This document shows positions 1-64,000 of a stretch of 64,000 nt of DNA, one piece after another (the first letter of the stretch is position 1; the number at the start of each line of letters is the position of its first letter). The notes under the pieces are model-generated. The model was not told the DNA's origin and ran no database searches. It saw only the letters and a list, made by a program, of their open reading frames with translations. Origin of the DNA: Owenia fusiformis (Eukaryota; Annelida; Polychaeta; Sabellida; Oweniidae); contig CAIIXF020000001.1 of assembly GCA_903813345.2 (NCBI GenBank), positions 27,145,915 through 27,209,914 on the forward strand, given 5' to 3'. The position numbers and the translations under genes are program-made.

Positions 1-1070
1 AGCAAAGGACCAAACCTAAGAAGATGTCTTTCTTTTCTATAGGACACGATGGATCATCTGTGGATATAATTGTGACATCATGGGGAAAATAGCCAAATAT
101 AATAGAAAATCAAAGAAGGGTAGTGTACATGCCAGTAGCCAGCTTTAGCCCATCTTGATCCATTGAGGTATTACATATGACTAGCCAAGGGGGTCAGTTT
201 TTAAAAATGTTCCATTTGAAAAATGCTCAAAATACTAAATGACTGTATGATTTTGGAAGAATTCAAGAACCTTCTGGCCTGAGCCTGAGCGTACGCTTAA
301 CATGCCCATATGTTGTTTCATTGATGTATTCTTAATAAATGACAAAAAAAGACAGCCAAAACAAAGTCAATGAATTAACATTAGTACTCAATTAAAATGT
401 TTTTCATTAGTTTAGGGAGAGTTATCCCAATCATTGCATGGGTGATCCTGACTTAGACTGTCTAGACTACTACAGTTATTTTCTAGATTATATTTGTGCA
501 TTTAATTCACAATTTGCACAGATTTTGCATAGCAATATTCATTTTTAAATCAAATATATTCTTTCTGGTAGAGGTTGGTATATATTCTAGCTTTTTAAGA
601 GTTATTTATGTGAGAATAAGGACCCTTTCCAATCTCCAATGTTTTGATATATTGACATTATAAATCAGTCTTATCAGAACTGATAGGTAACAATGAAGTG
701 TTTCAATAGCTTATTACCCAGAGATTATTGTAAGCTATAAACTCTTATGTGCTAAATGCTTTGAACATACTATGTTGTATTAATTAAGCAATTTATTCTT
801 CTAAGATAGTAGAGTTATGTAGTTTACTTGTTCACCTTTTATGATCAATATGTCATAACAACCTCTAATCTTCTGAGTCAATAAAATATATTAAACAAAA
901 CATGCAAAATGTCATCACCTGCCATTTGTTACACTTGTTTCAGACACCGAATACCAACCACCAACTGCCAAATGCCATCCACAAAAACATAATTACGATG
1001 ACTGAAGTAAATATACATGTATCTCGTATGCTAAACTAATTGTTACTTGCTGTATACATGTAATAACCAG
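1..1070. other. AT-rich non-coding DNA
   Basis: No coding frame is supported here. At about 905-990 there is a small piece of a dispersed CACC-rich motif (AATACCAACCACCAACTGCC), also met at 50365 and 59300. Confidence 0.5.
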
Positions 1071-2135
1071 AACAACGGCAACGCCAAAGCGTAGCGAATC
1101 CCATCGAACAGAAATGACTGGCATTTTTACAAACGAATAGCAAATATCATAAAAAAACACACCAGAAAGGCCACCATTTTCAAAATGGTTGCTCACTGCC
1201 AAGTTGTCATCAGAAGAAATAATATGCTTTTAAATAGCCACCTAAAAAATTTTTGAAAAATCGCACACATACTTGTAAAATAACACACATAAAAGTGGTG
1301 GCCATTTTTCAAAATGGCCGACAACTCCCCAAAGTTTTACTAGACAATGTGCCATGCTTAAAGTATTCACATATCAAATATGAACAAAATCGCTCCACTA
1401 CTTTTCGAGTTTACTTTTGTCATTAGACAGTGTGCCATGGTTATAGTATTCACATACCAAATATGAAAAAATCACTCCACTACTTTTCGAGTTATAGTAA
1501 AATATGTTAAAATGGCGTCCATTTTTCAAATTTTTTTTCAAAATGGCCGCCTTCTACCAAAAGTGTCATAGGACAGTGTGCCATGCTTATAGTATTCACA
1601 TACCAAATATGAACAAAATCGCTCCACTACTTTTCGAGTTATAGTAAAATACGATAAAATGGCGGCCATTTTTCAAAATGGCCGCCTTCTACCAAAAGTG
1701 TCTTGAGACAGTGTGCAATGCTAATAGTATTCACATACCAAATATGAACAAAATCACTCCACTATTTTTCGAGTTACAGCAAAAATCGTAAAATGACGAG
1801 TAAAGGCCGCCATTTTTCAAGATGGCTGCCATGTGCTTCTTTAATATCTACATTTGTAGCATTATTAATGTCCTTTATAATTTTTTTACATTTAAAACAT
1901 ATTGCTATTACAGTTTTACATATTGCACCTATATTACTGTAAAATCGGCACTAAAATGGCCGCCATTTTGAAATGAGTGGCCATTTTGAAAATCTGCTTT
2001 TGAGCAGAACTTCTACCCCCATAGGGTATATGTGTACAAAATATGAACAAAATCAGGCCAACGGTATTTGAGTTATTGCCCGGACGGACGGAGGCGTTCC
2101 CTATATCCCTCCGAACTTTGTTCGATGGGATAATA
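1071..2135. mobile_element. Dispersed non-autonomous repeat with short inverted ends (family E, copy 1)
   Basis: It begins near a CGAATCCCATCGAAC motif (1095-1109) and ends with its inverse, GTTCGATGGGAT (2120-2131). The interior is built of 100-130 bp repeats, each joining AAAATGGCCGCC, a CAGTGTGCCATGCTTATAGT segment and a TCGCTCCACTACTTTTCGAG segment (about 1300-1830). A related piece lies at 12030-12241 and a longer one at 14715-15565. No coding capacity is seen. Confidence 0.6.
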
Positions 2136-2815
2136 ATTATATCAAGAAGCCATGTATTAAGTACCCGTCTACAAGACAAGTGCCTAATGATAATTACTAG
2201 ATGAGCCTATAAGAGTGAAATCAAACTTTTGAAAAGAGTGAGTAATAAGTTTACTTCAAAGTAAATAATTATTTATGATAACATATCATATGTGGGTACC
2301 TCTTCCCGATAGATCAACAATTAGGCATATCAGTTAGGTTATGATAACATTGTACATATTATGATAATTAATACATCAGCTTGTTTGCAGAATTAGGCTA
2401 AATATTATCTGACCAACAGGAAACTACTTATTACATGTATAATACCTGAGAAATATCATACATTGTAATGTAGTCTGACTCAACAATCTGTATAATAATA
2501 CTGGAATTATTTGTTATAAAATAAATGCATCTGAAAAGCACTGTTGCAGTTTTGTAAATTATACACACATGTTTTGTAGCTTTATTTGAGATACCGCACA
2601 GGGGTATTGAACTTGTTTAATTATGGGCACTTAGTTACTGAGTTAGACAGCCTTATTGTAGAAAGGTATTTTCTTTCTATGTGCTTTACATGGGGAGTGA
2701 GTCACCCCTCTCTCTCTTATATTCTGTAGCCTTTATTAATTTAGAGAATATTGGAGAGGGGGGGTGGGGGGGGGGGTGAATTACTCCCCATGGTGCTTTG
2801 TGTGCTTCCATGTTG
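2136..2815. other. AT-rich non-coding DNA with a G-run
   Basis: No gene is seen. The only marked feature is a purine-rich G-run at about 2755-2777, just before the CCATGG-rich repeats start. Confidence 0.5.
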
Positions 2816-2879
2816 AAATGGACCATGGCCATACCATGGTATACCATGGTATGACCATGGTATATGGCCATGAAATGCA

Positions 2880-3225
2880 ATGAAATACCATGGTAATACC
2901 ATGGCCGATCATGAACGTTAAATGGCACCATTGCATTTCATTGTTAACAGTGCGTTTTTAACATGGAGTTTTCCATTGAAAAAATACTGCCGTTTCGCAG
3001 TATTTCATGGTCAGAAACCATCAAATGCAATGATATCATGGTCAAGTTCTCGGCCATGATATCATTGCATTTGATGGTTTCTTGACCATGATATCATTGC
3101 ATTTGATGGTTTCTGACCATGAAATACTGTGAAACGGCAGTATTTTTTCAATGGGAAACTCCATGTTAAAAAAACGCTCCTGACCATGAAATGCAATGGT
3201 GCCATTTAACGATCATGATATACCA
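2880..3225. repeat. Long hairpin (inverted repeat) in copy 1 of the tandem unit
   Basis: The left arm, about 2880-3045, is inverted as about 3052-3225, with blocks such as ATGGCACCATTGCATTTCA, ATACTGCCGTTTC and CAAATGCAATGATATCATGG on both sides. The loop is near 3048. The right arm holds a local 30-bp duplication. The matching hairpin of copy 2 (about 3970-4275) has lost 38 bp from its right arm. Confidence 0.75.
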
Positions 3226-3439
3226 TGGTATACCATGGTCAATTAACATGTAATTTTGTATCTAAAAAATACCACCGTTTCACAGTATTTCATGGTCAAA
3301 TACCATCAAATGCAGTGATATCATGGTCTAGACATTTAACCATGATATGCAATGGAGCCATTTTATTATTACGATCTACCTTGGTATACTGTGGAAACTG
3401 TACTTGAAATTTTGCATTTAAAAATACTGCTATTTTGCA

Positions 3440-3770
3440 GTATTTCATGGTTCACTGGGGAGTATCGTGATGCAACAACACCGTGTTGTTGCATCAAGAT
3501 GGCCAGACTTCCGGTGATAGATTTTCGTACGATATTTTGTTTCCCCAATTAAACCCATTTCTAGGACGAGTTGCTCAATAACCATACACGTGTAGTTAGC
3601 GCACGATCTATATTTAAAGAAACTGTCATTAGTATACATGTACCATCACCAAGAAGTCATAAGTTCACGATTTTAGTTCCTCACTATTGATGCAACAACA
3701 CCAAACCGAAGATGCAACAACTGCACTCCTCTAGATTTGAGCAATGATGCAGCAACACCAATTATTAGTA
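3440..3770. repeat. GTGTTGTTGCATCA-bounded element, copy 1
   Basis: It starts with a near-perfect palindrome at 3466-3496 (TGATGCAACAACAC and its inverse) and ends with two further TGATGCAACAACACC-type sites near 3690-3765. The same unit recurs at about 4491-4821 (tandem copy) and inverted at 6885-7200. It has no coding capacity. Confidence 0.6.
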
Positions 3771-4975
3771 TACTTTCAGAAGACCATAAATCTCGAGAGG
3801 AACAGATTTTTAAATGCTACTATTGCAACACCGTTACCCATTACCAATATTTGCGTTCTTCTCAAGGCATTCAAAATACACGTCCTGCGGGCGAAGATCC
3901 TTTATATGTATTTTCAAAAATGTAATGGTATACCATGGTATGACCATGGTATATGGCCATGAAATGCAATGAAATACCATGGTAATACCATGGCCGATCA
4001 TGAACGTTAAATGGCACCATTGCATTTCATTGTTAACAGTGCGTTTTTAACATGGAGTTTTCCATTGAAAAAATACTGCCGTTTCGCAGTATTTCATGGT
4101 CAGAAACCATCAAATGCAATGATATCATGGTCAAGTTCTCGGCCATGATATCATTGCATTTGATGGTTTCTTGACCATGATATCATTGCATTTGATGGTT
4201 TCTGGGAAACTCCATGTTAAAAAAACGCTCCTGACCATGAAATGCAATGGTGCCATTTAACGATCATGATATACCATGGTATACCATGGTCAATTAACAT
4301 GTAATTTTGTATCTAAAAAATACCACCGTTTCACAGTATTTCATGGTCAAATACCATCAAATGCAGTGATATCATGGTCTAGACATTTAACCATGATATG
4401 CAATGGAGCCATTTTATTATTACGATCTACCTTGGTATACTGTGGAAACTGTACTTGAAATTTTGCATTTAAAAATACTGCTATTTTGCAGTATTTCATG
4501 GTTCACTGGGGAGTATCGTGATGCAACAACACCGTGTTGTTGCATCAAGATGGCCAGACTTCCGGTGATAGATTTTCGTACGATATTTTGTTTCCCCAAT
4601 TAAACCCATTTCTAGGACGAGTTGCTCAATAACCATACACGTGTAGTTAGCGCACGATCTATATTTAAAGAAACTGTCATTAGTATACATGTACCATCAC
4701 CAAGAAGTCATAAGTTCACGATTTTAGTTCCTCACTATTGATGCAACAACACCAAACCGAAGATGCAACAACTGCACTCCTCTAGATTTGAGCAATGATG
4801 CAGCAACACCAATTATTAGTATACTTTCAGAAGACCATAAATCTCGAGAGGAACAGATTTTTAAATGCTACTATTGCAACACCGTTACCCATTACCAATA
4901 TTTGCGTTCTTCTCAAGGCATTCAAAATACACGTCCTGCGGGCGAAGATCCTTTATATGTATTTTCAAAAATGTA

Positions 4976-5785
4976 TACTTATATTATAATGTACTGGACG
5001 TTGTTCTATAGAGTTCAATCGCCTTTAACATGGCAAGCTTTAGTAACCCAATCTATTTTCATAAACCACTGTTCCATAGCTTGATGACCCTGACTCCAGT
5101 TAGTATCATTCAAAATGGTGGACAAACATCTTTCGTTCTCGGTAAACATGATGAGCTATTGGAAATTATCTGTCATCCATCTGTGGAACAGTGATAAACT
5201 AGTAGATGTACGTTACCACTGTTTATCAAATTATAACTAAAACAGTTTAACTGTGACATTCGTGAGCTTACTGTATGTCGATGGGATGATTGCTTCATCT
5301 ATCATATAATATGATATGATTCTTTATTTCCTCCAATTTGGAGAGCCAACGTGTAAAAACGTCTAATTGACTTTATTAGAGAGGCCGTTTAGTTACACGT
5401 TTAATGGAAATCTTGCACGACGCACATGTAGAATTATTGCTCTCTTTGGATTCCTTCTCTCCGACTGAGTAAAAAGGTAAACAAAAGTGATAAGATTAAG
5501 GGCCCAAAAAGGTAAATTGATAGGGGTACAGTTATCCCAGATATCCCGGGCCCTCGGGAAATATCATATTGTCTCTCGGAATAAAACCAATATTGAATCC
5601 CTCTCAGTAAATAATCTTTATATAATAGCATTGTATAACTGCAATATCATTAAACCAACACTCATCCTATACAACTCTTGAGAACGATGTACAACTCCTG
5701 GATAGCGTAAACTCCTGAGCAGCGTATACAACTCTTCAACTTGATATATGACATCATACTTTGGGTGGGATAACAAAGGATATAC
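4976..5785. other. Non-coding stretch without recognised genes
   Basis: Short frames exist on both strands but none has coding character. A small hairpin-like part (ACACGTTTAATGG and AACGTGTAAAAACG) lies at about 5350-5405. Confidence 0.4.
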
Positions 5786-5789
5786 AATA

Positions 5790-6110
5790 TACAATTGTAG
5801 ACCTCTCTTGAGGTCAACTGGCAAAATTGTATACCGATACTGTAATCCTTGAAAGTTCGGAAGTCGAGGTCAACAGTACTCTCAGGGTTTACTGTTGAGG
5901 TATACACTTTGGCCAGTTGACCGAATAGAGAGGTTAACAATTGTTTGTAGTCCGAAGAATATAATAATTTGAAGGATATAATATACAATTATTGACCTCT
6001 CCAGAGGTTTACTGTCAAAATTATATCCCGAGGGATAATTTTGACAGTAAACCGAATGGAGAGGTCTATAATTGTTTTGTTAGTCCGAAGAATATCTTAG
6101 ATTTTTCTGA
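5790..6110. repeat. Foldback cluster: two nested inverted repeats sharing GACCTCTC/GAGAGGTC arms
   Basis: One hairpin pairs ACAATTGTAGACCTCTC (about 5790) with GAGAGGTTAACAATTGT (about 5928-5945). A second pairs GACCTCTCCAGAGGTTTACTG (about 5994) with CAGTAAACCGAATGGAGAGGTC (about 6043-6065), with TATCCCGAGGGATA at its tip. Each is followed by TAGTCCGAAGAATAT. This looks like a foldback transposon end joined to the Crypton-like fragment at 6140-6370. Confidence 0.55.
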
Positions 6111-6139
6111 CCCTTGAAGTTGACTTGAAGTTGGATCCA

Positions 6140-6370
6140 GACCCTCGAGACGTTCATGTTGTATTTCAGTATATCGGCAGTAAGTTCACTCAATGGAGTC
6201 AAATTACTCTCCTGGGCGAAGTCCACTAAAAGCTTTGTACAAAGTTTTAGATTTTTCTTCGTATTTTGACTGTCTTTACTCTCTAAGAGACTAATAATAT
6301 CCTCATCTTCAACATTTTTGAAACGGCTAGTGCTAGCGGCGGCCATTTTATCGTCTGATAATGACGTCAT
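6140..6370 (-). pseudogene. Crypton-like element: N-terminal fragment of a tyrosine-recombinase-family ORF
   Basis: A minus-strand frame opening at the ATG at 6370 reads MTSLSDDKMAAASTSRFKNV and continues EDEDIISLLESKDSQNTKKN. The order SRFxxx(D/E)(D/E)I..LLExKDSxNTKK is what I recall from the N-terminus of Crypton-derived tyrosine recombinase/DUF3504-type proteins common in marine invertebrates. The family match continues to about SELTADIL, then the frame drifts and stops. The catalytic domain is missing, so this is a dead 5' fragment. The ATG sits inside a TGACGTCA palindrome (6362-6369), and CCAAT boxes in inverted orientation lie upstream (about 6450 and 6510). The fragment is cut off downstream by the foldback cluster at 5790-6110. 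Confidence 0.5.
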
Positions 6371-6424
6371 TTTAGTGGAATGCTGGGAATATTATTCACC
6401 GGCAATGCATTGCGCGGTGTACAG

Positions 6425-6550
6425 TTAAAATTATTCACCGCTCGTTGACCAATCAAAATCGAGTATTTCAACTGAGGTACTAACAATACATTTTGTTGAC
6501 CGCTCATCAACCAATCAGAATTGAGTATTTCAATTGAGGTACTAACAAAA
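6425..6550. repeat. Two diverged copies of a ~73-bp unit with CCAATCA motifs
   Basis: ACCGCTCGTTGACCAATCA (about 6437) and ACCGCTCATCAACCAATCA (about 6500) each lead into GAGTATTTCAA(C/T)TGAGGTACTAACAA. They lie upstream of the Crypton-like ATG on the minus strand and may be what is left of its promoter. Confidence 0.5.
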
Positions 6551-6884
6551 TGACTGATATCTGTTGTCTTTCCAAAATTATATTAGTTATTTGTAAACAA
6601 TTTCCATGCGGTAAATCAAGGGCATTTAATTTAGAAAATGTATAATTTTTATTTTTCAGATACAATATCAATGAGATTACCTCCCGGGGATTCAGTTCTT
6701 TATTTAGTTTGCCTTGTTTATCCTTTTAACTTTGATAAAGACAAAGAAACCAAACAAAATACGTTTCGTTCATGGACCACTGACTCACGCGTTTTATTCA
6801 TGTCCCGACCTACGAGTACACCTGTAAACAGAACATAAAACAGGTTCTCTTGTTGTTCAATGATACATTATATTGGCGTTTTTG
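6551..6884. other. Non-coding interval between the CCAATCA repeats and the inverted element
   Basis: A 66-codon plus-strand frame is present (6638-6838) but has no recognised motif. I see no other feature. Confidence 0.35.
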
Positions 6885-7200
6885 CATCAGCACATTGGTG
6901 TTGTTGCATCATCGATAAGAAACAGAGTGGTGTTGTTGCATCAATAGTGAGGAATTAAAACCACGAATTTATCGCTTCTTGATGATGCTACATGTATACC
7001 AATGACAGTTTTTTAAAATACAGATCATGCGCTAACTGCATGTGTATGATTACTGAGCAACTCGTCCTAGAAATGGATGTAAATTGGTAAAACAAAACAT
7101 CGTACGAAAATCTATCACCGGAAGTTAGGCCATCTTGATGCAACAACACGGTGTTGTTGCATCACGATACCCCCCAGTGATGGTTGCAAACCATCAAATG
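6885..7200. repeat. Inverted copy of the GTGTTGTTGCATCA element
   Basis: This is the reverse complement of 3440-3770 with scattered changes. It ends with the palindrome at 7136-7166 and a short stretch of the flanking AACCATCAAATGCAATGA repeat, so flanking DNA moved with it. Confidence 0.6.
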
Positions 7201-7500
7201 CAATGAAGTACAGTCAAGATGTTTAATCGAAGACTGGAGGTTTGACTTACAAAATATTAAGTTGATCTCCTATTTAACCGACAACAGTCAAATAAAAGTA
7301 AAGCATATTTGTTTAACAAAAAAAAATTTGTTTCTAGGGTTATTAACTTAATTATTCATAATAGAAATTAATTTATTAAATAAAGGAACAAAAGTATATA
7401 AAGTTGTGATTTTGATGAATATCAGAATCAATAATTATAATAATTTGGTTATCTAATTAACATTTATTAATAAAGATATTTCATGTAAAAAATACTTTTT
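7201..7500. other. AT-rich stretch with no feature seen
   Basis: Strongly AT-rich, with no open frame of note and no repeat recognised. Confidence 0.4.
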
Positions 7501-8590
7501 GAACATGGTCTTTCATTGTATTTCACTGCATTGCAAGAAAGACCATTGCATTTCATTGCATATCATGATCAATCATTGTATTTCATTGCATTTCATGGTT
7601 AAACGTGGTATTTCATTGCATTTCATGATCCATTTCAACTCTGACCAATTTTAGACTTGAGACTCTTGTAGAGTTCTTTTTAGCAATGAAATACCATGGT
7701 ATAACCATGGTATTTGATGGTCAGGTTTGACAATGAAATGCTATGAAATACAAGCAACCACGAAATGCAATGATATGCCATGATAAATGATAGTTGTGAT
7801 TATGGCAATGAAATACCATGGTATGACCATAGTATTTGATGGTCAGGTTTGACAATAAAATGCCATGAAATACCACCAACCATGAAATGCAATGATAAAA
7901 CCATGATAAATGAGAGTTATGATTTTGGAAATGAAATGACATGGTATGACCATGGTAATTGATTGTCACACGGTACAATGAAATGCCATGAAATGTCATC
8001 AACCATGATATACAATGGTAATACCATGGTAAATGATGGTCAGGTACATAACAATAAAATATCATGGTATGACCATGACATTTGATTGTCAAATTGTACT
8101 ATGAAATACCATCAACCATGATATACAATGGTAATACCATGGTAAATGATGGTCAGGAACATGGCAATGAAATACCATGGTATGACCATGGTATTTGATT
8201 GTCACATCTTATAATGAAATGCCATCAACCATGATATACCATGATAAATTATGGTCAGGAACATGGCATTGAAATACCATGGTATTTGATTGTCACATCT
8301 TACAATGAAATGCCATGAAATGCAATCAACCATGATATACCATGGTAATACCATGGTAAATGATGGTCAGGAACATGGCAATGAAATACCATGGTTTTTG
8401 ATGGCAAACTTTGGACATGAAATACCATGAAACATGGTATAACATGATATACCATGGTATACCATGGTCAAAAATTGACCAAAAAAACATCATTGCCACC
8501 ATGGTCAGAGTTGATGGTAATTTCATTGCCGATCATGATAGACCATGGTAAACCATGGTATACCATGGTATCATGGTTTACGTTTAAACA
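7500..8590. repeat. Tandem array of ~110-120 bp CCATGG-palindrome units
   Basis: From about 7680 there are about seven units. Each joins AATGAAATACCATGGTATG, ACCATGGTATTTGATTGTCA, AAATGCCATCAACCATGA and AAATGATGGTCAGGAACATGG. Diverged copies precede them at 7500-7680. The same word family builds the duplication at 2830-4975. Dense short palindromes (ACCATGGT, TACCATGGTA) can pair within and between units. Confidence 0.7.
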
Positions 8591-8676
8591 TGGTTATATA
8601 TGGCTGATAAGGTATTTTCAACTCAGCTTTTATATAAGAAAAATTAAACTGGCATATTTTGCAAAGAATAACTTAC

Positions 8677-9361
8677 CAATTGACTCTGTTGTAGCTATGG
8701 TGGTTATATTATAACCTGTGGTTACATTCGATGCTGTAATACCAGTGGTATTGTCATACATGCCAGTGGTATTGACAAATATGCCAGTGGTGTTGTCATA
8801 TATGCCAGTGGTATTGACAAATATGCCTGTGGTATTATCATATATGCCAGTGGTATTGTGATACATGCCAGTGGTATTGACAAATACACCAGTGGTATTT
8901 TCATATATGGCAGTAGTGTTGTCATACATGCCAGTTGTATTGACAAATATGCCAGTGGTATTGTCATATATTCCAGTGGTATTGTCATATTTTCCAGTGG
9001 AATTGTCATATATGCCAGTGGTATTCCCATATATACCAGTAGTATTTTCATAACTAGGAGTAACTGTTTCATTGAAGCTCATTGTCACATTAAAATGAGT
9101 TGGCATAGTAACAGTTTCATTCCAAGATTGTGTACTATTCCATAGTTTAGTACTATTCCTTGATTCAGTGCTGTTCCAACTTTCTGTATTGTTAATTGGC
9201 AATTGTGTACTATTTATTGAATAAGTCCTATTCCAGGTGTCTGAACTGTTCATTGATGATTGTGTATTTGGTGTTGTTTCATCTTGTGAAAACACCATTG
9301 CGGAAAATAATATAAGCACGGAAGCGTGCCACCAAAGATGCATTTTGAAAGATTTGCTCAT
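8677..9361 (-). CDS. Gene B exon: signal peptide plus N-glycosylated NTTGxxx heptad repeats (or gene A exon 5)
   Basis: The ATG at 9361 (or the better-placed ATG at 9343, A at -3) begins a hydrophobic leader MHLWWHASVLILFSAMVFSQ, a convincing signal peptide. An Asn/Ser/Thr-rich stretch with many N-x-S/T sequons follows. Then come about 15 copies of a 7-residue (21-bp) unit NTTGIYD / NTTGIFV / NTTGMYD, each holding a sequon. In all there are roughly thirty potential N-glycosylation sites. The exon ends ATTG|GTAAGT in phase 1 at 8677. An in-frame stop lies upstream of the ATG. Alternatively, TTTTCACAAG|AT at 9283 is a phase-1 acceptor that would again rebuild Asp, making 9282-8677 a fifth exon of gene A. 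I slightly prefer a separate tandem mucin-like gene because of the signal peptide. Its downstream exons were not found and may lie to the left of the window. Confidence 0.65.
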
Positions 9362-9824
9362 TAGCTGTTTCTGTTACACTTGCTTTTGTTGCTCCTAATT
9401 GTAGTTTGCTACAGGAAACTGTTTCTCTGAGTAATATTAGGCTATCAGGTGTAATACCAGACCAACCCCACTTATCTTTGACACATTCTGAACAAATAAA
9501 GACACCCATAGATAATGAGATTATCTCTGCTTTTATACATGTTCCTGGCTGAGTCTTTCCTAGTATAGGCCTTGCATCATGTATATGTTTACCATTATCA
9601 TCGTTCACCAAGAGTCATTGTATACATACAATAATGTCATAGGTTAACATTGTTCTGCTATTTTCCAACATTGATGGTTTCAAATGTTCATTATTTGTAT
9701 TGTTGTATGTGTGCTTTGATTCCTCTGAAGTTTGAACTGAAATGTATTTTGATATCTGCATTCATTATTTTATGGCTTCAATTTAGATTTTCTTATCATG
9801 TCTGGAGAGACCTGGGAAATATCA

Positions 9825-10002
9825 TACAGTTAAACTTGTAAAGTGGAACACCTCTAAAATTTGAACACATTTGTTAATGGAACACTTTACAGAGTCCCAA
9901 GACCAATTGATTTAATGTTAATGAACCTCAATACAGAGAATCTCCCAAATGGAACACCTTTTAGAGGTACCAAAGGTGTTCTACGTAGACAGGTTTTACT
10001 GT
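9825..10002. mobile_element. Short MITE with ACAGTAAAACCTGTC-type ends
   Basis: The left end is ACAGTTAAACTTGTAAAG and the right end is its inverse, GACAGGTTTTACTGT. The inside carries GGAACACCT motifs pointing both ways. It has no coding capacity. The second copy, 12513-12690, sits in the duplicate block. Confidence 0.5.
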
Positions 10003-11741
10003 ATTTTTCTTCACAAGGCTGCATCTTCAGGTTTCATTACAGTATTATGCTAAGCCACAATATTTTTTGCTTATAATTACCTGATATTGAACATAGATAA
10101 CTCTATTTGGCATTTCTTTTGAAAATATTTCCACATTATCTTTTCAGTTCAAAAGACTCTTTCATGATTTAGAAATGTCTACGTTTACTTTGGAGGGCGA
10201 TCTGACATGAACATATATCTATAATTTTAAGTGAAATGTATTACAGGTTACTAACATCAATGAAAAATATTATAAAGGCTGCATAAATTCTTGAAGTCCT
10301 TATTAAAGGAAATATTGAAATCAGATTGCATGGCCAGAATATTAAGATAACATAACAAAAGTAAAAATCTTTTCAGTTATCTATGTTTTTGGTTAGAATG
10401 TTGATAACAAAAAACTCTAAATCACATCTTTCAAAAACATATTATAGGAGCTTTTCATATCTGGAGATCTTTTTCACTCACATTTACCATATGTATACTC
10501 CACTTCATCTACTCTTAATAACTGAGTAAAGAAATAATTCTCAGGATAATTTAATCCATATCCATATTTAGCCCATATGAGTAGCTAGTATTCGTTTAAC
10601 ATTTTAGCTTCCATAAGAGACCATAAAAACTGCATTTGAGATTGCTGAAATTAAATCAGCATCAAAATTATGAAACCCTCCATAATAGTCGGTGCTTAGT
10701 GTTACTAACTACGCGCAACAGGGTATTCCTCACATGTGTCATTTATCCAGTTACATATTTTTAATTAGACCTTTTCTTGAGTATTGCCATGAGGTCGCTC
10801 TTGTTCGAATCACTGAGCTCTCTTTGATCCATCTAAGATACCTTTAACCCAAACTATATGCATATCATGTCATCTTTTTTCTCAAAGTTACATATCAGGT
10901 TGGATGTCAGAAGGAAAATTGGATTTTATTTTATCCACTTAGTCACAGTGACATCTGGAAGGCACCATCAAAAAGATAAATTGTTTCATCGTATCCAAGT
11001 TTGAGCGCCACTATTTAAACTTAAATTGATTGTTTTTTTGTTGTTCTATCAATATCAAAAGTCACAACAGACCTCATGTATATTTACTCCTAGTCTTTAC
11101 CTTTGCACTTAAAGATTTGAGGTATAAGTGAGTGAAATGTATACATCTCTGCATAACTAATGCATCACCTTATGTGAATTGTATTGCAGGAAGTGAATCT
11201 CAATCTACAATAACGTACAATTGATCTCTGAGTAAACCTAGAAACATCTGTGTGATTTTTTTACTGAAAAATCATATTTTAGAAAAATATTTTATAGAAT
11301 TTCATGTTTATATTAGCGATATGAATTTTTTAGTTTTGTTCAATACATATCAATGGGACTTTGCTATTTGTTTTAAAAAAATATTTTCAGATAAGATACA
11401 GCCTGTTGTTGGCTTTATTGAAAATTATATTTCACCAAAAATAATCATGCTTTACAGTATTTTAATGTAAGATGAGCATAATTGATTTTCATATTGAAGT
11501 TTAATAAGTCTTACAAGAATGTAAATACATCATTGAAATGATTTCTAACATTAATAAATTGCAACAGCATCATAAATCAATAATATATTAAATATATTAC
11601 ATATTTTTGCAAGGAATGTAACATACGCATATTGTAAATTAAATTATCAATAACAATGTACAGTGTACACATAGACTCAATAGATTTTAATGGGTTGTAT
11701 TATATATCACTAATATGAATTTAAATATATCCTGTTAGGGA

Positions 11742-12008
11742 ATTAGGGGTGTAGCAAATAGGTATCTTTGCCTTCTAATAGAGAATTCAGTTCTACATAT
11801 TAAACAAAATGATCCATGGGGCATTTATTGGGAAAAACAATGGTCCAATCATATTTCATCCATTTTTACAGATATATGTATAAAACTTATTGAAGATAGC
11901 AACATACTACATTCATCTCTTCTCCCCAACTTAGGCCTTAGTAAGGGTGTTGGATACAAGGTCTTATTGCAAATTTTTTTAGCATCTATAACATCGATCT
12001 ACCTTTGA
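11742..12008 (+). pseudogene. Coding-like exon remnant of unknown family (intact frame in copy 1)
   Basis: An 89-codon plus-strand frame without ATG, just after TATATCCTGTTAG (a possible 3' splice site). It reads GVANRYLCLLIENSVLHIKQ, then NDPWGIYWEKQWSNHISSIF, and on to LGLSKGVGYKVLLQIFLAS before a TGA. The composition is that of a real globular helical protein, unlike its AT-rich surroundings. I do not recognise the family. The second copy has the Trp codon of NDPWG changed to TAG (14494-14496) and a frameshift soon after. Probably a captured or abandoned exon. Confidence 0.35.
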
Positions 12009-12259
12009 TAAATCTATGATAACAGCAACACCAAGGTGCTGCAAATCCCATCAGACGGCCATGGCTGCTATTTTTGAAAATGGCCATCAATTAGCCAAAT
12101 TGTCATTTCAACAAAATCACCTCACTTTTCCGTTAAAGCAATGACATAAAATAATATATGTGAAACTAGCCACTATTTTTTAAAATGGCAGCTTACTGGC
12201 TAAATTGTCATGAGAAAGTGTAATAATATATACTTTCTATAAGTTGCATTGCATTGCAT

Positions 12260-14935
12260 TGCATCATGTATATGTTTACCATTATCATCGTTCACCAAGA
12301 GTCATTGTATACATACAATAATGTCATAGGTTAACATTGTTCTGCTATTTTCCAACTTTGATGGTTTCAAATGTTCATTATTTGTATTGTTTTTACGTTT
12401 GCTTGGATTCCTCTGAAGTTTGAACTGAAATGTATTTTGATATCTGCATTCATTATTTTATGGCTTTAATTTAGATTTTCTTATCATGTCTGCAGGGCCC
12501 TGGGAAATATCATACAGGAAAACTTGTAAAATAGAACACCTCTATAATTTGAACACATCTGTTAATGGAACACTTTTAAGAGTCCCAAGACCAATTGGCG
12601 AAGTGTTAATGAACCTCAATACAGAGAATCTCCCAAATGGAACACCTTTTAGAGGTACCAAAGGTGTTCTACGTAGACAGGTTTTACTGTATTTTTCTTC
12701 ACAAGGGTGAATCTTCAGGTTTCATTACAGTATTATGCTAAGCCACAATATTTTTTGCTTATAATTATCTGATATTGAACATAGATAACTCTATTTGGCA
12801 TTTCTTTTGAAAATATTTCCACATTATCGTTTCAGTTCAAAAGACTCTTTCATGATTTAGAAATGTCTACGTTTACTTCGGAGGGTAATGTGACATGAAT
12901 ATATATCTCCAATTTTAAGTGAAATGTATTAGGATCGAGGTTACTAACATCAATGAAAAATATTATAAAGGCTACATAACTTCTTGAAGTCCTTTATTAA
13001 AGGAAATATTGATATCAGATTGCATGGCCAGAATATTAAGATAACGAAAGTAAAATCTTTTCAGTTATTTATGTTTTTGGTTAGAGTGTTGATAACAAAA
13101 AACTCTAAATCACATCTTTCAAAAACATATAATAGGAGCTTTTCTGGAGATCTTTTTTCACTCACATTTACCATATGTATACTCCACTTCATCTACTCTT
13201 AATAACTGAGTAAAGAAATAATTCTCAGGATAATTTAATCCATATCCATATTTAGCCCATATGAGCGGCTAGTATTCGTTTTACATTTTAGCTTCCATAA
13301 GAGGCCATAAAAGAAACATTTGAGATTGTTGAGATCAAATCAGCATCAAAATAATGAAACCCTCCATAATAGTCGGTGCTTAGTGTTACTAACTACGCAC
13401 AACAGGGTATTCCTCACATGTGTCATTTATCCAGTTACATATTTTTAATTAAACCTTTTCTTGAGTATTGCCACAAGGTCGCTCTTGTTCGAATCACTGA
13501 GCTCTCTTTGATCCATCTAAGATACCTTTAACTCAAACTATATGAACATCATGTCATCTTTTTTCTCAAAGTTACATGTCAGGTTGGATGTTAGAAGGAA
13601 AATTGGATTTTGTTTTATCCACTTAGTCACAGTGACATCTGGAAGGCACCATCAAAAAGATAAATTGTTTTATCGTATCCAAGTTTGAGCGCCACTATTT
13701 AAACTTAAATTGATTGTTTTTTTTGTTGTTCTATCAATATCAAAAGTCACAATAGACCTCATGTATATTTACTCCTAGTCTTTACCTTTGCACTTAAAGA
13801 TTTGAGGTATAAGTGAGTGAAATGTATACATCTCTGCATAACTAATGCATCACCTTATGTGAATTGTATTGAAGGAAGTGAATCTCACTACAATCATGTA
13901 CAGTTGATCTCTGAGTAAACCTAGAAACATCTGTGTGATTTTTTACTGAAAAATAATATTTTGGGAAAATATTTTATAGAATTTCAAGTTTAAATTAGCA
14001 ATATGAATTGTTTAGTTTCGTTCAATACATAACAATTGTACTTTGCTATTTGTTTTTAAAAATATTTTTAGATAAGATACAGCCTGTTGTAGGCTTTATT
14101 GAAAATTATATTTCACCAAAAATAATCATGCTTTACAGTATTTTAATGTAAGATGAGCATAATTGATTTTCATATTGAAGTTTAATAAGTCTTACAAGAA
14201 TGTAAATACATCATTGAAATGATTTCCAACATTAATAAATTGCAATAGTATCATAAATCAATACTATATTTAATATATTACATATTTTTGCAAGGAAAGT
14301 AACATAAGCATATTGTAAATTATCAATAACAATGTACAGTATACACATAGATTCTAATAGATTTTAATAGGTTGTATTATATATCACTAATATGAATTTA
14401 AATATATCCTGTCAGGGAATCAGGGGTGTAGCAAATAAGTATCTTTGCCTTCTAATAGAGAATTCAGTTCTACATTTTAAACAAAATGATCCATAGGGCA
14501 TTTATGGGGAACAATCATGGTCCAATCATATTTCATCCATTTTTACAGATATATGTATTAAAATTATTGAAGATAGCATTACATACAACATCCATCTCTT
14601 CTCCCCAACTTAGGCCTTAGAAAGGGTGTTGGATACAAGGTCTTATTGCAAAATTTCTTAGCATCTATTACATCTACCTTTGACAAATCTACATGTATAT
14701 ATGAAACTAGATAACAGCAACACCAAGGTGCTGCAAATCCCATCAGACGGCCATGGCTGCTATTTTTGAGAATGGCCATCAATTAGCCAAATTGTCATTT
14801 CAACAAAATCGCCTCACTTTTCCGTTAAAGCAACAACATAAAATAATATATTTGAAACTAGCCACTAATTTTTAAAATGGCAGGTTACTGGCTAAATTGT
14901 CATGAGAAAGTGTAATATTATACTTTCTATAAGTA
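12260..14935. repeat. Tandem duplication, copy 2 (2.68 kb)
   Basis: This is the second, diverged copy of 9573-12241. It runs straight on into the rest of the family E element (14715-15565), so the duplication breakpoint lay inside that element. The MITE recurs at 12513-12690. The coding-like stretch recurs at about 14418-14680 but is broken. Confidence 0.8.
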
Positions 14936-15565
14936 GTCACATTTCAAATTTCACATAAAAACACATAAAATGGCAGTCTCTTGAACAATGGCCGCATATT
15001 ATCCAAATTGTCATAAAAAGTGTAACATGCTTCTAGTAGTCAACTAAACTAAACTATAAAATTTCAATAAAATTGCTCCAGTACATTTTGAGTTATAGTC
15101 AAATACGTAAAATAACACGTTAAAATGGTGGCCATTTTAAAATGGCTGCCTACTAGCCAAAGTATCATTGTGTACCATGCTTATAAGTAAATGTATTCAC
15201 ATATTATCAAATGAAAAATATTATCAAATGAAAAAGATTATCAAATGAAAAAGATACTACTTCTCCTGTTACAGCAATTAATATTGTAAAATATTGTGTA
15301 TCGGTCACCATTTTTTCAACTTATGTTCACAATATCCTGAAAATCTTTTTGCATTTAAAACAACACTTTAATATGTTGTACCTAAAATTCTGTAAAATTA
15401 ACACTAAAATGGCCGCCATTTTGAAAATCAGCTTTTGAGTAGAACTTGTACTCACAAAGGGTGTACAGATAAAATATAATGATATTGGGCCAACATACAT
15501 ACAGACAGAGGTACAAACATGCAGAGGCTCTCTATATCCCCTGAACTTCGTTGGATGGGATAAAA
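14715..15565. mobile_element. Family E dispersed repeat, copy 3
   Basis: It has the same start (CAAATCCCATCAGACGG near 14732), the same AAAATGGCnGCC blocks and the same end (GTTGGATGGGATAA near 15552-15565) as the element at 1071-2135. It lies just 3' of gene A exon 4 on the minus strand. It carries no open frame of note. Its first part is shared with the 2.69-kb tandem duplication. Confidence 0.55.
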
Positions 15566-15778
15566 ATCTACTAAAACAAAATTATGCTCAAATAAAGTTT
15601 TTCTAGGCTTATTTTAAATATCATTCAATCCAATAGGTAACAATGATACATCATTGTAATTTGATCGAGGAATCTTCAATTTCAAATAAGCTCCTAAAAA
15701 GAAATATAAGATAAGTTTAAGATTTTTTTGTTTCCTATATGATCAAATAATTTTTAAGCAAATTCAAGTAATTCTTAC

Positions 15779-17842
15779 CAGGCAATGTGGTTGTTTCTGT
15801 GGTTATTTGGGCCCCTTTGGTGGTTACTGCAGAACCATCAGTGGTTACTTTAGCCTCTTCAGTGGTTACTACAACCCCTTTAGTGGTAAGTGCAGCCTCA
15901 TCAGTGGTAATTGCAGCTCCATCAGTGGTTACTGCAGCCCCATCAGTGGTTACTTTAGCCTCTTCAGTGGTTAGTACAGCCTCTTTAGTAGTAAGTGAGG
16001 CCCCATCAGTGCTTATTGCAGCTCCATCAGTGGTTATTGAGGCCAAATCAGTGGTTACTGCAGCCCCATCAGTGGTTACTGCAGCCCTTTTAGTGGTAAC
16101 TGCAGCTCCATCAGTGGTTACTGCAGCCCCATCAGTGGTTACTGCAGCCCCATCAGTGGTTACTGCAGCCTCTTTAGTGGTAAGTGAGGCCCCATCAGTG
16201 GTTAGTACAGCCCCTTCAGTGGTTACTACAACCCCTTTAGTGGTAAGTGCAGTCTCATCAGTGGTAACTGCAGCTCCATCAGTGCTTACTGCAGCCCCAT
16301 CAGTGCTTACTGCAGCCCCATCAGTGGTTACTGCAGGCTCTTTAGTGGTAAGTGAGGCCCCATCAGTGGTTACTGCAGCTCCATCAGTGGTTACTGCGGC
16401 CCCATCAGTGGTTACTGCAGCCCCATCAGTGGTTACTGCAGCCTCTTTAGTAGTAAGTGAGGCCCCATCAGTGGTTAGTACAGCCCCTTCAGTGGTTACT
16501 ACAACCCCTTTAGTGGTAAGTGCAGTCTCATCAGTGGTAACTGCAGCTCCATCAGTGCTTACTGCAGCCCCATCAGTGCTTACTGCAGCCCCATCAGTGG
16601 TTACTGCAGGCTCTTTAGTGGTAAGTGAGGCCCCATCAGTGGTTACTGCAGCTCCATCAGTGGTTACTGAGGCCCCATCAGTGGTTACTGCAGCCCCATC
16701 AGTGATTCCTGTAACCCCTTCAGTAGTTACTGCAGTCTTATCAGTGGTAACTGCAGCCCCATCAGTGGTTACTGCAGCCCCATCGGTGGTTACTGCAGCT
16801 CCTTCAGTGGTTACTGCGGCCCCATCAGTGGTTACTGCAGCCCCATCAGTGGTTACTGCAGCTCCTTCAGTGGTTACTGCGGCCCCATCAGTGGTAACTG
16901 CAGCCCCAGCAGTAGTTACTGCAGCCCGATCAGTGGTTACTGCGGCCCCATCAGTGGTTACTGCAGCCTCTTCAGTGGTTAGTACAGCCTCTTTAGTGGT
17001 AAGTGAGGCCCCATCAGTGGTTACTGCAGCCCCATCAGTGGTTACTGCAGCCCAACCAGTAGTTACTGCAGCCTGAGCAGTGGTTACTGCAGCCCCATCA
17101 GTGGTTACTGCAGCCCCATCAGTGGTTACTGCAGCCCCATCAGTAGTTACTGCAGCCCGATCAGTGGTTACTGCAGCCCCATCAGTGGTTACTGCAGCCC
17201 GATCAGAGGTTACTGCAACCCCATCAGTGGTTACTGCAGCCCCATCAGTGGTTACTGCAGCCCCATCAGTAGTTACTGCAGCCCGATCAGTGGTTACTGC
17301 AGCCCCATCAGTGGTTACTGCAGCCCGATCAGAGGTTACTGCGGCCCCATCAGTGGTCACTGCAGCCCGATCAGTGGTTACTGCGGCCCCATCAGTGGTT
17401 ACTGCGGCCCCATCAGTAGTTACCGCAGCCCCATCAGTAGTTCCAGCAGCCCCATCAGTAGTTACTGCAGCCCGATCAGTGGTTACTGCAGCCCCATCAG
17501 TAGTTACTGCAGCCCGATCAGTAGTTACTGCAGCCGGATCAGTGGTTACTGCAGCCCCATCAGTAGTTACTGCAGCCCCATCAGTAGTTACTGCAGCCCC
17601 ATCAGTAGTTACTGCAGCCCGATCAGTGGTTACTGCGGCCCCATCAGTAGTTACTGCAGCCCCTTTAGTAGTTATTGCAGCCCCATCAGTAGTTACTGCA
17701 GCCCCATCTGTGGTTACTGCAGCCCCATCAGTGGTCACTGCAGCCCCTTCAGTAGTTATTACTACCCCTTCACTGGTCACTGCTGCTCCTTCTGTGGTTA
17801 CTCTAGTCCCTTCAGTAGTAATACCTTGTATGACTGTCGTGT
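15779..17842 (-). CDS. Gene A exon 4: 2.06-kb exon of AAVTTDG heptad repeats
   Basis: An open exon of 2,064 bp (688 codons). The acceptor is CATTTCCAG|AC at 17843 and the donor is TTGCCTG|GTAAGA at 15779; both are phase 1, so it is interchangeable in frame with exons 2 and 3. After the lead DTTVIQGITTEGT it is close to 95 copies of a heptad, AAVTTDG, varied by R, E, K and S replacements and by SLTTKE inserts. The VTT core at a fixed place in a 7-residue unit suggests common descent with the EITT heptads of exon 3. It is Thr-rich, lacks Cys, and is likely an O-glycosylated spacer. The good donor means at least one more exon is expected downstream. Without splicing, the frame would run on to a stop at 15735. 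I could not identify the terminal exon. Confidence 0.85.
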
Positions 17843-18630
17843 CTGGAAATGGTACAATGTGAGTAATTATGGTCATTTAATAATATGGGACTTGGCAGTT
17901 CTGATTTGATGTAATAAATGGTACCATGGGTACTGGGCTCACTTGATACCCATACATTTTAATTATACAAATAGAAGCAATAATTCCTGAACTTGGCTGC
18001 AAAATTTTTGTCCAGACTTTAATTTCATGCTAAAGTGACGGCCCTTTTGAATTTTTCTAGTTATTTTTTTCTAGACTTACTACATATCTGGAGATATAAT
18101 GCAACTCCAAACGATAATTCCTTAGCTTTGGCTTCAAAATCAAAAGTGATATTTGCCACCGGACAAAAGTGGTGGCCATTTTGATTTTTTTAATAATCTA
18201 TATTGAGATTTTTACACCTTATTGGTTATACTGTACATAATATGAGTATATACTTGTAAAAATGCATGTTGAGTCAAAGCTGAATTTTGTGCAACAAAAA
18301 TCACAGCCATTTTAAAAATACAAGATTTTGAACCAGGAGTTATTGGTTTATAAAATAATATATAAAAATAACTTTGAACAGGTATACTACTGACAGAGGT
18401 TTTTAAATGTGTCAGACAGGTAGGCAGTGAGTGATTGCAATAGCTCACAATGTGAGCTAATAAAAACCGAAATTGAAAATAGATGGGAATGGGGAATTAG
18501 AGTGCAAGTTATTTTTACTACTACAAAATATTAAACTGCATGCAACTAGATGCAGGAGAAATTAGTTTGAATCTACTTTATTAGTTCATGCCTGATACAT
18601 TGTTAAGTAAAATAACATGCGTGTGAGTAC
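17843..18630 (-). other. Intron 3 of gene A, holding a repeat of a second dispersed family
   Basis: A 788-bp intron with donor G|GTACTC and acceptor TTTCCAG. About 17925-18452 is a repeat that starts near ACCATGGGTACTGGGCTCAC and ends near AGCTCACAATGTGAGCTAAT, with GTGGCCATTTTG blocks inside. A related start lies at about 48742 (GTACCATGGGTGCTGTGTTC). Confidence 0.6.
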
Positions 18631-21600
18631 CTTGTTTGGTATATGTAGGGTTAGTAATATCAGTAAACTCATGCGTTGTAATTTCAGCTGGTGCAGTGGT
18701 TATTTCTGATTCAGTGGTTATTTCAGCTGCTCCAGTGGTTATTTCAACTCCTTCTGTGGTAATTTCAGCTAATGCACTGGTTATTTCAGCTGATTCAGTG
18801 GTTATTTCAGCTGCTCCAGTGGTTATTTCAACTCCTTCTGTGGTAATTTCAGCTGATGCACTGGTTATTTCAGCTCCTTTTGTGGTAATTTCAGCTGCTC
18901 TAGTGGTTATATCAGCTGTTCCAGTGGTTATTTCAGCTGCTCCAGTAGTTATTTCAGCTGCTCCAGTGGATATTTCAGCTGGTGTACTAGTGATTACAGC
19001 TTCTTCTGTGGTAGTTCCAGCCGCTCCAGTGGTTATTTCAGAGGCTCTAGTAGTTATTTCAGTTGCTCCAGTGGTTATTCCAGCTGGTGTGCTGGTTATT
19101 TCAGCTCCTTCTGTGGTTATTTCAGCTGATGCACTGGTTATTCCAGCTCCTTCAGTGGTTATTTCAGCTGGTGCACTGGTTATTTCAACTCCTTCCGTGG
19201 TCATTTCAGCTGGTGAACTGGTTAATCCAGCTCCATCAGTGGTAATTTCAGTTGATGCACTGGTTATTTCAGCTGGTGCACTGGTCATTTCAGCTTCTTT
19301 TGTTGTAATTTCAGATTGCGCACTGGTTATTTCAGCTATTTCTGTGGTTGTTTCAGCTGCTCCAGTGGTTATTTCAGCTTGTGAACTGGTTATTTCAGCT
19401 TCTTTTGTTGTAATTTCAGCTGGTGCACTGGTTATTTCAGCTCCTTCACTGGTTATTTCAGCTGGTAAACTGGTAAGTTCAGCTTCTTTTGTGGTTATTT
19501 CAGATGGTTCACTGGTAATTTCACCTCCTTCTGTGGTTATTTCAGCTGGTGCACTGGTTATTTCAACTCCTTCTGTGGTCATTTCAGCTGGTGAACTGGT
19601 TAATCCAGCTCCATCAGTGGTAATTTCAGTTGATGCACTGGTTATTTCAGCTGGTGCACTGGTCATTTCAGCTTCTTTTGTTGTAATTTCAGATTGTGCA
19701 CTGGTTATATCAGCTCCTTCTGTGGTAATTTCAGCTGGTGCACTGGTTATTTCAGCTTCTTTTGTTGTAATTTCAGATGGTGCACTGGTTATTTCAGCTT
19801 CTTTTGTTGTAATTTCAGATGGTGCACTGGTTATTTCAGCTTCTTTTGTTGTAATTTCAGATGGTGCACTGGTTATTTCAGCTTCTTTTGTTGTGATTTC
19901 AGATGGTGCACTGGTTATTTCAGCTTCTTTTGTTGTAATTTCAGATTGTGCGCTGGTTATTTCAGCTCCTTCTGTGGTAATTTCAGCTGGTGCACTGGTT
20001 ATTTCAGCTGGTGCACTGGTCATTTCAGCTTCTTTTGTTGTAATTTCAGATGGTGCACTGGTTATTTCAGCTTCTTTTGTTGTAATTTCAGATGGTGCAC
20101 TGGTTATTTCAGCTTCTTTTGTTGTGATTTCAGATGGTGCACTGGTTATTTCAGCTTCTTTTGTTGTAATTTCCGATTGTGTGCTGGTTATTTCAGCTCC
20201 TTCTGTGGTAATTTCAGCTGGTGCACTGGTTATTTCAGCTGGTGCACTGGTTATTTCAGCTTCTTTTGTTGTAATTCCAGATGGTGCACTGGTTATTTCA
20301 CCTTCTTTTGTTGTAATTTCAGATGGTGCACTGGTTATTTCAGCTTCTTTTGTTGTAATTTCAGATGGTGCACTGGTTATTTCAGCTTCTTTTGTTGTAA
20401 TTTCAGATGGTATACTGGTTATTTCAGCTTCTTTTGTTGTAATTTCAGATGGTGCACTGGTTATTTCAGCTTCTTTTGTTGTAATTTCAGATGGTGCACT
20501 GGTTATTTCAGCTTCTTTTGTTGTGATTTCAGATGGTGCACTGGTTATTTCAGCTTCTTTTGTTGTAATTTCAGATTGTGCACTGGTTATTTCAGCTATT
20601 TCTGTGGTTTTTTCAGCTTCTTTTGTTGTAATTTCAGATGGTGCACTGGTTATTTCAGTTTCTTTTGTTGTAATTTCAGATGATGCACTGGTTATTTCAG
20701 CTCCTACTGTGGTAATTTCAGATGGTGCACTGGTTATTTCAGCTTCTTTTGATGTAATTTCATATGGTGCACTGGTTATTTCAACTCCATCTGTGGTGAT
20801 TTCAGCTGGTGCACTGGTTATTTCAGCTCCTTCAGTGGTTATTTCAGCTGGTAAACTGGATAGTTCATCTTCTTTTGTGGTTATTTCAGATGGTTCACTG
20901 GTTATTTTAACTCCTTCTGTGGTAATTTCAGCTGGTGCACTGGTTATTTCAGCTCCTTTAGTGGTAATTTCAGCTGCTGCACTGGTAATTTCAGTTTTTT
21001 TGGTGGTGATTTCAGCTGGTTCACTGGTTATACCAGGTATTTCAGTGGTTATTTCAACTTGTTCTCTAGTGGTTATTTCAGCTACTGTGGTGGTTATTTC
21101 AGCTGCCCCAGTGGTAATTTCAGCAGAGTCTGTGGTTATTTCAGCTCCTTCAGTAGTTATTTCAGCTGATCCAGTGGATATTTGAGCTGGTGCAGTGGTT
21201 ATTTCAGCTCCTTTAGTGGTTATTTCAGCTGCTCCAGTAGTTACTTCCACTGCTCCAGTGGTAATTTCAGCAGGGTCAGTAGTTATTTCCACTGCTCCAG
21301 TGGTTATTTCAGCTCCTTCAGTGGTTATTTCAGCTGGTGCACTGGTTATTTCAGCTCCTTCAGTAGTTATTTCAGCTGATCCAGTGGTTATTTCAGCAGG
21401 GTCAGTTGTTATTTCAGCTGCTCCAGTGGTCATTTCAGCTGATCCAGTGGTTAATTCAGCTGGTAAACTGGTTATTTCAGCTGCCCCACTAGTTATTTCC
21501 ACTGCTCCAGTGGTTATTTCAGCAGTGTCAGTTGTTATTTCAGCTGCTCCAGTGGTCATTTCAGCAGGATCAGTGGTTATTTCAGGTCCTTCAGTAGTTA

Positions 21601-24600
21601 TTTCCACTGCTCCAGTGGTTATTTCAGCTGGTGCACTGGTTATTTCAGCTCCTACTGTGGTAATGTCAGCTGGTGCACTGGTTTTTTCAGCTTCCCCAGT
21701 AGTTATTTCCACTGCTCCAGTGGTTATTTCAGCAGGGTCAGTTGTTATTTCAGCTGATCTTGTGGTCATTTCAGCAGGATCAGTAGTTATTTCAGGTCCT
21801 TCAGTAGTTATTTCCACTGCTGCAGTGGTTATTTCAGCTGGTGCACTGGTTCTCTCAGCTGCCCCAGTAGTTATTTCAACTGCACCAGTGGTTATTTCAG
21901 CAGGGTCAGTTGTTATTTCAGCTGCTCCAGTGGTCATTTCAGCAGGATCAGTGGTTATTTCAGGTCCTTCAGTAGTTATTTCAGCTGCCCCAGTAGTTAT
22001 TTCCACTGCACCAGTGGTTATTTCAGCAGGATCAGTGGTTATTTCAGCAGGGTCAGTGGTAATTTTAGCTGCTCCAGTGGTCATTTCAGCAGGATCAGTG
22101 GTTATTTCAGCTCCTTTAGTGGTTATTTCAGCTGCTCCAGTACTTATTTCCACTGCTCCAGTGGTTATTTTAGCAGGGTCAGTAGTTATTTCCACTGCTC
22201 TAGTGGTTATTTCAGCTCCTTCAGTGGTTATTCCAGCTGGTGCACTGGTTATTTCAGCTCCTTCGGTAGTTATTTCAGCTGATCCAGTGGTTAATTCAGC
22301 TTGTGCACTGGTTATTTCAGCTCCTTCAGTAGTTATTTCAGCTGATCCAGTGGTTATTTCAGCAGGGTCAGTTGTTGATTCAGCTGCTCCAGTGGTCATT
22401 TCAGCTGATCCAGTGGTTAATTCAGCTGGTGCACTTGTTATTTCAGCTCCTACTGTGGTAATTTCAGCTGGCAAACTGGTTATTTCAACTGCCCCACTAG
22501 TTATTTCCACTGCTCCAGTGGTTATTTCAGCAGGGTCAGTTGTTATTTCAGCTGCTCCAGTGGTCATTTCAGCAGGATCAGTGGTTACTTCAGGTCCTTC
22601 AGTAGTTATTTCCACTGCTCCAGTGGTTATTTCAGCTGGTGCACTGGTTATTTCAGCTCCTACTGTGGTAATGTCAGCTGGTGCACTGGTTTTTTCAGCT
22701 GCCCCACTAGTTATTTCCACTGCTCCAGTGGTTATTTCAGCAGGGTCAGTTGTTATTTCAGCTGCTCCAGTGGTCATTTCAGCAGGATCAGTGGTTATTT
22801 CAGGTCCTTCAGTAGTTATTTCCACTGCTCCAGTGGTTAATTCAGCTGGTGCACTTGTTATTTCAGCTCCTACTGTGGTAATTTCAGCTGGTAAACTGGT
22901 TATTTCAGCTGCCCCACTAGTTATTTCCACTGATCCAGTGGTTATTTCAGCAGGGTCAGTTGTTATTTCAGCTTTTCCAGTGGTCATTTCAGCAGGATCA
23001 GTGGTTATTTCAGGTCCTTCAGTAGTTATTTCAGCTGCCCCAGTAGTTATTTCCACTGCTCCAGTGGTTATTTCAGCAGGATCAGTGGTTATTTCAGCTG
23101 CCCCAGTAGTTATTTCAGGTCCTTCAGTAGTTATTTCCAATGCTCCAGTGGTTAATTCAGCTGGTGCACTTGTTATTTCAGCTCCTACTGTGGTAATTTC
23201 AGCTGGTAAACTGGTTATTTCAGCTGCCCCAGTAGTTATTTCAGCTGGTGCACTGGTTATTTCAGCTGCCCCAGTAGTTATTTCCACTGCTCCAGTGGTT
23301 AGTTCAGCTGCTCTAGTAGTGATTTCAGCAGGAGCAGTGGTTATTTCGGGTCCTTCAGTAGTTATTTCCACTGCTCCAGTGGTTATTTCAGCTGGTGCAC
23401 TGGTTATTTCAGCTGCCCCAGTAGTTAATTCCACTGCTGCAGTGGTTATTTCAGCAGGTGCACTGGTTATCTCAGCTGACCCAGTAGTTATTTTAACTGC
23501 TCCAGTGGTTATTTCAGCTGCTCTAGTAGTTATTTCAGCGGAATCAGTGGTTATTTCAGCTGCTCCAGTGGTCATTTCAGCTGGTGCACTGGTTATTTCA
23601 GCTGCCCTAGTAGTTATTTCCACTGCTCCAGTGGTTATTTCAGCTGCTCTAGTGGTCATTTCAGCAGGATCAGTGGTTATTTCAGGTCCTTTAGTAGTTA
23701 TTTCAGCTGCACCAGTAGTAATTTCCACTGCTCCAGTGGTTATTTCAGCAGGGTCAGTAGTTATTTTAGCTGATCTTGTGGTCATTTCAGCAGGATCAGT
23801 GGTTATTTCAGGTCCTTCAGTAGTTATTATCACTGCTCCAGTGGTTATTTCAGCTTGTGCACTGGTTATCTCAGCTGCCCCAGTAGTTATTTCCACTGCT
23901 CCAGTAGTCATTTCAGCAGGATCGGTGGTTATTTCAGCAGGGTCAGTGGTTATTTCGAATGCTCCTGTGGTCATTTCAGCAGGATCAGTGGTTATTTCAG
24001 CTGCCCCAGTAGTTATTTCCACTGCTCCAGTGGTTATTTCAGCAGGGTCAGTGGTTATTTCAGCTGCTCTAGTGGTCATTTCAGGTCCTTCAGTAGTTAT
24101 TTCAGCTGCCCCAGTAGTTATTTCCACTGCTCTAGTGGTTCTTTCAGCAGGGTCAGTGGTTATTTCAGCTGCTCCAGTGGTCATTTCAGCAGGATCAGTG
24201 GTTATTGCAGGTCCTTCAGTAGTTATTTCAGCTGCCCCAGTAGTTATTTCCACTGCTCCAGTGGTTATTTCAGCAGGATCAGTGGTTATTTCAGCTGCCC
24301 CAGTAGTTATTTCCACTGCTCCAGTGGTTATTTCAGCAGGGTCAGTGGTTATTTCAGCTGCTCTAGTGGTCATTTCAGGTCCTTCAGTAGTTATTTCAGC
24401 TGCCCCAGTAGTTATTTCCACTGCTCTAGTGGTTCTTTCAGCAGGGTCAGTGGTTATTTCAGCTGCTCCAGTGGTCATTTCAGCAGGATCAGTGGTTATT
24501 TCAGGTCCTTCAGTAGTTATTTCAGCTGCCCCAGTAGTTATTTCCACTGCTCCAGTGGTCATTTCAGCAGGATCAGTGGTTATTTCAGGTCCTTCAGTAG

Positions 24601-27600
24601 TTATTTCCACTGCTCCAGTGGTTATTTCAGCTGCTCTAGTGGTCATTTCAGCAGGATCAGTGGTTATTTCAGGTCCTTTAGTAGTTATTTCAGCTGCACC
24701 AGTAGTAATTTCCACTGCTCCAGTGGTTATTTCAGCAGGGTCAGTAGTTATTTTAGCTGATCTTGTGGTCATTTCAGCAGGATCAGTGGTTATTTCAGCT
24801 GCCCCAGTAGTTAATTCCACTGCTGCAGTGGTTATTTCAGCAGGTGCACTGGTTATCTCAGCTGACCCAGTAGTTATTTTAACTGCTCCAGTGGTTATTT
24901 CAGCTGCTCTAGTAGTTATTTCAGCGGAATCAGTGGTTATTTCAGCTGCTCCAGTGGTCATTTCAGCTGGTGCACTGGTTATTTCAGCTGCCCTAGAAGT
25001 TATTTCCACTGCTCCAGTGGTTATTTCAGCTGCTCTAGTGGTCATTTCAGCAGGATCAGTGGTTATTTCAGGTCCTTTCGTAGTTATTTCAGCTGCACCA
25101 GTAGTAATTTCCACTGCTCCAGTGGTTATTTCAGCAGGGTCAGTAGTTATTTTAGCTGATCTTGTGGTCATTTCAGCAGGATCAGTGGTTATTTCAGGTC
25201 CTTCAGTAGTTATTATCACTGCTCCAGTGGTTATTTCAGCTTGTGCACTGGTTATCTCAGCTGCCCCAGTAGTTATTTCCACTGCTCCAGTAGTCATTTC
25301 AGCAGGATCGGTGGTTATTTCAGCAGGGTCAGTGGTTATTTCGAATGCTCCTGTGGTCATTTCAGCAGGATCAGTGGTTATTTCAGCTGCCCCAGTAGTT
25401 ATTTCCACTGCTCCAGTGGTTATTTCAGCAGGGTCAGTGGTTATTTCAGCTGCTCTAGTGGTCATTTCAGGTCCTTCAGTAGTTATTTCAGCTGCCCCAG
25501 TAGTTATTTCCACTGCTCTAGTGGTTCTTTCAGCAGGGTCAGTGGTTATTTCAGGTCCTTCAGTAGTTATTTCAGCTGCCCCAGTAGTTATTTCCACTGC
25601 TCCAGTGGTTATTTCAGCAGGATCAGTGGTTATTTCAGCTGCCCCAGTAGTTATTTCCACTGCTCCAGTGGTTATTTCAGCAGGGTCAGTGGTTATTTCA
25701 GCTGCTCTAGTGGTCATTTCAGGTCCTTCAGTAGTTATTTCAGCTGCCCCAGTAGTTATTTCCACTGCTCTAGTGGTTCTTTCAGCAGGGTCAGTGGTTA
25801 TTTCAGCTGCTCCAGTGGTCATTTCAGCAGGATCAGTGGTTATTTCAGGTCCTTCAGTAGTTATTTCAGCTGCCCCAGTAGTTATTTCCACTGCTCCAGT
25901 GGTCATTTCAGCAGGATCAGTGGTTATTTCAGGTCCTTCAGTTGTTATTTCCACTGCTCCAGTGGTTATTTCAGCTGCTCTAGTGGTCATTTCAGCAGGA
26001 TCAGTGGTTATTTCAGGTCCTTCAGTAGTTATTTCAGCTGCACCAGTAGTAATTTCCACTGCTCCAGTGGTTATTTCAGCAGGGTCAGTAGTTATTTTAT
26101 CTGATCTTGTGGTCATTTCAGCAGGATCAGTGGTTATTTCAGGTCCTTCAGTAGTTATTATCACTGCTCCAGTGGTTATTTCAGCTGGTGCACTGGTTAT
26201 CTCAGCTGCCCCAGTAGTTATTTCCACTGCTCCAGTAGTCATTTCAGCAGGATCAGTGGTTATTTTAGCAGGGTCAGTGGTTATTTCAAATGCTCCCGTG
26301 GTCATTTCAGCAGGATCAGTGGTTATTTCAGCTGTCCCAGTAGTTATTTCCACTGCTCCAGTGGTTATTTCAGCAGGGTCAGTGGTTATTTCGGCTGCTC
26401 TAGTGGTCATTTCAGGTCCTTCAGTAGTTATTTCAGCTGCCCCAGTAGTTATTTCCACTGCTCTGGTGGTTCTTTCAGCAGGGTCAGTGGTTATTTCAGC
26501 TGCTCTAGTGGTCATTTCAGCAGGATCAGTGGTTATTTCAGGTCCTTCAGTAGTTATTTCAGCTGCCCCAGTAGTTATTTCCACTGCTCCAGTGGTTATT
26601 TCAGCAGGGTCAGTAGTTATTATAGCTGATCCAGTGGTTATTTCAACTGCTCTAGTGGTCATTTCAGCAGGATCAGTGGTTATTTCAGCTGCCCTAGTAG
26701 TTATTTCCACTGCTCCAGTGGTTATTTCAGCAGGGTCAGTGGTTATTTCAGCTGATCTTGTGGTCATTTCAGCAGGATCAGTAGTTATCTCAGGTCCTTC
26801 GGTAGAAATTTCAGCTGCCCCAGTAGTTATTTCCACTGCTCCAGTGGTTATTTCAGCAGGGTCAGTAGTTATTTCAGCTGATCCAGTGGTTATTTCAACT
26901 GCTCCAGTGGTTATTTCAGCAGGGTCAGTTGTTATTTCAGCTTCTGCAGTGGTTATTTCAGCAGGGTCAGTGGTAATTCCAGCTTCTCCAGTGGTCATTT
27001 CTGCAGGATCAGTGGTTATTTCAGCTCCTTCAGTAGTTATTTCCACTGCTCCAGTGGTTATTTCAGCAGGGTCAGTTGTTATTTCAGCTGCTCCAGTGGT
27101 CATTTCAGCAGGATCAGTGGTTATTTCAGGTCCTTCAGTAGTTATTTCAGTTGCACCAGTAGTAATTTCCACTGCTCCAGTGGTTATTTCAGCAGGGTCA
27201 GTATTTATTTTAGCTGATCTTGTGGTCATTTCAGCAGGATCAGTGGTTATTACAGCTCCTTCAGTAGTTATTATCATTGCTCCAGTGGTTATTTCAGCTG
27301 GTGCACTGGTTATCTCAGCTGCCCCAGTAGTTATTTCCACTGCTCCAGTAGTCATTTCAGCAGGATCAGTGGTTATTTCAGCAGGGTCAGTGGTTATTTC
27401 GAATGCTCCCGTGGTCATTTCAGCAGGATCAGTGGTTATTTCAGCAGCCCCAGTAGTTATTTCCACTGTTCCAGTGGTTATTTCAGCAGGGTCAGTAGTT
27501 ATTTCAGCTGCTCTAGTGGTCATTTCAGCAGGATCAGTGGTTATTTCAGGTCCTTCAGTAGTTATTTCAGCTGCCCTAGTAGTTATTTCAACTGCTCCAG

Positions 27601-29214
27601 TGGTTATTTCAGCAGGGTCAGTGGTTATTTCAGCTGCCCTAGTAGTTATTTCAGCGGCTCTAGTGGTCATTTCAGCAGGATCAGTGGTTATTTCAGGTCC
27701 TTCAGTAGTTATATCAGTTGCCCCAGTAGTTATTTCCACTGCTCCAGTGGTTATTTCAGCACGGTCAGTAGTTATTTTAGCTGATCCAGTGGTTATTTCA
27801 ACTGCTCTAGTGGTTATTTCAGCAGGATCACTGGTTATTTCAGCTGCCCTAGTAGTTATTTCCACTGCTCCAGTGGTTATTTCAGCAGAGCCAGTGGTTA
27901 TTTCAGCTGCCCTAGTAGTTATTTCCACTGCTCCAGTGGTTATTTCAGCAGGGTCAGTAGTTATTTCAGCTGATCCAGTAGTTATTTCAACTGCTCCAGT
28001 GGTCATTTCAGCAGGATCAGTGGTTATTTCAGCTGCCCTAGTAGTTATTTCCACTGTTCTAGTGGTTATTTCAGCAGGACCAGTGGTTATTTCAGGTCCT
28101 TCAGTAGTTATTTTAGCTGCCCCAGTAGTTATTTCCACTGCTCCAGTAGTTATTTCCACTGCTCCAGTGGTTATTTCAGCTGCTCCAGTGGTTATTTCAG
28201 CTGCTTCAGTTGTCATTTCAGCTGATCCAGTGGATATTTCAGCTGCTTTAGTGGTCATTTCAAGGTCAGTGGTTATTTCAGCTTGTGCACTGGTTATTTC
28301 AGCTACTTCTGTGGTAATTTCAACTGCTCCAGTGGTTATTTCAGCTGATCCAGTGGATATTTCAGCTGGTCCAGTGCTCGTTTCAGTTAGTGCACTGGTT
28401 ATTTCAGCTTCTTCAGTGGTAATTTCAGCTGGTGTGCTGGTGATTTCAGGTACTTCAGTGGTCATTTCAGCAGCTCTAGTGGTTGTTTCAGCTGCTTCAG
28501 TGGTAATTGCAGCAGGGTAGGTGGTTATTTCAGCTCCTTCAGTAGTTATTTCAGCTGATCCAGTGATAATTTCAGCAGAGTCGGTGGTTATTTCAGCTCC
28601 TTCAGTAGTTATTGCAGCTGATTCAGTGGTTATTTCAGCTGGTGCAGTGGTTATTTCAGCTCCTTTTGTGGTTATGTCAGCAATGTCAGTGGTTATTTCA
28701 GGTCCTTCAGTAGTTATTTCAGCTGGTACACTGGTTATTTCAGTTCCCTTTGTGGTGATTTCATCTGGTGCACTGGTTATTTCTGCTGCTCCCGTGGTGA
28801 TTTCAGCTGCTCTGGTGGATATTTCATCTGTTCGAGTGGTCATTTCAACAAGGTCAGTGGTTATTTCAGCTCCTTCAGTAGATATTTCAGCTTCTCCAGT
28901 GGTTATTTCAGCTATTTTAGTTGTGAAATCAGTATGTGCAGTGGTTCTTTCAGCTGGTGCACTGGTTATTTCAGCGGCCCCAGTGGTTACTTCAGAAGCT
29001 CCAGTGGTTACTTCAGAAGCTCCAGTGGTTACTTCAGAAGCTCTAGTGGTTACTTCAGAAGCTCTAGTGGTTATTTCAGCAGCCCCAGTGGTTACTTCAA
29101 AAGCTCTAGTGGTTACTTCAGAAGCTCCAGTGGTTATTTCAGCAGCTCCAGTGGTTTTTTCAGCTGATCCAGAGGTTATTTCAGTTGTTACAGTGGTAAT
29201 TGGATCAGTGGTAT
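18631..29214 (-). CDS. Gene A exon 3: 10.6-kb exon of 7-residue EITT mucin repeats
   Basis: A single open exon of 10,584 bp (3,528 codons). The acceptor is CTTACAG|AT at 29215 and the donor is AACAAG|GTACTC at 18631; both are phase 1. No in-frame stop occurs between the acceptor and the first in-frame Met at 28843, so that Met is internal. The unit is seven residues (21 bp), xxEITTx. There are three zones. The first, near 29130-28970, is ASEVTTG-type. The long middle, about 28.9-21.2 kb, mixes AEITTGA, VEITTGA, AEITTDP and PEITTEG. The last, about 20.8-19.2 kb, alternates SEITTKE and AEITSAP, a 14-residue double heptad. The exon is rich in Glu as well as Thr, so it is acidic and probably O-glycosylated, with no Cys. 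A 1,386-bp block (66 x 21) is duplicated at about 23.7 and 25.1 kb. The exon ends in a unique tail, HEFTDITNPTYTKQ. Confidence 0.88.
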
Positions 29215-29462
29215 CTGTAAGGTATGCAAATTAGTATTTTTTGTTAGTAACAAAGATAATCACGTTAGTAATAGACATGAATATGTACATTACATATTAA
29301 GTGCATCAAACTCATTAGTATAACTTATTATGATATATTTGAGGTTATAAAAAGTTTAAGGTCATGAAAAGCAGTCAAAGGATGTTGAAGCTATTAAGAC
29401 AAGCTTTGGTATAGGAAGCTATAGATTTATCTTAATCAAACTAAGAATGAATCTGTTAATAC
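29215..29462 (-). other. Intron 2 of gene A (248 bp)
   Basis: A short AT-rich intron between two exons of over 10 kb. The donor is CTAG|GTATTA, the acceptor TACCTTACAG|AT. Both flanking codons are split after the first base. Confidence 0.8.
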
Positions 29463-32400
29463 CTAGTTGGGAAAGAGTAGATCCCATGCTGGTGAACATT
29501 GTATTAGATCTTGTCTGGTCTATTGTGGTCATTGTGTCAGACGTTGTCTGGTCAATTGTGGTCATTGTATCAGATGTTGTCTTGGCTACTGTTGTCATTG
29601 TATCAGATGCTGTCTGACCTACGGTGGTCATTGCATCAGATGTTGTCTGGGCTACTGTGGTCATTGTGTCAGATGTTGTCTGATCTCCTGTGGTCATTGT
29701 ATCAGATGTTGTCTGACCTTCTGTGGTCATTGTATCAGATGTTGTCTGAGCTACTGTGGTAATTGTGTCAGATGTTGTCTGGGCTACTGTGGTCATTGTG
29801 TCAGATGTTGTCTGACCTTCTGTGGTCATTGTATCAGATGCTGTCTGGGCTACTGTTGTCATTGTATCAGATGTTGTCTGACCTTCTGTCGTCATTGTAT
29901 CAGATGTTGTCTGACCTTCTGTGGTCATTGTATCAGATGTTGTCTGGGCTACTGTGGTCATTGAATCAGATGTTGTCTGGGCTAATGTGGTCATTGTATC
30001 AGATGTTGTCTGGGCTACTCTTGTCATTGTATCAGATGTTGTCTGACCTTCTTTTGTCATTGTATCAGATGTTGTCTGACCTTCTGTGGTCATTGTATCA
30101 GATGTTGTCTGATCTACTGTGGTCATTAAATCAGATGTTGTCTGGTCTACTGTGGTTATTGTATCAGACGTTGTCTGGGCTACTGTGGTCAGTGTATCAG
30201 ATGTTGTCTGACCTTCTGTTGTCTTTGTATCAGATGTTGTCTGGTCTACTGTGGTCATTGTATCAGATGTTATCTGGGCTACTGTTGTCATTGTATCAGA
30301 TGTTGTCTGACCTTCTGTGGTCATTGTATCAGATGTTGTCTGACCTTCTGTGGTCATTGTATCAGATGTTGTGTGATCTACTGTGGTCAATTTATCAGAT
30401 GTTGTCTGACCTACTGTGGTCATTGTATCAGATGTTGTCTGACCTTCTGTTGTCATTGTGTCAGATGTTGTCTGACCTTTTGTGGTCATTGTATCAGATG
30501 TTGTCTTACCTTCTGTGGTCATTGTATCAGATGTTGTCTGGGCTACTGTCGTCATTGTATCAGGTGTTGTCTGGGCTACTGTTGTCATTGAATCAGATGT
30601 TGTCTGGGCTACTGTCGTCATTGTATCAGGTGTTGTCTGGGCTACTGTTGTCATTGAATCAGATGTTGTCTGACCTTCTGTGGTCATTGATTCAGATGTT
30701 GTCTGACCTTCTGTGGTCATTGTGTCAGATGTTGTCTGACCTTCTGTGGTCATTGATTCAGATGTTGTCTGATCTACTGTGGTCATTGATTCAGATGTTG
30801 TCTGATCTACTGTGGTCATTGTATCAGATGTTGTCTGACCTTCTGTGGTCATTGTATCAGATGTTGTCTGACCTACTGTGGTCATTGTATCAGATGTTGT
30901 CTGACTTACTGTGGTCATTATATCAGATGTTGTCTGGGCTTCTGTGGTCATTGTGTCAGATGTTGTCTTATCTCCTGTGGTCATTGTATCAGGTGTTGTA
31001 GGGGCCACTGTGGTCATTGTATCAGATGTTGTCTGACCTTCTGTCGTCATTGCATCAGATGTTGTCTTGGCTTCTGTGGTCGTTGTGTCAGAAGTTGTCT
31101 CATCTCCTGTGGTCATTGTATCAGATGTTATAGGGGCTACTGTGGTCATTGTATCAGATGTTGTCTGACCTACTGTTGTCATTGTATCAGATGTTGTCTG
31201 ACCTTCTGTGGTCACTGTATCAGATGTTGCCTGACCTTCTGTGGTCATTGTACCAGATGTTGTCTGACCTAATGTTGTCATTGCATCGGATGTTGTCTGA
31301 CCTTTTGTCGTCATTGTATCAGATGTTGTCTGATCTACTGTAGTCATTGAATCAGATGTTGTCTGTGCTACTGTTGTCATTGTATCAGATGTTGTCTGAC
31401 TTTCTGTGGTCATTGTATCAGATGGTGTCTGACTTTCTGTGGTCATTGTATCTGATGTTGTCTGACCTTCTGTCGTCATTGTATCAGATGTTGTCTGACC
31501 TTCTGTGGTCATTGTATCAGATGTTGTCTGACCTTTTGTCGTCATTGTATCAGATGTTGTCTGATCTACTGTAGTCATTGAATCAGATGTTGTCTGTGCT
31601 ACTGTTGTCATTGTATCAGATGTTGTCTGACCTTCTGTGGTCATTGTATCAGATATTGTCTGATCTTCTGTGGTCATTGTATCAGATATTGTCTGGGCTA
31701 CTGTGGTCATTGTATCAGATGTTGTCTGACCTTCTGTGGTCATTGTATCAGCTGCTGTCTGAGCTACTGTGGTCATTGTATCAGATATTGTCTGACCTAC
31801 TGTGGTCATTGTATCAGATGTTGTCTGGGCTACTGTGGTCATTGTATCAGATGTTGTCTGACCTTCTGTGGTCATTGTATCAGCTGTTGTCTGAGCTACT
31901 GTGGTCATTGTATCAGATATTGTTTGACCTACTGTGGTCATTGTATCAGATGTTGTCTGGGCTACTGTGGTCTTTGGATCAGATATTGTCTGGGCTACTG
32001 TGGTCATTGTGCCAGATGTTGTCTGATCCCCAATGGTCATTGAATCAGATGTTGTCTGGGCTACTGTGGTCATTGTATCGGATGTTGTCTGACCTGCTGT
32101 CGTCATTGTATCAGATGTTTTCTGACCTTTTGTGGTCATTGTATCAGATGTTGTCTGACCTTCTGTGGTCATTGTATTAGATGTTGTCTGACCTTCTGTG
32201 GTCATTGTATCAGATCTTGTCTGGGCTACTGTGGTCATTGTGTCAGATGTTGTCTGAGCTACTGCGGTCATTGTGTCAGATGTTGTCTGATCTCCTGTGG
32301 TCATTGATTCAGATGTTGTCTGACCTTCTGTGGTCATTGTATCAGATGTTGTCTGAGCTACTGTGATCATTGTGTCAGGTGTTGTCTGATCTCCTGTGGT

Positions 32401-35400
32401 CATTGATTCAGATGTTGTCTGACCTTCTGTGGTCATTGTATCAGATGTTGCCTGACCTTCTGTGGTCATTGTACCAGATGTTGTCTGACTTAATGTTGTC
32501 ATTGCATCGGATGTTGTCTGACCTTTTGTCGTCATTGTATCAGATGTTGTCTGATCTACTGTAGTCATTGAATCAGATGTTGTCTGTGCTACTGTTGTCA
32601 TTGTATCAGATGTTGTCTGACCTTCTGTGGTCATTGTATCAGATGGTGTCTGACTTTCTGTGGCCATTGTATCTGATGTTGTCTGACCTTCTGTCGTCAT
32701 TGTATCAGATGTTGTCTGAGCTACTGCGGTCATTGTGTCAGATGTTGTCTGATCTCCTGTGGTCATTGATTCAGATGTTGTCTGACCTTCTGTGGTCATT
32801 GTATCAGATGTTGCCTGACCTTCTGTGGTCATTGTACCAGATGTTGTCTGACCTAATGTTGTCATTGCATCGGATGTTGTCTGACCTTTTGTCGTCATTG
32901 TATCAGATGTTGTCTGATCTACTGTAGTCATTGAATCAGATGTTGTCTGTGCTACTGTTGTCATTGTATCAGATGTTGTCTGACCTTCTGTGGTCATTGT
33001 ATCAGATGGTGTCTGACTTTCTGTGGCCATTGTATCTGATGTTGTCTGACCTTCTGTCGTCATTGTATCAGATGTTGTCTGACCTTCTGTGGTCATTGTA
33101 TCAGATGTTGTCTGACCTTTTGTCATCATTGTATCAGATGTTGTCTGATCTACTGTAGTCATTGAATCAGATGTTGTCTGTGCTACTGTTGTCATTGTAT
33201 CAGATGTTGCCTGACCTTCTGTGGTCATTGTATCAGATATTGTCTGATCTTCTGTGGTCATTGTATCAGATATTGTCTGGGCTACTGTGGTCATTGTATC
33301 AGATGTTGTCTGACCTTCTGTGGTCATTGTATCAGCTGTTGTCTGAGCTACTGTGGTCATTGTATCAGATATTGTCTGACCTACTGTGGTCATTGTATCA
33401 GATGTTGTCTGGGCTTCTGTGGTCATTGTGTCAGATGTTGTCTTATCTCCTGTGGTCATTGTATCAGGTGTTGTAGGGGCCACTTTGGTCATTGTATCAG
33501 ATGTTGTCTGACCTTCTGTCGTCATTGCATCAGATGTTGTCTTGGCTTCTGTGGTCGTTGTGTCAGAAGTTGTCTCATCTCCTGTGGTCATTGTATCAGA
33601 TGTTATAGGGGCTACTGTGGTCATTGTATCAGATGTTGTCTGACCTACTGTTGTCATTGTATCAGATGATGTCTGACCTTCTGTGGTCACTGTATCAGAT
33701 GTTGCCTGACCTTCTGTGGTCATTGTACCAGATGTTGTCTGACCTAATGTTGTCATTGTATCTGATGTTGTCTGACCTTCTGTCGTCATTGTATCAGATG
33801 TTGTCTGACCTTCTGTGGTCATTGTATCAGATGTTGTCTGACCTTTTGTCGTCATTGTATCAGATGTTGTCTGATCTACTGTAGTCATTGAATCAGATGT
33901 TGTCTGTGCTACTGTTGTCATTGTATCAGATGTTGTCTGACCTTCTGTGGTCATTGTATCAGATGGTGTCTGACTTTCTGTGGTCATTGTATCTGATGTT
34001 GTCTGACCTTCTGTCGTCATTGTATCAGATGTTGTCTGACCTTCTGTGGTCATTGTATCAGATGTTGTCTGACCTTTTGTCGTCATTGTATCAGATGTTG
34101 TCTGATCTACTGTAGTCATTGAATCAGATGTTGTCTGTGCTACTGTTGTCATTGTATCAGATGTTGTCTGACCTTCTGTGGTCATTGTATCAGATATTGT
34201 CTGATCTTCTGTGGTCATTGTATCAGATATTGTCTGGGCTACTGTGGTCATTGTATCAGATGTTGTCTGACCTTCTGTGGTCATTGTATCAGCTGTTGTC
34301 TGAGCTACTGTGGTCATTGTATCAGATATTGTCTGACCTACTGTGGTCATTGTATCAGATGTTGTCTGGGCTACTGTGGTCATTGTATCAGATGTTGTCT
34401 GACCTTCTGTGGTCATTGTATCAGCTGTTGTCTGAGCTACTGTGGTCATTGTATCAGATATTGTCTGACCTACTGTGGTCATTGTATCAGATGTTGTCTG
34501 GGCTACTGTGGTCTTTGGATCAGATATTGTCTGGGTTACTGTGGTCATTGTGCCAGATGTTGTCTGATCCCCAATGGTCATTGAATCAGATGTTGTCTGG
34601 GCTACTGTGGTCATTGTATCGGATGTTGTCTGACCTGCTGTCGTCATTGTATCAGATGTTTTCTGACCTTTTGTGGTCATTGTATCAGATGTTGTCTGAC
34701 CTTCTGTGGTCATTGTATTAGATGTTGTCTGACCTTCTGTGGTCATTGTATCAGATCTTGTCTGGGCTACTGTGGTCATTGTGTCAGATGTTGTCTGAGC
34801 TACCGCAGTCATTGTGTCAGATGTTGTCTGATCTCCTGTGGTCATTGATTCAGATGTTGTCTGACCTTCTGTGGTCATTGTATCAGATGTTGTCTGAGCT
34901 ACTGTGGTCATTGTGTCAGGTGTTGTCTGATCTCCTGTGGTCATTGATTCAGATGTTGTCTGATCTACTGTCGTCATTGTATAAGATGTTGTCTGACCTT
35001 CTGTTGTCATTGTATCAGATGTTGTCTGATCTTCTGTGGTCATTCTATCAGATGTTGTCTGGGCAACTGTTGTCACTGTATCAGATGTTGTCTGACCTTC
35101 TGTCGTCTTTGTATCAAATGTTGTCTGACCTTCTGTGGTCATTGTATAAGATGTCGTCTGACCTTCTGTGGTCATTGTATAAGATGTTGTCTGACCTTCT
35201 GTGGTCATTGTATCTGATGTTGTCTGACCTTCTGTGGTCATTGTATCAGATGTTGTCTGACCTTCTGTTGTCATTGTATCAGATGTTGTCTGATCTACTG
35301 TGGTCATTGTATCAGATGTTGTCTGGGCTACTGTTGTCATTGTTTCAGATGTTGTCTGACCTTCTGTGGTCATTGTATCAGATGTTGTCTGACCTTCTGT

Positions 35401-38400
35401 GGTCATTGTATCAGATATTGTCTGATCTACTGTGGTCATTGTATCAGATGTTGTCTGATCTTCTGTGGTCATTGTATCAGATGTTGTCTGACCTTCTGTG
35501 GTCATTGTATCAGATGTTGACTGAACTTCTGTGGTCATTGCATCAGATGTTGTCTTAGCTTTTGTGGTCATTGTATCAGACGTTATCTGACCTTCTGTGG
35601 TCATCGTATCAGATGTTGTCTGAGCAACTGTGCTCATTGTATCAGATGTTGTCTGGGCTACTGTTGTCATTGTATCAGATATTGCCTGGCCTTCTGTCGT
35701 CATTGTATCAGATGTTGTCTGGTCTCTTGTGGTCATTGTATCTAATGTTGTCTGACCTTTTGTGATCATTGTATCAGATGTTGTCTGACCTTCTGTGGTC
35801 ATTGTATCAGATGTTGTCTGAGCTACTGTGGTCATTGTGTCAGATGTTGTCTGATCTCCTGTGGTCATTGATTCAGATGTTGTCTGATCTACTGTGGTCA
35901 TTGTATCAGATGTTGTCTGACCTTCTGTAGTCATTGTATCAGATGTTGTCTGACCTTCTGTGGTCATTGTATCAGATGTTGTCTGACCTTCTGTGGTCAT
36001 TGTATCAGATGTTGTCTGACCTTCTGTTGTCATTGCATCGGATGTTGTCTGTGCTACTGTTGTCATTGTATCAGATATTGTCTGGTCTATTGTGGTCATT
36101 GTATCAGATGTTGTCTGATCTACTGTGGTCATTGTATCAGATGTTGTCTGGGCTACTGTGGTCATTGTGTCAAAAGTTGTCTCATCTCCTGTGGTCATTG
36201 TATCAGATGTTGCAGGGGCTACTGTGGTGATTGTATCAGATGTTGCCTGACCTACTGTTGTCATTGTTTCAGATGTTGTCTGACCTTCTGTGGTCACTGT
36301 ATCAGATGTTGCCTGACCTTCTTTGGTCATTGTATCAGATGTTGTCTGACCTAATGTTGTCATTGCATCGGATGTTGTCTTGGCTACTGTGGTCATTGAA
36401 TCAGATGGTGTCTGACTTTCTGTGGTCATTGTATCAGATGTTGTCTGACCTTCTGTGGTCATTGTATCAGATGTTGTCTGACCTTTTGTCGTCATTGTAT
36501 CAGATGTTGTCTGATCTACTGTAGTCATTGAATCAGATGTTGTCTGTGCTACTGTTGTCATTGTATCAGATGTTGTCTGACCTTCTGTGGTCATTGTATC
36601 AGATGTTGTCTGACCTTCTGTGGTCATTGATTCAGATGTTGTCTGACCTTCTGTGGTCATTGTATCAGATGTTGTCTGAGCTACTGTGGTCATTGTGTCA
36701 GGTGTTGTCTGATCTCCTGTGGTCATTGTTGATTCAGATGTTGTCTGATCTACTGTCGTCATTGTATCAGATGTTGTCTGACCTTCTGTTGTCATTGTAT
36801 CAGATGTTGTCTGATCTTCTGTGGTCGTTCTATCAGATGTTGTCTGGGCAACTGTTGTCACTGTATCAGATGTTGTCTGACCTTCTGTCGTCTTTGTATC
36901 AAATGTTGTCTGACCTTCTGTGGTCATTGTATCAGATGTCGTCTGACCTTCTGTGGTCATTGTATAAGATGTTGTCTGACCTTCTGTGGTCATTGTATCT
37001 GATGTTGTCTGACCTTCTGTGGTCATTGTATCAGATGTTGTCTGACCTTCTGTGGTCATTGTATCAGATGTTGTCTGACCTTCTGTGGTCATTGTATCAG
37101 ATGTTGTCTGATCTACTGTGGTCATTGTATCAGATGTTGTCTGATCTTCTGTGGTCATTGTATCAGATATTGTCTGACCTTCTGTGGTCATTGTATCAGA
37201 TGTTGACTGAACATCTGTGGTCATTGCATCAGATGTTGTCTTAGCTTTTGTGGTCATTGTATCAGATGTTATCTGACCTTCTGTGGTCATTGTATCAGAT
37301 GTTGTCTGAGCTACTGTGGTCATTGTATCAGATGTTGTCTGGGCTACTGTTGTCATTGTATCAGATATTGCCTGACCTTCTGTCGTCATTGTATCAGATG
37401 TTGTCTGGTCTCTTGTGGTCATTGTATCTAATGTTGTCTGACCTTTTGTGATCATTGTATCAGATGTTGTCTGACCTTCTGTGGTCATTGTATCAGATGT
37501 TGTCTGAGCTACTGTGGTCATTGTGTCAGATGTTTTCTGATCTCCTGTGGTCATTGATTCAGATGTTGTCTGATCTACTGTGGTCATTGTATCAGATGTT
37601 GTCTGACCTTCTGTAGTCATTGTATCAGATGTTGTCTGACCTTCTGTGGTCATTGTATCAGATGTTGTCTGACCTTCTGTGGTCATTGTATCAGATGTTG
37701 TCTGACCTTCTGTTGTCATTGTATCAGATGTTGTCTGATCTACTGTGGTCATTGTATCAGATGTTGTCTTGGCTACTGTGGTCATTGTGTCAAAAGTTGT
37801 CTCATCTCCTGTGGTCATTGTATCAGATGTTGTCTTTGCTACTGTGGTCATTGTGTCAAAAGTTGTCTCATCTCCTGTGGTGATTGTATCAGATGTTGCC
37901 TGACCTACTGTTGTCATTGTTTCAGATGTTGTCTGACCTTCTGTGGTCACTGTATCAGCTGTTGCCTGACCTTCTGTGGTCATTGTATCAGATGTTGTCT
38001 GACCTAATGTTGTCATTGCATCGGATGTTGTCTTGGCTACTGTGGTCATTGAATCAGATGATGTCTGACTTTCTGTGGTCATTGTATCTGATGTTGTCAG
38101 ACCTTCTGTCGTCATTGTATCAGATCTTGTCTGACCTTCTGTAGTCATTGAATCAGATGTTGTCTGTGCTACTGTTGTCATTGTATCAGATGTTGTCTGA
38201 CCTTCTGTGGTCATTGTATCAGATGTTGTCTGACCTTCTGTGGTCATTTTATCAGGTGTTGTCTGAGCTACTGTGGTCATTGTATCAGATATTGCCTGAC
38301 CTACTGTGGACATTGTATCAGATGTTGTCTGGGCTACTGTGGTCATTGGATCAGATATTGTCTGGGCTACTGTGGTCATTGTGTCAGATGTTGTCTGATC

Positions 38401-40079
38401 CCCAGTGGTCATTGAATCAGATGTTGTCTGGGCTACTGTGGTCATTGTATCAGATGTTGTCTGACCTTTTGTGGTCATTGTATTAGATGTTGTCTGGGCT
38501 ACTGTTGGCATTGTATCAGATGTTGTCTGACCTTCTGTGGTCATTGTATCAGATGTTGTCTGACCTTCTGTGGTCATTGTATCAAATGTTGTCTGATCTA
38601 CTGTGGTCAATGTATCAGATGTTGTCTGACCTTCTGTTGTCATTGCATCAGATGTTGTCTGGGCTTCTGTGGTCATTGTATCAGATGTTGTCTGATCTAC
38701 TGTGGTCATTGTATCAGATGTTGTCTGATCTACTGTGGTCATTGTATCAGATGTTGTCTGACCTTCTGTCGTCATTGCATCAGATGTTGTCTGGGCTTCT
38801 GTGGTCATTGTATCAGATGTTGTCTGATCTACTGTGGTCATTGTATCAAATGTTGTCTCGGCTACTGTGGTCATTGTGTCAGAAGTTGTCTGATCTCTTG
38901 TGGTCATTGTATCTGATGTTGTCTGACCATCTGTGGTCATTGAATCAGATGTTGTCTGATCCCCAGTGGTCATTGAATCAGATGTTGTCTGGGCTTCTTT
39001 GGTCATTGTATCGGATGTTGTCTGACCATCTGTGGTCATTGTATCAGATGATGTCTGACCTACTGTGGTCATTGTATCCGATGTTGTCTGACCATCTGTG
39101 GTCATTGAATCAGATGTTGTCTGTCCTCCTGTTGTCATTGCATCGGATGTTGTCTGACCATCTGTGGTCATTGTATCAGATGTTGTCTGACCTACTGTGG
39201 TCATTGTATCAGATGTTGTCTGGGCTACTATGGTCATTGTATCAGATGTTGTCTGGGCTACTGTGGTCATCGTATCAGATGTTGTCTGACCTTCTGTGGT
39301 CATTGTATCAGATGTTTTCTGACCTTCTGTGGTCATTGTATATGATGTTGTCTGACCATCTGTGGTCATTGTATCAGATGTTGTCTGGGCTACTGTGGTC
39401 ATCGTATCAGATGTTGTCTGATCTTCTGTGGTCATTGTATCAGATGTTGTCTGACCTTCTGTGGTCATTGTATCAGATGTTGTCTGGGCTACTGTGGTCA
39501 TCGTATCAGATGTTGTCTGTCCTCCTGTTGTCATTGCATCAGATGTTTTCTGACCTTCTGTGGTCATTGTATATGATGTTGTCTGACCATCTGTGGTCAT
39601 TGCATCGGATGTTCTCTGGGCTTCTGTGGTCATTGTGTAATATGCTGTCTGGGCTACTGTGGTCATTGTATCAGATGTTGTCTGACCTACTGTGGTCATT
39701 GTATCAGATGTTGTCTGACCTACTGTGGTCATTGTATTAGATGTTGTCTGACCTACTGTGGTCATTGTATCAGATGGTGTCTGACCTTCTGTGGTCATTG
39801 TATCAGATGTTGTCTGACCTTCTGTGGTTATTGATTCAGATGTTGTCTGGTCTACTCTGGTTGTTGTTTCAGATGTTGAATGGTCTAATGTGGTCATTGT
39901 ATCAGATGTTGTCTGACCTACAGTGGTCATTGTATTAGATGTTGTCTGGTCTATTGTTGTCGTTGTATCAGATGTTGTCTGGTCTACTGTGGTGATTTTT
40001 ATGTTAGTTGTGCTATCTGTGGCATCTAACTCTGTGGAATATATAGTACTGTATTCAGGCATGCTGTTTGAAGAAAAAT
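29463..40079 (-). CDS. Gene A exon 2: 10.6-kb exon of 11-residue Thr-rich mucin repeats
   Basis: A single open exon of 10,617 bp (3,539 codons, exact multiple of three). The acceptor is TTTTTGCAG|AT at 40080 and the donor is CTAG|GTATTA at 29463; both are phase 1. After a short unique lead (DFSSNSMPEYSTIYST) it is almost entirely an 11-residue (33-bp) unit, TT[E/V]GQTTSDTM with variants [E/V/K/G/I][G/D/A]Q and M/S/A changes. About 320 copies fit the length. Thr and Ser dominate, Cys is absent and there is no globular domain, which fits a mucin PTS region acting as an O-glycan scaffold. Larger blocks are duplicated: offsets between matching blocks are multiples of 33 bp, apart from one 3-bp insertion near 36729 (giving SESTMTT). 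The rival acceptor AAACAG|C at about 40064 would break the frame. The plus-strand frames here are shadows. Confidence 0.88.
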
Positions 40080-40792
40080 CTGCAAAAATACTTATCTTTA
40101 GATAGAAGAAAGAGCTGTTCCAAGAAATGAACTTAGTGACGAATATTCTCAGAAATAAAATAGTCAAATCAAATCATGCAAGTCTAAAATCTATTACATG
40201 CAAGAAAATCTCATACTTTATTGTATTATGTACAGTTAGTAATTTGAATGCCAAGTATGAATTGATTTGGAATGTTTTTACTTTGTACCCGTTGTCATAC
40301 CTGAGTTTTGTATAACATTAACAGACACTGAATTAAATCACATGTACATCATATTTATAGATACATGTAGATGTCACTTTTTTAGCATTACAAATGACTT
40401 TTTGTTAGTTAGTTCAGAAGTGAACAGCGACAATTGGAACATTCATTTATTTTAAAAACATTTCATCCATTATCTGGATTATTTTTGAGGGATGTTCAAT
40501 AAACATCTCTCATTTACATTTTTTAGAAATTGAAGGCAGAATCGAATAAAGTTAAGAAACAATATAGAAAAAATCATGTCATTTTCAACAAGACTTATTC
40601 CAAATCTTGAATGAAATGGTGAAATCTACTCCATTCTCATGATTATGCTACTCTAATTTAAAAAGGTCAAATATGTTCTTCCAATTTGTAATTATATATT
40701 TGATACAGCATGATCTTTGTTTGTGTTTTGATGAAGAAAAGAAATTGATTCACATGCTAAGTCCAAAGGTGTCCTTCTTACTCCTTGGAAAA

Positions 40793-41355
40793 GGGAAATA
40801 TATGAAGGGAAAAGTGGTGAAGTTTTATGGCAGTAAGGTTTCCATTAATAAAGTGTCTTTCTTACTCTCTGGTTGAGGGAAATATATGAAGGGAAAAGTG
40901 GTGAAGTTTTATGGCAGTAAGGATTCCATTAATAAAGTGTCTTTCTTACTCTCTGGTTGAGGGAAATATATGAAGGGAAAAGTGGTGAAGTTTTATGGTA
41001 GTAAGGATTCCATTAATAAAGTGTCTTTCTTACTCTCTGGTTGAGGGAAATATATGAAGGGACAAGTGGTGAAGTTTTATGGCAGTAAGGATTCCATTAA
41101 TAAAGTGTCTTTCTTACTCTCTGGTTGAGGGAAATATATGAAGGGAAAAGTGGTCAAGTTTATGGCAGTAAGGATTCCATTAATAAATAAAGTGTCTTTC
41201 TTACTCTCTGGTTGAGGGAAATATATGAAGGGAAAAGTGGTGAAGTTTTATGGCAGTAAGGATTTCATTAATAAAGTGTCTTTCTTACTCTCTGGTTGAG
41301 GGAAATATATGAAGGGAAAAGTGGTGAAGTTCTATGGCAGTAAGGATTGCATTAA
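40793..41355. repeat. 84-bp tandem satellite, about 7 copies
   Basis: GGGAAATATATGAAGGG recurs at 40793, 40877, 40961, 41045, 41129, 41216 and 41300. Each unit also has GTGGTGAAGTTTTATGGCAG and GTGTCTTTCTTACTCTCTGG. The copies are nearly identical. One interval is 87 bp because of a TAAA insertion and a 1-bp loss. Confidence 0.9.
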
Positions 41356-43295
41356 TATGAGAAAAGTCACCATCAAGTTTTTTGCATTAAAACAATGCGG
41401 TACTTTGTGACAGATCGACACAATATGTCACCATTTCTTGGTGGTGAAATTATAAAGACAAGAGGTGAAGTAACTCAGGGCCAGAAAATGAAGTGGTAAT
41501 ATAGGATCCGGGTGAAAGTATTAAAGGTTCTCAGATTCCTCCTGCTTTACCCATTCAACATCACTGGTCTTTATTCTTGCTTAATTAACTGTAACATATT
41601 TGGTAATTATTAATTTTGCCAAAAAGTACATATTGTGTTGACCAAGCCCCTTAATTTTCAAAAACTGGAAATGGGTTATTATTCATGGAATTGATACCAG
41701 TGGTTTATTGCACCTACTACTCCAAATAAGTCAACATAGAACAATCCCTTATTAATTTATAACTAATTGATGACCATATGTAATAAACAGTGAAATCACT
41801 TAAGATATTTCTTAAATGTCTCACACCCTCCAAAGTCACGAAGGTATATATCTTAATTGAATGTTAATGTTAGATTAGAGCAAAGTACCAGTTCACACTT
41901 TCACTTGATTGAGTCATTATTTCTTATGTCACAATATCGAATGCAAAGACAACTATGAGTGGAATGTAAATACATGTGTAAAAAATAAATATTTGAAAAT
42001 GTGTCAAAAAGTTTCAAATCATCAAGTTCCAATGACGTTTAGTATACTATCAGCATTCAAGATTCCAAAATTAATTAACAGTTTTAACAAATACAAATCT
42101 TGATAAACATCCTGTTGTTTTTTTCACCAAAAAGGTCACCTTGACAAAGAGCTAGATATACATACCCGTGTACATCTACATAGGAAGGTGTGAAGTTATA
42201 TGTTTTATGATGAATCATTTTTTGAATCCTCATTCAAAATTCAAATAAATGGATTTTATACGACAGAAATTCTCTGATTGAAATGTATGTTTTTGTGTTT
42301 TAAAATCCAATTCATGTAAATGATGAAATTTATTATTTTGATCATTGGTAATAACTGACATCTAACGAATTATAGTTCAAATATATCATGCCAGATACAC
42401 GTCAACCTATAATGCAGACATTGATTTGAAATTAACAAGATAGCGCATATTTCAAGATTATCTGAAAAATCTCAAGTCAAATTTTAAAAAGTTTATAAAC
42501 ACAATCTGAGTACCAAATTCTGATTTTCATTGGTTTCTTGTTATCTATTCTAGACCTTTCAACTAGAAAAATACATCAAAAGCTAGTTATTCAAGATTTG
42601 GTAAAAAATGTTCAAAACACTTTAAAAACGACATGTGGTAAATTAAGTTTCAAACATAATCATAATGGAGCATGATAAATGTTAGATCTTCAGAATGTAT
42701 GGCTTATTTTTGGCATAAATTTAAAATATTGTTGTTTTGCAACTTTCTATCTACCACTGAGGACATTATTGCAAAATTCAAAGAGAAGAGTGAGTTTATA
42801 AACTAGTAAAGTGTCTACCAAGGCAATAAGTGCCTTTAAATCCCACCCAAATTATCAGATTTTCTGAAAATCACAAAATTATTTTTTGAGAATCATAATT
42901 TACAATGATTTTTGAATTTAAATCATAATGATTTTGATCCCTTGGGACAAATTGAACATGATAATTAAATGTATAACAGAAAAAATTGAAATTAATTAGT
43001 TTGAAATCAAATCTTTTATTATAATCTGTGACTATCATTTATTTTTAATTACATATACGATGTGAGGAACTTCTTCAAACTGTGATATTTAGAGAAACAA
43101 AATTTGTATTAAAGTTTATTGGATACTATAAGCAAATTAAAATGGAGTAGTAGGGATAGAGCATATGTAGATTTGAGTCATTTTGAAATTGTCACAATTC
43201 TACAATATTTTTTGCTCTTGCCAGTTGTTTTCATATTATGCATAATTTTGATAATTAAAGGCCAACAGTTCTGACTTTGTCAATAATCTGCAGGC

Positions 43296-45512
43296 CTGTC
43301 AACTTAAGAACACCTTCAGAACGACGCTTGTTTTTTTTATGTTTCGGCGTTCGTTTTTTTGGATGTTCTATAGAAATATTTTTGCTTGACAATAATCAAA
43401 AAAATAATAAAAATGCGTATTTGCATGACATATTCTGTCAAAAAAACTAGTGTGACTTCAATTTCTTCAGCAAATGCGTGACGAATACGCAAATTGTGGG
43501 ACAGTTGATGGGCCTGAATCCGCAAAAGACTATAATAAGTCCATTTAAAGCAGATATATAATTCCAACAGTGATAGAATTGAATTAAGGATATAATTGAA
43601 ACTTTATTTCAGGATGATCCTTACATCAGTACTGTCAACCCCCAAAGATTTTTTCGCGGGACAGATTTTTTAGACCCAGTGCCCAAAATTCGCGGGATTT
43701 TGCGGGACATCTACTAAATTCGCGGGATTTCGCGGAACATTGCGTGATTGCGCTTATAGGCCAATTTTTTTTATCAAATTCGCGTGATTTCGCGGGACCA
43801 TTCGAGGGACAAACACCCTAATTGCGGGACAGTAAACAGGTTTACCAGCAAAAACTTCATAGAGGGACAGATTTTCTAGAAAAAGTGCCCTAACTTTGCG
43901 GGATTTCGCGGGACATCCACCTAAATTTGCAGGATGTCCCGGGACATTCAAGGGATTTGCGTGATTTGGACTAATGTAAAAGCGTGTAAAAGTACTTGAA
44001 TCAAACTTTCAGATACTGATTAATCAAATATAATGCACCGTTACATTGTAACTTAAATAAACGTCAACATAATTTCACAAAATACACATAGAAATATTAT
44101 TAAAATTTATTGTAATTTATCAAAAACAAAAACCATGCTTGAGGTGTGAGTATCGTAATCTAACACGAAATTCAAAAATTTGGAACAATACTTTACACTT
44201 CTCTGCTTCTGGCGTCGTGACCAACTACTACCATACTGTAGGCATGGGCTTTCAATTGTAAGCCCATGATATAGGGGTTCGATTAATCTACATCAAATTA
44301 TAGGGAATGAGGTTACTTTTCTAGATAGGGTTTGTAGAAAAAACCGGGTACCTGGTAGTAAATCCTCCATGCTGGGTTCAAACTTTTTTTCTTTTTTTTT
44401 ATTCCTTCATTCTTATTTATGTACATGTAAATGTAAATATAAATATGTACATGTAAATGTAATGCAATTAATAATATAAATAAAATTTACGTAGACAAAC
44501 TTGGTACCCGGTCGAAAAACCGGGTACCCAAAAAACGAAATATACGAATATACAACATAATTAGTTCATTAGAAAACGTGTAAGATTTGTTTTGAATTTA
44601 CAAAAATGTAACTTCCTTCAAAATTGAGCTAGAAGCTTCAAATAAAAAGCATTTTAAGCCTCTTTTCTTCCTCTATCATCATGGTCATATTTCCATTAGT
44701 AATGAAGCACCATCACACCCTCTCCTGGCTACGCCAATGACATTGTAAGACGATTTGAATAACAAGACAAATCAATTTTACTCTATTTTCAATGAGTTCG
44801 TATGTTGGCACGTGAACATAACCAATGAAAATATGGTCATTACGATAGAGGAAGAAAAGAGCCTTAAAATATGCTTTTTATTTGAAGCTTCTAGCTCAAT
44901 TTTGAAGGATGTTACATACATTTTTGTAAATTCAAAACAAATCTTACACGTTTTCTGATAATCAAATTATGTTATACTCGTATATTCGTATTTTTCATTT
45001 TTTGGGTACCCGTTTTTTGACCGGGTACCGGGTACCAAGTTTGAACCCAGCATGGAGGATTTACTACCCGGTACCCGGTTTTTTCTACAAACCCTTTCTA
45101 GATATCAGCGTCCATTTATTGTAACTCACGTTTGCTAACATTTGCTCAGTTCTGAGATGAAGGCCACACGGATAGTAAAAAGGCCAACGTTGGAACTATT
45201 TGTGACCTACATCCCTATTGTCGTAATTAAAATGAAAGTTGAACCCTTCCTCTTTATTTTGATACCAAACAACAGCATGCTAGGTACTTAAAATTAGGTA
45301 AACTTTACTCCTCAAAAGTGCAAAAACTTAGCTTCTTATATAAGATAAGATAATCACCATATAGGGGATTGCAACAATTTCGGAAATTCGCGGAGGTCGA
45401 AAGCCACATTTGCGGGACTTCGCGGGACATTGCGGGACACGCGAATTAGCCTAATTTTGATCGAATTCGCGGGATAATCCCGCCATTCGCGGGACACTTG
45501 ACAGCTCTGTTA
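43296..45512. mobile_element. CGCGGGA-rich repeat cluster interrupted by a foldback element
   Basis: Runs of CGCGGGATTT and CGCGGGACAT occupy 43640-43960 and 45390-45510. The flanking ends look alike (ACTGTCAAC near 43632, CTTGACAGCTCTG near 45500), as in a non-autonomous DNA transposon about 1.9 kb long including its insert. A further diverged piece lies at 43296-43512. The right end reads as one oriented element and the left end is unclear, so the boundaries are tentative. Confidence 0.4.
44328..45094. mobile_element. 767-bp foldback (MULE-like) element with 10-bp target-site duplication
   Basis: It starts GGGTTTGTAGAAAAAACCGG and ends with the inverse, CCGGTTTTTTCTACAAACCC. Pairing continues inward for most of its length (GGGTACC blocks, GAGCTAGAAGCTTCAAATAA, TCTTCCTCTATC). 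TTTCTAGATA stands on both sides (44318-44327 and 45095-45104). Long inverted ends with a 9-10 bp duplication are typical of Mutator-like elements. It has no transposase. Confidence 0.8.
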
Positions 45513-45615
45513 CATTTTTAAGGATAAGCCTATATTGGAACAAATTGGTTCTAATGAATTTGGACATTTGTGCATCTTACATCTTTAATGAAATCCTTTT
45601 TTGATCAGAGATCTA

Positions 45616-46288
45616 AAGGTCCATGTGCAGTATGGCAAGTTCTTTTAGACGGTCATATCTTTCACCATGAGTACTTTCTGGCCATAAATACAATGGCTTT
45701 TATTAAAACAATATGTTTTCTTTCAAGTGAAGTCCCCATGATAGTAAAATATCAATCCAACTCTCTGAAAAATTATAGATTAGGACCCCACCTTGTCACT
45801 TTTCTAAAAATGTAAGGCTTATTTTCTAAAAAGAGGATCTTGTTTTTCTTAATTTAAAAATATCAAAAGTTTCTTCTACACTATATTAATAACTTCTGAA
45901 AAGGGGATGGGTATTATAATGCGATAAAGTTAAAAACCACATTTCCCATTTTATTTTCGAAAATTGATATCTTCAAAACTAGACTTTCAATACAATTCTA
46001 CTTTTGAAGATGTTTTAGACCCCTGGCCTTGTTGAATAATCTTTTCATGCAATAAAAATCAGAAAAAGAAGATCCTCTTTTGAGCAAATAAGTTCAACAT
46101 TTTGAAAAAATGGTTGATGTGGGGACCCTATTCATAATTTTTTGAATTATTCGATTGATCAGGGGGGGACTTCAATTGAAAGAAAACACATTGTTTTAAT
46201 AAAAACCACTGTATTTATGCCCAGAAAGTATTCATGGTGAAAGATATGACTGTCTAAAATCACTTGCCATACTGCACATGGACCTTTT
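45616..46288. repeat. Second foldback, arms about 230 bp
   Basis: AAGGTCCATGTGCAGTATGG (45616) is inverted near the right end (CCATACTGCACATGGACC, about 46266). Further paired blocks are AAACAATATGTTTTCTTTCA with TGAAAGAAAACACATTGTTT, and AAGAGGATCTTGTTTTTCTT with its partner at about 46062. The spacer is roughly 45850-46055. Confidence 0.65.
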
Positions 46289-47060
46289 TTCAGAAAGCAA
46301 AAAAATCATAATCTCCACAATTTTAAACTAGCTTTCTCTTCCGATCCCTAAAGAGGTTGTTCTGATTTTTTGTTCTGATTTATAGAATAGGTCATTTTAA
46401 TGTTTAAGAAACTAACTGAGTAGTAGAGGCAATCACCATGGTATAACTATATGTGAATTTTCAATCAAGTTTCAGGTATATACAAAAGGTACATAAATGG
46501 AATACCTATAGTTTTATATCCTATAGTGATATATTTAAAAAAAAGTATATCAATTTGATTTAAAATAAACAACAGTTTTATCCATTCTGATGCCATTTTG
46601 AATTTAGCGACAATTTAGTTTGAATCAATCTCACATCAAAGAGGATCTGAGAAACTAAGAGAGGTCCCCAAAATTAAACATGCCCAAATTTCAAAACACT
46701 CCTGTTTTTCGAGCAATTTTTGTATTTGGGTTACCTCAGAGTCAGGGAGGATGAGTGAGTGAGGGAGGTTGGACCCCAGCTTTGCAAGAGTATAGTGTGA
46801 TGAAAGTTCTTAATTATTCTTATGTATAGTAAGAATATAATTTATAGTAAGTGTAGCAATAATAGTAGAAGAATAGTAAGTGTAGGGTAAAGCAAAAGAT
46901 CACATTATATTTTAGTGACCAGAGATCCCTTTTTAAATAAGGTAAAATTGTAAAGTACTATGGAGAACTTACCACTATTAAACCATGCATTATATACACT
47001 ACATGTTATACCAAATTCACACATTTTTATTTTAATTTTTTTTATTTTAATGTATCTTAC

Positions 47061-47496
47061 CAGAGGTTGTTTGAGCAGGAGGATTATCTTCTGTTGTCAT
47101 AGCAACTGTTCCTGTATCAGTTACAAGAGCAGTAGATTGACTATTTGACTCAGTGTCTGTAATAATACTTGAAACTTTCTCAGAGTTTGTGGTTATTTGA
47201 CTAAGTGCAGTCTCTGAAGTTACTCTGGAATCTGTTGAAGCTGCTAATGTTATTTCAGCAACTGTTGTATCTAATTGAGCTGTAGTCTGACTCTGACTAC
47301 TTGTGTTCATTTTTTGACTAGATCTAGTAGTGGAATGTGCCATAGTTACGGAATCGGTTGCTATAGTAACAGCTGAATCTGTCATACCTTCTTGTGTCTC
47401 TTTAGTTAGTCCCAAAGTTGTTTCGCTTGATTCACCATTTTTTATTAATCCTAAATTGGCTACAAATGCCAGAAAAATATACATCCTTAACTCCAT
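47061..47496 (-). CDS. Gene A exon 1: signal peptide and Ser/Thr-rich N-terminus of a giant mucin-like protein
   Basis: First coding exon of a secreted mucin-like gene. The ATG at 47496-47494 opens a typical signal peptide: charged start MELR, hydrophobic core MYIFLAFVANLGLI, then a polar region. It is followed by about 120 residues rich in Thr and Ser with no Cys and no clear repeat. The exon ends in ACCTCTG|GTAAGA, a strong donor in phase 1. The leftover G joins AT from the acceptor at 40080-40081 to make Asp. With exons 2-4 the reading frame is about 7,900 residues, which would form a long, densely O-glycosylated rod on or outside epithelial cells (inference from composition). No TATA box is convincing upstream. 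The start is chosen because it is the only ATG giving a signal peptide in the frame that splices onward. A downstream Met (codon 5) is also possible. Confidence 0.8.
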
Positions 47497-49300
47497 TTTT
47501 AAGTTCAGTATGAATTAACCTTAACTTGTTAGTAATCACTGACCATTATGGTCAGTTAATCCATAGAAAACTCCACACCCAATTCTCAGAAATAGTTGTT
47601 GAACTTTGTTGTATTTATTGTTATCTTCACTAAAAAGCCTGTAGCATGTAGACTATCTGAACTAGCTAGAACTAAGAGGCTAGCTCTCTGCTAGGTAGGA
47701 GTGTCAGGTTTCAATCCTACAAGATTGCTCTTTCGGTTAGTATACATGGTAAAGTTTATACTCCGCCTAACTTATAAGTGGTTGGCACACTTCTTGTGCT
47801 AATTGCATAAATATCACAGAAATATTTCAGTTAGTTTTTTCTTATTTTTAAAACTGATTTATAAGGCAGCTGTTTATTTCTAGCATATCAATCTTGATAT
47901 TAACATATCTTATCTTGATATTAAGTACTTATAATTCACATACTTCAGTCAGTCCAAACTTATGTGTAATCCTTATCTTGTTCCTGGTTTGTACAAAATA
48001 TGATATGTTCGGGAAATTGTAGTTTATTATTTAGCTGGCATTCTTTCATCATTCTTACATTCTTAGTCTGATACCGCAGAAGTATTTTATAACTTTTTGT
48101 TTAGTTCTAAGGGATTGGCTCAATGAATCATCAACATCTGTCAAAAATGTAATTAACTTCAACTTGACCCCCCCCCCCCGTCATTCTCAAACGTTCACAA
48201 TTGATTTGCTGATAAACCTAGGGAAAACAAGAATTTGATAACATTGGCAAACAAAATAGCCTTTTCCTGAAATTATATCCTAAACATACCTAATTATATT
48301 ATTTTGAGAAAGTTTATTTTTTGACTTGACCCCTTAGTATTCTTGTAACATTTCATTTGCAGAGTGTCAAAAATGTTTGCTTTGTGTACAGATTTCTACT
48401 GGTTACTGTAACTCATACATCATGATCAAAGTTATGGTCTCATATAGCAGATATAAAAAATACTCAAATGTACCAAATCAGCCTGTTAATACCAGGGAAG
48501 AGTTTAATTGGATTCATGGGGAGGGGAGATATTTGTATCTATGGGGCGATTCTCTTTAGCTAAAGGTGAGTGGTTATTTTGGTCATCATTTTTTTATACT
48601 TTTCTATTTATATAACTTTTATTTACTGGATATACTAGAGCTATATTTTGACAAAAACAAAAGAGAGACTGACACGACTAAGAGTCAATAAAAGAAATAC
48701 AAATTGCACAATAGTTCATACTGATTCGACTTAAAGTTGAGTACCATGGGTGCTGTGTTCACTTGTTGACTGTGCATTCAGAAACTTTTGAACCTTGAAA
48801 ACCCATGTTAAGACTGAGGATTGAAAGTGCAGTATGCACTTTTTCATCATCTTCTTATTTTGATACAACTGAAGTAATCTTATGAGAAGAGACAACAGAC
48901 AATGTTCATTTAATTAAACAGGGATGTTTCTTATGCAAATCACAGTGATCATTGGAAAATGTAAAGAAAAAACTGAAACTGTTATTTTATAAAATAAGGT
49001 ACCTTCACAATTTCAAATAAATTGAGAGAATACTTTTGGAGTTATAACTAGTACATGATTTCTGCAATAAAAGTGCTGCCCATTTTGAAAATACGGGAGC
49101 TAAAAATTGCCAAAAAAACTTCATGGAATACTTTTGGAGTTATGACAAAAAAGAGCTGAAAATATAAATTTCAGCAATAAAAGTGTTAAGTGATGGGTCT
49201 GGTGACAATTTTGAAACAAGCCATTAACATGACAAACTGTCACCACCACATAGAAAATTTAATCAATTTGGAGCAAATTGAAAAATACATTTTTGACCTT
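47497..49300. other. Region upstream of gene A: promoter side, no gene seen
   Basis: The gene A promoter should lie here. I see no clear TATA box or CpG-rich stretch. A C-run is at about 48168-48179. From about 48742 to 49260 there are pieces of the repeat family that also fills intron 3 of gene A. Confidence 0.35.
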
Positions 49301-49317
49301 TTTTAACCTCAAGACCT

Positions 49318-49622
49318 CAAGGAGGATTGGCTCCCAGAGTGCAACATCGATATTCTGTCCCATATATGGAAATGTCGTGATTCAAAATTTGAATTCAAAC
49401 AGCCGCCATTTTGTTCACTTCAACATTTGAATGGTGAATTTCAGTCTTATTCCTAACCGAAAAATTCCAAAACTCATAAGAAATGATCGAGATATTGGTT
49501 CGAATCTTTTGGACTGTTTATTTTGAACTTATAGTCGGTAATAATTTCCGACAATAACGACATTTCGACGTTTTCATTGTTGGAAAATATCGATTGTCGA
49601 TCCTGGGAGCCAATCCTCCTTG
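49318..49622. mobile_element. 305-bp MITE with perfect 20-bp ends and 9-bp target-site duplication
   Basis: It starts CAAGGAGGATTGGCTCCCAG and ends with its exact inverse, CTGGGAGCCAATCCTCCTTG. TCAAGACCT flanks it on both sides (49309-49317 and 49623-49631). The 9-bp duplication points to a Mutator-like origin. It has jumped into the TTGACC/AAGGTCA tandem repeats around it. Confidence 0.85.
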
Positions 49623-49650
49623 TCAAGACCTTTTACACCATTTTTACCAG

Positions 49651-50330
49651 GTCAAATCTCAAATCTAAAGTCAGATATGAATTTCTGGGAACTTGTAAAT
49701 GATTTTGAAAAAAAATTAAGCCAATTTCAAGCAACTTGAAAAAATACCTTTTTGACCTTTTTTGACCTTGAGAAGGTCATTGAGGGTCAAATCTCAAATC
49801 TATAGTCAGATTTAAACTTCTGAGAACTCGTAGATGGTTTTGAAGAAAACAATTAATCAATTTGAAGCAAGTTAAAAAAAAAACCTTTTGACCTTTTTAA
49901 ATCTAAAGACCTTTTTGACCTTTTTAACTTGAGAAGGTCAATGAAAGTCAAATCTCAAATCTATAGTCAGATTTGAACTTCCGAGAACTCGTAGATGATT
50001 TTGAAAAAAAATCTAACCAATTTGAAGCAAGTTGAAAAAAGACTATTTGACCTTTTTTAACCTTCTAAAGGTCATTGAAGGTCAAATCTTAAATTTTAAA
50101 TCAGCTTTGAACTTCTGAAAACTTATAAATGATTTTGAAAAAAGTGAAGTCAGTCTAAACAGTATTTGTTAAGTTGTTGGAAGAATTTGTTACAGACAAT
50201 ACCCCCCATAAACCTTTTTGACCTTGAAAAGCTCATTGAAGGTCAAATCTTAAATGTAAAGTCAGATTTGAACTTCTGAAAACTTGAAGATAATCTTGAA
50301 AAAGAATTGAAGTTAGTCAAACAGTATTTG
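49651..50330. repeat. Tandem repeat of 133-162 bp, about 5 copies
   Basis: GTCAAATCTCAAATC recurs at 49651, 49786, 49948, 50081 and 50242. Each is followed by GTCAGATTTGAACTTCTGA, a GATTTTGAAAAAAA stretch, and TTTTTGACCTTTTT / GAGAAGGTCATTGA. The repeats also run to the left of the MITE (about 49255-49317). Confidence 0.75.
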
Positions 50331-53300
50331 TTAAGTTATTGGAAATTAAGAATTTGTTAGAGACACCAACCACCTACCGCTAACCACCAACCATCGTCAC
50401 AAAAAAACGGAGACCATAACAATATGTCACCACTTCTTGGTGGTGACACAATATGTCACCACTTCTTGGTGGTGACATAAAAAATAGGCTAGCTTTTGAA
50501 CCAAGAGTCCCAGGGCAGGGGGCTTTTTGTATAGCTGGTTAACCAAAATAACCAAAATAAAACATGCCACTATTGTTGACATTCTGACATATAGATAGAC
50601 AGACAGACAGTTGCAATATTTCACTATGTAAGCAAAAAATTGTTTATTTCACAACAAGTTCAATGAGTATTATGCATGTCCACATACATGTTAATTATTT
50701 ATTGGTAGATCACTCTGACTACATTCTTTTTGCCAGTCATGATAAAAAACAGTTTAGCCACCAACAATCAATAAGTAAGTATTAACTTAAAAATATTTGG
50801 TGGGTATACTTACAAGAGAGGAAATGAGTGGAATATACACAAAAAAAACAAATAACCATAAATATCTACAATAATTCTCTAAAAAAAATACAAACTACAA
50901 ACTTACTATCAAACGAAAAACCTCTGAAAGCCCACCCCCCCTCCTAGAGCTTCGCATCTTAAATCAAGTCTAGCTTGAAAAAGTCCAAAAATCGAAGATC
51001 ATATCATTGGAATAGATGATAAATATTTGTCTTTAATTCATGAAATAGTCTTTAATTCATGGAATTGCTAGAGAAGGTACAACATTAGAGAAAATGGCAT
51101 CAAGTTATGAGTTGAATACTATCAAATAAGGCAATAAACATGTAAGGTTTAAAACAACCATTCACATCATTTGTGTGATAAAGATTAACATTGTATTAGA
51201 ATTCCTAGATACATGGTGTTCAGGAAGTAAATAGTACTATATAAATGCCATTATAACTTTAACATTTACATGTCTGAAACCTTGTACATTAATGTTCATT
51301 TTGCAAAATTTTATTTGAAAGGGAGGACATTGATATAATTTTACATAGGCCTTCCTAGAATGATAATAAAAATTATGCAAATAAATAAAACTTAACCTTA
51401 AATAGGTCTGTGTTTGGAGGATGCTTGAAAAATAACTCAAACATTTTGAATTTATATGTCAAGAAAATCTAGGGATATGTTGTAATAATGTTATGAATCT
51501 AAATCTCTTATTATCATTGTATTATTGTACATCTTAATTTCCCATTATTAATGAATCATCTTAAACTTTCACATAGTTACATTTTGTATTTGTATTTCCT
51601 GGATTAACAATGACACTCTAAACATTCTCAAAATCAACGGCTAAAAATGTTAAGATTGCAGAAAGATTAGCCAAAAAGGATTACTTGACATGTAGCTTGG
51701 GGATGGATAAGGGAATGTTAATTTATTTACTTTTTATTTACTTTTAGTTGTTGAACTTTCCCTTTCAAGCCAATTATTCAAATGTATGTCTATCTATAGA
51801 ACATGATCAAGTACTGAAGTGACATTATGTTACTTGGGTATAGCTGAAAACGCACCTTTTTTTCAAAATGACACGATCTAAAAGTCTTATAGACCACTAA
51901 ATCATTGACTGAAAGGCCCTCATGAGTAGTTTTTCGAATAAATTCTGAATTTTACTATCAATTATTATTATATAGTCTTAAAATGAGAATATGTTACATT
52001 GTATTTTGCTTTGCATTTGTAAATCAGCAAAATCAGGCAAAATATCACATTGACTCGGGGTTTAAAACCCATATTCAATTCCAGACCCAGAAATAAGTGT
52101 TTTATACCAATTGAATGATTTTGAGATGTTTTGCCTCTGATTTAGTCAAAGTATCACATTGATAATCTACGTAAATGTAATAAGCTACGTTTATATTTTC
52201 TTGAAAAACTTTTTTGAAAAACGATATTTTTTGAGATATGGAAATTATTTTTGAAAAATGAAATTATTTGTAAAATATGAAAATTTAAAAAAAGTAAATG
52301 TAACACGGAAGAGTGCTTCAGATCCAATATGACAATTTCAAATGGTTGTTCTATGTGTGGGCCTAGTCCCGGCAAAGATGAACTGATTAACATAGAAAAG
52401 CTGTGATAAACCTAAATATTATATAGTTTTCAACATTTTAATCTAGAACTATTATCTATTTACCTCTTTGGACAGTAAAAGTATTTGAAATATTATCATG
52501 CCTACATAAAAACAAATGGCCATTGTAGCTATGAACAAATGGATAATCAATCACACCGGCGGACCAGGGGCCAACCCCCCCCCCCAAGAGTAAATTAGGG
52601 CCCATTTTGGGCCCAACACGCAAGCGTGGATTTCTTTTTCATACTTCAAACATGGACCATCCCCTTGTTGGTTTAAGAAAGTACTAAATGTATTATTTTA
52701 AGAGACTTCATGGAACTTATTGATCGATCTGGCATATGAGCAAAGTAAAGAAGTGGATGGTCCAAAATGAGATTCTGGCATTCCTAAGAGCTGGTATTGT
52801 TAAATAAGTTTTTCTAAATTTCCTAAAACATTTTATTTAGCTTAGAAAGGAACAGTTTGGTAACTTTCCGTATCTCTCTAGAGGTCCGATAGTCTGATAG
52901 TCTGGTAGCTGGTATAAGTTGAACTCTACACTAACTGATCCAAATGTATGAGTCCTCCAGGTACACATTCAGTTCTAAGAAGTCTTATCAAGAAAGGTAC
53001 ACATTCAGTTCTAAGAAGTCTTATCAAGAAAATTCAATTGAGATATGATCATTACAATGTCAAAAGTGGCAATGACAAAATGTTTGTGTTATCTTATTAC
53101 TACAAGTTCAAAGCCCCAAACATCACATGCTGCAATTAATGACATACAATTGGCTTATTTGCTAAAAATATAGAAAAATGGTTTTAGGAATTAGAAGTCA
53201 TAACTGTTTTACAACATTGTAACAGTGTATTGTTGAGAGGCCAGACATAATATAGACCTTTACTTCCTTAAATTCCAGAAAATAACTAGAACAATGAACT

Positions 53301-53870
53301 CTGCTAAAATTTTCAAAATTTAGTCGAATTAGAATTTTAAAATCTGCAAAGGACTATTATATGTTGGATAACACTTATATTCTTAGCATCTAAAAAACTG
53401 TGTATGTTAAGCCATTGCATTATCTCCAGGAAAAAGACACAAAGATGATAAAGTCATTTTATATTTGGACTTTGAGATGGGGAAGGAGCAAGCACCATCA
53501 ACAAGATTTTTCTGAAATGTTATCCCTATTTTCACTCTCGGTGCATACTATTTTTGCAATGTTTGAGATAAAAATATTATATGTTGAGGCACGATTCCCC
53601 TCTTATAGAAGAAAAATGCATTCATTCAGAGGTTTAGAGGTTTGAGAGATTTCAATTATAGGTGACCAAAATTAAGCTGAAAACAATGAATAGCATTAGT
53701 TTTTAGGGAAAATAACATGGGAATATAGGATATAGTTTTCCAATCTATCCCAAATGAATGTATTTTTCCTTATAAGCCATTATTAACCATGTCTCAAAAC
53801 ATATCTATGAATCAAAGCAGGTTGCAGAAAGAGCCCAAATGACTTTATCATATATCTATGTGTGGCATAA
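50331..53870. other. Intergenic, no gene seen
   Basis: A duplicated hairpin word, ATGTCACCACTTCTTGGTGGTGAC, occurs twice at about 50424-50481 (once more, changed, at about 41425). A direct repeat GGTACACATTCAGTTCTAAG sits at 52959 and 52996. A C-run is at about 52574-52584. Otherwise AT-rich with only short chance frames. Confidence 0.4.
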
Positions 53871-53875
53871 CACCC

Positions 53876-54303
53876 CTTATCCTATGCCAAGTAGAGTTTT
53901 AGGGAGATAAGTTGGTAAGATATATCCTGTGTCCTGATTTTGAGGTTTCCATATCCTGAACCTCCATATCTCACGCTCCAGGGCATATCTTCCCGCTTCG
54001 AAAAAAAAATTGAAAAATAAGAAAAATTGAAAAAATGTGAAAAAATTGAAAAAAAAAAAAATTCAAAAAAATTCAAAAAAATAAAAAAAATTGAAAAAAT
54101 AAAAAAATTTGAAAAGAAATTGGAAGAAAATTAGAAAACTCTACTTGGTATAGGATAAAGCAGTTATGTACGGTCGGTTTGGATATTGGGTTCATCCCTC
54201 GTGAGATATGCACATCTACCTTTGGTCCCTACGGTCCCTCAGGTAGATATGCATATCTCCCTCTGGATAAACCCCATATCCAAAACCTCCCAGTACATAA
54301 CCC
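53876..54303. repeat. Two adjoining inverted repeats around an A-rich core
   Basis: TTATCCTATGCCAAGTAGAG (53878) pairs with CTCTACTTGGTATAGGATAA (about 54139-54158) around a GAAAAAATTGAAAAA run. Next to it, 54165-54229 pairs with 54230-54303 (TTATGTAC...GGTTTGGATATTGGG against its inverse, and ATATGCACATCTACC against GGTAGATATGCATAT). No coding is seen. Confidence 0.6.
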
Positions 54304-54775
54304 TTATCTATCTCTGTTACAGCTTTAACTAAATTGAACTATAAGATCCCATGTTGCAATCATACGACAAAACTTGTCAACTTGAGATATGAAGTGTTGC
54401 TCAATTACTTATATATATTCACACATAAAGACTAAACAATTGTGATAAAATGGAAAGATTTATCAATTTCACGATAGCCTCTTTCTTAACTCATAATTAA
54501 TAAGGAGTTTTTTATCTATGATTTAAGACACTGAAATTATGATATAACTGAATGATTTACAAATTTTATGATAACTTATTATTATTTTTTTACATAATAG
54601 ATAAGAGAATTTCATACATGTGTAAAACATAAGAATTACATTATGTGAAATGATTAGATAAATCAAGTAAGAACAAGATCTACAAGATCTATTCTACTTA
54701 TAGAAGGTGTTTTTTCAAAATATTACTTGTTATCAATGTCAAGAGCTACCTGTATTGTTGCCAATTTTATAGTTA

Positions 54776-55166
54776 GAGTCCATTTCACCGCTTCATTTCG
54801 TCAGTAGAATGGCAAAAATAAGAAATTGGGAGACCATTGTGCAATAATATATGGAAAAGTATATTCATAATGTACATGAATGAGATTTGTATATCTTGGA
54901 TTGCTTCTAGTTTGGCTTATAAAGTGTGTGGCCTCTTATATTTGGATGTTTCTCTGCCATGTTATTTTCAATAAGATTAACATGGCTGAAATTCTTCAAA
55001 TTACAAGACGGCACAGGCTTATTGCACAAAAAACTAAAAAATCTGAAATATACAAATGTCATTCATGTACATTATGAATATACTTTTCCATATATTATTG
55101 CACAATGGTCTCCCAATTTCTTATTTTTGCCGTTCTACTGACGAAATGAAGCAGTGAAATGGACTC
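54776..55166. mobile_element. 391-bp MITE with ~110-bp inverted ends, TA-flanked
   Basis: It starts GAGTCCATTTCACCGCTTCA and ends TGAAGCAGTGAAATGGACTC. Pairing continues to ACATGAATGA (about 54885). TA on each side (54774-54775, 55167-55168) fits a Tc1/mariner-type MITE. One or two base changes separate the arms, so it is fairly young. Confidence 0.8.
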
Positions 55167-55169
55167 TAG

Positions 55170-57833
55170 TTTATGCGATTGTCTGAACTTTGATGTATTT
55201 GTGGATTAGCTAGGGTCATTGCTGCTTGTCATAAAGACTGGTCAATACCAGTTTATATTTGATATGGATCAACTGTCATTTACCAGTATGTAGCAAATGA
55301 CAGGCAGTAAAATAAAAAACTGGTCCATCATGTAATATTGACCCAGCTAGTCTCAAGTCCCTAGGTTAAAAGCTCTGCTTAATAATGCTTTTGGGATATC
55401 AAATATTAAACTGCCCAGGCCCGTAGTCAGGACCCATCGAACCCATCGAACCCCCACTGGCTACAGGCCTGCTGCCAAAGCATATAATTAGACCACAGAT
55501 GATGAATTTCACCAATACTTAATACCACTAACACTGAATGCCAATACTGACAACCAACTTTACTTGTAATACTTGTGTACATAATATGGGTTGGATTTTA
55601 TTTTTATATATATCTGACTTACCAATTGTGAGGGTTGTAACTTGATATTAGTATAAACTGAATTTGGTATTAACGTACAGACCAATGAAACTTTGTCTAA
55701 CTTGAAGCGATGCATTATGGGAGCTATTTATGTTAATGACCATTTTTTCGTCTATCACATATTGATCTATTGGTTTGTATTTCAAATTGACCAGTATGAA
55801 CTGATTTAGGAAGCATCCTGACAAAGACGAAAATTGCAGAATTCACTCTTGTGGCAAAAAGCAGGAAATTGGAAATCTAAGGATGGTCTAAATAGTCAAC
55901 ACCTATCACATTAACCGCACCCCTTTGTCTTGATCTTTCTCGCAAATGACATATAAAAGGGGCTCTGGTAAACCTAAATGGTCAACACTATTTATTATGA
56001 GTAATTAAAAACCGACAAAGTATGTTTTAACTTTATATAAATATATTAACAAATTAACCTTTGTTTCATGAATCACAGGACTCTCAACAAACAGTACAAT
56101 AACTAGTAAATATATATGTCACCTAAAATATTTGTTATTCCAAATTTCTCAACCTCTGATCACAGGGCTTCAAAATCCAGAATATATTCTTTCTTTTTAC
56201 CCCCTGCGATAAGCAGTTAGCATTTCCCCGATTAAGAACTTGCAATCTGATTGGCTGTCGCAACACTGCGATAGAAATCATGTATAAGCCATTGCGCATA
56301 ATTAGATCATGTGATTCAGTTAAATCGGGAGCTTCCAAATTGGTTATAGCAGGGGGAAGAAGGAGGCACGAATTCTGGACACCTGCTTAGGAGGATGAAA
56401 TTTCTAGCATTCTCGTACATGAACATCGGGTATGTCATTGTCATGTCACTCATGCTTTGATTGGTCAATACAAATTCACTCAACAACTACATGAATAACG
56501 AGAAGATGACTAACTCCAGGTGGAACAAACTGACTTGACCAATAGTGTTCCAGTTTGAACATGGGAAAAATATCTACAAGCTATTAACAAGTTTATATTT
56601 TACAGAGAACCTGAGTTTGTTCAAACATCTCTGAAAACTACATGTATTGTACTCATTTCTTGGAAATGATGACAATCAAGCTTTATATTTGAATAAACTA
56701 ACTTCATATATTTACATTTTATTGTAATCAGGAAGTCGTAAACGGTATACAAACAGCTTGTCACGAAAAACTCATAAAATGCCTATAAATTCACAATATA
56801 ACAATACATAAAGGGGCAACAAAGGATCAATGACCTAAACGAAACTTTTAAATTTAAAAATTCACAATTAACTTCATGATAATACTTTGATTGTTTATCT
56901 AATATGCTGATAAATGCTCTAATAAATTTAGACATTTCTGCTTCTTTAATTTTCAATAACTTCCATATTTCAGATATCAAATTCAGGATTGCAAGGGAAA
57001 CCTAGGAATTTTTTTTTGAACTATTGCTTCTAACATTTTACACTTGGTATGCTTTACTGCCACTTTAAATATGAAAAGTCAGAATTAGAACGATGATAAT
57101 CCAGAAATATATATACATGTTTATCAAACTCTGAAATACTGATTATGGCTTCGGGTTATCAACAGTTAAATGTTTTTTTTATGACCACGCTCAAAATATT
57201 TCTTGATGACATTGATGTTTACATCAGAATATCAAGTCATAAAAATATTTACAATGACTTTTGTGTGTAATCAAGTTACACGATAATATATAATTTTGAG
57301 CATCATAAATTGGACGGAATTGTCAAAATATTCTCAATAAAAGAACAACTTGTATTAAATATGTTGCATAAACTTCTGTTAATACACATTTATATAGAAT
57401 AATTTCTATGCTTATGGATGGAATCACAATAATCACTATCTCATGGACGGATCTAGTGGACGAATCTCATGTAGTACTGGATGCATCAATTCTCCTAAAA
57501 ACATCCAATATTTTTGAGTGATAATATATAAGAATTCTTGAAATATCTAACACGGAATGTTATGCTAAAGTGGTGACCATGAATGAATCTGAGATTCATA
57601 ATTTCAAACCAAAACAATGACGTTTTAGACTAGAACATCCTCAAGGATTTCCACGCTCCATATGTACAGAATATATCTCTTCCACTTGTAATGTCAATGT
57701 TGAATTCACAAGTCAATACTGTTAAAATTCATAAGTCAATATTCTTGAATTCACAGGTCAATTCTCTTAAATTCACAAGTCAATGATCACTTGGGACAGT
57801 TTATGAGTTGGTCTTTGAATTCAGCATAGAGAA
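55170..57833. other. Intergenic and likely 3' untranslated region of gene C
   Basis: At about 55418-55473 there is a short inverted repeat (CAGGCCCGTAGTCAGGA and CTGGCTACAGGCCTG), a common dispersed element end. No coding frame is supported. The part nearest 57833 should be the gene C 3' UTR. Confidence 0.4.
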
Positions 57834-57918
57834 TTATTCAGTAGCTGATGATGCAATTCCAGAGTCCTTTTTCTGATCATCTTCATCATCTTCATCATCG
57901 TTGTCATCACTGCTCTCA
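57834..57918 (-). CDS. Gene C last exon: acidic C-terminus and stop
   Basis: The acceptor is TTTTATATTCCAG|T at 57919 (phase 2). The exon completes Ser from the previous exon and reads ESSDDNDDEDDEDDQKKDSG, then IASSATE, then TAA at 57836-57834. The Asp/Glu run continues the acidic tail of the two preceding exons. With exon 62876-62799 this gives a protein ending in a short ordered motif followed by over 150 acidic residues, the layout expected of an ERICH2-like protein. The 3' untranslated region should run leftward from 57833. It holds a few near-repeats of a GAATTCACAAGTCAAT motif at about 57695-57785. I cannot fix the poly(A) site. Confidence 0.7.
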
Positions 57919-59428
57919 CTGGAATATAAAACTTAACTAAAGCATCCAATTCTTCAAATTAAAGAGAGAATCAGATCTAGCAAGCAAACTAAACAAAAAT
58001 TGTTTCAAATTTTTGCACTTTTAATCCTAGACAACTTCACCAATTTATTAGACGATTAACATATCACCAATCTTTTGGCAGGAATAGATTGATAGGCCAA
58101 TTGTACATATTGCTTCAATTTTGTCACCATTTAGATCTGATTCTGCCTTTAAATAGCAATTATGCTTAACAAATGGAAGCACATGCAAAATTCGAAGAAA
58201 TCCATAACATATAACAGTAAACAGATATTTAATCACTGGTACTAATTCATGTACATTGTAACTAGATCTCACATGAGACTGACAAGAGGCAGAAAGCTTT
58301 GAAACATTTTACAAAATTGATCTCAACATTTTTAATTTGTTTCCAGTACTATTATATGTAATATAATATTAAAGCTAACGTTCAGCTTCTTTCATTTTTA
58401 TGGATGTGACAGAATTATATACGGTACTTCTTCTTAATTCAGCAGCCATTTTAATTTGGCGGATCTGCCGAATTGTTATAGTCTGCCAAATTAAGTAGCC
58501 ACCAAATTCAATATTTCATATTTCAAGCCTCAATGTGTATGGTATATTCATTTCAATATTGCAAGTCTGCCAAATTAAGTAGTTGCCAAATGATCAAAAC
58601 AGCAAATCTGCTAAAATAAGTAGCGCCAAATTAAGTAGATGTAAAGTAAATAATTGCTGATACTGAAGTCATTAGTATGCAAAATGCAAAGGAAAGTAGG
58701 CAAAATGTTAGAGGATAAAACCTAACAATAAATGAGCATGCCTTAATACAAATGTCCCTTAACTTATATTATGAATAAAAAATAGAAAAACAACATATTT
58801 TATTTTTAAAGAATTTATGCATTTCCGTATCCTGATAATATATAACTTTTAAACTTATAAAGTAATATATCATATCAATATATCATCTTCTAATATTACC
58901 ACCAAATACAATCCAATATTGTTATGAATTATAAAAAATTTTAATTTCGGTAATAAGAAGTCTGTCATTTGTAGTATTAGTAATTTTATCAATACATATG
59001 TACTATATTGGGTGTCTATTTCAGACATGTTAACTTGTTTCAGTGATTGTGATGGTGTGATAGTGTTTGAGTAAATGCCTGTAGTGCACATATATTGTTT
59101 ATAGCTACACTCCCATGAAAAGGTTTAGCAACCCAAACTCCCTACTTGAAATCCTGTTTATGTTTAAAAGTTTAATTGGTCTTAATCATATTTCTTAGTT
59201 CGGAATTCAAGGATGTTTTAAATCACCAAACATACACAGGTTTTAACATGGTGTAAACAAGGCATTAACATGCAATTTGTCACCACCTGTCAAAAGTTAC
59301 AGACATCAACCACCAAATGCCTACCACCGAACCCTGTCCACAAATAAGTTGGAGCCTATGTGATGGTGATGTAAAAAGAAGTTTTTGCCAAACTTTTTAG
59401 GGGAATGTAAAATGTTCAACTGACTTAC
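57919..59428 (-). other. Last intron of gene C
   Basis: The donor is ACAG|GTAAGT and the acceptor ATATTCCAG. It holds short repeats of CTGCCAAATTAAGTAG (about 58482-58640) and, at about 59268-59360, another copy of the CACC-rich dispersed motif. Confidence 0.6.
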
Positions 59429-59522
59429 CTGTCATCACTGTCAGTATCTCCAGATTCACCTCCACTATCTTCATCACCTGTCTCATCTTCCTCCTCTTCT
59501 GTGGAACTCTCCTCTTCTTGTT
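59429..59522 (-). CDS. Gene C exon (n-1): Glu/Asp-rich exon
   Basis: A 94-bp exon. The acceptor is CTGGTTGTAG|AA at 59523 and the donor is GATGACAG|GTAAGT at 59429, a near-perfect consensus. It enters in phase 1 and leaves in phase 2. It codes for an almost purely acidic peptide (EQEEESSTEEEEDETGDED, then SGGESGDTDSDD). The AG left at its 3' end joins T of the last exon to give Ser. The frame carries on without a break into the terminal exon, which is good support for both junctions. Confidence 0.7.
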
Positions 59523-61081
59523 CTACAACCAGAGAAACCAAAACTCAATACAACTGATTTTTAGAAAGGGATAAGATATCTGACCAAATAGGCATTGTCT
59601 CTTGATTCTGAGGATGTGTGTATTCATAAGAATTAAACTGTCGTCACCTGGTATTTTATTGCAAATGGTAACAAAAATGTGACAATCTGTTACAGATGCA
59701 TTACACTCATGCAGACTGCAAGTCACTAAAAACAGTGCTTAACATTTCCTCACAGGTTCTTGGTTTTGAAATGAAAACTGTTATAAAAATAGCATACTGC
59801 AGATGAAAATCCAGCCAACGAAATAGCCCAAACTGCTCAAACTAGAAGCTTATTGGTTGTTTCAAGATTTACAATTAATAAGTAAAATTCAGGAAAAGCC
59901 CCCAGAGTGGGATTCTTGGACTTTACATTTTCTTTAATTATCATTATAATTTTCATTGCATATCTTAATACTGGTATTTTGTATTTTTCTTGTTTGGGAC
60001 AGATAAGGTGGTTCATCTTACTATGAAAGGTTTGATTTGCTGCTATGCCTACTATAAGTGACCCTAAGGTGACATACAAACTTTAAAGGATATTGTGAGA
60101 AAAAGTGCATGTGAAAATTGACAATTACAACTGTAATTAATCACAAGAAAATATGACAGCAAAATAAATGAATACATGGAGGTCAATCTATTGAATATTA
60201 TGACAAAGGGTCATGTATGATGATAGTCTAAGTTGAAAACATTGCATGATAACCATAAAACAGCATTTCAAATGAATGAACCAAATGATGTCTCGTACAA
60301 ATAGGTGGGATTCTACCAAGTACAAAAAAAGACAATAGTATAGGTACACGGCAATCTGAGTTTATTTTCATTTTGCAAATGTTATATTTCTTCTCTGTTT
60401 CAATATAGCTTGATAAATGACAATAATCTAGTTAATACCTAGGACAAAAACAAGGAGGACCATGAGTAGTTGATTAATCTAATGATTAATTTAGCAATTT
60501 AATGATTAATTTAGCAAATTAATCCAGTGTGCATGGTATCCATTAAGCCAGCAAGAACATCATTATGTTGTCGTATCAGTTTTGATCTTGATGAAAGTCT
60601 GATATCTTCATTTGAATAAAGCACAAAATATTTCACAAATTCATTTTGTTCTCTCTCTGTCTAATATAGAATATTGTGTGGGGGTATAGTGCATTATTTG
60701 TAGTACATGAAAAAGGTATAATCAATACAGCACCTCTTAGTGAGGCCACAAAATGATTACCAACATTTTGTGTTTTTTCTTTCTTATTGCTTGAACATTA
60801 GCCTGCTGATTAACAGAGAATCAAAAACCATTGGCCTTAGCTATTGAAGTGATAAACAGTCCGAAATTCTGGTCATGCATGGCTACATCTATAACTACAT
60901 ATGTGAGACTTGCATCTCTTATAGAGCAGGATTGTGAGCAGGGTTACAAAAGAAAACCAGCAACAGCTCCATGAAATGGGGTTGTTAAGTCTAGTGGGAC
61001 ACTTTAGCTAGTATGATGTACAACAAATGTGTGCATGATTTGTGCTCCAGTTCACTAGCATGCATAAACTGTAATGTATAC
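59523..61081 (-). other. Intron of gene C
   Basis: AT-rich, with no further exon recognised. The acceptor is TGGTTGTAG|AA. The position of the donor is uncertain (see the preceding exon). Confidence 0.45.
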
Positions 61082-61459
61082 CATATGGTGTTGTACAATC
61101 TGGGAGACCGTATGACACACTCCCAAGTCTAAACCCACAGATTTCCTCTCCTAAAATTTCATCCTGGCCAGATTCATTTTCCTCCGTACTTGAACCTTCA
61201 AAATCCCCACTTGCTTCATTTAGAGACAAATTTGAAATGTCTTGTGATTTATTCAAATCGTCATCATCATCATCACTCTCTTCAGTGATCTCAACAGTAT
61301 CACTTTTAGATATGATGTCATCATTCAATGTTGTGACCTCATCATTTTGTGTTGTGACGTCATTACTGAGTGTTGTGACATCATCATCTGTGTTACTAGA
61401 GTCACTGTCATTACTAGATGACCAGTCATGTTCGGACTCAGATTCACTACTGCTCAGTT
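61082..61459 (-). CDS. Gene C exon (n-2): acidic Ser/Asp-rich region
   Basis: The acceptor is TTTAAGCAG|AA at 61460 (phase 1). The frame reads ELSSSESESEHDWSSSNDSDSS, then a run of DDVTT / NDVTT / NDEVTT / NDDIIS-type units, then a run of six Asp followed by LNKSQDISNLSLNE and ASGDFEGSSTEENESGQDEILGEE. This is a disordered, strongly acidic stretch with many possible casein-kinase-2 sites. The 3' end is uncertain. The frame stays open to about 61008, and phase-1 donors that would join the next exon as Glu include TATG|GTATAC (61082, used here), TACG|GTCTCC near 61105 and GAAG|GTTCAA near 61190. The loss of acidic character after GEEICG suggests an earlier donor is possible. Confidence 0.6.
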
Positions 61460-62798
61460 CTGCTTAAACAGGTAGCAATAAAAAGTATAATTCAAAATAT
61501 TTTAATTTAAATTATTTAATTCATTCATTTAAATTATATTTTATGTACATGAATTTGCACTCATACTCATTGCCCTTGATATAATTGTATCAAATATGTG
61601 TTTATTAGGTAGACATTCTGGGTGTTACGAATATCTTATATCTTAATTATTTTGGCACGAACTACCGATAATTAATCATAGTTTGGAAATCAAAGTTCAG
61701 AAACCTTTTATCAGTGAGGGATGGTCGCAGCGACCAACTTTTGGTGAACTTATATTTTTACAATGACCAAGTCTAAAACCTTAGTGTTATTACAATTCCC
61801 TTACTTATTGAGTATTTCTTTGTCAGTGCTAACATCGGTTAAGGTGTTCGCAAAACAATTAAGCCAGTTAACTAACAGAATCATTAAGATCATCTTATCT
61901 TACTATCATCTAAAGTGTGACCATTTTTAAACACAATAGTTTGAAGTGACGTTATCATTTTACAAAATAAACGCCATTGCCATTTCTTTTAAACTAGTGA
62001 GGTCAGACTAACTATTTCAAGGTCAAGGAGCGAGATTGAAAATGATTTTATCAATCATATCATCTAAAGTGGACCTAATGATATTAAGACATACATCATT
62101 ATTATTATTATAAATTAATTCAAACAGAAAAAAAATTCTTAGGATTATCTTCTCAAGTAGATATGACATTTTGTCTCTTTGATGTTGATCTATTTAAAAT
62201 TGGGCTCAATCTTGTTTTGATGGTCCCAAAGTTCTCCAAGTTAGATATTATTCACATATTCTTTTATCACCAAACAAGGCAAAGCGTGGACAATATTGCA
62301 CCCCTGAGAAGAACATTAATAATTATGTAAATAAATTAATTTGCGTTCAAAGTCTGCCAATATCATGACATGATTGCCATTCTCACCATAAATTTTAAAA
62401 TCAATTCTCAGAATGGCATGACTGGAATCATGTAGACTTTGGATTGCATCCATATTAGGGTGAAAAGTCTAAATTGGCCACCTCAAAATTTTCCAAGCAT
62501 GCCAACAAAAAAACTAATCAGTTCTAGTCATCCAGAACAAGAGCTATTTCTAAAAATTTCAATTCAATTCATCAAAGGATTTGCCTGGAACTACATAGGC
62601 TCAACATTGGAGAGAAGAGTATGATTTTAGGATGGCCACCTTAAACTTTACACAGCATACAAAAACACAAATCAGTCTTAGATATTAATTTTTCGAATGC
62701 AATACATATGTCTAATTTTTATGTCAATTAAAATAGATAAAGAAAGATGTGTTAAACATGGGCTTGTAAAATCAATTTTTCATGGAAGAATTACTAAC
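61460..62798 (-). other. Intron of gene C
   Basis: The donor is GCAG|GTTAGT and the acceptor TTAAGCAG|AA. No repeat or exon is recognised within it. Confidence 0.55.
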
Positions 62799-62876
62799 CT
62801 GCTAATAACTGCAGTTTTTCTTCAATGACAGGCATAAACTTGAGGGCTTCTGCATTGTCTGGTTCATAGAGCAAAA
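62799..62876 (-). CDS. Gene C exon (n-3): ERICH2-like C-terminal helix motif
   Basis: A 78-bp internal exon. The acceptor follows a long pyrimidine run (TTTTTTTTTCAG|TT) and the donor is TTAGCAG|GTTAGT. Both ends are phase 1. It reads xLLYEPDNAEALKFMPVIEEKLQLLA. From memory this resembles the conserved C-terminal segment of vertebrate ERICH2 (glutamate-rich protein 2), which has an IYEPENPxAKEF...IEEML motif followed by an acidic tail. The same order is seen here. That family match is recalled, not searched. ERICH2 function is poorly known. The leftover G joins AA of the next exon to give Glu (LLA-E-LSSSE). Upstream exons must lie beyond 64000, since 62877-64000 is filled by an AT-rich intron and a MITE. 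Confidence 0.65.
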
Positions 62877-62887
62877 CTGAAAAAAAA

Positions 62888-62925
62888 AACAATTCATAGA
62901 TTCATAGATTCATAGATTCATAGAT
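62888..62925. repeat. Microsatellite (ATTCATAG)n, about 4 copies
   Basis: A direct 8-bp repeat sits immediately upstream (minus strand) of the acceptor of the ERICH2-like exon. Confidence 0.8.
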
Positions 62926-63061
62926 TATGCAATTAAAAATAATATATTGTGCACAATAAGGTGAGTTCAATTCAAAATACTTTTTAATTGACTTTATTGA
63001 CTCATTCAAATATTAGGTAAGTTTTAGTTATTTGAAGATTGATCTTGTGATATATACATAA

Positions 63062-63715
63062 AACAGCGGATTATATAAAAATGGACTGTAACAAATACCC
63101 GGATTTGTTGATTTTTAAAAAAAGTAATTTTTTGATATCACTTTTTAACGAGATAATTCATGATGACATCACAAAGCATCTCTGTCATATATAGAACTCT
63201 GCCACATTTCTTAGAAATCAAACTACTATGTGACATCATAGATAATCTCACTGTCACAGATAGAATTCACCTAATTCCCATTGTGATGATTGATGATGAC
63301 ATCACAGACTGTCAACACATATAGACAAAAATGAATTTCAAATGCATATTGGGATATTGTTAGCTAGGACAAACAGAACAGTTTCAGCTATTAATTCTTA
63401 ATTCTATTAGGAATTCTTAACTAAAATAAGTTCAGCAATCTATGTGAGAAAGATGGGTCTGAAATCTTGAACCATCTTTAAACATCACTTACTAAATAAT
63501 ACCAGCAGAAAATGGGGTATCTCTTTTTATGCTCAGCATAAAATGGGACATCACTTTTTATGCCAGCATAAAATGGGACATCACTTTTTATGCCAGCATA
63601 AAATGGGACATCACGTTTTATGCTTGGCATAAAAAGTGATATCAAAAAAATATTTTTTTTTAAAACCAACAAATCCGGGTATTTGTTACAGTCCATTTTT
63701 ATATAATCCGCTGTT
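63062..63715. mobile_element. 654-bp MITE with ~80-bp inverted ends and an inner 31-bp palindromic tandem repeat
   Basis: It starts AACAGCGGATTATATAAAAA and ends with the inverse. Arms pair through GACTGTAACAAATACCCGG to GATATCACTTTTT. ATAA flanks both ends (63058-63061, 63716-63719), a possible 4-bp target duplication. Near its right end, about 63510-63645, a CATAAAATGGGACATCACTT unit repeats about four times, and each unit is itself nearly a palindrome (GCATAAAA / TTTTATGC). Confidence 0.8.
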
Positions 63716-64000
63716 ATAACTACAGATCAAAGGCTAGAGTATATGTGACCTGTTATCAAATGAAAAAAAATTGATATGAAGATACAAAATTCTGCAAAAT
63801 GATAAATGTGATATAAATCTTCATGGTAAAAAATATTTGAATTTCAGAAAAAACTAAAAAGTGACAATGACAATGTAAAAATTGAGATAATTTTGATTAC
63901 ATCTGCATATACACAATGTACATGTACAGTATATATAAATAAATCTTTCCTATGTAGTCTCAGGTGCAATTACTGTAAAGGAGTGGTATCTATATGGTGA

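Follow-up and report, generated by a model that had tools for sequence, protein, structure and literature searches.

The described systems closest to the locus studied here are the MUC4-like mucins. In human MUC4 the domains follow the order NIDO-AMOP-VWD-EGF-TM, and a putative GDPH cleavage site lies in VWD, as given in the excerpted text of the source (PMC5354666). Its exon 2 is longer than 12 kb and exon 3 of human MUC16, which is not the exon encoding the tandem repeats, is longer than 21 kb, according to excerpts of another study (PMC5338267). The excerpted text of a preprint names the MUC12 repeat exon as the largest coding exon that some humans have (PMC13345508). MUC4-like proteins of the sea anemone Actinia tenebrosa are described with NIDO, AMOP and VWD domains, a signal peptide, a TM segment and PTS-rich regions that differ greatly in length, and the corresponding genes with added CUB, ZP, FN3 and SEA domains; the same excerpts assign SEA domains, not NIDO-AMOP-VWD, to MUC16 and MUC12 (PMC9080433). 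Literature searches on invertebrate MUC4 kin, Owenia mucins and giant mucin exons gave, among the matches listed, none on the gene presented below.

The window (the whole stretch of 64,000 nucleotides of Owenia fusiformis DNA that was analysed) contains a chain of four predicted exons on the minus strand (Table 1). The sequence-only reading had proposed that these exons join in frame with matching phases, and all of them were found where it had placed them and with the sizes that it gave. AG/GT flanks and phase 1 boundaries occur throughout, and the joined frame of exons 1-4 spans 7,900 codons with no stop. The gene model likewise bears out the proposal of a secreted, Thr-rich, repetitive chain of at least 7,900 codons: the N terminus of exon 1 is hydrophobic and signal-peptide-like (hydropathy scan and reading), the chain is acidic with 33% Thr, and tandem arrays, whose lengths are those of one assembly, make up the long exons. 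When the exon 5 candidate is included, Ser and Thr amount to 3,186 of 7,926 residues and Cys to none. Pro represents 2.8% of the whole chain and 0.7% of exon 2. Five stretches of exon 4 align with one piece of exon 3 at 41-45% identity. Exon 4 closes with a splice donor; the gene had been noted as still open at its 3′ end. We conclude that exons 1-4 are a real gene and would encode the extracellular rod of a mucin.

Table 1. Features of the predicted gene, of its 3′ neighbourhood and of related loci in the same genome (window positions unless a contig is given).
Feature	Position	Strand	Description
Exon 1	47061..47496	(-)	436 bp, 145 codons; ATG, signal-peptide-like stretch, then Thr/Ser-rich; phase-1 donor
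Exon 2	29463..40079	(-)	10,617 bp; ~318 copies of 11-residue unit QTTSDTMTTxx; 41% Thr
Exon 3	18631..29214	(-)	10,584 bp; ~500 copies of 7-residue unit EITTxxx
Exon 4	15779..17842	(-)	2,064 bp; ~95 copies of 7-residue unit VTTDGAA; phase-1 donor at end
Possible terminal exon (exon 5 candidate)	15614..15693	(-)	85-bp intron before; 26 codons, then stop; sole support, the acceptor
Intervening frame	8677..9343	(-)	N-x-T sequon repeats (NTTGIYD); phase-1 donor; of the long coding frames found upstream of the EGF-NIDO module, the one closest to it
Loci with Thr-rich frame before NIDO	C1:24.96, C7:21.60, C7:14.34, C7:17.54, C12:11.43, C12:30.54 Mb		
7,982-codon Thr-rich frame before NIDO	C1:24939598-24963543		
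4,811-codon Thr-rich frame before NIDO	C7:21620472-21606040		

Stops interrupt the remaining frames of the exons. In the other two minus-strand frames they number 447 and 300 (exon 2), 438 and 608 (exon 3), and 84 and 96 (exon 4); on the plus strand the counts range from 34 to 229, from 2 to 246 and from 1 to 53, respectively, and exon 2 has no open plus frame. Where long frames do run on the plus strand, as at 21186-28520, they are shadows of the 21-base period. Under a uniform mutation model applied to in-register units (217 of 316 in exon 2, 343 of 496 in exon 3 and 90 of 90 in exon 4), no stop-creating change was observed, versus about 10.2 expected in exon 2 and about 19.2 in exon 3 if the units drifted neutrally; exon 4 is uninformative because its consensus unit needs more than one step to become a stop. 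The dN/dS-like ratio was 1.04 for exon 2, 0.67 for exon 3 and 0.61 for exon 4. For exon 2, the missing stops are the only sign of purifying selection, the ratio showing none. That this is satellite-like DNA with a frame open by accident, as its short-period tandem arrays, the plus-strand shadow frames and the lack of an excess of silent changes in exon 2 might suggest, is scarcely credible: about 29 stops are expected in exons 2 and 3 combined and none is found, a start codon opens a signal-peptide-like stretch, the splice borders match, and one 150-residue piece each of exons 2 and 3 gave matches of no more than 40% identity outside the gene, among the 150 scored from 398 and 517 candidates, respectively.

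Whether all coding exons belong to one transcript was also considered. Intron 1 is 7 kb long and the predicted splice sites of exon 2 are weak (47% pyrimidines at the acceptor, five of nine consensus positions matched at the donor), so that exon 1 might open another message, or exons 2-4 might be alternatives to each other. We judge this very unlikely, as the exons agree in strand, order, phase and composition, and intron 1 yielded no conspicuous mucin-type exon among the 25 highest Ser/Thr/Pro scores of 46 phase-1 candidates of at least 60 bases.

The signal-peptide-like start and the long Ser/Thr tandem-repeat region, with its 11- and 7-residue arrays, are those of a mucin. The chain is not rich in Pro, and is therefore better called mucin-like than a textbook PTS domain. 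Neither the N-terminal VWD domains nor the C-terminal cystine knot of gel-forming mucins was found: exons 1-4 contain no Cys, and a Pfam scan of exons 1 and 4 detected no such domain. Exons longer than 10 kb had been regarded as exceptional. This did not hold, since the same genome has Thr-rich frames of 7,982 and 4,811 codons before NIDO and human MUC4 and MUC16 have exons as large. Giant exons are a known mucin trait. The gene in the window is likely a relative of MUC4. With human MUC4, as described in the excerpts cited, it shares a putative signal peptide, a giant repeat exon and, if the putative link between rod and base is accepted, the subsequent NIDO-AMOP-VWD-EGF order with GDPH, to which a hydrophobic stretch adds a TM candidate; it differs in that the repeats are distributed over three long exons with unlike units, Pro is 2.8%, and three EGF exons precede NIDO. 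The Actinia tenebrosa genes offer, to the extent of the same excerpts, an invertebrate parallel: MUC4-like proteins that combine NIDO, AMOP and VWD with a signal peptide, a TM segment and PTS-rich sequence. MUC16 and MUC12 have very large exons in common with this gene, but they carry SEA domains in place of NIDO-AMOP-VWD in the excerpted account; no SEA match was obtained in the 20 frames scanned with Pfam, which cover part of the downstream exons. Other Pfam matches were set aside. DUF5500 (exon 1), OCRE (9343-8677 frame) and, for exon 4, DUF6799, ColA_N and PBP-Tp47_a all fell under cut-off. DGF-1_beta-sheet on exon 4 reached 33.8 bits versus a cut-off of 22, yet no single stretch passes alone, and it was taken as a repeat artefact.

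A module of the composition EGFx3-NIDO-AMOP-VWD(GDPH)-C8-3-EGF begins, on the same strand, 6 bases past the left edge of the window (C1:27145909). Pfam matches comprise EGF types (3.5e-7, 4.6e-7, 1.4e-6), NIDO (1.9e-13, 9.1e-8), C8-3_MUC4 (2.1e-6), VWD (8.1e-6, 7.8e-4), AMOP (5.6e-5) and EGF_CA (two exons above cut-off). NIDO and the second VWD piece are above the curated cut-offs; two matches are under them, AMOP with 23.7 bits versus 25 and the first piece of VWD with 20.2 versus 22.9. Pfam matched neither another AMOP guess nor any of three additional frames. NIDO, AMOP and VWD stand in the order of MUC4-like mucins. A hydrophobic stretch is present at C1:27129301, and at 27127115 there is a frame that resembles a basic tail, in exons that are unjoined; the hydrophobic scan of the region matched several stretches in other frames too. 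As a whole the module looks like the membrane base of a tethered, MUC4-like mucin; it is a neighbour of the rod, and its membership in the same gene is putative. No EGF-like exon was found upstream of C1:27145909 in a phase-1 exon scan with stricter splice limits, and no C-terminal domain was seen by eye between exon 4 and 9343 among minus-strand frames of at least 40 residues; shorter or oddly spliced exons could escape both scans.

Nine other loci of the genome have both NIDO and C8-3_MUC4 matches, paired by position. At six of them the first NIDO match is preceded, at a distance of 0.56-1.6 kb, by a Thr-rich frame. These frames have stop-to-stop lengths of 755, 4,811, 1,364, 410, 1,127 and 7,982 codons, a Thr content of 26-44% and, at the five loci counted, 0.4-6.1% Pro. 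One of the six has no Cys, in four every Cys falls beyond the predicted splice borders, and the one at C7:21604 has a single Cys 12 codons before the stop. Near the 3′ end, a phase-1 donor candidate occurs at five of the six loci and phase-0 candidates also at five, C7:21604 having phase-0 only. Ahead of three of the four loci scanned there are candidate signal-peptide exons that end in a phase-1 donor. The filters used returned no Thr-rich exon before NIDO at the other three of the nine loci: C7:16578 and C2:35281, read over 20 kb and 10 kb, respectively, and C11:14356, where the long frame present has Cys and EGF domains. The six loci resemble the gene in the window in their Thr-rich, low-Pro frame before NIDO; they have one such frame directly before it, whereas the window's gene has three rod exons, three EGF exons ahead of NIDO and an extra frame between rod and base.

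Because of that extra frame, at 9343-8677, the 3′ course of the giant gene is uncertain. It is either a start exon (ATG at 9343, signal-peptide-like) or an internal rod exon entered through a phase-1 acceptor candidate (e.g., 9282 or 9240). Phase-1 AG sites are found at 9282 (63% pyrimidines, A before AG), 9240 and 9183 (47% each) and 9063 (37%); given these candidates, the hydrophobic start may be a mere pyrimidine tract read as protein. The exon 5 candidate was also tried as a transposon copy; the other matches (40 scored of 488 candidates) start at 15569 and below, and its status as a repeat was not supported.

We lean, with some reserve, to the giant chain being spliced to the EGF-NIDO module, directly or via a rod exon at about 9282-8677, as in a MUC4-like tethered mucin. 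The open, Cys-free codons with matching phases and without the expected stops, the module downstream on the same strand, the phase-1 intron taken by the first EGF exon, which fits the phase-1 donor of exon 4, and the similar frames at six of the nine other loci all argue for it. Against it count the distance from exon 4 (15.8 kb to the first EGF exon, 18.9 kb to the first NIDO match, versus 0.56-1.6 kb at the six loci), the three loci where the filters retained no Thr-rich exon, the phase-0 donor candidates, the sub-threshold AMOP and first VWD pieces and the hydrophobic matches in other frames. Moreover, the 9343-8677 frame is nearer to the module with an equally good phase-1 donor, and could own the base if it is a start exon, and 85 bp past exon 4 there is a candidate terminal exon whose acceptor is good.

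The latter two points would be accounted for by two neighbouring genes, which is possible though rather unlikely. The giant gene would then end near exon 4 (e.g., at 15614), giving a soluble secreted mucin, Cys-free and rich in Thr, of about 7,926 residues and 808 kDa before sugars. The 9343-8677 frame, which has its own signal-peptide-like start and a phase-1 donor and is the closest to the module, would begin a second gene, MUC4-like and with a short rod that is N-glycosylated. The acceptor at 15693 has 84% pyrimidines, a stop comes 26 codons on, and scored repeat matches begin only further 3′; however, phase sets no constraint on a terminal exon, so that one can arise by chance, its 26 residues contain no Thr, and the nearest AATAAA is as distant as 14100 (ATTAAA at 15372). 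The phase-1 acceptor candidates within 9343-8677 and the long Thr-rich exons before NIDO at six of nine loci also speak against a separate second gene. Decidedly unlikely, in our view, is that two start sites serve a single EGF-NIDO-AMOP-VWD base, the rod being either the giant one, acidic, O-glycosylated and at least 7,900 residues long, or the short N-x-T one, both spliced in phase 1.

The signal peptide would bring the chain into the secretory pathway, where many O-glycans on Thr and Ser could make of it a long, negatively charged brush; having no Cys, the brush would not cross-link itself into a gel by disulphides. If rod and base are joined as in a tethered mucin, exon 4 would be followed, directly or through the further rod exon, by EGF-NIDO-AMOP-VWD-C8-3-EGF. 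Since VWD contains GDPH, the putative MUC4 cleavage site, the rod could remain attached to the cell non-covalently and be released by shedding. With a membrane anchor, such a protein may act as surface coat, lubricant or barrier.

The MUC4-like loci of this genome, with Thr-rich frames of 410-7,982 codons, are a natural series for the study of growth and shrinkage of mucin rods, and bear on how splicing copes with exons of 10-24 kb. Should two start sites share one base, promoter choice would set the length and sugar type of a cell's surface coat, and the locus would be a clean case of glycan-type switching through promoter choice.

The sequence-only reading had described four minus-strand exons joining in frame into a giant mucin-like gene, and this observation was confirmed. 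In the window (C1:27145915-27209914 of the 498-Mb genome, whose contigs are termed C1-C12; positions without prefix are those of the window), the exons have AG/GT borders, are all in phase 1, and when joined yield 7,900 codons without a stop or a cysteine. The sizes of the two largest, 10,617 and 10,584 bp, were exact on re-measurement. Tandem Repeats Finder resolves exon 2 into 318 copies of a 33-base unit, exon 3 into about 500 units of 21 bases, seen as a 42/63-base pattern, and exon 4 into 95 copies of a 21-base unit. With the exon 5 candidate counted in, the chain contains 33% Thr, 7% Ser, 16% Asp+Glu, 2.6% Lys+Arg, 2.8% Pro and no Cys. Its description as a mucin holds in the sense of mucin-like, for a Thr-rich, repetitive rod, and is weakened by the low Pro content. 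As the single N-glycosylation sequon is located in exon 1, with none in exons 2-4, the sugars of the chain, if present, would be nearly all O-linked.

Features of the giant gene, its putative downstream base and the related loci (Thr-rich frames measured from stop to stop, untrimmed to splice sites)
Feature	Position	Strand	Remark
Exon 1	47496-47061	minus	phase 1
Exon 2	40079-29463	minus	phase 1
Exon 3	29214-18631	minus	phase 1
Exon 4	17842-15779	minus	phase 1
Exon 5 candidate	15693-15614	minus	
Intermediate frame	9343-8677	minus	signal-peptide-like start, about 15 21-base units, phase-1 donor
Hydrophobic stretch	C1:27129301	giant gene's	by inspection
Basic tail-like frame	C1:27127115	giant gene's	by inspection
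Thr-rich frame before NIDO, locus C7:17543			755 codons
Thr-rich frame before NIDO, locus C7:21604			4,811 codons
Thr-rich frame before NIDO, locus C7:14342			1,364 codons
Thr-rich frame before NIDO, locus C12:11431			410 codons
Thr-rich frame before NIDO, locus C12:30540			1,127 codons
Thr-rich frame directly before NIDO, locus C1:24964	C1:24939598-24963543		7,982 codons (23.9 kb), Cys 0

No stop interrupts the coding frame of exons 2, 3 or 4; the other two minus frames contain 300-447, 438-608 and 84-96 stops, respectively, and on the plus strand the ranges are 34-229, 2-246 and 1-53. A count of single-base changes away from the consensus unit puts the stops expected under neutral drift at about 10 for exon 2 and 19 for exon 3, against none observed; from the exon 4 consensus unit no stop is reachable by a one-step change. 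The ratios of amino-acid to silent changes, computed on in-register units (217 of 316, 343 of 496 and 90 of 90), are 1.04, 0.67 and 0.61 for exons 2, 3 and 4, and speak against a claim of strong selection. A 150-residue piece from exon 2 and another from exon 3 have no match above 40% identity outside the giant gene (best 150 of 398 and best 150 of 517 candidates scored, respectively); the exon 3 piece is 41-45% identical to exon 4. The 5′ flank of the gene (about 560 bases) and its first 26-27 codons, together 47418-48056, recur once, at 95% identity, at C9:24179861-24180508; this copy ends after those codons, is followed by an A-rich tract and appears like a retroposed fragment. An open frame at 61463-61011 (minus strand), its beginning rich in Ser, Asp and Glu, had no Pfam match.

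Downstream, on the same strand, a module extends from C1:27145909 down to about 27126774, comprising three EGF exons, NIDO in pieces, AMOP, VWD in pieces, C8-3_MUC4, calcium-binding EGF exons, and the hydrophobic stretch and basic tail-like frame of the table. Its domain order is that of MUC4, as given in the available part of PMC5354666. Pfam matches with E up to 0.1 were obtained for 12 of 16 downstream frames, and none for L007:8326-8631, L007:5577-5939, L007:860-1201 and L008:4537-4785 (L007 and L008 being stretches downstream of the gene). The AMOP match (23.7 bits) is below the cut-off of 25; GDPH is present in the first VWD piece.

From the sequence, four courses remain for this base and the rod: they may be joined directly or via the intermediate frame, they may belong to separate genes, or the base may be shared by two starts. 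The donor closing exon 4 is in phase 1 and fits the consensus at 7 of 9 positions; the intron taken by the first EGF exon is likewise in phase 1. An acceptor 85 bp past exon 4 opens 26 codons followed by a stop, the exon 5 candidate. The units of the intermediate frame encode N-T-T sequons, and its repeat part has four matches on C12 and C8 (70-73% DNA identity). Among its several phase-1 acceptor candidates, that at 9282, directly behind the hydrophobic part of the signal-peptide-like start, has 63% pyrimidines but AAG, and that at 9240 has CAG and 47% pyrimidines, a share equal to that of the exon 2 acceptor. Combining such acceptors with a signal-peptide-like start, the frame may be another start, or it may be an additional rod exon whose upstream pyrimidine tract mimics a signal peptide. 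Between exon 4 and this frame lies a 2.7-kb tandem duplication (9569-12244 and 12256-14934, 93.7% identity).

Pairing NIDO and C8-3_MUC4 matches by position gave 10 loci in the genome, that of the giant gene included, and the upstream DNA was read at all nine others; places with NIDO alone (C8, C1:4.0 and C1:4.15 Mb) or C8-3 alone (C10:22.1 Mb) were left out of this reading. A Thr-rich frame directly precedes NIDO at six of the nine. That at C1:24964 exceeds in size each of exons 2 and 3; the other five contain one or two Cys apiece, all beyond predicted splice borders at C7:17543, C7:14342, C12:11431 and C12:30540, and at C7:21604 one lies 12 codons ahead of the stop. Near the 3′ end of the frame, phase-1 donor candidates occur at five of the six loci (C7:21604 excepted), as do phase-0 candidates (C1:24964 excepted). 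By the filters used, no Thr-rich exon precedes NIDO at C7:16578 (20 kb read), C2:35281 (10 kb read) or C11:14356, where the upstream 5,393-codon frame has Cys and EGF domains; this frame (C11:14373668-14357490) also carries a different long repeat. At C10:5766, with NIDO and no C8-3 match, an EGF exon is present and no long Thr-rich frame was found within the 20 kb read; just upstream (C10:5757773-5761808) are genes named by eye as large-DNA-transposon-like (packaging ATPase-like, integrase-like).

VWD matches also lie inside open frames of 8,849 and 7,135 codons from C1:55420426 onward, the former with EGF-like and VWD-type sequence in the 2,524 codons read. A 26-kb exon would rank among the largest known.

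The view that exons over 10 kb are exceptional did not stand, given the 23.9-kb frame at C1:24964 and, in the parts of the sources available, human MUC4 exon 2 (>12 kb) and MUC16 exon 3 (>21 kb, not coding for tandem repeats; PMC5338267). According to the available part of a preprint (PMC13345508), every mucin has a large repeat exon, and in some humans no coding exon is larger than that of MUC12. The available part of PMC9080433 describes MUC4-like proteins of a sea anemone that carry NIDO, AMOP and VWD; the type of the giant gene is thus already known. Its rod is a little unusual in its three long exons, built from units of two differing lengths, and in its very low Pro content, though the latter is common to the other loci counted, and its locus in the extra frame between rod and base. 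Given the family loci with Thr-rich frames before NIDO, a MUC4-like reading of the giant gene would be the natural one, and exons over 10 kb are unremarkable in this genome.
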